A DNA stretch of 64,000 bases from Echinostoma caproni (lineage: Eukaryota; Platyhelminthes; Trematoda; Plagiorchiida; Echinostomatidae): positions 7,838 through 71,837 of the forward strand of contig UZAN01039469.1 of NCBI GenBank assembly GCA_900618425.1, in the 5' to 3' direction. The notes under the pieces were generated by a model, which saw only the letters and a program-made list of their open reading frames with translations, ran no database searches and was not told the origin of the DNA. Made by a program: the position numbers and the translations under genes. Shown piece by piece: positions 1-64,000 of the stretch. Within the stretch, counting starts at the first letter, position 1. Each line of letters starts with the position of its first letter.

Positions 1-180
1 CAACTCCTCCAGGATACATTGCTAGTGGTTAGTATAATCGGCTATAGACCCGGTGTTGGCTTTCCGCTCTCTCAGTTTGGAGAGGGAAGAATTCCGCCAC
101 GGGAAGGTGGTGATTAGGGCGTCCTCAGGTGATATTGTCCGAGACTCTTGATCACATCCGAGCATTTCGCTTGATGCAAT
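1..180 (-). repeat. Possible dispersed repeat shared with 41229-41370
   Basis: On the minus strand GATCAAGAGTCTCGG is followed by TTCCCGTGGCGGA. The region 41229-41370 has GATTAAGAGTCTCGGG and TTTCCGTGGCGGAG in the same order, with different spacing between them. Probably the non-coding end of an unidentified retroelement. Confidence 0.25.
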
Positions 181-587
181 TGAATGGTGAGCAATTGCAA
201 CCCCAGATATACCACCCCGAACCGTAGTGAGACTTTTAAAATTTACAAATAATCAAATCCACCAATCGCAACTGTGCATTCGTGTATAGTCACAAATAGT
301 ATTCACAAGCAAATTCTCGCCCCGTGAAACCGCCATCTTCTCTCATGACACCGTTTACATTTAGTCGTTCTTCATGAAACCCAAAACTGCACCAAACTAT
401 ATGTGGTGCATGAATTCATACAACTTGCTTGATAACGAATGAACTGTATCGAAATATGGACGAGAATTAATGTGGATTGACCCTACTCGATACAAATCCA
501 TTAACGCATTTCATCCAAATATGTGAACCTCATTCACCATAAGAAATGGGCTTGCATACCGTTTCGGGGAGCATTCATGGCCTTCGA

Positions 588-640
588 ATTTGGGGAGGGG
601 GGTTGGGGGGGTGGGGTAGGAGGAGGAAGGAAGAAGAGGA
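588..640 (+). repeat. G-run tract with quadruplex potential
   Basis: Four runs of four to seven G separated by one or two bases (TGGGGAGGGGGGTTGGGGGG and on), followed by GGA/GAA purine repeats. Confidence 0.6.
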
Positions 641-1021
641 GACACAATCGGTCAGGTTGTGTTGCGCTCATTTGNCTCATTTGTCCCTATTTTAGACATC
701 TGAGCAAAGGCTTATTGTCGTAATCGCAACCGTTCGTTTACCGATGTTTACTAGAAATGACAATATTGATACTATAATCATCATCATGATCATCGACATC
801 ATCATTCAAAATAGCGTCACACTGATCTAGTTCAATTCAACGAACACGCATCAATCGAAACTCTCCGCGGTTGACTATCAACACCAGCACCTGTATGGGA
901 CGCCAGTTAGTCCTGTTCTATAGTCGTCTATTTTGTATGACGCGTTCAATTGTTAGAGGGTGGCTTCCGTGGAGCGACCGAGTCACATTTGTTAAGTATG
1001 AAACGTACATGTCTGTGCACT

Positions 1022-1164
1022 TGTGTGTGTGTGTGTGTGTGTGCGTACGTCTATGAGTATTTGTGCATGTACATGCATATGCCCGTCCATTTGGGAGTTC
1101 GGCAGATTGCGCTCATTCAAACGGGATTATTTACGCATTTGCTAACACATGGGGTCCGCATGTC

Positions 1165-1200
<36 letters not shown>
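1022..1200 (+). repeat. Two TG dinucleotide tracts upstream of peptide gene 1
   Basis: TG repeats at about 1022-1043 and 1166-1200, separated by unique sequence. They lie 600-800 bp before the gene. Peptide gene 2 also has CA-rich DNA upstream. Confidence 0.7.
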
Positions 1201-1203
<3 letters not shown>

Positions 1204-1743
1204 TTGCCTGTGTGCACGTAGCACAAACGGACGGGGGCAGGGGGAGAGAAGCAGATAAACCGAACATGATGAATCGCCTACATCAAACGGCATAGTTGAC
1301 GATTGACCCATAAGTGATTACCAAGTGCCTGGACGGACATCTCTCACTAGCGAGATACCAGCGAAATCAAGTTTTTTCTCATTACTGTCTTTTTTTGACA
1401 CAACAAGTGGCATTGGATCGTAGTTCCATACTAGGTGTCACAGTGTTCGTAATTATGTTCCTCGTCTGTCCCTTAAATGGGCATAAACGGTTCGACAGTT
1501 CGCAGTGTTTCGAAAAGCATTGCCAGGGGTGTGACCAAAGAAGATACATCTTCGGTGCCCATTTGTATCTAACATGGACATGCTAAACTCTCTCACTGTT
1601 GCTTGATTCCAGCTGCTTCGCTGAGCAAAACTCCTGAGCTGAATATGGATAATTGATTGATGAAAGGATGACTGACTACTGGCTGACTGACTAGCTAGCC
1701 AGATGGAGGGTGTACTATACGCACACACATATGGCTCATTGCA

Positions 1744-1752
1744 TATATAAAT
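1744..1752 (+). promoter_or_regulatory. TATA box of peptide gene 1
   Basis: TATATAAAT lies 78-86 bp before the ATG at 1830. A start of transcription near 1775 would give a 5' leader of about 55 bases with no upstream ATG. Peptide gene 2 has the same arrangement. Confidence 0.5.
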
Positions 1753-1829
1753 ATCAATGGAATTGCGGCATAATACTGCTGTTGTTCACGGAGACAGTCG
1801 TCAGTCGGTCAGTCAGATAGACCGGTGAA

Positions 1830-2144
1830 ATGTCCACGAACTCTCGCGTACAGTGCATGTTTTTCCTATCATGCTTTGTTTTACTGACCTTCTTTCTATC
1901 TGACTCCGTGCAAATGTCCCTGGCTCGGCAAAGAAAATTATCTCATTCGAGAGGCCGAACGGAAGTACAGAGTCCGTCATCCAACACAAATGAGAGGAAA
2001 TTGGACGGGCAAAGGACATTGGAAACTGTCTTCAGTCCAAAATTGGTACGTGTACGTCGCCAGTCAGACGAGGGGGAATGTGAAGTAAAATGTCACTGGA
2101 GTTGTCGAGGAACGTGTGTGGAAATTTGCTATCCCCTCTGCTGA
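1830..2144 (+). CDS. Secreted cysteine-ladder prepropeptide 1 (unrecognised family)
   Basis: A complete 104-residue single-exon frame. Residues about 8-26 are hydrophobic (FFLSCFVLLTFFLS) and fit a signal peptide. A basic, Ser-rich linker follows (27-73), then a furin-type site RVRR at 74-77. Cleavage there would release 27 residues beginning with Gln78. This mature part carries six cysteines at 84, 88, 92, 96, 100 and 104, exactly every fourth residue, and its last residue is Cys. The core reads CHWSCRGTCVEICYPLC. A TATA-like box lies about 80 bp upstream and no intron is needed. The same C-terminal block recurs in the gene at 58530, which argues strongly that both are real. Function is unknown: a secreted peptide hormone, host-directed effector or disulfide-rich defence peptide is possible. 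I do not recognise the family. The ATG chosen is the first in frame and places the signal peptide correctly. Confidence 0.75.
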   Translation: MSTNSRVQCMFFLSCFVLLTFFLSDSVQMSLARQRKLSHSRGRTEVQSPSSNTNERKLDGQRTLETVFSPKLVRVRRQSDEGECEVKCHWSCRGTCVEICYPLC

Positions 2145-3221
2145 GCACGGATAACACGCGGACGATCAATCAAGTATCGGCACAGCTGAAGCGTGTCCCC
2201 GTAAACACGCATACATATGCACACATGCTTGTCTCTGCAAAAACACTCTGTTTGTATACTGGTAATTTTTGGATAAATAGTTCACCATGTATTATTGTTG
2301 CATCTTTTCCTGTTTATGTTGGCCTTTGGTCAAAGTCACAAACTGCGCATTTAGATGTGAGTAAGTGTGAGTATTTTCAATTGACCTGTTTGTTTGTTTT
2401 AATAGGACAATTTATCAGAGTGAGAGAAAACTGTCAAACAGTTCAAAAAATACATTTCAAATAGAATATAGAATGTTACACAAGATCGTTTTAAGTTATT
2501 CGTAATCACACCAATCAATTACAACAATTTTATCACAGTGTTTGTATAAATATATTTCAGTACTGATCTATAAAAAATTGTTTTGGGAAAGGAAAAATTA
2601 ATATCATGATTTACTTGAGGCAAATGACGCCTCCAGAATTATTGGATCTGGCCTTTACTACGGATAAGAGCTGTGCATAACTTCCCCTTCCATGTCGGGT
2701 CGAATCTGTGATGAGAGTACTACCAATGAGTCAGATAATCGTCAGAAAATGCTTCCGTGAAATCGGTCTAGTTTCCAAACCTTCTGGTTAATGTTAGGCA
2801 GTCTGTGTGCAAAGAGTCCATTTCATTGATAAAGCCTCCGAGTGACTGTAGCCAACTCCTGGTTGATGAAAGCACGGTCAGTATGAAACAACAATCAGAT
2901 CCGAAACATTCTCGTCACTGACCGACTTCTAATCACGATGGTAATAAACCCACCACATATTAGATTTATTTGCAAGTTTAGAGGAACAGGACCAAATCGG
3001 TTACAATCAGATCTGTATTACAGTCATCAGCTTGCAAAACGTTATTACCCAATCAGTTTAGTGTAATTTCCTTTTCCCAACCAGCTTGAATTATCTTGCA
3101 TTACCAGTCTCCACTTGTCCGAAACCTGTATGGAACGGCTGATCTGTTGTTATACGTTTCACTGTTAGGTTCATTAGTTATATTTATGGGTCACACTTTG
3201 TTGTTTGTTTTCGTGCTCCAA

Positions 3222-3241
3222 TTCCTTTCNNNNTTCCTTTC
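3222..3241. other. Four-N join with a duplicated 8-mer on both sides
   Basis: TTCCTTTC occurs directly before and directly after the NNNN at 3230-3233. Confidence 0.9.
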
Positions 3242-3770
3242 ATCGAGGCATTTATGTTTGGTATTGCAAATAGGAAACGGATGGTTGCAAATTCTCACGA
3301 AGGCTAGTAACGCTCGGCCTAATGAAAAAAAATGTGCTGGACCATGGTTTACCTGAAATTGTAGTTTGCTAGTTCCATGGTGCTGTTCTATAAGAATGTT
3401 TTCCTATACATATATACTTGTATTTGCATTCATATATCTCGTGCGAGCTTCATGCTTACAAATCAAATAAAGGCACTGCGCTACCTGGGAACGAACTTTG
3501 GCGAGTGACGAACAAGTTCTCTGAGGCAATGTTACGGGTAGAAAGAAGGGTAAATGGAGAGGGTTTGGTTCGGAAGACAATGAGCTGAACAAAGGTTGGG
3601 GTCTCTGAGCAGTAGCCCACTTTTCACTACCTACCCGGCTTGATGCAATGGACAGCGCGGTCCTGGTACTCCTGCGCAACGACAGATTCACTATGGATAC
3701 ATTTTCTGTTTGTGTATGCATTAGAGTTTGGTGGGTGTCCAGGGTGTCTAGCCACTAAGCATGAGAACCA

Positions 3771-3813
3771 TTAGGGTTCTCGTCAAAAGCGTTTAGTTCT
3801 GACGAGAACCTAA
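3771..3813. repeat. Inverted repeat (hairpin)
   Basis: GGTTCTCGTCA (3776-3786) and TGACGAGAACC (3801-3811) are perfect reverse complements around a 14-base loop, and the arms extend a few bases further with one mismatch. No T-run follows. The flanks show no coding sign. Confidence 0.6.
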
Positions 3814-4997
3814 CCGCAAGGCAGCGGGTGAAGCTACCTGGAAGCCAATTTACTTGGATCGATTACCCCATCACGTTTTATCAACTGGAAGTAAAATTCT
3901 AGTCGAATACTCAATGTGGAGGACCAGTAGACTTGACCTCGTTTGACCTATACCCATTGACCTGCCAGGCATGATACAATTTCGTGGCTTAACAAAGGCC
4001 CTCCTGTGCAACTCGTTGGGTCAGAGAGATTCATAAGCCATCACACCACGTCCAGGTGCATTCTCGTTGTGATGGCGAAACGATCAATGCCAATCGAGAC
4101 TCAAAAGTTCCAACGAGGGAGTTCACCATACTGTCAAGCGAACCAGCGATGAGTGAACTGATGCCAGAGCACACATGTACACAGGTCAGTGCAATGGATG
4201 GATGAGAATCAATCCGAATGAGATTAAGCGACGCGATACGATGACCAGAGGGCAGGATCAGTCGAACCATATCAGGGTTAGGGACAACGGTCACAAGACG
4301 GAGGAGATAAAAGAGTTTAGCGGGAGAGCACAGAAATGGAGTCATTCGTGGAGAACAAAAAGTGCATGTCAAGTGATCGATAATACGCACAGGTCAAGAC
4401 ACTGATATATGAGGGAGATGTGACCAAACAGATTTGTGGGTGAAAACATGTGGAGGGTGACAAACAGATTCAACACTACCTGCGGGCAGCCGGCACGGCT
4501 TTAGCTAATGTTTCACTCGTTACAACACCCCATGAGCTCAATCCCACGGGAAAATGGTGCTATTTACTCTTGCCATAATCTCTGATGCCAAACCCAGGTA
4601 TATCCTACTCACTGGCGGTGTGAATAATCCTCATTAAAACTTAGCAAGTGGAGCGTTCTGTGTCGGTTCAAACGTTTTCACTTCCCTCTCGCTTCCCTCT
4701 CACATGCTGTGTTGATAAATGCTCTTGTATCCAATGCCGCCACAAGTTGTTGCTCAAAAACACCTGGGAGTAATCAGGTTTACGGAGGAGTGGCTTGATA
4801 GATATTGGGAGAATCTGAGTTTACTCAAAACGGGATGACGCCGAACAAATCGATGCTTGCTGATCATCTCTTTGAGGACTAAATTAATTTTGAGGGGCAT
4901 GATAGCTTCAGTGGTTACGTTGATAGGTTTAACCTCTCGTCATGAACAGCTACAGGGGTCGCACTTCCTCAACCAGCTTTTGTTTATGTGATTAATC

Positions 4998-5460
4998 CTA
5001 CCTCCAGTGCAACCATAGTGGTTGGTACTTTTCGACGCATGTCAGGGACTTACGAACCATTCTCTCAGCCTGTTCATCTTCCAGCGAGGGAGAGACCTCT
5101 TCAAGTTGGTCTGCAACTTTCATTTCAAACGTCCTAAGAATATTCGACTCGTTCTCGATCCTAGACTTTAGGCAGCTAAAGGAACACGATCGTTCGAAAG
5201 GTTCATCCGTTGTTCCGAATAACACCCAATCAAAGACAGTCTTCGTTGGAAACAGTTGTTCTGAAGTTCCAATTCGCCGATCTGGAGATCAATGGGTTTC
5301 CGGTGTAATCGTACCTGCAAGTCTGAGATTCCACCAAACTGAACGCACTTGAGATATGGCCAGTGGCTTAACCGGGATGTTTGTAGAGACGCCTTCTTCA
5401 CTGAGAGTTCGTCCAAAGTAAATGCACGCTCCACCTCATCCGTATGACCTCCGCTCAAAT
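4998..5460 (-). pseudogene. BEL/Pao retrotransposon pol remnant (protease to pre-RT region)
   Basis: Read on the minus strand in two or three frames, this matches the stretch between protease and reverse transcriptase in BEL/Pao elements. First comes VERAFTLDELSVKKASL, then LSHWPYLKCVQFGGISDLQV (family pattern: L-x-H/W-P-x-L-K then D-x-x-V). A frame change leads to KTVFDWVLFGTTDEP (family pattern: T-x-F-G-W-V-L-F-G). Finally SLEDEQAERMVRKS and a Y-x(4,5)-L-x-W-R end occur, as in the segment just before RT. The RT itself is absent: the homology stops near 5000. Frameshifts and in-frame stops show a dead copy. Confidence 0.5.
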
Positions 5461-5473
5461 TTGTACTTTGAAA

Positions 5474-5926
5474 TTAACACTTCTCCGTCGATCGATTAGA
5501 CTCACAACTACATTGGGGATCCGAAATTCTTAGCGACCGTGTTGAAAAGCAATTTTGTGTCGGAAACATTCTCCAGAAGGCATATGTTTCTTTGGAGCCC
5601 TGGGAAGATAGAAAGTATTCAACTGAATCTGCAAGTGTCAGCATNCTCCCCTCAGTTATTATTTCCCTGACCAACTGCAGTTGCCTGCTTCTAATTTCCA
5701 ATTTCCTCCGTTCTACTTCAAGCTGTTTGACCTCCAAACTTGTTATATCTCGATGTGTACATAATCCGTTACCGTAGCTTTCTATACCCCAATTAGTCTC
5801 CCGAGCCGAGCCCAATAAAAGAGTACGGGATGAATCCTGCTTAATCAAGTGTTCTACTACTATGAGTGAGTGAACGATGGCATTGTTGTCCAGGAAGGCT
5901 TTGTAAGGACCAGATTGTTCCAACAT
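5474..5926 (-). pseudogene. Open frame with a coiled-coil segment next to the BEL/Pao remnant
   Basis: A 150-residue minus-strand frame directly upstream of the pol remnant. Its middle contains a charged heptad-like helix (LEVKQLEVERRKLEIRSRQL), typical of the N-terminal part of BEL/Pao Gag proteins. One unknown base (N at 5645) lies inside. By position it may be a Gag fragment of the same element, with the rest of Gag deleted. Alternatively it may be an unrelated chance frame. No zinc knuckle is visible. Confidence 0.3.
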
Positions 5927-7548
5927 CCGTCATTTACTCCGTGTTATTGGCAATAAATCCAAATTGGCTCAAGGGAAAAAGGATTTGATTTTTGTTAAAT
6001 CTATTTTCTGTTAAAGATAAGTCTTCTCTCAGACTACGCAGACAATTTACTCTGTCACAGACAAATTGGTTTGACTGTAGATGAATCCTAACTTGGGGAC
6101 AGCAAAAAACCATGCCAAAATTTGTGATAATTTGTGAGTTCCAGCCAGTTGACTGAAACATCGGTATCGAAGATTAGTTTTAGATCCGAACAGACAAACA
6201 TGGATTACATTTTCATCAAATTGGGCTGGTAGTGTTGACGTAAAGGTTTGTTAATTGCACTTACTGTCTGCTGTGCGTAATTTATTTTGTCAACCAGTGA
6301 TAAGAATTACTTACTGATGCTCTTTTGAAGGCTCATTAACGAAATGTGACCCAAAAGATCATGACTCCTAATCGCGAGGCTAACAATGTTCTGAGCGTGT
6401 AAAAGCTCACATCCGATCTGTTAGAATTACCAGTAAGGAAGAAAACAGATGTGTCCGTCTTTTCCAACTCAGATGAATAAAGCGTATTCAGGTAGGAGAT
6501 TAACTCCCCAGAATTACAGTCAGGAGTTATTTACAGATTTTAAGTGATAATCAACGAATGGCACAGGAGAAAATGTGGTTTATATTCCACAGTCATAAAA
6601 GAATGGTTTCATGTTCAAGGAGGGAATGTTCATGTGGCGGAGCTGCATCGGAACTGGTGCACATCTGTGACTACATCACAAAATTTCATTTTCCATTGGT
6701 GGTGGTCTATTTGCACGAAAAAAATAGAAGTTTTCAATTTATAACAGTTTGTAACTGATAAATTATTGTGAACAAGAGTTTTGGTAAAGCAGAAAGCAAG
6801 ATTTGGAATATTTCCCGTTGTGTGTCAGAAGGCCGATGCCCGATAACTTTGGTTAGTTGATCAGGCGACTGACGACAAAATGATAGAGAAACCAGTGATC
6901 TCTGTTTCTGTGTTCTGTTGCAGCTTTCCAATCAGCGTTTAATTCCCGAACTGAATTCAATGTGTCGCGTTCCTGCATTGCATCTACCTGTATGCGTAAG
7001 GGGTCTAATTTTATGCTTTTCCTGTTATTAACTGCCGACAAACGTTACAGAAAACTGACGTTTTTGTTGGTGAGTTGGGTTGTTCTCCGAAGTAATTGGT
7101 GAACCTAATTTGGATAGTAAACCGAAGGTGTATGTGCATAAAATGCATTGGTACCCTACCACATGAAACACCCTGTGGGTTGAACCAAACGCACCATAAC
7201 AACTGGTACTGAAAAGTAAACTATTTCACTTCTGTAGGCATATTCTGGTGTTACACAGAGAAAGAAATGCTTACAAACAAATAAATAAAACATGGTAATT
7301 GTGAACGTATGCGAATTTCTAGAAGTAGCGCAGCGGTGAAACCTACGGAGTTCGCAAACGACCTTTAAGGCAAATTGCAGTTTCCTCATTTACTCTCATG
7401 GAGTGAAAATCCAGATTGGGATTTTTTTCCAAGCGAATCATAACCCTCCAGGTTTGTGCCTGAAACGAACGAATTACGAAAGCTGCCAAATGCGAACAAA
7501 TTTGGGTTGTCGGTATAGACTGTACAAAAAAAAACAGTCCGAATAATA
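5927..7548. other. Non-coding stretch
   Basis: Short open frames on both strands without recognisable domains. The missing 5' part or LTR of the BEL/Pao remnant should lie here if present, but no terminal repeat was seen. Confidence 0.4.
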
Positions 7549-7630
7549 ATGACCTGGTGATCAACCGGGTAGTATGCTTACCTGCTACCTGTGAAGTTTT
7601 GGGTTTGATCTTCAGTTGGATCAGCGGATT
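7549..7630 (+). mobile_element. tRNA-derived SINE-like head, family C, copy 1
   Basis: GGTGATCAACCGGGTAGTAT resembles an A box and GGGTTTGATCTTCAGT a B box, 40 bases apart, in a tRNA-like arrangement. The same order, GGTATGCTTxC then GTGAxGT then a B box, occurs on the minus strand at 20060-20146. Confidence 0.35.
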
Positions 7631-8262
7631 TTTACTGTTGATGAGATATAAAGATTTCCGAGTAGCTGTCTCGTGCTTCTAAGTTCCCCAGTTCACTGTT
7701 CGTTTGTTTTATACAAGACGGAGTTTACCATATATTGCTATATCAACCTAATCTGAATTTGTAGGGTTTGAGTGCATATTTAATACAACAAGCATTAATA
7801 TGAGAATAGTCGTTTAAACATGTACTGCTTGCACGGACAATTACATTATTATAATATTGGTTCCGGCGGAATAACCTCCAGAAATCTTCATTTGCTACTC
7901 GCCCAAAAGTCACCGAGATTTTCAAACCTGATAGCCTGAATACTAGTCATAAAAAACGTTGAAACATCGTCAAAAGATAACAATCTGTGCTTCTGAGTAT
8001 GAATCAGTCATGGTGGTATCAGAACTATGGATAGCGCAATCATTTCAATTGGCAGTGATACACAGCGGTCGAGAGAATGAGAATCAGGAACAAATAAAAT
8101 GTGTAACGTTTCGATTGAATAAAAAAACAATGGAAACTATGTGGTTGCCCGAAAAAAGGATACGAAGATAAAGAAAACCCACAATGACAGTGTGATCTTC
8201 ATTAGTCGACTGCCATACACACGTTTCTAGATCTCGTTTCAAATCGTAATGATAGCAATATC

Positions 8263-8342
8263 AGATAGATAGATAGATAGATAGATAGATTGATTGATTG
8301 ATTGATTGATTGATAGATAGATTGATTGATTGATTGATTGAC

Positions 8343-8406
<64 letters not shown>
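8263..8406 (+). repeat. GATA/GATT tetranucleotide microsatellite
   Basis: Compound tract: GATA units, GATT units, a short GATA return, then a long GATT run with one GACT interruption. The apparent protein frames over it are translation artefacts. Confidence 0.9.
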
Positions 8407-9393
8407 GAAGTTGTTGCAACTCTTCTTGGAAGAACGGACTGGAGAGGGAGAAATGAAAGCCAGTCAATTTGCGGAACATGGAACGACATGTGATACTAAA
8501 TAGTTTTTTTTATACCTGAATCCCAATTACTCAGATGGTCCTTTGTGATGAATGAATCCCAGTAAGATAATACCTAAAGACCATCAATATAAATCTGATC
8601 ACGGAAACGATCTTCAGTGCCAGAACCTTGCTTCGAAACGTTCACATTCATGATAGACGAGATCAAATGAGTACAAACATCATCACTATCTCTTTTAACC
8701 AGCCCCAGACACCTAGAAGAGTATAATAACATTGTAAAAATCCTCTGCAATGTTTGTCACGTGACAGTAAAGATTAAGTGTTTTATAGTTTCCACAAGAC
8801 CGAGTTTGGGGAGGAGACAGTACTTGATGTACACAGTGCTGGATATCGGACAAATAACGGTTCCAGTTTCACCTGATTAATGTAAAAACACTGTTTTGAA
8901 AATTCCAGTACGTGATTGATCGACAGATAAGACCAGACAAACTTATGTCATAAATATTGTCTTCAGCTCCCAGATCTTTTTAACGATCAAACAAGTGGAA
9001 CGGCACAGCTGATTTTACGACAAATCCATCAAACCAGTTTATACATGTACACAATTCCATATAAGTTATTTCGTTGCAATTTATCCCCTAAAAAGCCAAA
9101 TTTAAGATAATTATGATATACAGAAAGGGCAGCTGTTATATCTGGTGACTTATATCAGATATTTTGACGAGCCACCCAGGAGATTTTGTGAATTGGTTAT
9201 TCGAACAATTTTAATTGTAATAACTCTGTCCCTTCACAAGTCAAAACTAACCGCACTTGAGCCTGATAACAGACTGAAAGCCGTTGAAAATTGCAGGAAA
9301 TTGCAAATCCACCTTCCTTATCATCGAAGACCCAGGATGCATATCTATACTTATAAAAATGTATATATGTATATACATATGCCGTTATATATA

Positions 9394-9428
9394 GCCAGGA
9401 TGACGGCTGTAACTTGTCGAAACGTCAC
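9394..9428 (+). ncRNA. Short hammerhead-like motif of the minimal retroelement type
   Basis: CCAGGATGACGGCTGTAAC (9396-9414), then TTGTCGAAACGTC (9415-9427). A four-pair stem (CGGC with GTCG, one G-U pair) sits between a near-core ATGA and GAAAC, followed at once by GTC. Minimal retroelement hammerheads look like this. No coding part is adjacent. Confidence 0.3.
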
Positions 9429-10850
9429 ACAGTCAATATGTGACACACCGAATGAATGCACTTTGAGCTAATTGATCTGCCTAGTCCGGGCATTGCACTT
9501 AGACACGCCGGTGCACAAGGAACAACTGAGGTTTCGTGACTGAACAACCGGGTAGTGATTTTCACAAGTTTATCATCAGAATGACGCAAACCACAAATGT
9601 TATTTTTTCAGCCTATCCGTTCAGTTTGAATCATGTGATTGCTTGTAATCACTCGGTGTGTGTCGTAAGCGACTACGAATACTGACCACATACGTCACGT
9701 CACGTAGGCTATTTATGCGAGTATGCGAACAATTTAAAAAATGTCAATGTATTTGCATAATTGGCTATAATGCCGTTTAAACCGGGGACTTGGTGATGGT
9801 ATTGATTTACTTGATTGCTCATCCGAATCTGAAGCTAACTGATAAGGAGCCAGTAGAGAATACTAAATGCTAATAATTCCATAACAAATCTGTTATCTAC
9901 CTGTTGTTACTGTTGTGATCATTGTGAATCATTGGCACTCAAATGTAATTGTATCGAAATATCGTTGTGTCTATTGGAAGTAACTGAGGTCGACCGGAGT
10001 TTGTTTTGGTCCATTTGATCGCCCTAAGGTGAAATCCAGCGAACAGCCTCAATGTAAAATCTAAATATCATTAAAAGTGATACCGTGACGGTTTGGCGTT
10101 TTACTATTGAACTGATACTTTACCCAAGCACCAAACTGCTCGATTTGACTGTATGTGGGTATTTATAACATTTCGTTTTGCATGCATTACTTGCCTTCTA
10201 GATAAAAGGAATAAAAATCCCGGGAGAATATCTGTCAGGGAATTGTTCACAAAAGGAAACAGTCTTGCGCTGAAAAAGCAGCATCCATCAGTTGCTCAAA
10301 TTGGCAGCCGTGAACGCTTCCACCTGAGCCGTGTTTAACCGCAGCAATCATCCTGATAAAACACTGTGCTCTTGAGAAAATAGGGCACCGGATAGCTTTT
10401 CCATTTCTGTTGTAGCTTGGCTGCACAATGAGTATTTTAGTGTCCGTTCTAGGAATGTGGCCACGGGTTTTTCGAGTTTAGATTCTTGATTCCTATTCCC
10501 GGATGGAAAAACTCATTGATAACTTCACACATAAGCTGACTATTTATATCGTTTCTCTGCAGATCGTTCATGAACGTTTGAATAGCATTGCTGTGAACAT
10601 AAGTAAGCGATTTATCTAACCTATCAATGGAACGCTTTTAATGCACGTCTCTCACAGAACATGCGAGAAAACACACTTTTCCTTCTTTTACAGCACCGAT
10701 TTTGAAGGCCACAATTGGAAACTATTTTGGTCAGGAACAAACCCATTGGACAACCGAATACGCAGTATTGGAAGCACAGGAAATTTGCCCAAAACACAAC
10801 GATTTGGTTGTGCGATTGGCAAAAGCCACATTTTGTCCTAAGAAACTAAA

Positions 10851-10872
10851 CACTGAACTGAACTGAACATTT
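10851..10872 (+). repeat. CTGAA pentamer tail, likely relic of a LINE 3' end
   Basis: ACTGAACTGAACTGAAC resembles the tail of the RTE-like LINE at 52138-52164. No coding part is left upstream. Confidence 0.35.
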
Positions 10873-11875
10873 AAACCGGAAATGAATTAAACATCCTTTC
10901 ATTTGATGATTGATTCACATAGACAGACCAACAACAGCTTTGCAGTTCCACTTCTATTGCCTCCATTGGCGACCGATTTTGTTCCAGTGAATAACTAGTT
11001 TATTTGGATTAAATTTTTTCTTCTTTCTCCAAAGTTTTCAGCTCATTCAAATAACCGGGACTGGGCTGGATTCAATATTCGCTTTGATTGAAACACATTG
11101 ATGATGACGGTTAAGACGTCGGACCCAAAAGAATGAAGAACTGTTGGGTTATCTCAGTACCAATCAGCTTCTGTCGCACCTGACCAAGAACACAGAAGAA
11201 CTATTGGTCAGACGATATCTCACGTGGAAATGAGAATAGGTTACGGATAAGACAGTGGCCAATGAGACTGATTAAATTTATCTTCTCCAACAAGTCCAAA
11301 ATGAGTTCCAGAAGATTCGAGGATTATCCTGCCAAAAACGTTGCCTTCCATACGCTATATTCTATGCCTAAATCATTAGTGTTGTTTGGTTCAATCGATC
11401 GATCGCCAAATTGAGTCCACGAAATAGACCGAAAATATGGCATTCATGTTTCATTTCTATCAGCACTCAGCACACAAAAACCTTCAACGATATCAGATTT
11501 GCTCATCGTGGTCGATTGTTCGCAACGTGAAAACCAATGTGTTTGGTGTCCAGCAGGGACAAATGCCGAGACAAACGGCGTGCTTTGGTTACATTCACAG
11601 CTACCTTGAATCTGAATGAATACCATTCTCTGATAATTATGTGATATGCATGCCGCAAAACATGCAAACACAGAATGCCGATATCATCAATAATCTCTGT
11701 CGAATTTGGATCACGAAAATGGATTCATGATTTGCATCAAGCAGGGAATGAACGGTGAAAATATGTATTCCGAATAACTGTGTGCTGACACTAGGCTCTT
11801 AGCTGATCATAAATAAACAAATTACCGCAGTCACTTCAATTAATCGACTGGTGGTTCACACTAGACTAATGTTGG

Positions 11876-11880
<5 letters not shown>

Positions 11881-11930
<50 letters not shown>
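11881..11930. repeat. AT dinucleotide tract abutting the left LTR
   Basis: About 50 bases of alternating AT with one ATAC interruption, ending 11 bases before the LTR start. Confidence 0.9.
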
Positions 11931-11941
11931 GGTAGGAAAAC

Positions 11942-12622
11942 TGTAACACCCCTGCAGCTGCAGTCCCAATCAATTCACAGTTTTCGTCGCAGTCACACAT
12001 CAATTCGTGAGATTTGCACAGACACCCACAACGAGAAAACAAATACATCAAACACGAACTGCTCTATTCTGGATTTATTAAACAATGGGAGCAAAACTAA
12101 TTCACAAGAAAACTGCAAACACTTTACATGTCCAGATTTGTCTACCAAAAACACTAACACATAAAACTCGCTGTTTCAAACTCATACAGAACTGACGAAC
12201 TTTTCATTCACTCACGGCTACCGGGTCCGAAAATGACTAGACAAAAACGAGCACCCAGTCAGGGAATTGTGGTGTTTGTTTTTTTCAAGCGACACAGTCT
12301 GTCCAGACCAACTTTAGACATCAAAGACGATTGGTCGGTCAAATATAGCACACGATTTGTTTTCTATCATCAAAATTCAACGTACGGGTCACGCGTCCAC
12401 ATTGAATGTGCCCCCGTGCTGTTAGTTTTGATGTGTCCGTTCTTGTCACAAACGTTCTTCGTTTATCGATATCCGCATCATTGTAAATTCACGGGTTTTG
12501 GGCCGGGAATCCTGTTAGTAGGCCGAGTGAGATTTTGTCGAGCAAGCAAAACAACAATAATCAAAACAACACGGAGCCACGTATTCCATTCACGGTCAGC
12601 TTTTGACTGATATAGCAGTAAT
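11942..12622 (+). mobile_element. LTR of a Ty3/gypsy-type retrotransposon (left copy)
   Basis: The unit begins TGTAACACCCC and is repeated, inverted, at 25854-26523. The central part (about 11950-12588) is almost identical to the other copy: across the 101-codon reading frame they share I saw only two changes. Beyond 12588 the two copies differ much more but still align. Just past the LTR, 12622-12640 is a degenerate version of the primer-binding site seen in the other copy. No gag or pol follows. The open frame inside the LTR (12233-12610) is probably not a gene. Confidence 0.6.
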
Positions 12623-12934
12623 TTGATGTCTCTGTTTGGCAGACATGCTGCAGGCTTCAGGCACATCCATACTGTTGCGAAACAATAATGTAGCTGAATC
12701 GTTTTATTTTTTGTCCATACGAAATCACAATCATTGAGGGTATTTTCATTGATTATTTTGTGTGAGTCAAACTCCTTTAGCGTTGACTGAGGTCCACTCA
12801 GGCTGATGAATGTTAAAGAAACTTCGCGTTCATTGGCCGGAAATAAATAACACTGGGCAACTGGTCCATTTCTGCTGATGCTAAGCTGGATGGAGCATAA
12901 CGGCTGTTTGTACCCCAATCGGGGTGATAAAAAT

Positions 12935-12970
12935 ATAGATATATATATATATATACGTGTATATGTAAAT
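12935..12970. repeat. AT-rich dinucleotide tract
   Basis: Alternating AT run followed by GTGTATATG. Confidence 0.7.
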
Positions 12971-13777
12971 ATTATTCGTATTTATGTTGGTTTGTCGAGG
13001 TGTGGTTGGTTGATCTGTGATTTACTTTCTCGGTAAACGTGTGCGTGTATCTGATTATCCGGTAGGTAAGAGCCGCGGTATATTAATTTGTGTTATACTC
13101 ATATATTGTGTCAAATTTGTGGGATCTCCCTTATCTCAGTCACTACAGTGACATGTTGAAACGAAGTGTAATTGCTCACCTGCTTCGTTTTATCGGGAAT
13201 GGATTTTACATTTATTGTTTGCTCTTTAGAAATGATGTAGCTGTTTTAACGTAAACCTAGATCATAGGACGTATTTTGATCGAGAAGAAACGCAATCAAT
13301 ACAATGTTGGCTAACAAGCGTTCAACATTAGTTTACAATAGGGGTGCCATCAGGACATGTTGCCAGCCACGGCATGCCTTTGATTTCAAGGAGAAAAAAT
13401 CCTTTTATAGTGTTCGACCAACAGAGAGCAGACGTCTTTCGGGGTTTTCAAATCGGGATCAAGTAAATTGCAAGTCACTGTGGGATATGAACGTTTTCAA
13501 ATTTACAAATATACTCAAAGGAATATTTTGTGCTGTTACGTGTAACTATCTCAGTTAGATCGTTGTCACAGAAGGATCCCTCGAACCTCATTGAGCCACT
13601 GCTATCAGTTGTGTAGGGACGCATTACCATTTTGACTTCAAGCATCACCGAACAATATTTCGCGATTTCTTGTTCTTTTTTTTGTTACTTTCTTACAAAG
13701 CGAGTCACATTTGGGAGAAGGCTGGTATTTTGCACTTTTTCAAGTTGTTCAGTTTTGTTTTCTTCATTGTTGGGCAG

Positions 13778-13894
13778 ACCAATCACGGAGGATTCCACGA
13801 GTGCACGAATGGACTCCAAGATCATTCTACTGGTAGCCTACACTTCACGAAGTTTCCTGGAAAAACCTCTGAATCACTACCGGTCAACTCAGAG
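13778..13894 (+). CDS. Possible internal exon, phase 0-0, 39 codons
   Basis: A long pyrimidine-rich tract ending in gttgggcag (to 13777) is followed by an open stretch starting TNHGGFHECTNGLQD. It ends SESLPVNSE directly before gtgcta at 13895. The stretch is exactly 39 codons and both ends are in phase 0. A second frame is also open across it, so this could be chance. No family recognised. Confidence 0.2.
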
Positions 13895-14211
13895 GTGCTA
13901 CAAGCAGCATACATCCAAAACGTAAACAATTTTATAAAATTCCTTAATAAGATATCATTATAAAATTGTGTATACTCAGACCACTCTATACCGTTTGTCT
14001 GTTTTGTCACATCTTTCGAGATTTTAGGCACAAAATATCGTAAATCAGAGATAACCTTTTAGAAAACCAGATCAACATTTTCCCAGTTTTTCCACTGCCT
14101 TTCTCTCTTCAATTTTACGAGGCTGCTTTACATTTTTGCTGTGAGTGGATGCGATCATACATAATCTTGGTGTACACTGAGCTGAAAATCCATCCATGCG
14201 GATGAGGAAAG

Positions 14212-14235
14212 CATTTATTGACTTGACTTGATTTG
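14212..14235 (-). repeat. AAGTC-type tail, likely relic of a LINE 3' end
   Basis: The minus strand ends CAAGTCAAGTCAATAAATGC in reverse order, like the CR1/L2-like tails at 18001 and 35994. No RT sequence was recognised next to it. Confidence 0.3.
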
Positions 14236-14828
14236 AGAGGAGAACTGCGCAACTGAAATCTGTTGCCCGATCCATTGGCCACATACGGATAGCCTATATT
14301 TTGTTCTGCGTGTTCGTGTATCCCTGCGCCCTGGTTGATGGCCGTGACCCAAATAGCTAATGGACAAGAACATTGGCTCTGAACCCGAATGCTCACGGTT
14401 CGGATCATAAAAAATTGAAAAATTCAGCTTGACTCGTTCAGACTGGATGCGCTACCATATTTGGAATAAATGAATACGGAAAGTTAGGTGGTTGGGCCAA
14501 ATGTTTGTGATAATGTAGAAGAGCATTTGCACTATAGATGGTACACATTCCCGTATAAGTATTTCCGATTTTTTTCCGTAACACATCGGGTGATCTTCCC
14601 CACCAAATGAAACGATAGAATAGAACAAAATAGTGAAAAGATGCTCCATGAGCACATCACCAGATCTATATTTATCCCGGCAAACAGAGACGGATATGGA
14701 TCTATACAGCTCCCTGATATGACAGGAGAAGTTCGTGGTTGATTGAAGTGCGAACCATTGGTCAGTTTCAGTCCTATTATTAACTAGCACACGGCGAACC
14801 TGCTGCAGAGCGAACCATGAGCACTTAC

Positions 14829-14981
14829 AAATCTTGGAAGGCCTCCCTTCTTCGCTGTGGAAGGTGGTGAGTTTACCAGTCTGTTTACTTTATTCCCTCC
14901 CGCCATTTCATTCGATGAGAGACAACCCGATAGTATAAGAAGAACGCAAAACAACTGAGAAAAGAATATGAATCTGTTCAT
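14829..14981 (-). CDS. Possible first coding exon with signal peptide, ending at a GTAAGT donor
   Basis: On the minus strand an ATG at 14981 opens exactly 51 codons that stop at a consensus splice donor (GTAAGTGC, 14821-14828). The peptide begins MNRFIFFSQLFCVLLILSG, a convincing signal peptide. A short polar segment with a Lys-Lys pair follows, and the exon ends in GGLPRF. If the next exon began with Gly and basic residues, this would read as an amidated PRF peptide precursor, but I could not find a convincing next exon. The frame also stays open upstream of this ATG, so the start is not certain. A chance frame is possible. Confidence 0.3.
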
Positions 14982-15475
14982 AAAATTATCACAGAAGCTA
15001 AACATCAAAATAAAAACAACTGACTTGACTAGAAATGCGACTAAGGATTCTAAGCTCTCACACCTGAACAGATCAAGTTGTCCTGTACGGAGCTTACGCC
15101 TTCTGCCCTGTCGAAGCATAGACAACAAAGAAAAGTTTAACAAAAAAATGGACAAGCCTTCCAGCGAGGTATTGTTGGAAATCACGAAACAGTTTTTTTT
15201 ATTAGCAGAAAATAGTTCTCAGTAGTATTATATCTTTATTGAAGAAATAAGCGTTATGCTTAAAGTGATAAAAGTGAATACAAGATTCTATATATAATCT
15301 TCCAAAGTGAACAAAAATAGCCGAAGCAGACTGATTTGTTTTTTCTTGCTACGCCGAAAAAACTGTAATCAGGAAAGTTTAAAAAATCTCACCAGAATTT
15401 CATGTAGTGATTATACAGAGATTTGCTCTGGTAACTGATGATCGGTTTCGAAGAAAATGTTTTATGTTTTCAGGT

Positions 15476-15575
15476 GGTAAGCGGTTGTGCCGTCGCCCGG
15501 CTTACTACCACGCCCGATCTATCGAAGCTTTATTTGGTCCGCCACTCCAAGTTTCATAATCATGTTTGCGGGTTT
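15476..15575 (+). mobile_element. Partial copy of SINE family B body
   Basis: TGTGCCGTCGCCCGGCTTAC, CTACCACGCCCGATC and GTCCGCCACTCCAAGTTTCA align in order with 50680-50765. The tRNA-like head is missing. Confidence 0.45.
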
Positions 15576-15694
15576 CCTCACAACAGAAAATGACAACAGA
15601 AAATCACAAACGGTCGCGTTCTCTCGCTCGTTCTACGCACTCATCCTGGAATCATGCACTCATCACCCTCACCGATTTTGAGTCCTAAATGACT

Positions 15695-15745
15695 TTACAA
15701 TAACGAGAAAGGTCACCCGAGGTAACCGAAACTTAAAACGTGTGT
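15695..15745 (+). ncRNA. Second hammerhead-like motif
   Basis: The same architecture as 19060-19125: a decayed core (TAACGAG), a hairpin GGT-C-ACC, loop CGA, GGT-A-ACC (15711-15727), then GAAAC (15728-15732). A GTGTC lies 12 bases further on and could be the cleavage side of a short helix III. No Penelope coding sequence lies nearby, so this would be an isolated terminal repeat. Confidence 0.35.
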
Positions 15746-17309
15746 CAAAGTTTCCAAACGTTTACTCTGGACGTTTTTTATGACGCATCGCCTTCGATGC
15801 AATTTGATCCAAACTTAGTTACAATTCAGTTGTCTATCTTATTGAATAAAATTCTGAAAATGGCAACCAATGGTCTATGGACGCAGTCATGAGTTATTTC
15901 CTTGCCACTCCCGCCGTTGGGAACTGATGTAGCTCAGAGTGAGACTGGGCGGGAATGAGGTCATCCTATTTCCAGTTGTGTGAATAGTTCACGTATTAGC
16001 AAGATCCGCGCACATTTTGAAGTCCCTCCAGGGACATGGTTGACTGTAGTTACTGAATGATTTTCGACGTTTGGTTAAAATCTGGTATCAGAAAAATTGA
16101 CAAAAGGAAAATATTGTGAAAGTTGGAGGATAGCCCAGTGGATGAGGTTCAAACTATTACAGTTTTCAAATTTCCAATATCTTATCTTGCAGTATCTTCG
16201 ATTTTCTCGTTCGTGTGAATGCTCTGCTCGTGCTGCAGTGCTGGAAAATTAATTTGTCCCATTAAAGTCAACGTAATACATCCAGCACTGAGCTCAGTGG
16301 AATGCAATATCAACAATATCAATAAAATTACGGATGCAAGTGTGAACGGCCGTTGGTGGTCCGGTGGTAATGTCACCTAATTGTCACCCCGGGTGTGTTT
16401 GAATCCCACCACCAAAGAACAAGATTTCTCATTTTGTGTTGAATGACAGCCAGCCCCTTGATTGGCTGCTTCTCCCTTCCTGGAAATGATGTATTTGTAT
16501 ATTTATTAAAAGGAAGTAAAAATGGAACCAAATAAAATATATAAAAAACATCATTATAGATCAATATAGAAAGAAGACAAATGCCGCGAGATGTCAACAT
16601 TTCGTTTAATCTTCCTAATCGCTGACCTAAAACAAACAAGCATGTATATAGCATATGAGATTAATCAATTATAGTGAACGAACGAGTACAAGCATACAAA
16701 GATGACTAAATATACAAGTAGAAGATCAACTCCACGGTAACTGGATTGATTGTATCAGAAACGTTTGTGCGCATAAGCTCGGGTGAGGAAATCGAATAAA
16801 CACTGCTCCACTAAGTGCCAAGAGTTTACCAGTGCGATTACGTAAAAGTGGTTTGAAAGACAAATTGCGGTCAACTGTGTGTCTTGTTTTCTGGACATGT
16901 TTTGTGACAGGTGATCCTCGATTTCTTGTAATCACTTGACCATGGGCTATATTTATATGCCTTTTGTTCAAATCAGCGAATGAGAAGAATAAACGAACTG
17001 TTAACATCCCGCGACATTTGTCAGCTGTATTGATGAAATACTTCAAATCCTTATAGATGTAAGAACGACCTGTTTTCATTCTGCCGTAGCCTAAGCGCAA
17101 GCGACTGTTCTACACTATATCTGTATAGTTTCGATAAGGCCATTGAGCAACCGGTAGCTAAATGCGAACTCCAAATAGTGATGTGAAATGCCTTTGGTAC
17201 TGTTTGTTTTAATTAAACAAGCCAAAATCAGCGTACTTCAACAGTGAGGTTCAGACGCTATACAACCAAATGAGTCTCAAACAATTGAGCAGTAATCTGG
17301 TTTGAAAAG
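15746..17309. other. Unassigned sequence around SINE family A copy 1
   Basis: No further feature recognised. The 5' part of the Penelope-like element is not visible here. Confidence 0.4.
16350..16490 (+). mobile_element. tRNA-derived SINE, family A, copy 1
   Basis: A tRNA-like head with an A box (TGGTCCGGTGGTAATG, 16357-16372) and a B box (GTTTGAATCCCACC, 16397-16410), followed by a body containing GCTTCTCCCTTCCTGGAAA. Head and body both align with the minus-strand copy at 19705-19855. Confidence 0.5.
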
Positions 17310-18860
17310 TAAGTAAATTCACAAAGGGGACACAAATTATTAATGGTCTAGAACTGTGCCTTACTTCCACATATTTTACATTCAAGCACACATTGTACAG
17401 ACAGATTGATGGTGTCGCAATGGGTTCTCCTGTATCACCAATTGTTGCCAATCTTTTTATGCACTCTATAGAATCAAAAACCCTCATTGAACTTAGGAAC
17501 CCCCCGCGTCTATGCATCAGATACGTCGATGATACTTTCGCAATCTTCAAGTCAGATCAAACGACAGATTTTCTTCATTGCTTAAACAATCAGTGTGACT
17601 CGATAAGATTCACGACGGAAACCGAGAACTCAGAGAGAGTCATCAACTAGATTGTCTAGATTGTCGTGTGAAAATCAGTGAATCTCATGCATTCCAAACA
17701 GGCATCCATAGAAAACCAACCTACTCAGACCGATATTTGAATTTTGATTCTGCACATCCACGGTGCATAAAACGTTCACTTATCTCGTCACTGGCAAACA
17801 GGGTTAAAAACCTGTGCACCGAGAAGATAATACAAAAAGAAGAAATGCGACGCTTAAACCGGGTACTCCAGGACAACAACTACCCAAAGCGGTTTGTACG
17901 ACACGAGCTTTTCAAACCTAGAAGAACCACGAAAAGCAGGGTTCCAACAGACTGGTTGGCATCTATTGGTATACCCTTCAGATCGGGGATATCTGAGGCG
18001 AAGTCAAAGTCAAAGTTTTATCCTGGGCGTTTTAACAAAGCTAAAGCTTATCATGCTTCATAGGATTTTTACAGAATGTTTTGAATAACTTCACAAAGAG
18101 AAAATAACAATGATAATAATGTGCGTGATTACTCACGGATGTTAAAATTTTAAGTGTTCCAATACTTTATCAAGTTGCGATTTAAATAGTTCAACTGTAG
18201 GAGCACACACTACATCAGATGGGAGAGAATTCCATGCGCTGCACACTATGACTGCAAACGAGTGATACCGGCAATCAAGGTGGCTGTTCTGGGTCTTCAC
18301 CTTTAGTGGATGTCCCCTGAGGTGATCATTATGAGATAAGGTCGACAGATAACGGCAAGGGTGTCTGGGTTGATGCAGTATGTGATATGGCAATCAGAAA
18401 TATCATCGGTAGTTACAACATCCGGGTTTCCTTCCGGATAGATAGCACACTTCAACAAAAGCTGTCCAAGGTCAAAGATCCAATTTAGATGCAGGATCAA
18501 AGAAACTGCATCTACAAGATCAGTTGCAAGGATTGCCAGCAGAATATATTGGACAAACGTGCAGACAGCTGGAAGTGAGAATCACGGAACACCGAAGAAA
18601 AGAAAAATTGAGACCAACTAATGCCACGCAGCTCAACAAACTCGAACGAGATTCGGTAATCGCACTTCATGCCATTGCTGAGGGACATCGTATCGATTAA
18701 GAAAACACGAAAATTCTCCAACGAGGTTCTCGAACAAACACCGAGCGCCTATACGCCGAGGCTTTGGTAATTAGTGCCCATCCTAGGTGTACAAACCGAA
18801 ACGACGGGGCAGGAGTTTGGAGCATCTGGACAGCGTTAATATCACTTGCCAGCACTCGTC
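17310..18860 (+). mobile_element. Penelope-like element, RT plus GIY-YIG endonuclease, interrupted
   Basis: A degenerate retroelement. The RT is entered near 17350 (LELCLTSTYFTFKHTLYRQI), then shows DGVAMGSPVSPIVANLF and the catalytic YVDDTFAIF. A frameshift near 17645 follows, next to a 9-base direct duplication (CTAGATTGT twice). After it comes QTGIHRKPTYSDRYLNF, a Penelope hallmark, and WLASIGIPFRSGISEA. A LINE fragment interrupts at 18001-18390. The element resumes with NIRVSFRIDSTLQQKLSKVK, a stop, then CIYKISCKDC and, after a one-base shift, EYIGQTCRQLEVRITEHRR. The last is the GIY-YIG nuclease core. It ends near AEALVISAHP...NR. Several stops make it inactive. Confidence 0.85.
18001..18390 (-). 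mobile_element. CR1/L2-like LINE 3' end nested in the Penelope-like element
   Basis: On the minus strand the frame at 18393-18142 shows the C-terminus typical of CR1/L2-type LINE reverse transcriptases: LRGHPLKVKTQNSHLDCRYH, then VCSAWNSLPSDVVCAPTVEL and FKSQLDKVLEHLKF before the stop. A 3' UTR of about 140 bases ends in GGATAAAACTTTGACTTTGACTT, a short repeat tail typical of LINE 3' ends. The insertion separates the SEA and IRN residues of the host element, which read on directly across it. It is a 5'-truncated copy. Confidence 0.75.
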
Positions 18861-19059
18861 CTGACGCTGATTTGACCTCAGATAACCCCGTTCCCACAGA
18901 CAAACATTACACAAACGGATGGGCCCAACGCCCGATCCGGATCAGTGACGTACACACAAATACGGACACAGACGTACATGCAAACGCAAACATGTACATA
19001 CACACACACACGTATAATGTGTGAGAGGTTAGTTGGCAAACTGTTCCCGACTCATTCGA

Positions 19060-19125
19060 CTGTAAAATCGCCTTGATAAGGGTTACCCACGGCAACCGAA
19101 ACATCGGCTTATTTTCACCTGTCCC
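19060..19125 (+). ncRNA. Hammerhead-ribozyme-like motif downstream of the Penelope-like element
   Basis: TTGATAAG (19073-19080) is one or two changes from the hammerhead core CTGATGAG. It is followed by a hairpin, GGTT-A-CC, loop CAC, GG-C-AACC (19081-19097), then GAAAC (19098-19102). Penelope-like elements are known to carry such motifs in their terminal repeats. The location, about 200 bases beyond the endonuclease, fits. The core changes suggest a decayed copy; I did not find a clear cleavage-site triplet. Confidence 0.45.
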
Positions 19126-19704
19126 TACATCGCTGTGTTTTCAAAATTACAAATTATGTAAAACATATCACATGGCGCATCGATTTTTCGATACACTCCG
19201 AACGTTGTTCGGATCTGACACTCTGGACATAAATAAATTTTAGTTCAAGCAAAATATTGTGTTCACCAAAATGAACAACCAAGATGAGTTTAAGCATATC
19301 GGCGGTGATCCGTTTCTCACCGATAGAAAGAACAGGTCTCGAAATTCAGAAAAGGCAAACCAACGAACAAACTATTGAAGAATGCAGTTAAGGTCGGGAC
19401 CAATGACACAACAAAGACACGTAAGTACGGAGATCAGTCAGTGATGTTGACTCGGGTGAGATCGACAGCTGGGCAAGATAGGTCAAGGGACAAGGCTAAA
19501 AGCCATCAGACAATCGTTGACTACAGCCAGTACGATGGGTCACGTGAGGATCAAGGTCGAAGTCGGAATGCCGGAAAGCAAGGTGTGCACAGAGTGACCA
19601 GAGGTCAAAACAAAATGTTCAGCTTTGACCCAGAGAAGCGATAGCAAATTTGGTGGGGGAAGAGCAATAAGACAAAACTTTTTTGAATTCTGCAGACAAC
19701 TTTC

Positions 19705-19855
19705 AGTTTTTTTCAGGAAGCGGGAAGCGGTCACTCAGCGAGTTGCCATGCAGCACATCAATGGGGCAAAACAGGTGGTGGTGGTGGTAGGATTCCAACA
19801 CACGTCCTCCGGGGTGATACCTTGGTGATCTTACCACCAAGCCACCAAAGCTCAA
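19705..19855 (-). mobile_element. tRNA-derived SINE, family A, copy 2
   Basis: On the minus strand the head reads GGTGGCTTGGTGGTAAGATC, then ATCACCCCGGAGGACGTGTG and TTGGAATCCTACC. The body includes GACCGCTTCCCGCTTCCTGA. It aligns with 16350-16490 over both parts. A short CCA-repeat follows the B box. Confidence 0.5.
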
Positions 19856-20059
19856 ACGATCCATTTTAAATCTGGAGAAGTGGTGTATATTTGAAAGTAT
19901 GGGCTATTGGACCGAATTTCGTTATTATACGTGCGTAATTATCTATTGGACGACAGCAGTTAAGAGTTTGATTGGATCATATGATGAATTTCGTCCAATA
20001 TATGGCAAAGAAAAGATGAACAGAGAGGCTGGGAACCATTATGCAGCTGGTTCGACTGG

Positions 20060-20146
20060 TGGGATTCGATTGACCTAACCATGGACGGAACCTGAGACCT
20101 CACAGATTGAATGCAAGCATACCACCCATGAGACCACCGGGCAGCT
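20060..20146 (-). mobile_element. tRNA-derived SINE-like head, family C, copy 2
   Basis: On the minus strand TGGTCTCATGGGTGGTATGC (A box region, 20117-20136) is followed by CTGTGAGGTCTCAGGTTCCG (B box at 20083-20092). Spacing and sequence resemble the head at 7549. Confidence 0.35.
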
Positions 20147-20149
20147 GAT

Positions 20150-22673
20150 CAAACCGTTTCTCTACTTTTATCTAAGTAATCTATGAATGATAAATCACCA
20201 CTCGTAATGTGATCTCCACTTGATATAATACAAACTAAAGGACCTTAAGCACAAATTCATTCGATTGGAAAAGCGAGATAACTTGGAGTATTTTAAAATA
20301 TGTAGTGAAATTAGAATTAGAAATATTTGTGGTCTCAACTGTAACGCGTATAAGACGAGACATGATCTTTCGGCAGTTCTCCATGGTGTGAGGGAACTAA
20401 GTTAAGTCTTCTGAAACAGGGATACAAAACTGAAGTGATACGTTCAACTAATTGATAAGAATTCGAATAGTTTATTCAGTTCTTCATCCTTTGTCATCAT
20501 TGCTGTCATTTATTTCCGATTTGCGGATAATCTGCATAGTTGGAGGTCTTAAATTGCATGCACTGCAGGGACTTCTCTGAGTACTTATGAATAAAAGAGT
20601 TGTTCTATAAATGAATGACTTGGATCCACACTTGCAGTGTTGGAACAACAACTTCCAGGCTGTGTCGATTAGAGCAGCCCTAACGATAATCACCAGAGAA
20701 TTTTTATTGTCAAATCGTTTTCAATCGCAATGGCTTAATCATCATTACTCGCCGATTGTCGGAGAAGCCTCATAGGAATGACGTCAAACGCTCGGTCTGA
20801 AAATGGACTATCGTTTGTTGCTCATTCGGTAATTCACTCTTCAGTCAATGGCATACGACTTCTGGCCTACGGTTGACATTCACTAAAAAGCTCTGTTTCG
20901 TTGCTCATTCACACGTTGATCAAATCCAGTTCAAGCTGACTGTAATGTAGTGTGATTTATTGGTGGTCATTTTCGATAGACTGAACAACGCCATGATTGA
21001 TCAGCAAAAACAATCGGTTATATCCAGTACACACACCTGAAGTGAAACCAATTGACCAACAATATGAGGTCCTCAACTGTAAAGCGATTTCAGTCCTATT
21101 GTCCAAGGTGTGAAACTATAGTAATTGTAGTAATTGTAGTACGCACTGAACACGAAATACGAATCACTGTATAGCAATCATAGACGAGACCTAAGCACTG
21201 GATCACACTGGTACTTGCAAGCAATATCCCACATAACCAAGACGCGAGGAAAAGGCCACAGGAGTAGTAGTTCGTTCATTGAAAGAAATTAGGAGAATTA
21301 AAAAATATGTGCAAAACAAGCTCATGAGTCATCCAGGCCTCTGCCAACCTCGCCCTAGTACTTCTGGCGTTGTTCAACTTCTGTCTAGGCCGCTCGGTTT
21401 CTGATTGGCTGATACAATCGACCTATGGTATGTGGTTCAGAAGCTATAACACGTACGCATTGCTGATGTCACCTGTTAAGCTTGATTCATTACAGTTGTC
21501 CAAAACCTGTAACAAGTCACTCCATGGTATGCGCCACCTTTTTAGTATTACCACAACTCTCCTCCCTCAAGAGAGCTTCTTCGAATTGACTTTCTCTTGG
21601 GATTGAATTTCTTAGTACCAGCGTTATAATCCCTTCGGTAGGCATTTCAAAAGTGCGGGAAAGCTGGTTTTGGATTTCTGTAATTGAACATGCTGGATCA
21701 GTGAATTCTTCGTTCGAACTAACAGACTCCGTTGAACGTATTTGGTGAATTCAGTGTCTTTGATCTCCTGAATCTCGCCAAAGTAACATTGCACTGATGT
21801 TCGAGATCTTCGCGATTTTGGCTGTTTCACCGATCTTTCTGTGGTGTTGGGGCGCACAGCATTCTCCAACGAGAGTAGGACATTTTAAAACAGTTCTTCT
21901 AGTTCTGACATCCTCTTCTAGTTTGCCGATGAAATAGCACTTTTCACCATTCTTACCAAATTCATTGCTGCACCATGTGAGCGAGAACAACGCGACATTG
22001 TGCGTGATCAATAACTCTCAATCTAGAGTGTTGTGCGTTCTGTGTCATCTCTTGGGCCAGAATCATCATAGAAACATGCGAATATAGTGCTTGTTAGCTT
22101 CCACGTTATCTTCACCACCGCCATATTGAACCTATTTGAAGGTCGTGTGTTTAACCGCTTCAATGTTCTAAGCTACTGCGGGTAGTTTACACAACTAAAT
22201 AGTTCGAACCCCTGGCTTTAGGTAAAGCTTCTTCTACTGTTCACGGCAAAATGTTTTCAAACAACATGTGTCATTTTACAGAATAGAGACTACTGTAAAA
22301 TCGTTTGATTTTATTTGTTTTTAGACATCGGAGTGGATATGAATCACAGCTTGATCGATAATTATCAACAGAATTATTGATACTGAGTGACCGATTCCTT
22401 GCAATTGAAATGAATAATAAAAGATTGAACTCTGTTGCTCACTCGATTTATTCCTTCCTATCTAGACTATTGTTAAATGAGACACGGTGATGAGGTAGCA
22501 TCGCGAGTAGAATAGCACGAAATAAATAACGCACTCGAACGTTTTATCACTCTCTGAACTCAAAAGTCTGCAGCGTGAGCAATCCGTTGCAATTGGGGAA
22601 ACAAACCTGTCTCGCTCGCAAAATGAACTTCTTAACGATCGATTTCTGGTGCGTATAGAAGACGGGAATTTAC
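20150..22673. other. Unassigned sequence
   Basis: Nothing recognised. Frames are short and overlap on both strands. Confidence 0.4.
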
Positions 22674-23087
22674 NNNNNNNNNNNNNNNNNNNNNNNNNNN
22701 NNNNNNNNNNNNNNNNNNNNNNNNNNNNNNNNNNNNNNNNNNNNNNNNNNNNNNNNNNNNNNNNNNNNNNNNNNNNNNNNNNNNNNNNNNNNNNNNNNNN
22801 NNNNNNNNNNNNNNNNNNNNNNNNNNNNNNNNNNNNNNNNNNNNNNNNNNNNNNNNNNNNNNNNNNNNNNNNNNNNNNNNNNNNNNNNNNNNNNNNNNNN
22901 NNNNNNNNNNNNNNNNNNNNNNNNNNNNNNNNNNNNNNNNNNNNNNNNNNNNNNNNNNNNNNNNNNNNNNNNNNNNNNNNNNNNNNNNNNNNNNNNNNNN
23001 NNNNNNNNNNNNNNNNNNNNNNNNNNNNNNNNNNNNNNNNNNNNNNNNNNNNNNNNNNNNNNNNNNNNNNNNNNNNNNNNNNNNNNN
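22674..23087. other. Assembly gap (414 N)
   Basis: Unknown bases. Frames drawn through it have no meaning. Confidence 1.
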
Positions 23088-25834
23088 TATATATAATCAT
23101 AGAGCCCAATTCTCACTTATCGAGTGGATGCACTTCAACTGTCATTTATTTACCGTGCGGCCCAGGGGAGTAATAGTCAAATGTGTTCGTTATTTCAGCA
23201 AATGCACCGACCAAGTGCAGTTCCAACAAGCAAAGAACGATTCATAAGACTAACTCATTCGGTTAAGTCAAAGCTCCGGAATTCTTGTGATTTACCGTGC
23301 AGATTAGAAAACCGATCACTTAAAAAGCTTGCTCAGTTGGTCTCTATGTTCTACCGTGACAGGGAACAGATGATGGCAATCGATTTCTTCAGTTCTGCGC
23401 AAACCAACGTCTGTTCCTAGCATATATCGATTTCCGACACAGCACTTAACGGACGGCAATTTGGTGCAACGGATACGCTAACTCAGATTGACCACATATC
23501 CATGGGCTAGATTTGGCATGACATATTACAAGATTGTTCCTACGTTGAGTTTGATCACGCATTAGTTTTGATGTAATTCACGCTTCGAGTTAAGGGTTGT
23601 CGTTAAACACGGAAAAATCGGTCAGCTCATCATCATATGCCAAACTCAGCCAATCATGCACGTTTTGAAGCAGAGCTGATGTATGGCCTTTATTATGTGT
23701 AGGTGAACATTGGAATCACATGAGACGAAAAATTCACTCCGCAGCGAGCAGTGCTTGTAGATCTAAGCTTCAAGCCCGTCCTAGGCATTGGATATCTGAT
23801 GAGTCAATAACCGAAACACATATAATCATTCACACTTAAAGCTCCATGGAGTGGGTTACATGATCTCGCCACTGAACCATATGTAGCGTATTGCATTCAA
23901 GCTCATAAGAGAGCAAGTCTATCAGGACCGGATGAGGTATAACCTATCAAGCTATTACCGACTTAGTGGACAGCATCCGGCAGCAAGAGCATATTCTGCG
24001 ATCAGGGAACTGATCAGTGATTGTTCCCTTATTCGCGGAGGGATCTCCCAGCGACTTCGTAAAGAATCAATGGAATCTTTCTGTGAGCGTTTTGCACAAT
24101 ACGTAGAATCAACAGAATCAACCGTCTTCGCCTTTGAAAAAATTATTTGCCGTTCATTGAAAACTATAAATGTTTCTGTGATGGTGACAATGTGCCGACA
24201 CTTGACTGGGTTGAGATACACGTACTATTTTTCTAAGCGGGCCTGGAAAAACGATACCATATTGAAAGTCAAAGACCGCTAATAGTTGACCGGATGTCAT
24301 AATAAAACAATGGGCTTACCTGAAATACGGACTCCAAATTTTCACTGATATAGGATAACGGTAACGCAAATCTGTCCTTAGCATTTTCCCAACCGGTTGT
24401 TGTCGATTTGGACACACTTGCTAAATATTTCAGAACCATTTTTTGGAATTTTATTCACTTGAATTCGTATTTTATTGTGCTTATACGAGTTGACATATGT
24501 CAGAATTTAGGGGAATTCAGTTCTTCTGTGATGGGTCCGCTTTTCTGCGAGAGCCCTCTTCATGTAAGCAACAGGGTAAATACATACCTAGCCATCACCG
24601 ACAGTTACATGATCGGTCAGGTCGATATATCGATCGATCGAATAGAGTCCATCTGTAACAAGGGGTGTGATGCTTGCGCAGCTAACTACCGCGAGAACAA
24701 CACATCTTAACCACAGCCTCCAGTTGTTAGCATGTCATCACATCCTCACACGATTTGATTACGGGTGACAATACGAACATCACAAACATTACGAACCGGT
24801 ATTCAGACAGTCTCGTGTCAGACTGACGGGTTCCAAGCTGCACAAATCTTGGGAACTGACCCAATCAGATCTCGGAGAGGGTCGTAGGGAATTCAGTTGT
24901 TTCAGATCATAAGTGAGAAGGACATGACGATGTAAAACAACGAAGCAATATCATTGTGCATCGACGGGACACTTGTTCCATGAGTCAACGACATTGCACT
25001 TCAAAACTGGCCTAAAGGTCGTGGGAATGGACGGGGTAGATTCGCGGAACGTTAGTTTTGTCATTCGACCTTGGAGGGTGTTTCGTTTCTGGCTTATAAA
25101 CTTCAGCCCAGTCTCTCCGACAGCTTTAAGCGATTCGAACGACTAGAATAACTTACGAGATTTCTACCCCGGCTAATTGCGCCACATATCCACAGCAGCA
25201 GATCATAGCAATTTATGTCGTTTTATAGTCGTTTATAAATACGATAACACCGAAATTCTGTAGACTGTAACACTGTAAGATTTTGTACAACAATCCGTCC
25301 TTCCCACTATGGCACTTAGTAAAGTAAACCTGATGTGCTGTTAACCCGCGTGGAACTAAATGAATCATAATTTGTTTATACAGCCAAAACCGACTAGATT
25401 GGTCAACTTCAGATGTTATGCAACAATTCCCTCAAGTTGCGGTGTACTGGATTGCCGGTTCGCTTTATATCGCTGAGTATGGTTGTGGCTGTGTTTACGG
25501 GCAATGGCTGTTTGTATGGAACCAAGGTGTTACACTGTATATGGTCGTTCGATTCTGCTCCCTTCACCCTGAGTTTGATGCTCTATAAATATGATCTGCA
25601 AACAGTGTTGGTAGCTAACCGTCCTTTCGATCGATTTGCCTTTATATGCATCGATTTATAACTCCAATCCTGAGCACCTTTGTCCAGTTGAACTATTAAA
25701 GATCTTTATCAGTTACCTTCCTCGTTGGTCCGTATTCATGTTATAAACTAAGACGTTAGATACTCTGTCATTTTTTTTCGCGGTTTATTTTACACTTTCA
25801 GCAATAATGCTCATTAGTGTTCCTTGTAACATAT
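23088..25834. other. Unassigned sequence between the gap and the right LTR
   Basis: Contains the collapsed hammerhead-like motif at 23790. The frame at 23932-24282 (116 codons) is unrecognised and contested by a minus-strand frame. Confidence 0.35.
23790..23820 (+). ncRNA. Third hammerhead-like motif, perfect core but collapsed stem
   Basis: An intact CTGATGAG (23796-23803) is followed only nine bases later by GAAAC (23813-23817), and the stem II between them barely pairs. It could be a deletion derivative of the motif seen at 15695 and 19060, or chance. Confidence 0.2.
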
Positions 25835-25853
25835 CTGTAACATCGGGACACCA
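25835..25853 (-). promoter_or_regulatory. Primer-binding site resembling tRNA-Trp
   Basis: The minus strand reads TGGTGTCCCGATGTTACAG directly after the LTR. The sequence complementary to a eukaryotic tRNA-Trp 3' end, TGGTGACCCCGACGTGA, matches apart from a few substitutions and one missing C. CsRn1-type Ty3/gypsy elements of flukes use tRNA-Trp. This supports reading the repeat as an LTR, but the match is imperfect. Confidence 0.4.
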
Positions 25854-26523
25854 AACTATTACCACATCGGTCAAACTTGACCTTGACTGAAATACGTGGC
25901 TCCGTGTTGTTTTGACTATTGTTGTTTTATTGGCTCGACCAACGGATGAACAGGATTCCCGGCCCAAAACCCGTGAATTGACAATGATGCGGATATCGAT
26001 AAACGAAGAACGTTTGTGACAAGAACGGACATATCAAAACTAACAGCACGGGGGCACATTCAATGTGGACGCGTGACCCGTACGTTGAATTTTGATGATA
26101 GAAAACAAATCGTGTGCTATATTTGACCGACCAATCGTCTTTGATGTCTAAAGTTGGTCTGGACAGACTGTGTCGCTTGAAAAAAACAAACACCACAATT
26201 CCCTGACTGGGTGCTCGTTTTTGTCTAGTCATTTTCGGACCCGGTAGCCGTGAGTGAATGAAAAGTTCGTCAGTTCTGTATGAGTTTGAAACAGCGAGTT
26301 TTATGTGTTAGTGTTTTTGGTAGACAAATCTGGACATGTAAAGTGTTTGCAGTTTTCTTGTGAATTAGTTTTGCTCCCATTGTTTAATAAATCCAGAATA
26401 GAGCAGTTCGTGTTTGATGTATTTGTTTTCTCGTTGTGGGTGTCTGTGCAAATCTCACGAATTGATGTGTGACTGCGACGAAAACTGTGAATTGATTGGG
26501 ACTGCAGCTGCAGGGGGGTCACA
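25854..26523 (-). mobile_element. LTR of a Ty3/gypsy-type retrotransposon (right copy, inverted)
   Basis: Inverted, near-identical partner of 11942-12622. On the minus strand it starts TGTGACCCCCC. Near its 3' end it carries CCAATAAAACAAC, which contains a polyadenylation signal and replaces a different sequence in the left copy. A primer-site-like sequence follows directly. No element body was recognised beyond it, so this is a solo or strongly truncated LTR. Confidence 0.6.
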
Positions 26524-27651
26524 ATTTTCCAAACGTAAATCGGAGATCATCCATTAGCCTAATATGAGCCAGCGCTCGATGGTATCTTTTGGCGTTTCAA
26601 TTTTATTACAGTGGCGTTATGAGAACATAATTTTGCGCAATTAGCTAACTTTTCTTTGATATTCTTTGTCAATGAATTGGCATGCACCAGCTTCAACCGG
26701 ACAAGTCCACCACAAATCTATCTAATCGCCTAGATCCCGTCTCGGGGTTAGTGAAGTACAAGCAGGTTAACTCATGCTTATTTAATGTTCATTATTTTGC
26801 GTTCAATGCACTCACACGACTTAGTTAACCTCGACCCACATTGAAAAATATCTGTGTATTGGAAAATATTTGAAATTTTCAAGCGTGTATGGAGTGCACA
26901 ATCGACAAGTGTTACTAAATTGGTGCTGTCTTGCATAGTAGTGAATCAAGGTTTCAGGAACGATTGAAACTGACGGAAGAATTTGAGGCTGGTGTGCGTG
27001 TTTAGCAGATTGCAACTTTGACGGGTTCTTGCATGGGCTAGGGATAGATTGTTTCTGGTGGGAGGAGTGAATCGGAACTGTTACCGGTCCGAAATAGTTG
27101 AGACAATTATAGAGCAATCAATGACACGAAATAAACTCAGCTTGAGTAAATTTGTGCGAAGATGTCCAGTTAGACAAGCAGTATCACAAAGTTCATGACT
27201 CATACGGGACTTCTAGACTCCCCTAAAGTAAGCCCACGGAAAATTTCAAAGACCAGGTTGAAAAATCTGGAACTCTTCCAGCTCGCAAAACCTGGTGGAA
27301 TCAATGATCAGCCATGCAGATCAGTTGAAATGAATTTTCAAAAATTACTTATCACGCATTGTCAACGGATAAATTTCCTTTCTAATGGCTAATTTTGTGG
27401 CAAATACAAGTTAATGAAACATGTGGGCACGGATTATTTGAATAATGCAGTTTTAGCAACATTTATGCGTAATAAGCTTGGATTGAGAAAAGAGCGGTTT
27501 TATGTTGTGCATGTTACCGTTTGCACCTGATGAAATATAGTGATATGTATTGTAAAGACCTTGGCAACTTGCCATTCCGTTTGAGTGTGAGTCGCGTTCA
27601 TGTCTCACTGGACCACTTGGTTCATGGTGTCTGTATTTTCCTCCCTTCCAG
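26524..27651. other. Unassigned sequence
   Basis: Nothing recognised upstream of the acceptor at 27651. Confidence 0.35.
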
Positions 27652-27818
27652 ATTGTCAGTTCATCCTCTTCACGGAGAGCCTCCTGTCTGTCGACGGTTC
27701 CAGCCTACAACTAGACTCGGCCCAATTGCGGTTGTCTGGTGTATTCGATTACGGGGGACATCCTGTGGCACACCCGAGCCAGGCATCTTACGGTATCCGG
27801 ATAAAATTCAGCAACTGA
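27652..27818 (+). CDS. Possible terminal exon of an unidentified gene
   Basis: A strong acceptor (pyrimidine tract gtattttcctcccttccag ending at 27651) opens a frame that runs to a TGA at 27816-27818. The encoded tail, about 54 residues, has the alternating polar and hydrophobic look of a folded beta-rich domain: it contains CQFILFTESLLSVDG, then SAQLRLSGVFDYGGHP, and ends in GIRIKFSN. The exon enters in phase (the last base of the codon GAT is split across the junction). I do not recognise the family, and no upstream exon was identified. A canonical AATAAA is not close by, which weakens the call. Confidence 0.33.
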
Positions 27819-30800
27819 AACAGTTGTTTCAATATGCTCCAAAAGAACTTACCCGGCATCGATCATCAAGCGCCTTAATGGGCTTGTAAGATTCTATTGC
27901 CAACTGGTTGTTCCCAAATGCATCTCATCAATATGTGTATCAAGCGGAATACATTCCCAGCTCACTATTGAAAAGAGGTCACTGCCAATGAGCTGTGCAA
28001 CCCTCGCCAGAAAAACCTTAGACTCCTTTCCAAGTGCTAATATATCTATTGGAATAGTAACAAATCTGTTTCGAACAGGGTGAAGTGAAGTTTATTGACT
28101 CCGATGGAGTGAGACGAGAAAAACCTGATGCGTAACTTGATAGAACAGACGTTTCCCAATAACCCTGAAACTGCATTCATCGAATGTTCTAAAAATGTGA
28201 CCAAGCCAAAGCTCTAACTCGCTCTTAGAAATCCTGTATCACCTCGGAGAACATCAACGCACTGGATTCACGAACTCGTTTCAAACATTTCTTCGATGAG
28301 TTCGCGTCATTAGTTCCGATCAGAACGGACACAAAAGCATGTATGTTGACCGGGTATGCGGATCTGATCTGGACGCATCACATCTCGAGGGAGGAGTATT
28401 CTAAATGACCAACAACACGATGGGGACAACACTCGAACGAACATGAATTGGTAATTCGGTTCACCCCTGGAATGAGCTGGTAACACATACATTCTGCGAC
28501 ATTGGTCTAGAGTTCAGAGCGTGAAGTGGGCGTTGGATAAGCAATGCCCATGAGCTATTACAAGAGCGAAACTATAGTCTATAGTGCTTCCGATTGTAGG
28601 ATTGATCGGATAGACTGAGGATTGAGCTTGAAGGTGAACACCGAATGGTGATCAGTTTAAATCACTGTCAAGTGTCCCACACCAATACTAACAGTTAACT
28701 TTGAGTTGAATGCGGATTTCCTTTTAAGTTATATTTGGCAATCAAATAACATTTTGAAAATTTCAGTGTTGAAACTGAAGAATCTCACCCTGAGGTGCAC
28801 TGAAAACATTTTCTTTAAATATCAAGGTAATTGGTTTGCCCGGGTTAATTGCGTTCCTCTGGTGAGTCCACTATAACTCATATCGGCGAATCTCTTTATG
28901 ACAAGCAATGAGAATAAACTGAGCCGTTCAATCCGCAAAACACACTTCTGCGGAAGGTATGTTGACAATGTTCTTGTAATCAGCAATCATGAACAAGACC
29001 ATGTCAATCGCTTCCACAAACTCAATGTCAACCACTGAAATATGAATCACTCCGTTGAGCACGAATGTTACAAGCGCTTTGCCTTTCTTGGTTTGGTAAT
29101 AACCAGAGGTCCAGCGCGGTAGGGTGCGCCGATTTGCATACCACAAACACATCATTGATGTGAGAACAGCTCAAATCATCCCGCAGCTCACTCGCATTGG
29201 GTGTCACGTGAATGATAGATCTCGCTATTGATCTTAAGAATATCAACAGACCTAGAGATTGCTTATCTGTATTTGATCCACTGATCCTGCAAATCCTGTT
29301 CACATAATTACATTCAGCCCGTTTCAGTTCAGTGGCTTGTGTTTTTTTCCTAACCAAGGGCTTACGTTATAACAATAATAATAACAATAATAATAACAGT
29401 TATAATACCTACACTTTACCAGCTTTGTACGGCTAAGTTTCAAACGTGGCGTGAGTAGAACCATTCACGATAGAATTCGTATATTGTGTACACCCGAAAC
29501 GCTGAGAAATGAGAAAATTCTACAGAACAACGTGATTTGGTGTATTGGCTATCCAAAAGGTATTTTTAAAAGACATTGTACTCCACACACACATACACCA
29601 CAAAAACTGACAGTAGCCTACTGCAAAATGCAAGGTCACATGCAACTGCCGTTCACGGGCAATGATACAGTCGAGCCGTTTGCATGCCATCTCAAATTGG
29701 CAATCAAACAGCCATAACGTTTTCCATCCGTTGGGTAGAACTACTGTGCTCTGGGTAATCTTATTCAACATCGATTTAAGTTTATTGCAGTTTGCTGAAG
29801 CGATTACGCCGCAATGATGAAATCCTTGTGAAGGGAATTATTCAAACTTTTGCCGTTATCCTGGTAAAAACCATGACAGTTATGAACTTCCTTACGTTAA
29901 TTTTATCAATTTATTGTGCTCTAAACATTATCGAATGTGTAGTATGCACCGTATAATGAACATCGAAATATATCCGGATACACCTTGTGCAATGCATGCA
30001 TTGTCCTTCCCTGTGAACAGCCATAGTTCAACGATCCGCACGGTTTGTCCTGTAGGAGTGAAGTTCTCATAGTTTTACCCGCAGTGTCTTTTTACAGGGG
30101 TTTGTGTTGCGAGCAGATTTTATGACATTTGTTCTAACTTCACTCAGGAAATGATATGCATCCTCCAGTGCTTAGCAGAATTCCTCCGATGAAATTGACT
30201 GATTGAATTTCAAGTTGGTTTCCTAAAATATATCTATCTCACAGTTCATCAAAAGTTTTAATTTGCAACCATGCGAGATATATACAGTTGCAACTGGGCA
30301 ACATATCAAGGAAGAAAGTGTCTGTGAACGAGCAGCGCTCCCACGTCTTGTCCTACCCACAATCCAAATCAGACGCTGATACCGCAATTGTTCACGTCGA
30401 GCTACCTGATTCACCAAGTTATCCTAGTGAAAAATGTATAGAAAGCAACACAATACACTAAACAGTGAAAAACGAAGACATTTTCGAGCTCCTTATTTGC
30501 CTAGTCAGGAGAATTTGGGACTCTTCTTAAAGTACGAAAAGGATTGAACGAAACTGGAGCACCGTTGCCTTAACACAGATAGATCAATGACTGTTTGGGA
30601 CTTGGTTGACAGACTACCGCATTTGTAAGAATATTAAAATGATTGAGGCTAAGAAACTGAATGTCATTAGAAAGATGGACATATAATGTAGATCTAGTAA
30701 TAGTAGTGTTAAGAAAGGCACTTAAAAGATAACGAGAATTGATCCGTTGCATTGTAATCTCCAAGGGGCTTATAGAAGTAACGAGAAGAGCTTCAAATAC

Positions 30801-33399
30801 AGCTGTTTCCAAGATATATTTCAAAGGTTCACGGGTAATGATAGACAATGTATTAGGGCCACAAAAAGTACTCGGTTAGACTGATGGAGATTTAACTGGC
30901 TGTACTCAGTCACTAACTGAAAACAGATTAGAAGAACTTTCAACAAACCACTTCCCACTGTTCTTTTTATCAACAAAAACGACTTGTCTGCTTTTAGTAA
31001 CATTTTGAATCTTTTCGACTTCTGTGGCATCTATCTAATCATCAACATATCTATGTAATTCAATAGTGCGAATTGCCGCAAGTTTCAATTCCATGGTCTT
31101 TATACATCACCTACATATTTATTAAAGTTATAGTACGCGTTGATTTACACGAAAAATGTTTCACAGGAAAATTGAGACTTTTTTGGCCCAGTTGTTAATA
31201 AAGATGTACAACGGTGCTCGAAAAAGAAATAAAAACGAAAACAATTTTCCTTGTTATATGATGAAGAAGTCACAGTGGGCTAGACAAAACTGACGTTCAT
31301 TTGTGTGCTTTTTACAACAGAGAATAAAGTGGGATCCGAGCGAAAAGAATTTTGTTGAGTAGTGAAATAAACATATCAATGTTTAGGGGTTTGAGGTTTT
31401 GAATATTTTACTGAGTTGACACAACGATTTCCAAATACTTTCAGAGGTACACAGTTTCAATAAAATAAAACAATAAAACAAAGTTCACGACTGTGGTCTC
31501 TTGAAAGGAAAGGTCTGGCACCACACCACCGTGTAAATGACCCTCTAGGTCCGTCATATTGCGAGCAGTCCTCCATTATGCAATGAAGTGAAATGGAACA
31601 CGTAACAATGGCAAACAATGACAAATAGCTGGTTCATTATTACGTACTCCTTAGACGTGCTTTTTTCGGATCTACTGGGGATGGCCGAGCGAGGGGGAGG
31701 GGGTGCAGTGGACATAGCAACATACTTTGGAGTAACATTTAAGCTACTCCACAGTCGGAACTGGAACCGAATAAATTTACATGTTGGTTTAATTTCAAAT
31801 GACAGCAGCAAGGTCAGCGGTTTTATGACGCTCAAACTAGTTCAAGGCAATATTTATCACGTTCGGTATAGGAGCATCTAACTTGTTAATCGGCACTCTT
31901 GGTGTACTCATCATCATCATCTTGAAAGATGTTCGATTGGGACGTGATTCAATCCATATCACCAATAGGTCAAAATTTCTTGCGGTATTATTGTAAATGC
32001 ATATTTAAATATGTGGATGCATTCAACTACGTCCAAATACAGATTGGGAATAAGTGACATGCTCGGACGTGGTTAGCATTCTAAGTCGCTTACGACACAG
32101 CCACTGGCTTCACGCAATCACATGACTAGATTTAGATAGACAAGTTAAACAAACATCGGTCAGTGAAGTCACTCCGGTCACTCCAGCGATCAATTATTGA
32201 AACTGTCTGCTTGGGTGGTTTATCGTGGAGCTCTATCAGAATTCATTTCATTTTGATACCCATTTGGGTCGACTGAATGGAATTTCATTTAAACAGGCAA
32301 ACTGATAACTCATCAAGACGGTTCACTCATATCAAATCGAGTCGGATGACAAATGAGTACACTAAAAATGATTACGTCATTTGTCTGATTCCGAAACTTT
32401 TGGCACGGATGAGCTGTCCGCTTTGTCATCCTCGATTCTCTTTTAGCGGATTTTGAAGCACAAGCACATACTGTTTCACTGCAGTCAAAGGATAACTTGC
32501 GACATGTGGAAAGTTTAAAACACACTTGATGTCAGATTTTCAACTGCTCTCCAGGAAAGCTGGTAGAGTCTGGGACTTATGTTTTGTGATGATGTAAGTA
32601 ATAGCGTATACCTGCATACCTAACCATTCAACTATTTATTCAGTAGTATATTTGGCTTTTCGCGAAATTAATTCCTAATTCAGGGTTATTTGCATCACCC
32701 TACAGAACTAATTGTTGATCATGTTTAATGCTACTCAGTTAGTAATAAGTAGTTTCACAACCATGAACCAGTTCAATGGATTATGAAATGGAACTTCACT
32801 CGAAAACGTCAAGGTGTGCAATCATTTTTTGCTAGGTGATGTGCTCCCTCCTCGAATTACATAACGGAGTGAATGGGTTGAAGTATCGTGGAGGCGAGAA
32901 ATCCTAGTACTAGCTAAATAAGCAAGTTCACCTAGAATCTTCATTCTGTTTTGTTATCACCACTCGTCTTTGTCAGAAGTAACCACTTTCCTACCTGTAT
33001 GATTCAGTGCTTTTCAATGAACCCTCAGTTTTCTGTTGAAATTCGTGTATATCTATAAGCTAGTTTTAAACAGAATAGACTCCGCCATGGTGAACACTTT
33101 CCGCTCCATCAGGAATGCGATCCCATTCCAATCACATTTGAGGAAACAGCGCCGGTTTATGGATTAATGGGAAGTTATTTAGTTCAATAATGAAACTTTT
33201 AGGCGCAATACTCCATAGAGGCAATAAATATATTCGAGCAATATGCCGGAGTGAGAGTGGTACATGAAGATGGCGGGGCCTTCAAATTTGGCCACGCTCT
33301 TTTCTTTCCGTTCGATCATTGTCACATAGTCACTATCATTGTTTTTTACATCATCTCGCTTTGTGGGTCGTTTCCATAGATGCATTGTGCAACTACGAT
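27819..33399. other. Unassigned sequence
   Basis: A possible LINE tail on the minus strand near 28080-28110 (AGTCAATAAACTTCACTTCAC) and an AAT-rich tract at 29360-29410. No coding family recognised. Confidence 0.35.
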
Positions 33400-36006
33400 G
33401 GCGCCAGTCACGAAGTTTCATAACGCTTTCATGATAAACATCAAGGAACCTAATTTGCCTCCTGAATTACTTGAATTTGGAAAATCAGTGAGAAATAAAT
33501 ACCGAAGAATTCGCAGAAAATCTCGCGGGCATTGGAGGACGCATCGCCGTGGTTGGAGAGTAGCGCTGCGTCAAAGAGCTATGTCACAACTCTACATACC
33601 CATCATTATCAGCAACAACGTCCGTTCCTTGATTGGAAAATTACCAGATATATCTGATCCTATGGTCTTATGAAATGTTCTAACTCAGGCGCAATTCTTT
33701 TACAAGAGAGCTAGTTACATAGCAAAACTGACAAACCGATGGCTTCACTGCATACCGAGTCGACCGTCCGGTAACGTATCAGAAGCGTGGAGGAGATCTG
33801 GTGACGTATATGAACAAACATTGGTGCAAGAAAATGAAGCAAACACTTGTCCATTCCACTGGACACATTTGTGACTCCGTAAATGAATGCAGACCAAAGC
33901 ACCTCAGTAATTGTCGGTCGATTACATTTCTCCTTCTTGACCCTCAGACGAAATTCTTCATTTTTCGAATACTGTTTTGATGGCTATCTTCGATAGTTAT
34001 CTAGATTTCAATCATATCGTTCACAAAAAGCAAAGACATAAAGAAAGAAAATGTCAATGTAACCAACACAACCTAGAGAAGCTCAGACGGACTTCAGTGT
34101 GTTCTACAACCCGAATCCTTCCATCTGATGTAATCACATTACACAGTATCTAAACTTCTGGGAGACGCTATACCTTCCCTGTGACCGTGTCTCGTCTCCC
34201 CATCTGAAGGAGTTACGCCGAAGCAAGGAAGGAGCATACAAACGCAAAGATTTTCAAAAAACGAAACTCTTATCTCATATTATGAAAAATGAGCTACATC
34301 GACTGAATGACATTTATAATCGCACACCCCTGCACAATAAAACCTGCCGGGAGACCAGGAGCAGCATTAAGCAACTAAGTGGTCAATTGTCAATTCCGTC
34401 TCAAAAAACAGTCGACGTTGACGAGCTAAATAGAACGTTTAAGAAAAGAACCAACAACACTGGGACGGAGCCGATCATCATCAGCGCTAACATTGACCCC
34501 AGCACTAAAGAACCTTTACTATTAAACAGCAGGATGTTCTGAAAGAGTTGCTCATGCTAAAACCCAATAAATCACCCGATCCCGATAGGTTGGAGGCTGC
34601 CATCCCTAAGGAGTGTTCTCACGCACTTTCACCAGTACTAACAGCTCCGTTTAATCAGTGCTTGGAAAATGGAATTAAACTGGATTGTTGGAAAGCTGCC
34701 TCCATCACTCCAGTGCCTAAGAGATGAACCTCGAAATTCCGTCCCATTCCATGAACGTCTGTTGTGTTGAACCTCTTCAACAAGTTACTCCTTCAAGGAC
34801 TGTCATCTCAGCTGAATGAGCAGAACCAAAATCAATTTGCTTACCACCGCTCTCGCCCCACACTTGATGCCCTATCTTCTCCGGTTCATTATACTTCATG
34901 GAACTAAGAAACCTGTCAGAATTTCTTCCTTGGATCACAGTGACGTCTTCAATTGTGTTGACAGATCTAAGTTGTTAAATATTTTGTCTTCCAATGGAAT
35001 ATCACAACTGCGGCACTCACTAACTATTTCACAAATCGATCGCAGTTCACACGTTACTTTGGTCGTTCCTTTTTTCGCGTAATTTCTACACTAGGCGTAT
35101 TACATTGGGCCATTCTATTCCCGTTTTTCTTTTCCACTTATATTTCAGCCATGCCCACTTTTTGAAATCCCGTGCTCATTAAATATGCGAACGATATTGT
35201 GATCGGAATCGCTAACCCTGATGCATCTGTCATCCACACTCTCCAACTTGGCTTTACCAACCTTGCTGAGTGGTCCACTGAGCATGACTTAAGTCTCAAT
35301 CCCTCTAAATGCGTAGACATGCTGTTCTGATTTCACAGAGGGAATCATTATGCTAACCTCCTGGACTCCACATTGAACACACGCGATGATACTATTGCCC
35401 AATCCCCAAATGTTAAGTATATTGGTGTGTTAGTTAACCGAAAAGTATGCTGGTCTGACCAAGTTGTTTCTGTATTTGGAAAGGTCAGGAAACTATCATT
35501 TTATGTCTTACGACTGAAAACACTGTCCTTCCGTCGCTTCTTAATTAAACGTTCTCTTTTTACCTGTATTTTACCCCTATGGTTGTATGGGTCCTCAGTA
35601 ACCTTTCCAGGGATGCTCAAAACGGACATTAAATTGCTTTCTAGGTCAGTAACATTTATCAAGAAGTAGCAGGATTTTCGTTATCAACAAAAATCATAGA
35701 CAAACGTTCACATCCGTTACATCAAGATTTTATTAGGTGTGTGTCCTTCTGTTCCACCCGGTCCAGCTATAACTGTATATTTGCTTGTACGAACGCCTAT
35801 CGGTCTTCTGTGATGCCATACGTTGCCCATTTTCTTGTCAGCCTAGAACGCATTGATTTGGAACTTAAATCAGTCATTTCGTAAATTGTTTTTTGTTTCA
35901 TTGCCGACGATAATTCTGTTATAATTTTGTTCGATAATTGTTGGTTGCCTATGTGACTGCTGAATATCTACCTTTCGGGGTGCATAAAGCAAATACTTGA
36001 CTTGAA
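33400..36006 (+). mobile_element. Degenerate CR1/L2-like LINE (endonuclease plus RT)
   Basis: An almost complete but dead LINE ORF2. It starts with a basic stretch (RKSRGHWRTHRRGWRVALRQ) and IIISNNVRSLIGKLPD, the typical N-terminus of the AP endonuclease. Around 33740 a second frame shows GFTAYRVDRP and a GG-x2-VTYMNKHWCKK endonuclease segment. RT motifs follow: LKPNKSPDPDRLE (34555), FRPIP (34740), QLNEQNQNQFAYHRSRPTLD (34810), DVFNCVDRSKLLN (34945), and KYANDIVIG (35185), in which the catalytic YADD is mutated to YAND. The C-terminal part reads NVKYIGVLVNRKVCWSDQV. The 3' end is marked by GCATAAAGCAAATACTTGACTTGA. Many stops and frameshifts. Confidence 0.85.
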
Positions 36007-39000
36007 TCGCAGGAAATATGAGGCTCACTTCAATGACTTTCAAGGCGCTCGTTGGAGTGACATAATTAAGACTTAATAGAAGTCTATCAACTAACAAATG
36101 GTCTATCTGTTAAATTTGAAGATCGAATTGCATCCGTATTGAATCAGTCCATAATCTGTGCAGTCGAAAATGCATAACACCCATATTAGTCTAGGTTTGG
36201 CTACACTTGATGTCTCATTCGCCTAATCATTATCCGTGCATTCTTGCAACGTCTGTTTGATCGTATTCTCTCTCAAAGAACTCTGAATTACGTATGATCT
36301 AATGCAAGAAAAGAAAACAGACGGAGGAGGATTTTGGAAAAACCGGGAGCAAATTTACCCTTACCGGCAAATTGGAGCAAACCGCGAACATCTCAAAGTG
36401 ACTGATACACTGGGTGGACAGCGTGCTTTGGTCCTGAAAACCACCCACCTTTGAATCGCCTCTTTCCATACCCGTTGGATGCACATGAGTGTCGATTATG
36501 AACACGGTTGAAACCGATTTCATTTTTCATTTTACACGCGTCACCCTTCAGGACAAAACCATTTCGGCTACTCATGTTGCTTGCGCTGATCTGGCACTGT
36601 TCGCTGCCACAACCAAAGGCATTCCCGTTTCGTGTATCCTAGTGCCTCCATTTAAAACATTGGAAGACATCGTGATGGAGATCAAGACATGTTGCACTAC
36701 AACTACTGTAGTACCGCGGACAACAAGTATTCGATAAGGTTTGACAGGTCAACTGTGTGCTAAGCTTTGATCGGCATGACCTCTTTAAATGTTTAAACAA
36801 AAAATGAGGTCACACGCACTCGTGCCTGCCTAATTTGTCTGATCGGAATTAGAGCCAGACAGGACGTGGCAATCACTTGGCACTTTTCGCGCGATTATTT
36901 ATCCATGACCAGAATAAATCTATTAACCGGCGGTGAAATGACAAGCCCCGAATTACCAGTGCGTCCTGGTGGGACTCAAGAACACGGACAAAACTGGACT
37001 AAGGTCTGATTTGCCGAAAACTATAGAAGCGTTTTGAATGTTTGGATACACATTACGTCTAATGTGATTTTTTCAATGTTATTTAAGTAAAAAGACAAGT
37101 AAACATTGTTTCTTAAGGTGCATAATGCAAACGTGCCAATAAATACTGTGCGAAAGAAGCGAAACAGCAATGAGTGGTAACAAAGAATGCGTTCAAACTT
37201 AGCTCAACAAAGAATCGAAATTGGCACACACAACGACGGATCAATTAGATAACCAGAAATACTTGACTGTTCTTTGCCTCACCTTGTTTAATTATTCCAA
37301 TGGTTCTTTTCACCAGCCTGTGAGCGTATTTTATAGCTTTTCAGCAAACAGATGTTTCAGGGTAAAACACTTTGGTACACGATTTCGGTGATTTCACACT
37401 TGGCAAGCTGTCACCCGTTGTGTTCGGATCCCAGTTCGGATCCCATGGTCTCATTTGATTTGCATCCTATGGACACGTCCGATCAACCAAGTATCCTCAC
37501 TGTAGTTGACACGCTTTTCTCTATCCGATGTTCAGTATTTTCAGACCAAAAATTATCGATGAACTGAACTGGATTGTATACGTGCATCGAAACAGTGAAC
37601 TGACACCGGATGCCATTCCTGAGCCTGACATTTTTTTCGGATTTGCCGGACAAAAGTAGATAATAAAAATCAGTGATAACTTCACATCTTCACTCACTTG
37701 AGTCGCCAACTCGGACCTCGAATACAGTTATAAAAAACCAAACGTTGAGAAACGCGGGCAAATAATCATTTTCCAGGTATTCTGCTTTGCTTTCACATTG
37801 AGAAACAAAATCCCAGAGCCTTTAATCTCTTCTCACTGAATGTATTTTGCTCTCTGTTTTATCCGTTGCTGACGGTGGCATATCAAGTATGCCAATATAT
37901 GCTTAGTTAATCTGAAATTCTCCGGATTCTTTGATAGTGGAACATCAGCACAACGCCTGTAAAAAAAACATGTAAGCTCTGTTACTTGTGTGTTTTCATG
38001 AGCGATACCATACAACTTTAAATTAATGAATGCTATACTTAATAGAGCTTCTTTAGTAAAGTAAAATCCAATGTTAGGTATAACTAGAATAATAATCTGT
38101 CATATCTTCTGGATTATTTAGGTAAATCTACAACCATTTTCGTCAATGGCCTCGCCGGATTAATATTATACGACATAGTTGCTTAAAACAACTGGTTTTT
38201 CTTATTTCATTCTCTATCCCTTTTGAGGAATACACAGATAACACGAGGAAACTGGTCATACAGTTTGACAAACTGTTAAAATTGAGTATGAGTGTTTCTT
38301 GCTCAGCTTGGTTTTATAATTCGACTGAATTAACTACTGGTTTTCTGGAATGATATGTTCATTCGTTCTTGATCGATCGTGAGTCTTGGGTGTTGGAATG
38401 GCTGAACCAAATGTTTTACAGCGCTGGTTATCGATGTGTTCCATCGTACGTGAACGGTACCCTTCATCTATGTAAACATTTGACCTTTGGTCGTCAAACA
38501 GGTGCAACCATCAACGAGGTCAGCATCGGCAGCCTATCCCGGTTTCGAATCTAAATCAGAGGAGCATCTTGAATCATGCAACGCAGTTGGGTAATGCTGA
38601 TGATTGTAATACTTGCTCCACCCAGACAATAGCATCGAACTTGAAATAAATCCTGAAGTCTATTTCAAAGTTGTGTTTCGTATACCCCTTCCTGAAAATA
38701 CAAATCATGGGTGTCAAATTGTCTAATAGCTGAGGTGATCGAGAGTAGGACATCGACTCCTGAGCGCTGCACTCCCAAGCATTTGGATCAGCCATTCCAA
38801 AATCCAGAACCCTCGATCGATCAAGAATGGATGGATCCGTCAGTCCAGAAAACTGGGTACCTCAGGGTAGTTAAATGAGTCAAATTACAAAACCAAACTA
38901 ACCAATAAAAACTCCTATTCATGTTTAATAGTTTTTCAAACTGTAGGACCTGTTTCCTCGTATTACCCATGTATTCCGAAATACAGAAAAGAAATTTTTT

Positions 39001-41228
39001 CGCCAATCTGTGTTCATATCATTCACTCTTTTTTGCATTATTACCTATATACGCGCTGCCGTCTAAATGGCCATCGAAATGCTCCTCCGTCAATGTTCTT
39101 GTCTTCGTGAAACCACAACAGTTTTCAGTCATATTCAATTTCAGCTGTCTCATTTTAACTGATTGAAACCGTAAGATTTGGAATGCACAAGTTTTTCTCC
39201 TTCTGAATACGTTGAAATTATGGTCAGAAATACAGCTTCTCGTTATTAGCCTAAATGAAATTTGATGATACAGCAAGAACACTATTCACTCGCACCACAG
39301 TTCTGCTTTAAACTGTCCACAAAAGCAGGCTAGATCAAAGTGCAGAATGGTCAGTAATGCCAACCAGTGTGACATTATTTCACAGGTTACTAAAACTTGA
39401 TTCCAAATCAACGCATCGAGTTTATCTGCCGTAAATACCTCTGGTATCGCAAGTTTTGGGGTCATTTTGAAAGAATCACCATTCGACTCACAAGTTAAAC
39501 TGACCACCAAAAGGAAACTAAACGATCGCGCATGTTCTGTTCAAACCTGTGGGTTAATTTCATGATTATCGATTCCCCTTTGAGATGTATCGTTTGTACT
39601 CATAGATAAAAACATTCTTTCTAGTAGATCGAAACTGCATTCCGCTAAAGTTCCTTTGTATAACTGTCACTGTCCTATTAAAAGATATCATTTCTATCAG
39701 ATTTTCATCCTACTTATGTGCTTGGGTTAGACTGTGAATCAGGGTATCAGCTTCATAGTGACGGATGCTTTACACAAGTAAATTTAGGCCAGCTTTTTGC
39801 CTGGGCTTGGGAACCGTTGATGGACAAAAGATGTACCGTCTAAGAGTTTAAATGGCAACCTATAAAAGAGGAAAAATCCACACACAGTGAGTTCAAAGGC
39901 CGATGAACTCGATTGGGCAGCCAAAAGATTGGGTGAAGTTTACCCACGGTTATTTCAATTGACTTAGATGAACAACAGTACTGTCCTTGGTGCTGTTAAG
40001 TTCTCGAGCCACTGGTTTGAGGCAGCTCGCATGCTCTATGACAGATTTGTTTAGGTTGTTGAGCCCTATAGGATGATGTGACACCGAACAATGAATGCAT
40101 GCTCGACAGTTTAATTGTCTTTCCAAGGTCACAGATAAACCAAATCAGTGTAGTTTCTAGCACCCGAACCAGATCAATCTGTAGTGATTATCACAGGGGT
40201 TGTTAGACTGCCATATTAAAACTTGCTTTCAGGCTAAGGTATGTTTGCCGGTTGATCAGCAGTAGTAACTCGAAGTTTAGGAATGATGGTAAAGTATTTA
40301 TGATACGCACAGGAAGTTAGGACTCAGTTGGTAGAAACCATAAAATTGAGGTTTAATCGGTGGTTTCGTAAACAATGAGGAGATTATCCAAAGGGCAGTG
40401 AGGGAGAGCGGTATCTCACTGGGTTATCAATCGTTGGTTCACGAATTTTTGTAGGAGGTTCTTCAACGTGCGGTTCGTGTGTTTGATCAAACTGTTGGTT
40501 TGCAGATAATTGGGCTTGGTTTACGTGCAGTTGACAAGGCACAAGGTCACTCGTTCCCCCATTCTTTGGAGTGGTATTCCCTCGAAGAAAATCGTTAAAT
40601 TTCTAATCATTAGTGCTATGCAATGGTTTTCACTTGTTGTCAAAGGTAATCAATCCATCAAGTCAACAGATATCAGTCCTTTGGAGTGTCCTGCTAGGAG
40701 ACGTCGGTAGGGTGCATGGGAAGCGAGGACTGAACCATTAGGAACACCTAACACTTCAGCTTACTCTTCATTTGATCTGTACAAGACGACATTCACCGTA
40801 TGATATAACCTGAGGGATAAAAAAGGAGAAAGTTCTCTAAGTTGCTTGTGGGCGTGATTATGTCAGATTGCCCGGACCAAGACTAATGAATTTTCTTGAG
40901 GAATTCACAACCCCAGCCTTCTGCTAACCATTTTGACCTTCAATACAGCAGGCGGTGTTTAAAAGCCGTAGTTAATTGGAGACCGGCTTCCAGTACATGG
41001 GATCCTTCATCATTCGGAACGGGTCAACTGTCCGAGGTGCCCAATACAAATCCATACCCAGTTAAACCGCTGACTATTGCCACAAACGGAAAAGTTTGGT
41101 TGTGGTTCTTACACTTCTTCTTGGTTTTTTGGAATTGGGTATTTTATCCAACTGCCCTAGGTGAGCTCTCAATGGTTCATCCACTCGATTATATCCCCGG
41201 ATTTTGGCTTATCATTCACTGACTTTGA
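36007..41228. other. Unassigned sequence
   Basis: Contains the weak exon candidate at 38422. The frame at 36489-36737 (82 codons) is unrecognised. Confidence 0.35.
38422..38501 (+). CDS. Weak internal exon candidate
   Basis: An 80-base open stretch lies between an acceptor (aaatgttttacag, to 38421) and a CAG|GTGCAA donor. It encodes GYRCVPSYVNGTLHLC followed by KHLTFGRQT. It has two Cys and a glycosylation-like NGT. No family and no neighbouring exon were recognised. Confidence 0.15.
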
Positions 41229-41560
41229 TGGGAAAATAACTCCGCCACGGAAATGCTGTGTGTAGGCCTTTCTCAGCAGAAGCTACTTAAGATAATTGAT
41301 CGGATAGTGCCGTTTGGTGAGGTCCAAGGTAGGGTGACCAACTACAACCCGAGACTCTTAATCTTGGCCATACTGAGACTTTCGGAGTCCATCGGAACCA
41401 TCTCTCCACATTCCTCTGGCCACTGCAACACAGCTTTTTGTGTAGGTGAGTTAGCACAGTGCCAGTCGTTCCCATTGCACCACAATGCGACCCAGGTAGT
41501 CGGAACGATGTTGGTGATAGTGGGCAGTATCTGTGTTGCTGCAATGGGCTCCTGAAGTTT
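41229..41560 (-). repeat. Possible dispersed repeat, longer copy of the unit at 1-180
   Basis: Shares two ordered blocks with 1-180. GC-rich compared with its flanks and open on both strands, but no protein family is recognisable in either, which fits an untranslated part of a repeat. Confidence 0.25.
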
Positions 41561-44500
41561 CTCAGAATGTAGCTTATGCCCTTCGTGCTTTGGTTACATG
41601 ACGGTGTTATTTGTCAAGATAGTGTTGGATAGTGTACCATAGTACACGGCATAAATCTCAAGCTAGAATAGGGCAAAGAGATTAATGATTTAACCGCTTA
41701 CGAGGGCTGTGGAAGTTTCTGGAGCGTGCCAATCGTTTGAAGCACGTTTGAGATATTGAGGCATCACGAAAACAGTGTTGGAGTAAATGAAACTAACCGC
41801 CACTAAATCTACCCACTCTTACCCGCTGTCTATCACGTGTCACAGCCCCAGTCTGGTTGCAGCAACTAAATGTAGTACCCCGGCAGAATAGACAGAACCA
41901 GAATTATTTATTCAACTGTTACTGTGTGTTTAAAAGAAACGCTGTCGATTTTCCCTTTTGTTTTGATTAATACTAATCGTGCGTTGAACTACGATTATTG
42001 TGGTTCTGTGCACATTGATAGCTACTCTAAGATTTATAGCTCATTCACGGAAGAACAATATACGTACAATCATCGAGAAACTGTTACTTTTGATCACGAA
42101 TTTATAGAATCAACCGCCTTAATTTTCCTCTCAAAGTTGATTTAATTTATTGTTTCAGAAGTTCAAGGTAACATACTACCCGGATAGTACATATGTGTCT
42201 AACTGTGAATAATATGAGTCTAGGCTAACTAATCAGGTAGTCGCCATGAGTACCAGCAATACTTAAAAACGAGACTGATTTCTTTATTGAGTAACGCTGT
42301 CCACTATGTAAAACCGCACCTAGCTATAGACCGCATCACGACATGGTGGTCTCGATCTACCACTAAATAATTTGCAGACAGCTTACAGCCTATTGCGAAT
42401 AGGGCGATCGAGTGGTAAAGTAACCGAGTGAAACTGCACTGAGAACACCTGTTCTGTCCCTTTCCTGGTCGGCACGGTCCCAGATGAAAACAGTTCAATA
42501 AATTAATCAAGGTCATTGAGAATTAGATTGGTTTTCCAATCGATTAACGGGGTCGGAAAATGGAAAAGAAACCGTAGCACAATCTGTCCTAAATTGAGCT
42601 AAAACTACCACGACTGGGATACGGTTAACGCACGATGTGCATGGAGCTGACTTAGTCACCAACAGGTGACATTTGCATGAATGCTAGCAAATATGATTCT
42701 GATAGTTCTCCTCGGTTCTTATAAATCAAAACAAAGATAACTAGCGATAAATGGGATTCAAAACTCAGATAATTCACCAGTTATTTTACACATTAACCAC
42801 AATAGGCTAACATTATTCATATATTGATTTCCGTACAATACACACTTTTCTTCCTTTTCGTCAAAGGGATACATTTAAGCACTGCGTGTGAAACTATACC
42901 TCATATTCAACCTGCAGTCACTGAATCCTGGTCGATGGACAGAAGTGACTAAGAAACGATGTTTATGTATTCGTCCAACTGGTTCCCATGTCAGGTTATT
43001 CGTAACGAGGGATTTCAATGAAATCCATATCCTGACATGAGCTAATTCAACCCGCGTTCACGGTGTACGCTACTTTGACTTCTGAATACGCATCTAAGAT
43101 GAAAAGTACCCTTTATCCGCCAACCATTGTTTAAAATCACAATATCCTGTTATCCAGTGCAGCAAAACAGCCATTATTGGATTTTCAGCAAGGATGTCTT
43201 ACTGGAGGCAATTTGCAGTGGTGAGTGCACACTTCCTGAGCATACTGTCGGAAGGAATCTGGACACTCGATTGGCCATGGCCGTTATCAGTCCTGTGCAA
43301 CTTGACCTGACATGACCTGACCTGACCTGACCTGAAATTACAAGAATTCCTCACGGAAAACGAGAGCACAAAAATCAGAATTAATCTATTAGCATTCTTT
43401 GCTATTGTCCAGTAGTTCCAACTGCTCTGTAGTTACACGCATCTGCACTCAAAATTCATACATACTTCAGTGTTAACAAACCTCAAAATTAAAGCTGACG
43501 TGCATTTTAGAACAGCCAAAAATGAGCTAGAACGTTGGTTGTTTTTATTGTCTTTATTTCTTTTCTTGTTTATCCAGTCGACAAAACGAACAGCCAACTT
43601 TCAGGAAGGGGGCGTCGTCATAAACAGACTGCCTTGGGTAAGACGGGACTGGGGAGGTGGGGGGGGGGCGAATGGGCAGCGGTCTCGAGATAGGAAATCA
43701 CGATCTTGCTGTTTCGATGAATTTTACCCTCTTGACCAGCACGGCAGTGGGGATCCTTGATCGAAACGGGCTATTGCATTAGTTACCAGTCTTTCGAATT
43801 CCATAGGAACGAAAATGGTGCTAAACTTACCTGATCCATGCATTTTGAATAAAGTCTTCAATGTAATCCTGTTGTAAACAAATGGAGGGATTTATGCAAG
43901 TAATTTGGCAACACAACTAATGCCGAAGTACGCGTTGATCTCACGAAGATTACATTCCAAACTACCCAGATTACGTATCCTAATTTTGAGGGTAATTTTA
44001 TGAAATTATCAACCCATCGCTTCGTAGGTTACAGGCAACTATTTCGGCCCTATACCATTTTGACCTTGGTGCCCATACACAGTGTATAACATAATCAACG
44101 AACACCGTTTGCGTTCCGGCACAATGCGGACAAAGTCCATACAATCCACCCCACTGGACAACCGATCTATATTAGTAACGCGTCATTTTCATCAAACTTC
44201 GACCCACGAGGACTTGTTCTGGATATACTATGAACTCTATTCTTACCTCAACTGCAACCGGTTGTTCAGAAACTCTGTTAGACAGTAATTTTTATCAGTA
44301 GATATATAAAATTAAAAATTAATTTTACTCAATATAATCATACACTTTCCCCTATAAACTCTAGGGTAATCATTCTGTACCGAGCTGATTTAGTTCATAC
44401 AGCATATTCACATTGTAGATAGATGATGGTGACAAAAATACGCGTAACTTCGGATAGGCCAATATCCACATTCAGAGAGCATTATGAAATTCGTACTCCG

Positions 44501-45238
44501 CCAAAAACAAAAGTCGCATACTTCGCATACACCGTAGCATGCAGCGCACAGAAGACACTGCACGAACTACTCGTGCGCGCGCACGTCTATCACTGTGTGC
44601 AAACGTGGTTCAATTTAGACGCGTATTGAGCAAGTTTTAAATAATCATTCTACCCACTAACGTGCCGGTAACCGATGCAAATTTGTCGCATTGGTCGAGA
44701 CTAGGTGAAACGCGGGTCTGTCGGTTGGACTGTGCATGTTTGACGGTGTGGTATGCGCGTTTAGCTGATTCACCGCCGGAAAAGGATGCGTCATCTGCGT
44801 ATTTTATGTGGTCTGCATAAGCACACGTACACACACACACGCACACAATCCGAATCATGATCAGCCTCGAGCCGCGTGCACGACCATGACCCCAAGCGTG
44901 CCTGCGATACCTTGATTTGTCCAGGGACGTTGTCCTCATTATTGTGATTAAGATCATTATTATTGTGTTCGTCACGGTGCCGGTTCCCTTGAATTTTCCG
45001 GTTTCAACTGAAACGAAATTGCGAAACACTCCGGTCGTTCGCGTCTCCATGGGTTGGATAATTTAAAACCTGTCTGTCACAACACGTTCGAGTTGGATTG
45101 TAATGCCATTAGTGGATTCAAAGAGGCATGTAAATCACATTTGATTGTTCCGGTAGCGGAGGTGTGGTTGTCAATTATTCTCTCCAAGGTGTACGAGAAT
45201 TGTTCGTTTATATGAAGTAGCGGGTTTTGGATTAAATG
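41561..45238. other. Unassigned sequence
   Basis: Contains the CCTGA tract at 43302 and a G-run at 43661-43668. A YADD-like string in a minus-strand frame near 44800 has no RT context. Confidence 0.35.
43302..43335 (+). repeat. CCTGA pentamer tract
   Basis: Five or six tandem TGACC units, one altered to TGACA. Possibly another LINE tail; nothing coding recognised upstream. Confidence 0.6.
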
Positions 45239-45556
<318 letters not shown>

Positions 45557-45980
45557 GTGTAATCCTGATTCCGGGTTTTTGCCATCCATTTTTAACCAGT
45601 GAATCAGCATCGTGGTATGATGTTTGTGGGACATCTCAGAAGCTCTGTGACATTCTTCTCCATGTTCCACGACAAATTATATAATGTTTCTAATTGAACA
45701 TAATACAAGACTGAGTCAAAAATTCCTTTGTTAAACTTGATTTCTGCTTCACATATAAATAAAAGATTACAATCTTATAGACAAAACATTTTGGGCTGCG
45801 TTTCCGGTAAAATGACGAAACATGTCGTCAACTAATATAGCAGCTTAGTTTTGAGTCTTTCTTCGGGATTAAATCAATTGTGAGTGCAATGCAATTGACG
45901 TCGTTTAGGAATTGCAAATCGTATTTATTCAGTACAACACAAAACGTGAAATGTTTCTTCCGAATTGCAGTTTTCCCCAG

Positions 45981-46117
45981 GAAACAGGACCATATCATTG
46001 TAATGAGTACGATTTTCGTACTTTTCTATTGTTGAACGGAATTAATTCGATCACTTTGTTCCTGGAAGGAGGGAAGCATCGGGTGACGGTGAATGAAGTT
46101 GAATTCACAACAACTTG
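45981..46117 (+). CDS. Possible internal exon of an unidentified gene
   Basis: An acceptor ttttccccag ends at 45980 and is followed in phase by ETGPYHCNEYDFRTFLLLNG, then SITLFLEGGKHRVTVNEVEF. A GTCAGT donor could end the exon at 46117, although the frame stays open to 46289. The composition (alternating hydrophobic strands, one Cys, few Lys-Asn-Ile runs) looks more protein-like than most frames here. No family recognised. Confidence 0.22.
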
Positions 46118-49100
46118 GTCAGTGTCACGTGGACCCTGCGCTATTGGACACCCGAAAGCGTGTGGGTTGCATCTGTTGGATAGAGCGATGAATTTAGTTG
46201 TTCATTTACTTCTCCGTTTCATTTCAGATGCAGTAAATACAATACATTTGGCACTGAAGTATGCGGGAACCAGGATAAGCATTTTCTGAGACAGAGAATA
46301 CACTGATAGTAATATGATGCTTGTTAGGGTAGGAACACATTCAGTGAATGAGCTCTGCCAAACCTTCCACAAGGAAATATCCATTGTAACGCACGGATTG
46401 GTTCCCGATTGAGCCGGATGCATATTTTCGTCAAAATTTTTCTTGTCCTGTCAGTTTGTCTAACTTAGATCTTGTTTTCCTTATCTCAACAGGACACGAA
46501 AACTAACATACTGAACCGTAAACACAGATTGGAGTCAGCTTCCCTGGATAACTTTCCAAAAGGTTCAGATCGTGCACTTTGGACCCAACGGTGCTAGTTT
46601 GAAGGGGGTTTAAAAAGTCTACGTCACCGAAATGCAAGTGACGCACTTCCGGACTAGTATTTTCTTCTCCTGAAACCGCATTACATTCAAATTTCTCAGT
46701 TTTTGTCACACTCCGGGAGTTACGCACTTTCCCCACAGTATACTAGGGGGTCTCCATTAGAAAATATATCCGAAAAAGGTGCACACGCAGACAGTTTCGC
46801 TCAGATCTGATACATTTTTTGGAGTACTCAGAAAATGTAACAGCGAGAAGACTTAGATTGATACCTTTTTTGTTGAACTACCATACCTGTGCACACTTAG
46901 CACTTTTGAAAGGCAAAGCGTTTGTTAGGTAAGTGTAGCTGTTTAGTTTTGATTTTGCGATATGCTTTTCGGACAATGGAAGACCGAGTATTTTCTTTGG
47001 GGTTAAAATGCAATGAGCTCTGGTCGATTTCTATAAATCCGGACTGCAGATCGAGGGCTTGTGAAATGCTACGATCCTGTTCAGGCTAAACAACACAACT
47101 GATTAAATCAATTTTACGAAGAATGGTGGCGGTAAGGTAAGCTGACGGTTATTCCCTCACTCAACACTGTTTGGCGCCGTTCAACACCTTCCGAAGAGTT
47201 TTTTACGTGAGTCAAAGAGGATGCATGGAATTTCGTCCGATGCACACAAAATCTCATAGACTTAACACGGATGAATAGCTTATATTTTACTTTTACGGAG
47301 GTTATTGGTGGACGTGCGAATGTGCCATCGTTAAGTTAAAAAAAAGTAAATTCTAATGGGATCTCGTTATGTTTACCTTCTTTCTTCGTTGATTGCAGAT
47401 GATTGTTAGGAATATATACACGAATCGTTTGTGATAATAGTCCACACCGAAAGCCTTGCGCGGTGTGTACATAATATTGATTCAGGATAGTTTTTATTTA
47501 CCTCTACGACGAGTGTATGAGCAAAGTAGACTGTAATACTGAGAAGGTTTCGATCTTGGTGTAAGAGATTTATGAGTCGACACAACCGGATTTTCACATA
47601 TAACTCAACTATCACATTTGATCATTTATAATACTTCAAGTCATATGCGATCCTGTAGTTTGTAGGTAAGCTAACTGCCACTGAACATCAATAGAGTTTA
47701 CCAAGTGTAAATTTCAAATGTGTTTTGTTTATGGTAATTAATTGACCGGGTAAAAGAAGTTTTTCATGAGGTCCATTGGTAAAACCACGATCATTGATGG
47801 TTGCCCTATCGGCATACAGTGCAAGCCGAGCTCTCAATACGCCTTTTGAGTGAGAGAGAGAGTATTAGCTCTTCACAAATCATTCCGTGTGGAAACAGCG
47901 CTTGTTTGTAGTTACTTCAATTGACGATGCTGAGTACATTCAGCACCCATTTGAGGTTATTTACTTCCAAATCGTAACCTAAAAAAGGACGTTTGATCAC
48001 TATTCCCGTTGCATAACTTGAATAACCAAACACTCCGGGTTAGATCAATTCACGTTGAAGGAAATCGACTACTACTGATATGCCTAGGAAGCTATTATTT
48101 CTTTCCCACCTCAGAGTAAAGCTTGAAATAGTTACCAGAGAATTTCAGAGAACTTGGGGAATGATTAATTCTTCGTCCTGGTCAATGTACACCATAGAAG
48201 TTTTGATTGGTTTATATACATGCTGCGTTTTGTGTGCGATTTTTTTCTCGGTCTGAGGGAGCAGTAATAACTTGGTGATGAACAGCGATTATAAATAGGC
48301 TTCCAAAATACAATTGTTTGAAAGATTACTTGATAGTTCAGTGATTAAAACAACAACAATCGGTTCTTCCTCGGCACTCGGAAAACAATTCCCCAGTTTT
48401 TAAGCCGCATAATGTATCATACATCTTTGTGACCAGTTCCACCTTTTGCCTTTAGTTTAGTTTAGGTCAATAAGAAACCTCTCCGAGACTGATTGTAAAC
48501 GTGGCTGATGGAGTGAAGCGTTGTAATTCCAAAGAACGTCACTTTCAACGAAATTGTTAAGGTGTATGCGCACCGTGAATTGATGGAATTGTGTATATGG
48601 ATCAATGGGGCGCCACATAAAGGCGAGTCAGCGTGTCTATAGAACCGAATGGAATCTATAAGGATGTTGTGTGCAGAATGTCCGTGTACACTTATTTTCA
48701 CCTATTCTTCAAATAAAATAACAGAAATGAGTCGTGTTCTTAAACTTTGAAATAGTTCTGTAAGAAATCAGTATACAAGTAGAAATTCACGTTAGAATAG
48801 GAAGTGTGAAATGTGTTTAGTGTCATACTTTCACTTTTTTAATTTGGGATTGTGGAATGCCGTTCCATAACACAATATGTGGAAGCCAGGAAAGATTGGA
48901 GTCATCAATGAGCATGAAGTATTTGATCCTGGATNTCCTGGATCAAGATTAATCTTAGGGGAGTCGAAAAGGAAAGTCTTTGTCGAGCGAGAACTGTATT
49001 CATCACATCTGATTGTATCATACGCCAATTGAGAATCCGCGCATATTATCACGATTTTTCCAAACCTTATTGATATATCGCAATAATGGGTTATTTGTGG

Positions 49101-50571
49101 AGAACAGGTACAAAATAAATTTAACCTACTAAATGTTCTATCTTCTAAATTAAAGTTGTGAACTGGTTAAAATTGTTCCTGATCGATGAAACAGACAATA
49201 GTCGAGGAGAAGCTGATAAAATTTTAATTTGTTTCAATTTGAGGGTCAAAACCCACCACTGCCCACCGAGATTTGCTGGTAAGCAGCTACGGTGTACGGG
49301 TAACTGTCTCTGAACTGAAATGCGGAAATTCTCCGAAAACTTTAATATTTCAAGTGTTGTAATCGATTTCGGTTCACAGCTGATCATCGCAGTTCGTGGG
49401 CTTGAGCAGGGATATGTGGTTGATCTCAAAATCTTTCTCTATTTTAAAAATATTTATTCAAAATCCTTAGTATTTAAACAACAAATTTAATGTTCTAATA
49501 ATGAAACCAAAGCTTATATAGCAGTCAAATTTGCTGAAAACATCTTAGCATTGCAGAGCGCACCTGGTACGGACAACTAACGTTACATTTAACGTTGTGA
49601 AATGTGAAACTATGTGGTTGTGCTCTTGAAAAAAATAACACTGGACACGAGCAACAACCGAAATGGAGTTGTGGGTGGATGGATAATGTTCAACACACTG
49701 AGCAAACCACCAATGGTTTGAGTGCTAACAAAAATGCTCTATAATTTTTACATCCGGAGTGCAAAATTCCCAGACCAATGTCGAAGTGTTGCATATACTG
49801 GGACTCTATTTATTTCCATACTGTTAATTTCGGGAGGACATAATTCACCCGTGCCAAACGCTGCCCTAATACAACCATCAAGGAAGTACTCCGTGCGCAC
49901 CCCGGTCCCAAATGAACATATCAACCGAAATACCTTAAAAGTGGCACTCCAAAATTAATTATCAAAATTACCACAATCTTTCAGTAGTGGACCACGCGGC
50001 TTTATTTGTACCAAAATCACTTGTTCGTTCTAATTACAGCTGGATAAAGCATTGGAATACAGAACAGGCCCACACGCGTGAATGAACTCTTACGTAACAA
50101 TCCTATAGGATTTAATAAGTTTCTGTTTGGTAATCTACCCGTAACTAGATGTAACTTCAACTCGTGTCAGTCCGTCGGAGTAGGTAATATCTATTTCGAA
50201 TATAACGTCACTCATGAATATTTTCCACGAAAACGAGTAATAACCGGTATGTGAAAGGATTCACACTAGTGTTTCGTCATTTCGCAGTAACCTCAGATAT
50301 GCGGAGAAGTCAACAAAGGGTTTCTGCGGTAATACTGATCATTTGGTTAAGTGAATGACTAATGTTGGAACAGGAACACATTTAAAGTATCTTTTTATAT
50401 AACAGTCTTCTACCCAAACCAAAGAGTTTACTAAATAAATTTCAAAAAGTTGCACAGAGCTGCAATTGGGCAGGGTTCAGTTCCGAGACGGATTGCACTC
50501 AATTCTTATTGAAATGACTAGAATAGTTTACAGTGATAATCTAACACAATATTGATCCATGCATTACTTAC

Positions 50572-50857
50572 CACCGGTGGTGGTGGCGCAGTGATTCAGT
50601 CGCTGTCACCGACGTGCTCTGGACCCTGTGGTCCGAGGTTCGAGTGCCGCCACCGCCACCCAGCTTTGGTGGCAGGAAGCTTTGCCATCGCCCGGTTCCA
50701 TACCACGCCTGACCCAGCGGGGCCTTATGTGGTTCACCACTCCAATTCCCGGGGATCATGTTGCCGATTACCATCACTGAATAGTAGGTTCTCGTGACAA
50801 TGGGTTCCTCTCCGTCTCTTGCTCATCACACACTGGTGTGTAATAAAACAAAAACTT
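50572..50857 (+). mobile_element. tRNA-derived SINE, family B, full-length-looking
   Basis: Box A TGGCGCAGTGATTCAGT (50584-50600) and box B GGTTCGAGTGCC (50637-50648) sit in a tRNA-like head. A GC-rich body follows (TTTGCCATCGCCCGGTTCCA and CACCACTCCAATTCCCGG), and the unit ends in GTGTAATAAAACAAAAA. A partial copy of the body is at 15476. The head is less decayed than in family A, suggesting a younger insertion. Confidence 0.6.
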
Positions 50858-51239
50858 GATGCCAGACTAGCTTAGACCTTTTGTTGATAAAGCAGGCACC
50901 TTTGCTGGTTCAGTGCAATGACCTCCGGCAAACATAGTGGCCGCACACTCAAATTCATTCCTACTTTAGGTACAAAGAGATAGATCATTCCGCAAGTAGA
51001 ATGCGTTCAATCACAGATTTGTGCTTTTGTTCAAATCTGGCAGCGAGTGATCGATGACGTGTGTGTTATTTAGGGCTGTTCAATAACAGTTGAAATGTTT
51101 GGATAAGATACATATTTCTGAGAATGCAATTCATTATTCGTTCTGTGTTTAAACGCAGTCATAGTTGTGTGTGTACAGGATTACCTGGAGTACTACTGAT
51201 CGCGACAACTGGATACACGTTGGAACTTAATTATCTAAG

Positions 51240-52164
51240 AACCCATATAGAGAGTCAACAATCTCTCTCTATAAACTCTGGATAGCTTGAATACCAGCGT
51301 AGCCCTGTTCGGTATGCCTTTTGCACATTCAAAATGTAAACTGCTACTACAAGACTGGGTTGGTCCAGCACCCAAACTCACTGTAACTAGGGAAGTAATA
51401 GAACCAGTGGATAAGCTACATCTCATCCGGTCGATGCAAGACGGATGAAATGTGGGCTCGCATACAGAAGGCTGGGTTGGCATTTGCCGATTTGAGACAC
51501 CTGTGTCACCGTCGCGACAATCGGCTGTCTGTGAAGAGTCGAGTGTATCCTGCAGCAGTTCGTCTAGTTCCACTATACGGCGCAGAAACTTGGCCATTGA
51601 GAAAACAGGATAAAGATAGACTGTCAGTGTTTTAATTCCGCTGTCTACTCAGCATTGCACGAATCTGGTGGGGCAACCGAACGAGCAATGCTGAGGTTAG
51701 GCGCAGAGTTTTGGGAGAAAGTGGTCTACCTTCATAGATAACGTTGTTTGGGGCGTGTTACGCATGTCACCAGATAGGTTGCCACGGCGCGCAGTGTTTG
51801 CCCAGGCAGGTAATGGGTGGAAAAAAGCCGAATGTGATCAAGCTAAGACCTGGCACGAGGGTTTGAAATCCATAACCAGGGGTAGGGGTCACATAGATCC
51901 CGTTAGGCTCCCTGGCTGGGGACCTCGGGATGATCGCAACTGACAGTTAGAGACACTGAGTGTTATGGCTGGCGTTCGTACATCTCAATTTCTTTGCAAT
52001 CCTAGACCACTGAAATTCTCCATTTTCTGTTCGACTCTACTTGTAACCTTCCTGTCTTCCTCCTATTCCTCATCCAGATGGGCAGCCAAAAGACAACAAA
52101 CAAAACCGGCGCACGAAGTTGCATAGTTAATGGTTGTACAAACTGAACTGAAACTGAACTGAAC
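51240..52164 (+). mobile_element. RTE-like LINE, 3' part of the reverse transcriptase and tail
   Basis: A 5'-truncated element. Read across frameshifts it shows GMPFAHSKCKLLLQDWVGPA, YISSGRCKTDEMWARIQKAG, then FADLRHLCHRRDNRLSVKSR and LVPLYGAETWPLRKQDKDRL. After a stop come IARIWWGNRTSNAEVRRRVL, LRMSPDRLPRRAVF and WHEGLKSITRG with PGWGPRDDRN. This is the C-terminal domain common to RTE-type elements in flukes. About 200 bases of 3' UTR end in a CTGAA-type pentamer tail (52138-52164). Stops at 51633 and near 51737 show it is inactive. Confidence 0.85.
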
Positions 52165-55100
52165 AAACTCTCGAGGAGTGCAAACAAAACTCAAAGAGCA
52201 ACAAGTAGACTTTACTACATATGAATTCACATAAGTTTGGATAAGCACATGCCATCATGGGCATGGGTCGCTGAACATCAAACATGTAGCTCAAAGGTGT
52301 GTGTATCGAGGGTTTTCTGTTAGAGTCCTAACAATGACAAACATAGTGCGCATTGTTGATAACTCTCAACGGTGGCAAACCAGAAGCACTTCTCTTCGTT
52401 AACTGCCACACACACAAATCTCAATAGATAAAAATATTGATTCTTTATAGTTAACAAAATACGGGAGTCGTAGAGGAAAAAATGTAGTCAGTAAACACTT
52501 GGCATAAATTTCCAATTATAGCAATGGGCTTTCCAATGTTGGTTTGCATCCGAGTGAAGAAGACATTTCAAATAAAACTGGCATTCCTTTGTAACAAAGG
52601 CAGTGACTCATATGCACACAACACAACAACTGGGGAGTGGAAACTGACCGAAACAGAATCCAACCTACGCCTACTTCCGGTTTATCGCCTATCCTTTTCA
52701 AGTTCAAACGAGGTTGGTAAATAACAACAAAAAACACAAGAGACCCGGATCAAGTTCATTTGTGCTTACTGCCTAACTAAACAAATCGCGTGCATAAAAT
52801 TGTATCACATATGAAATATTCCTCTGCCGTTTTTTATTATTCCTGTAACCAGTAGTTGATTAGTTAAGAACACGTCTAAACAATACATCTATCTCAATGT
52901 TATTGCCGGAAGGAGTCGATTCAAGTTGGACAATATATGGCTGTCTGTGTGTTTGACACAAAAACGCTATTGTTCCATTGACCATCAATGTCATGTGCGT
53001 GGTTAGAACACGTGACTGTTTGTTTTACCGTGCTGTTTGAAATCGATACGACTCGCAGTACCAACTACCAATCTACATGAGATCAAAAAGTATTGTTTTT
53101 TCTCCACTATTTCCGATGTTCACTTGTAACGCGATTAAAACACCAGCTAAAGGAGAGAAAGCTCAACAAGTCATTTGACAAACGTGTCGGCTAACAAATC
53201 AACCCAGTAAATACTGACTAATCATGAAGGAATCCTGTTAGAGTTACTCGTTTTTGGCATTAGGCTCCTGAAGGGGTCCACGATGACGAGATCGGTCTGC
53301 GTAAAGAAAAAATACATTGGATGTGTAAAGTGTGAGTACAACTATCTTCGGATTACCCTAAAAGCCATTGATCAATAATAGGTAATCAAAAATATTATTA
53401 TAAGGCTTGTTTCAGAGTGGATCAACGCTTTCAGATAGTAAGGGGGTACAAGCTATAGCTTAGAAGGAAATTGGAATACGAATGTGAAATGTTGAAATCA
53501 AAATAAACCGAAACGAGACGGGGGCGTCTTAATTTCTCCCCATTTTCGTTGGGAACTATTTAAAAGACTGAGAATTACAGCAAGATTAATCTCCCTGAAA
53601 CCAGATATGCAAGTCGGAGACCTTAATAGGGAGGCTGAGTTTAACTATGAAAGAGTCTTGTTTTAGATGATGCTAACCGGTTGACGTACAACGGGCACAA
53701 CATCCGGATGAAGGCTATTATGTTCTGCATCCGCAATTACCATGGTTACCTATTTCAATAGCACCAAGTATTATCTTGCTTTTATGTGCCATATAATATA
53801 ATAAAAATTGCACATTGGTACAGTACATTTACAGGAAAAGGGTTGCTGCTAACTAAATGCTGTCTGGGGAAACAAAGAAGAGGAGAAGACTAGTGGCGGT
53901 GACAGGATTTGTTCTCTTGACCTTCGGGTCAATGAACCGGTGGCCTGAATCGTTTGACTATATCAAGATCGTGCACAACACACGATCCCACCAAGAATCA
54001 AACAAACAAAGGCCTCTAAAGGAACTCACGAAACAGATCTGTTCTCGACCGACTAGATCAGAAAAACCAAATTTATCTATTTGATATTTCGTGAAGTTCA
54101 AGTTTCGGAACGTCATACCTAGTTACTATTGTCACCCATCTGAAAATGGCCCATTCAGCTTTCAAACCTAGATTGAAAACTTCAAGAATTAAAAGGATTT
54201 TCTGTTGAATTGCTACTGAAGATCGTTTGGTGATCATCCTTTTCGGTTGTATATATATTTCAATTATGTACATTGGTATACTTGTGTCTCATTCCAACAC
54301 TTTACTTTAATGACGAAAACCTCCAAACAGCCTAGTTCCACTAAGTGCTATTCTGGTGTATCAGAATAAAATCCTGTTACAACTTTATCACTGAATACCT
54401 GCTGTTCCCTTATGCGTTCACGATCTTCAAAATGTGTTTCGTGCAAGAATGATGATCCGGTGAGTTGTCTTCTCCATTCTCTGAAAGCAGTGAGGGAAGA
54501 GAAGGAATTGGTTAAATGCGTTGAAATCAATCTGGAAATTTATCAGCGGAATGGCTCAACATTATCACAGTCTGTAGTTGTATGGCACAGACGAGTAAAT
54601 AGTGAAACAGCATACAGACAGACAGTCCACTTAGATCAACGTTTCTTCTCGTTTCGCATCATCGGATTGACATAGGGCGCAGCTTCAAAAGGAGACCGAA
54701 AACCAATTGACATTTTGGAATGTGAGATGCACAACGACAGAGCAGAGTTAGTTATTGTTCAGTTAGATCGAACGAAACGCACATACACACACATTTTCGA
54801 TTTGACTGATCGACCCCGAACAGGCATAGTTATTATTATTCCTGTTCATGATTGGGTTATGCCAAAACCCCGGGGATGGTGAATGACAATAATAACAATA
54901 ACAACAACAACAACAACAACAACAACTCGAAACGACGGTTATTTCAGCTCGTATGAACCAAAACAAGAGAATCCGGGATCAATCCTCCTGTGATGTCTTT
55001 ATTTTACTGAAATATTGTTTATTGGACAACACGGTGGCTATTTCTTAACCCAATGACATCATCGCCAGGTTTGAAATAAAGCATCATGTCCGAGGTAGGA

Positions 55101-57659
55101 TGAGAAAACAGAATGGGGTTTTCCAGATAAGGAGTTGGGATAGTGTGGCAGTACAGGTGTTTAATGCTTCCGGGGATGATACCGGTGTTCCATGTCAGTT
55201 AATATTCCTCTCTGTCTTTCATTCCGGAACTAACAACAACAACAACAAGGTTAGCTTTTTGGAGCAATTATTTTTATCCACATCAGCTCCGCATGTATTC
55301 GATGGGTCCCATAGATCATAAACAGGTTCCAATCTAACGGTTATACGTTTTTCGCTTGATTCGGTAAACATAACTTAATTTACACTGTTTTTCACATCGA
55401 CATTGTTGTAGGCCGATAAGTACCTTCTTGCAAGCACTGTGAAAAGAAATCGATTCAACCCCTGTAAAATAATAGCAGTTCGTTCGATTCAAGTCACTGA
55501 GAATAATCAAAATCCTTGCTCGCTACCTAACGGTCACGTTTGAATGCAAATCACTATGGTTATCACAGGATTCACTAGCTAATTGTTAACACGTTTTTGA
55601 GATGCGAGCACAATATTTCAAGTGGCCTGCACCACGTGGCATACTAAATCACATCGGTAAACCCAAAGCTCACAACTATTATAACTGTAAACAAAATGAT
55701 ATGACAGAAAACGGAATGATTTAGCAATTATCGTACTACACCCTCTTAAGTCGATCAATAAATAAATTGGGTGATAACCTTACAGAGGTCAATGACCACA
55801 GTTATCTGTTTAAAAATGCCCCTGTTTTTGTGATATGGGATAGGCTGTGAAAACACTGTGGTTTCTGTGGTCCTCTGCTTCCAACATGAGGTAATGTGAT
55901 TCTTGTTCGAAACCGCTCTTTTCCTAGCTCACTAATGCACATCACATGAACCACTCAGAACAATTTGGTTCTCTTACAACGTTGTATTCATTTGTTTTAT
56001 GTAGATTTAGGCTGCTATGAAACGTGTCCTAGTTAGCCACTCGTGCAAACGTGTTCCTTCATATGCCATAAGCAAATCCGAATAGGATTGAGTCTCGCGT
56101 AACGCGTTCGCGATTGTGACTGAAGTGAACACTGGACGCGTACATTCACTATTCGAACAGCAAACAAAAACAGGGGCTTAAATAGCACTTGGCTGTGATT
56201 GGGATAACTTCCGCCGACCATTCGTGTACAAAATTTCCTGGTTCTAGCAAATTCACAATGAGACACAACATTCAAAAGATAGTTCGAACACTTCATTGCT
56301 TCCCAGTTTCCCGGTCGTTTTCGATTACTAGCAAATGGCACTTTGAGCAAGATCACTTCTATGAAAAAAAGCTTGGGAGGAATAAAATATTGAATGCAAT
56401 CCCTTTCACCGTTCGAGATGCTCGCAGTGGAACACTCGATATTTCATAACCGAAATCTGAGGAACGATGCCCCTAAATTTGGGTTTATACATTCTTTCGG
56501 ATACACACTAGCCATTCATCCTCACATTTGTGCCCTGAATTATTTAATTGCAATATTTAAAACGCGGATCTGGTTTGCTATTCTCAAAATTCGATTTCTA
56601 GCTTCAGGAGAGCTCAACAAAATAATCAACATTCAACAGACACGAATAAACCTATAGTTCTGGTCGGATGTTCGGCGTGTACGGTAAGAAATACAGCCAA
56701 TCCAACAACTGTACTCGGCTGCTTTCGCAACCCCAATAGTACAAATCGTGGTAACCTTAAACACGTACGTTATCGCTAAGTACTATTACGATAGAACTGC
56801 TTTTCAGACAGTTCAAAAGACAACTTATTAGCAACGTTATTTCAGGTTTATTTCCCCAATAAATTATTTCTTTACGCGAGTTTAAACCGTATTTGAAAAA
56901 AAAATTTACCAACTGCAAGTAAATATCTGACTACACAAGGTCCTCAAGATGTTTGGATATGGTTTATACCTTCTCGGTTCACTCGAACCAAACATCGTCA
57001 GCTCTAATCTATCACCGGATGTATTCCGATGAATCCAGCTTGGTGGGAATCGGGACTGAGATGCGGAATAGTGGTACATAAAGGTTTGCCCTGTCTCATT
57101 TGAAGTACGGATGGGTTGAATCAATTGGAGATCACGTTTGGGCTCTAACAGGTAAAATACACGAATGTTAAAAACCTGCAAGGGGTGTCCAGGGCTAACC
57201 TAATTTTGACATCAAATGTTCTGTATTCTATAGAGGTACTGCACTATTTTCTTCAGTAAAACTATCCACAACTGTTTAATCCTTATCGGTCTTAGGGTGG
57301 TTTCAAAAAGGCATGTAAGTGGAGAGTAACTGTCGGGAAAAAAGTTTCAACATGAACAAGCAGCTGAAGCAATGACATACCTTTAAAATACTGTGTTTAT
57401 TCCAATAGATCGATCCCATATGATTTGATGCAACATATTCCCGAGGGTGACGAATACTCTCTCGTACATTGACACGTTTCGGACATGAGTAATCTGCTGC
57501 CGATCACAGTTTTCAGTCCAAATTGCTTGAACTGGTTCAAACAGCTCAGTCACAAATTGTCCTTTTAGTCGGTCAATTCGGGGTCATCGGAGAATGTCGG
57601 AGGTGTCGGTCCTTCGTGCACACAAATCGGGTCCGGTTAGCCAAGGCAAGCGCTTGCCG
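52165..57659. other. Unassigned sequence
   Basis: AAC tracts only; no coding family recognised. Confidence 0.35.
54895..54926 (+). repeat. AAC trinucleotide tract
   Basis: About ten AAC units; a shorter run occurs at 55231-55248. Confidence 0.8.
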
Positions 57660-57785
57660 ATACGACCACACACATACACACATACACACATACGTACACA
57701 TACACACCGTCGAGGGCACACGTACACACGAGCTCAAAGATGCACACATCCAAACACACACATAAGCACATACACACCAACCACG
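57660..57785 (+). repeat. CA-rich imperfect repeat upstream of peptide gene 2
   Basis: ACACAC and ACATAC units interspersed with other bases. Open in several frames because of composition only. Confidence 0.7.
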
Positions 57786-58181
57786 ATGACAGCGTCAAAT
57801 AGGCACACAGGTACGTACAAATGAGTGAGTGAGTGCGTCAGTGAATTAAGCGAAATGAATGGGCGAACTAAAGGAAGGAAAAATTTCTAATCGGCGGCCC
57901 TGGCGATTGGAACCCCGTGCCGTGCGAAATCCGGAATACCATGGAGAGCTGGTGAGTGAGCGAGAGCGCACAGCCTACTAAAACGAAGCGCGAAGTGTGA
58001 CACACATCAAGGTCTTGATGATTTGTGCAAAGCTGTTGAATTTTTCAGTGTGTGCTTGTGTGTTTGCTGATACGTGATTGATGTGCACTGAAATCGATCC
58101 ACCCCCAGGGTTCGGTGTTGATCGCACGGCTTCCACGATAATCTTCGACGCAACGCAAACTATGGAGTCACAGACACACAT

Positions 58182-58376
58182 TCATTCATTCATTCATTCA
58201 CGATCAGCTTACTGATAGCGGTGCCCAAACACAATCATACATGTGTATGAATACTCCCAAACGAATGGCACGCATCTGAAATGGAATGACATACGCTGAA
58301 CGTTCACGGACGGACGGACGGATGGACGAACGGACAGACACACACACACACACACACAAACAACACACACAAACAC
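58182..58376 (+). repeat. Short ATTC, GGAC and CA tracts in the promoter-proximal region of peptide gene 2
   Basis: ATTC units at 58184-58199, GGAC units at about 58309-58335, and CA units at 58337-58376. The CA tract ends about 60 bp before the TATA box. Confidence 0.75.
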
Positions 58377-58435
58377 GTGTGTGGTTCCTTGGGGCACGAC
58401 GGTTCTAGTTTGGCCGCACCGAGCACCGTCAACTC

Positions 58436-58443
58436 TATAAAAG
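58436..58443 (+). promoter_or_regulatory. TATA box of peptide gene 2
   Basis: TATAAAAG is a textbook TATA box, 94 bp before the ATG at 58530. A CTCAGAT sequence about 20 bp further on could serve as the initiator. A CA microsatellite (58337-58376) ends about 60 bp upstream. Confidence 0.6.
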
Positions 58444-58529
58444 CGATCGGAACTTGCTCAGATCAACTTACCTCCAAACAATCACAGACTATACACATTA
58501 TCGTTGCATCATAGTCCATCTGATTCACA

Positions 58530-58853
58530 ATGATCTCACTTCAAACTGCCCTCTTACTTGGAATCCTGTACACACAACTATGTCCATCCGAAACAGCTGC
58601 TATCCCGGCCAAAACAGTCCTATTCCAAACATCCAATTCCGCTCAACTTCGCACGAAACGATTTGCCCAGTCGCATCGGATACAATTTCGCGATCGACTG
58701 CTCAGTCCGCTGAGCCGAGCCACCCCGGTGAACACAATCGAGCTGGAAAAGCTGCAAATTTTCAAAGGTGCCGGTGCCAAATCCGACGAATGTTTCAAAT
58801 GTTTATGGAGTTGCAAAGGTGGTTGCGTCTACTCGTGTTATACAATTTGCTAA
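58530..58853 (+). CDS. Secreted cysteine-ladder prepropeptide 2 (paralogue of 1830-2144)
   Basis: A complete 107-residue single-exon frame. Residues 1-23 form a clean signal peptide (MISLQTALLLGILY, then a likely cleavage at ETA|AIP). The linker has a basic site RTKR at 41-44 and several single Arg or Lys residues, but no dibasic site directly before the cysteine block. Six cysteines lie at 88, 91, 95, 99, 103 and 107: the first spacing is CxxC and the other four are CxxxC. The core CLWSCKGGCVYSCYTIC aligns with gene 1 at every Cys, at WS, at [RK]G, at V after the fourth Cys and at Y after the fifth, and the protein again ends on Cys. The preceding SDEC matches SDE-GEC in gene 1. A TATAAAAG box lies 94 bp upstream. 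Outside the C-terminal block the two precursors do not align clearly. Function is unknown. Confidence 0.78.
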   Translation: MISLQTALLLGILYTQLCPSETAAIPAKTVLFQTSNSAQLRTKRFAQSHRIQFRDRLLSPLSRATPVNTIELEKLQIFKGAGAKSDECFKCLWSCKGGCVYSCYTIC

Positions 58854-59377
58854 ACTGCTGGACAGTTTGCTGTGTACATGCTGATACCCTTGTTACTATC
58901 GCCTGTGTGACTTTTGTCTTGGTGGTGAACGCGGTTGTGTTGCTGGTACTGGTGATCGTCCGTGCTATTCAAGACAATCCCAGTGGCCGTGCAGTCTTTG
59001 TCTTTGTTGTTCTAAATACTCGTAATCCTATCGTTGATAATAATAATAATAATGATGATGATAATGCTGACAATGCCAACTATTGGAACGGTACTGGACA
59101 CAATATCACTCGATTACGACGATGTGGAATGCCGATGCATCACTGGCCCAGGCCCTTGTACACCACCCTCATTCGCCCCCCTCGATGCATATCAGCATAT
59201 CTTTGTAATTATAAATTTTTGCATCATTCACATCAATACAATTATTTTTGCAATCGAAAGTCCCATCATGTGAATTGTTTGGACAGCACTTGATAGGATT
59301 CAACACACAACAGGCCTCCCAATGAGAAACCTGTAATGGGTGGGTTAATGAATATGTGAATCGGCTGAGAGCTTTCG

Positions 59378-59401
59378 TGGTTGTTGTTGTTGTTGTTGTT
59401 A

Positions 59402-59443
<42 letters not shown>
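59378..59443 (+). repeat. GTT then CTG trinucleotide tracts
   Basis: Eight GTT units followed by about ten CTG units, roughly 530 bp after the stop codon of peptide gene 2. This may lie within its 3' UTR, since no polyadenylation signal is visible before it. Confidence 0.85.
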
Positions 59444-59447
<4 letters not shown>

Positions 59448-60279
59448 CATTGGAGCATAAGGATGAGCAACGTTTTCAGAGTAAATAATCATGTCCCCAA
59501 TCTGATATCTGTATGTGAACTCCTCAACTCAACAGTTTAAGCAACACAATGTGATCGATTTATTCCGTTAGATCCTTCCAGTCTGATTTGGTCTGAAATT
59601 TGGCGACCGACGAAAGGATCACCAGAAATTGCTGTTCTATTCGTAACACGAACCGCAAAGGTTGAACTTTTTATTCACAGATTTTGAGGTTTCCAAGAAA
59701 AGAGCTTCACGTTTTTACGGCATGAACTATAGTTTAAATTTACCGGTTCACTCGTTTTGTAAGGGCAAGCATGTGTTACAATGTTGTGGAGTGTTTACAG
59801 ACTGATGTGACCAAAATGTATGGATCTACACCGCCGGAAGCATCATATCCGAATGAAAATTCTGTTCATCAATTTGGCGATTAAGGATTGCGTTAACGTG
59901 AAAAATACAAACAATCTTTTGAACAATTCCCATTTTACAGAATGGTCAGAACTGTTTACATTGACCCATCGCATTCGGAAAACCCCGAGCGACACGGTGT
60001 AAAAAAAACTATATTCCGTGGGCTGATCACAGTTGTCATTATCACTCCTTGAACGTCATATCACAACCGGTAGTGTCCGACAAAATATGTACTGCTAAAG
60101 TCGTGTTTTGAAAATAGTTAGAAAAGATGATAATAAAGGCTCATTTACATTCATTTTTCCTATCCCTTTCCTAAAATCATATTACTTAGCAAGATGAGTG
60201 ATACTGTTTGTCACTGCTATTACAGTTGCCATCACTTTCAGCCTCAGCTGTGAAGTTGTAATCATTTGAGTCATCATCA

Positions 60280-60362
60280 GCATCATCCTCCCTCTCATCG
60301 TTATCGTCACCACCACCACCACCACCACCAGCACCACCACCATCATCGTCATCATCGTCAGA
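60280..60362 (+). repeat. CAC/CAT trinucleotide tract
   Basis: CACCAC and CATCAT units; the glycine- or valine-rich frames on the minus strand are artefacts of it. Confidence 0.7.
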
Positions 60363-63300
60363 ATCACGGTCACCTGAATCGTCAATCACATTCAAGTCAG
60401 TCTCATCCGCAAACTCATTACCATCAATGAAAGCATCGTTTTCTAGCTTTGGATGACTGAGAGTTTAGAAGGTTAATGTTCCCAAGGTTTCAGAGTTTCA
60501 ATTCCTGCTGACCACAGTGCATCGTGGTTGAAATCCACCTAGATGACGTGGTCAGAAATACAGGTTCCCCATAAAATTCTGTGTGACTCCTGATTAGTTC
60601 ACACTTTCCAACGACCAAAATAAAAGATCGGATGCCCAGCGAATAGAAGAAGACGAAATGCACTAAGCGGCAATAAGTGCATCTTATACCCTTCACCGTT
60701 TTGGTGTACTCAAGAGACGGCGTGAAACGGTTCTATCAGCTGACTGCAGTGCATGGGGATTTAAGTGACAGAGAGAGAGAGAGCGAGAGAAGCGGACGGG
60801 CGGATGTTATATTTTGGACTAACAACGTGCACTGGGCAGTTTTTATGGTTTTCCTATATCATAAAATGTGCATTATAAGACAGCAGGTTTTCAGGTTCAG
60901 TGTCTCAGTGGCCCTCAGGGCTTGTGGTTGCTTTTATAGCCGGTGCATCCTATGAACACGAAAATGAAAATATCGTGCAACTTTTGGGAAGCTTTGATCG
61001 ATAATTTGAACGTCCAACCACATTGGTCAATTGCTTATTGTGGCTTAAAGGTTGCGATTTATGACCGTCTTCCGAAAATGTCCACTGCGGTCTTATTTAG
61101 GTCATTCCAATACAAACCACTTTAATTTGAAGACTAAATCCCGGCAATAGCAAGATGACATACCGTTCGATTCTAGAGTTCGTTTAATAATATCACACCG
61201 GTCGGAAACTACCCATTATAACATCCTGGGTGTCCTATAGCCCAGATTATGGATATCCGACCAAGAAACCGCTTATGAGTTGTTTGAACTATCAGAACAA
61301 ATAGCGTTTGTCTTCCAAAACGAAAAACAAAGCTGCAGTCACTATTCATCGTTTATTAGCGTGGTATTCAAATGTATTATAAAGACTGAGGCATTCGTTT
61401 GATTGTAGAATAAGCCATTGAAAAAAAACATGAAAACGCTTTTTATAGGGCCATGCACTAGACTCAACCGAGAATTTGCGATCGAGATTGAGCAGCTCTT
61501 CTCTATACTAATTGTAGCCTAGTGCAGGTAGAGAACTACTTTAAATATGCTCTCCGACCCTTGGTTCCCTTTTGGTAAATTTTCAGAACACATGAGAATA
61601 CGAAAAACTGGTTTCAAAAAGTTGCGAAAAGATAGCAATGAAAAGTGGGATATTCCATCCGCGACCAACATTTGGCAAAAGACCTATATACAACAGCCTT
61701 CTCAGAACGTTAGTTAAGAATTGGAATGAAAGAAGAATGGCAGTTTAGACGGAGCAATTTCAAAGTATCAATTGATGAGGTCACGTGCGAAAAAATACAT
61801 TACGCATTCTATTACGTAGTGAAATCAATCCAGAAACTTGGCACTATTATGCAAACATGAAACCATAGCTTTTTGAAAGTAACCCCAAAGCTGCATACCA
61901 TGCAAAATCATAGGAGATGTCACTTGGCGGTGTAATCAAACATCGGAAATAATACTCTTTCATGTCTTCTACACAGAAAATGCTAAAGTAAATCACTGGA
62001 AAAGGAACAGTGACCAAGTTGACTCTTCCAAATGCATTTGAAAAGATTTGTGACTTTTGATTCTGCCGACTTTAGTTGATCCATACCAAGTCCAGGTTTT
62101 GTCATCTATGACACCGGGATATTTACTGAGTACAATTCAGTTGGGATGGTTATCCGTTGCCTAGAACTGCTCGATCCCGATTCCAAGTCAACCAGTAATA
62201 ATGCATCATTTTGGATCAATCTAATTCGAGACGGTTCATTCAGTAATATTGTGCCTGGAAGAGTACGAAGATTGTTGATTGGTTAAAACTTTCTGGATCA
62301 ATCACCTGTTTTATACGCATTACCACATTTGTTTAAAATCTCCCGTGAATTGATCGCGGCTTTCACGTAAACTTCTTTCTGCCTTTTGCTCTCAAGACAT
62401 TCCCGTAGTTGGTGGTCCATACTGTCACACAATTGCAAATATTCCAAGTGATACAAAATCCAACCGCAACACGGTTTATTCAAGCATCCAACTACGTGTG
62501 AAATTTCGAGGTATTCTTCTTGAATTAAGAGACTCAGATAATAAAACGGTTGATAAGCTATATGTTCGGCGTTTCCTAAATTAACCGGCCCGGTTAAAGC
62601 AGAGGGAAATCGCAGTGCTTCGATCGAATGATCACGAATCGGGCATGAAATTGAAGATGATTCATTTAATGATCATTAGTAATTGCTTTAGTTTCCAAAA
62701 CGGTGGAATGTACTTCTTGGTTCGAATACGTACATTTGTTTCGTTTCTGCTGCGTTGATTTCTCTGTGCTCACAGTACACGATTGTGTTTTGTAGAATTC
62801 TGATAAAACCTCGATACAATAGCGTATGAATAACTTTGAGGTGAATTCCACCAACTCAGGGATGCATACCATTATAAAAAGTACCCGGTCATGAGAACTT
62901 ACATTTGGCAAGGGCTGCGCCAGTCGTTCAAGTTATCATCAATTTATTCGACTCGGGCAGGTTTCATTTATGTCGAAGCATTCTGTCCCGTTTTACTATT
63001 CCATCAACCAGGAAAGGGGACGGTGTTTGTCACTGAAGTTTTCATCCGATTGTTCGTAACAAGCACTAGCCTGTCGTTTTATGCCCTGTTTGCATCCCGT
63101 CTCAATTTGTTTGTTCCCCTCGAACCGCTAGTGATCCTATCAACTAAAGGTTCCAAGTGTGGACCGAATGACCTGAGGTAGATCTCGGATAGTTTTTTAA
63201 TATAATTGTCCAAAAATGAATCAATAAGTGGTAACAAAGTGTATTTTCATGTAGGCTTTTCGAGAGGGAGTGTTGCGTCTTTATTTCCAAGACTCAGGCA

Positions 63301-64000
63301 AAGTCCACTTTTCTGATCACGTAAATAAACACATTAGCAAGTATCTACAAGGATTGGTTTCACATCAGCCTTTGTAAATCACTTGGTAGATAAGATGCAC
63401 AAAGTTAACGAGGCTTTACGCTTCTTGGCACCTAAGAAGGGTAAATTCTGGCTTTATTTGACGCGCAATCTATGATAAAAAATTCATTGCTCACGCGTTT
63501 AACCCAGATTAATTCGTATAGCACTGAACCACGGTTTCTCTTGCTTTGCCTATTTTTAGCACGTTTTGGATTATCAAATAAGGCAAGTAAGGTGTTCGGC
63601 CCGACTGATGGACTACCCAAATCCACGGGGCTCATGGTTTCGGTTGCTCAGCTTACCCTAGGTAGCCTGAATAAATCCTTTACAGAAATTTGTGTGAAAT
63701 TGTCTTCTGAACGACAAAGAGCAAAAGATTGTTTTAACAGATTCGTACTTTTACGGATCGCACATGTGACAAACAGTAAAGACGTTTCATTAGCTACATA
63801 CTGTGATGAAAATACGTCCAAACGGGGAGGGGGGGGCTACCTACGTGTGAAGTGTGTGATGATGTCACCTCGGCTGGTGATAAAACGTTTGCAAGCAAAT
63901 TGCCAAGCTCGGCGAACAGGCGAAATGTAATTCAGTTCACCGGAGCAATATCTAGCCGATTAAACTGCATGAGATGCGTCACAGACAAGCTCAGACAAAT

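Follow-up and report, generated by a model that had tools for sequence, protein, structure and literature searches.

Layout of the locus

The window, a 64,000-nucleotide stretch of an Echinostoma caproni contig, contains two short genes on the plus strand, each a single uninterrupted open reading frame (ORF) for a secreted-type precursor. Gene 1 (1830–2144, stop codon included) encodes the 104-residue precursor P0001, and gene 2 (58530–58853) encodes the 107-residue precursor P0002 and its stop codon. The sequence-only reading had placed two such genes here on the same strand; their extents and hydrophobic N-termini are confirmed.

P0001 opens with a signal-peptide-like segment (1830–1907, end approximate) delimited by hydrophobicity, with a best 12-residue Kyte-Doolittle mean of 2.63. 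Its one furin-type motif, RVRR, occupies residues 74–77 (2049–2060), and cleavage there would release a 27-residue mature peptide (2061–2141) with an N-terminal Q and a net charge of -3. This peptide ends in a cysteine block of the form Cx3Cx3Cx3Cx3Cx3C (2079–2141), directly followed by the stop. P0002 likewise has a hydrophobic, signal-peptide-like start (58530–58601, end approximate; best 12-residue mean 2.03) and one furin-type motif, RTKR (58650–58661). Cutting after RTKR is predicted to yield a mature chain of 63 residues (58662–58850; net charge +4), the last part of which is the block Cx2Cx3Cx3Cx3Cx3C (58791–58850), again ending at the stop. The block had been presented as a six-cysteine signature. 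Six cysteines are indeed present in each block, whereas the motif as it had been written contains five; the sixth and most N-terminal one is separated from the next by three residues in gene 1 and by two in gene 2, and aligns by means of a one-residue gap.

A TATA-like box lies 86 bp 5' of the gene 1 ATG (1744–1753, plus strand) and a TATA box (TATAAAAG) lies 94 bp 5' of the gene 2 ATG (58436–58443, plus strand), both identified by consensus match. The consensus also matches twice 3' of gene 1 (2545 and 2569) and once more 3' of gene 2 (59210); with such matches elsewhere nearby, the two boxes give weak support to short intronless genes.

No tRNA was found in the window by ARAGORN, and nothing in Rfam matched at its gathering scores. 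A Pfam scan of ten further ORFs gave one weak reverse-transcriptase match, and the window may still contain exons of other genes. No link between the gene pair and a neighbour was seen. Gene 2 is overlapped by a 294-codon open frame (58409–59290) that has no Pfam match, and the orthologs described below back the peptide frame instead.

Orthologs of gene 2 in other flukes

A search of about 5.8 billion proteins with gene 2 returned the protein itself and two others, D915_001500 of Fasciola hepatica and FBUS_04129 of Fasciolopsis buskii (referred to between them as P0003 and P0004), both annotated as 'hypothetical protein'. Over the whole protein, gene 2 is 75–77% identical to the Fasciola hepatica sequence and 71% identical to that of Fasciolopsis buskii (75% and 71% by BLASTP). 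Both are full-length orthologs that share the RTKR site, and the last 21 residues are identical across the three species, non-Cys positions included. As far as tested, neither is an ortholog of gene 1. Further members in related species had been expected if the family was genuine, and for gene 2 two fluke orthologs have thus been found. A profile built from the four sequences added no relatives among 262 candidates; the protein-set search relies on shared 5-residue words and on annotated proteins, and cannot establish absence from other flukes. Gene 2 is regarded with firm confidence as a real gene for a secreted-type, Cys-rich peptide.

Conservation among the three orthologs is unevenly spread. 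Identical columns number 14 of 23 in residues 1–23, 14 of 21 in residues 24–44, 15 of 22 in residues 45–66 and 6 of 18 in residues 67–84, against 22 of 23 in residues 85–107. The last segment differs from the rest of the protein (49/84; Fisher p = 0.0004) and from the linker at residues 67–84 (p = 0.00002). A second conserved stretch surrounds the RTKR motif, with 20/22 identical columns in residues 37–58 (58638–58703), while residues 65–86, approximately the fastest-evolving part of gene 2, retain 7/22; the limits of these two intervals were picked after viewing the column string, and columns were counted by hand. Because residues 37–58 are nearly as conserved as the block, the gene 2 precursor is not uniformly fast. 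The proposal of a mature peptide set within a fast-evolving precursor therefore does not hold as stated, and the related claim of diverged linkers is true of gene 1 against gene 2 and false of residues 37–58 among the orthologs. All four proteins carry a furin-type motif, and in the three orthologs it occupies one and the same position of the alignment.

Relationship of the two genes and the status of gene 1

Local alignment of gene 1 with gene 2 gives a score of 78 over the block, with 13 residues agreeing over 22 aligned positions (the block and the preceding E). This score was reached in none of 2000 full shuffles and in none of 5000 shuffles in which the Cys positions were held fixed, their maximum being 70, so that the proposed conservation of the C-terminal block between the genes is borne out. 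Five of the 13 agreeing residues use synonymously different codons in the two genes; dN is 0.34, and dS was not estimable (returned as -1). On these comparisons the block would be homologous, or else under very similar constraint. Upstream of it the proteins score 26, a value matched by 856 of 2000 shuffles, and no similarity is detectable. Since the regions 5' of the block score at shuffle level, homology is established for the block alone; the paralogy that had been asserted for the pair is carried by that part and does not extend to the rest of the proteins. At the nucleotide level, blastn between the two neighbourhoods returned two short matches, one of 37 and one of 19 bases, and both lie outside the genes.

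The distribution of the block in the genome also bears on the pair. The pattern C-x-W-x-C-x-G-x-C occurs 21 times genome-wide against 19 for a reversed control, which is chance level. Only 2 of the 21 occurrences extend into Cx3Cx3C followed by a stop, and these are gene 1 and gene 2. Both lie on the same contig and strand in a genome of 426.5 Mb and 12,689 contigs, which supports an old tandem duplication. Across contig positions 7838–156234, some of which are N, a five-Cys Cx3C run outside simple repeats is likewise confined to the pair.

Gene 1 is probably a working gene. Its status rests on the Cys block, the databases having returned no relative: searched against the same set of about 5.8 billion proteins, it gave zero matches, not even its own sequence being returned. 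A short gene of this kind is easily overlooked, which bears on its absence from the proteins returned. It is nevertheless conceivable, though improbable, that gene 1 does not work, its block being a relic or the product of convergence, which would leave gene 2 as the only real gene. The protein set did return gene 2 and not gene 1, the similarity between them stops at the block, and codon-position GC, unbiased in gene 1 and gene 2 alike, supports neither. Length is no evidence for either gene, because the window holds 18 ATG-to-stop ORFs of at least 104 residues. Against a non-working gene 1, its ATG is intact and opens a frame with a signal-like segment, a furin site, the block and a stop codon. 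The 0/5000 result with Cys fixed also speaks against it, as does the shared contig and strand of the sole two full matches among the 21 genome-wide.

Searches of the genome with both proteins, both blocks and the ortholog P0004 returned gene 1 and gene 2 alone. The gene 2 query reached the gene 1 block at E 1.77 and the P0004 query at E 3.41. Either block, used as the query, yielded one scored candidate and missed even the other gene, so a copy number of two is a lower bound and diverged copies could escape. The pattern itself demands W and G, and the contig reads N up to base 7837; further members are possible. An ORF screen covered 317 ATG-initiated ORFs of 50–250 residues from the window and the stretches L005–L013 (149,235 bases, with small overlaps), selecting for a hydrophobic start and at least five Cys near the end and excluding ORFs with X, CVCVC or CCCC. 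Six ORFs passed, namely gene 1, gene 2 and four others. One of the four, a 61-residue ORF on the minus strand of L009, contains the Cx3Cx3C stretch CHWPCGPIC and then departs from the block, and was taken as a chance occurrence; the remaining three are without the Cx3C block motif.

Comparison with known families

The claim that the block belongs to no known family withstood comparison with the libraries, where nothing exceeded the Pfam or NCBIfam cut-offs and no PDB match was convincing. The best Pfam match of P0001 is DUF2244 (residues 12–99, E 0.00035, 20.8 bits against the 27 needed), followed by weaker matches to YMF19 and TAP35_44, both under cut-off; P0002 has no Pfam matches at all. 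NCBIfam TIGR04114 (tSAM_targ_Cxxx, a Cys-rich repeat) shares the Cxxx periodicity and matches the two proteins at 14 and 13.5 bits (E 0.054 and 0.076), under its curated cut-off of 20 bits; unlike the origin of the pair, its library was built for bacterial and archaeal proteins. Full-length P0002 has no match in the PDB. The PDB matches that did appear (KORA proteins, trimethylamine methyltransferase and RACK1 tails; best E 0.023) are unrelated, the aligned stretches lacking the Cys pattern.

In the literature, seven papers contain Cx3C-type spacing strings; judging by title, four deal with cnidarians, two with ferredoxins and one with a cancer ligand. The nearest published framework found is the cysteine-rich domain (CRD) of minicollagens, whose pattern, in the accessible text, is CX3CX3CX3CX3CC (PMC4863159). 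Its disulfides reshuffle, hardening the nematocyst capsule (PMC4863159; PMC4195985), and group 2 and 3 minicollagens carry variable CRDs (PMC4195985). Like the fluke blocks, the CRD packs six Cys into about 20 residues, mainly with three residues between them, and belongs to a secreted protein that has a propeptide. The CRD ends in CC, however, whereas the blocks of gene 1 and gene 2 both end in Cx3C. The fold rule given for the C-CRD, Val or Ile before the second Cys and Pro after the fourth (PMC4195985), finds K and V at these places in gene 1 (register of Cys 1–5) and S and Y in gene 2 (register of Cys 2–6); in both, an N-CRD fold is still possible. No sequence match between the minicollagen CRD and the fluke blocks was found. 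As far as the accessible portions of these sources go, the likeness is in spacing alone and membership fails.

This framework brings forward the reading that the block is a disulfide cross-linking module of a tough extracellular layer, such as the metacercarial cyst wall or the eggshell, comparable to a minicollagen CRD. Five successive Cys in each block are spaced as the first five of the published pattern (PMC4863159), keratinized protein is described as part of the Fasciola cyst wall in the available text of PMC8632118, and earlier histochemistry suggested disulphide-stabilised eggshells in paramphistomes (cited in PMC11727788). That same source, in its accessible part, concludes that Calicophoron eggshells may have no disulphide cross-links. 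The Gly-X-Y stretch and flanking polyproline of minicollagens are absent from P0001 and P0002, which have no Pfam collagen match, and the terminal Cys pair differs; nor did the proteins match solved structures having such spacing. The non-Cys identity of the block moreover seems to go beyond what a cross-linker needs, nematocyst CRDs being of low sequence similarity according to the accessible text of PMC4863159. A cross-linking role is thus unlikely, and if it does apply would show something of how resistant cysts or eggs are built chemically. Less likely still is a more specific form, in which a Cx3C mini-domain like that of minicollagens would have arisen independently in flukes. Polymerisation through its disulfides would harden an extracellular wall, for example that of the metacercarial cyst, and the pro-part would hold back cross-linking until a convertase cuts.

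The locus tags D915_001500 and FBUS_04129 were found in no paper, and no published description of the peptide family appeared in the titles and abstract openings of the matches listed, supplements being outside the search. The accessible parts of PMC2867827, PMC9639813, PMC4863159, PMC4195985, PMC8632118, PMC11727788 and PMC5880117 do not describe it. From their sequences, gene 1 and gene 2 would form a lineage-restricted fluke peptide family that is apparently undescribed. What is new is the Cys framework, within a familiar kind of molecule.

Candidate functions

Many small Cys-rich secreted proteins act outward on a host or on microbes. The pair may accordingly be imagined as gland or surface peptides with antimicrobial, channel-active or immune-modulating activity, a possible but doubtful reading. 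Precursors that begin like a signal peptide, carry a convertase-type site and are dense in Cys agree with it, as does the origin of both annotated orthologs in parasitic flukes. Typical arms-race families behave otherwise: here the block is invariant in three species, and no gene expansion was detected by searches of limited sensitivity. The predicted gene 1 peptide is also acidic, which is atypical of a membrane-active antimicrobial.

Constraint on the non-Cys positions appears to fit a specific partner better than either generic cross-linking or an arms race. Their identity across the three species suggests that the partner is specific and itself conserved, and an endogenous ligand is favoured on that ground. 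A peptide hormone precursor would have a signal peptide and a convertase site; in the two proteins the hydrophobic start and the R-x-[KR]-R sequence are candidates for these. The preferred reading, tentative at a probability of roughly 0.4, is that the genes encode secreted peptides that are processed, fold by way of disulfides and act on a conserved partner, which is probably within the worm itself. The ranking behind it, drawn from sequence, is soft: an endogenous ligand comes first, followed by an outward-acting gland peptide, a cross-linker and, last, a non-working gene 1.

As an endogenous ligand system, the pair would be an old tandem product within a family of secreted precursors that is small and restricted to a fluke lineage. 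A signal peptide would route each precursor into the secretory pathway, where a furin-like convertase probably cuts at RVRR-Q in gene 1 and RTKR-F in gene 2. The released chain would end in a compact six-Cys domain, presumably with three disulfides, and may serve as an extracellular ligand with a role resembling that of a peptide hormone or growth regulator. Such a ligand would indicate a signalling system specific to flukes.

Some observations sit less comfortably with a ligand. Three orthologs are too few to tell receptor constraint from fold constraint, and the gene 1 search brought back no relative. A single ligand system would also have to accommodate two quite different mature chains, of 27 and 63 residues, with net charges of -3 and +4, respectively.

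Additional features of the region

Gene 2, which encodes a 107-aa secreted-type precursor, is overlapped together with its 3' flank by a frame that stays open for 294 codons (58409-59290, + strand) in a different reading frame. A Pfam scan of this frame returned no match, and it is probably a product of chance.

On L009, one of the stretches screened alongside the window for small Cys-rich ORFs, a 61-aa ORF (- strand, start 6026) carries 8 Cys among the 45 residues at its C-terminal end. It contains a brief Cx3Cx3C run, with a continuation unlike the C-terminal six-Cys block of genes 1 and 2.

A reverse transcriptase fragment, putatively Penelope-like, lies at 17306-17647 (+ strand), where the RVT_1 match in the Pfam scan (E 4e-6) falls below the cut-off (27.1 vs 29.6 bits). 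Open frames at 12158-12607 (+ strand) and 25930-26307 (- strand) have nearly the same sequence in opposite orientation and may be a pair of copies of one dispersed repeat, inverted relative to each other. Long tetranucleotide arrays occupy 8264-8406 (GATT x35.8) and 45245-45555 (TCTA x78.5).
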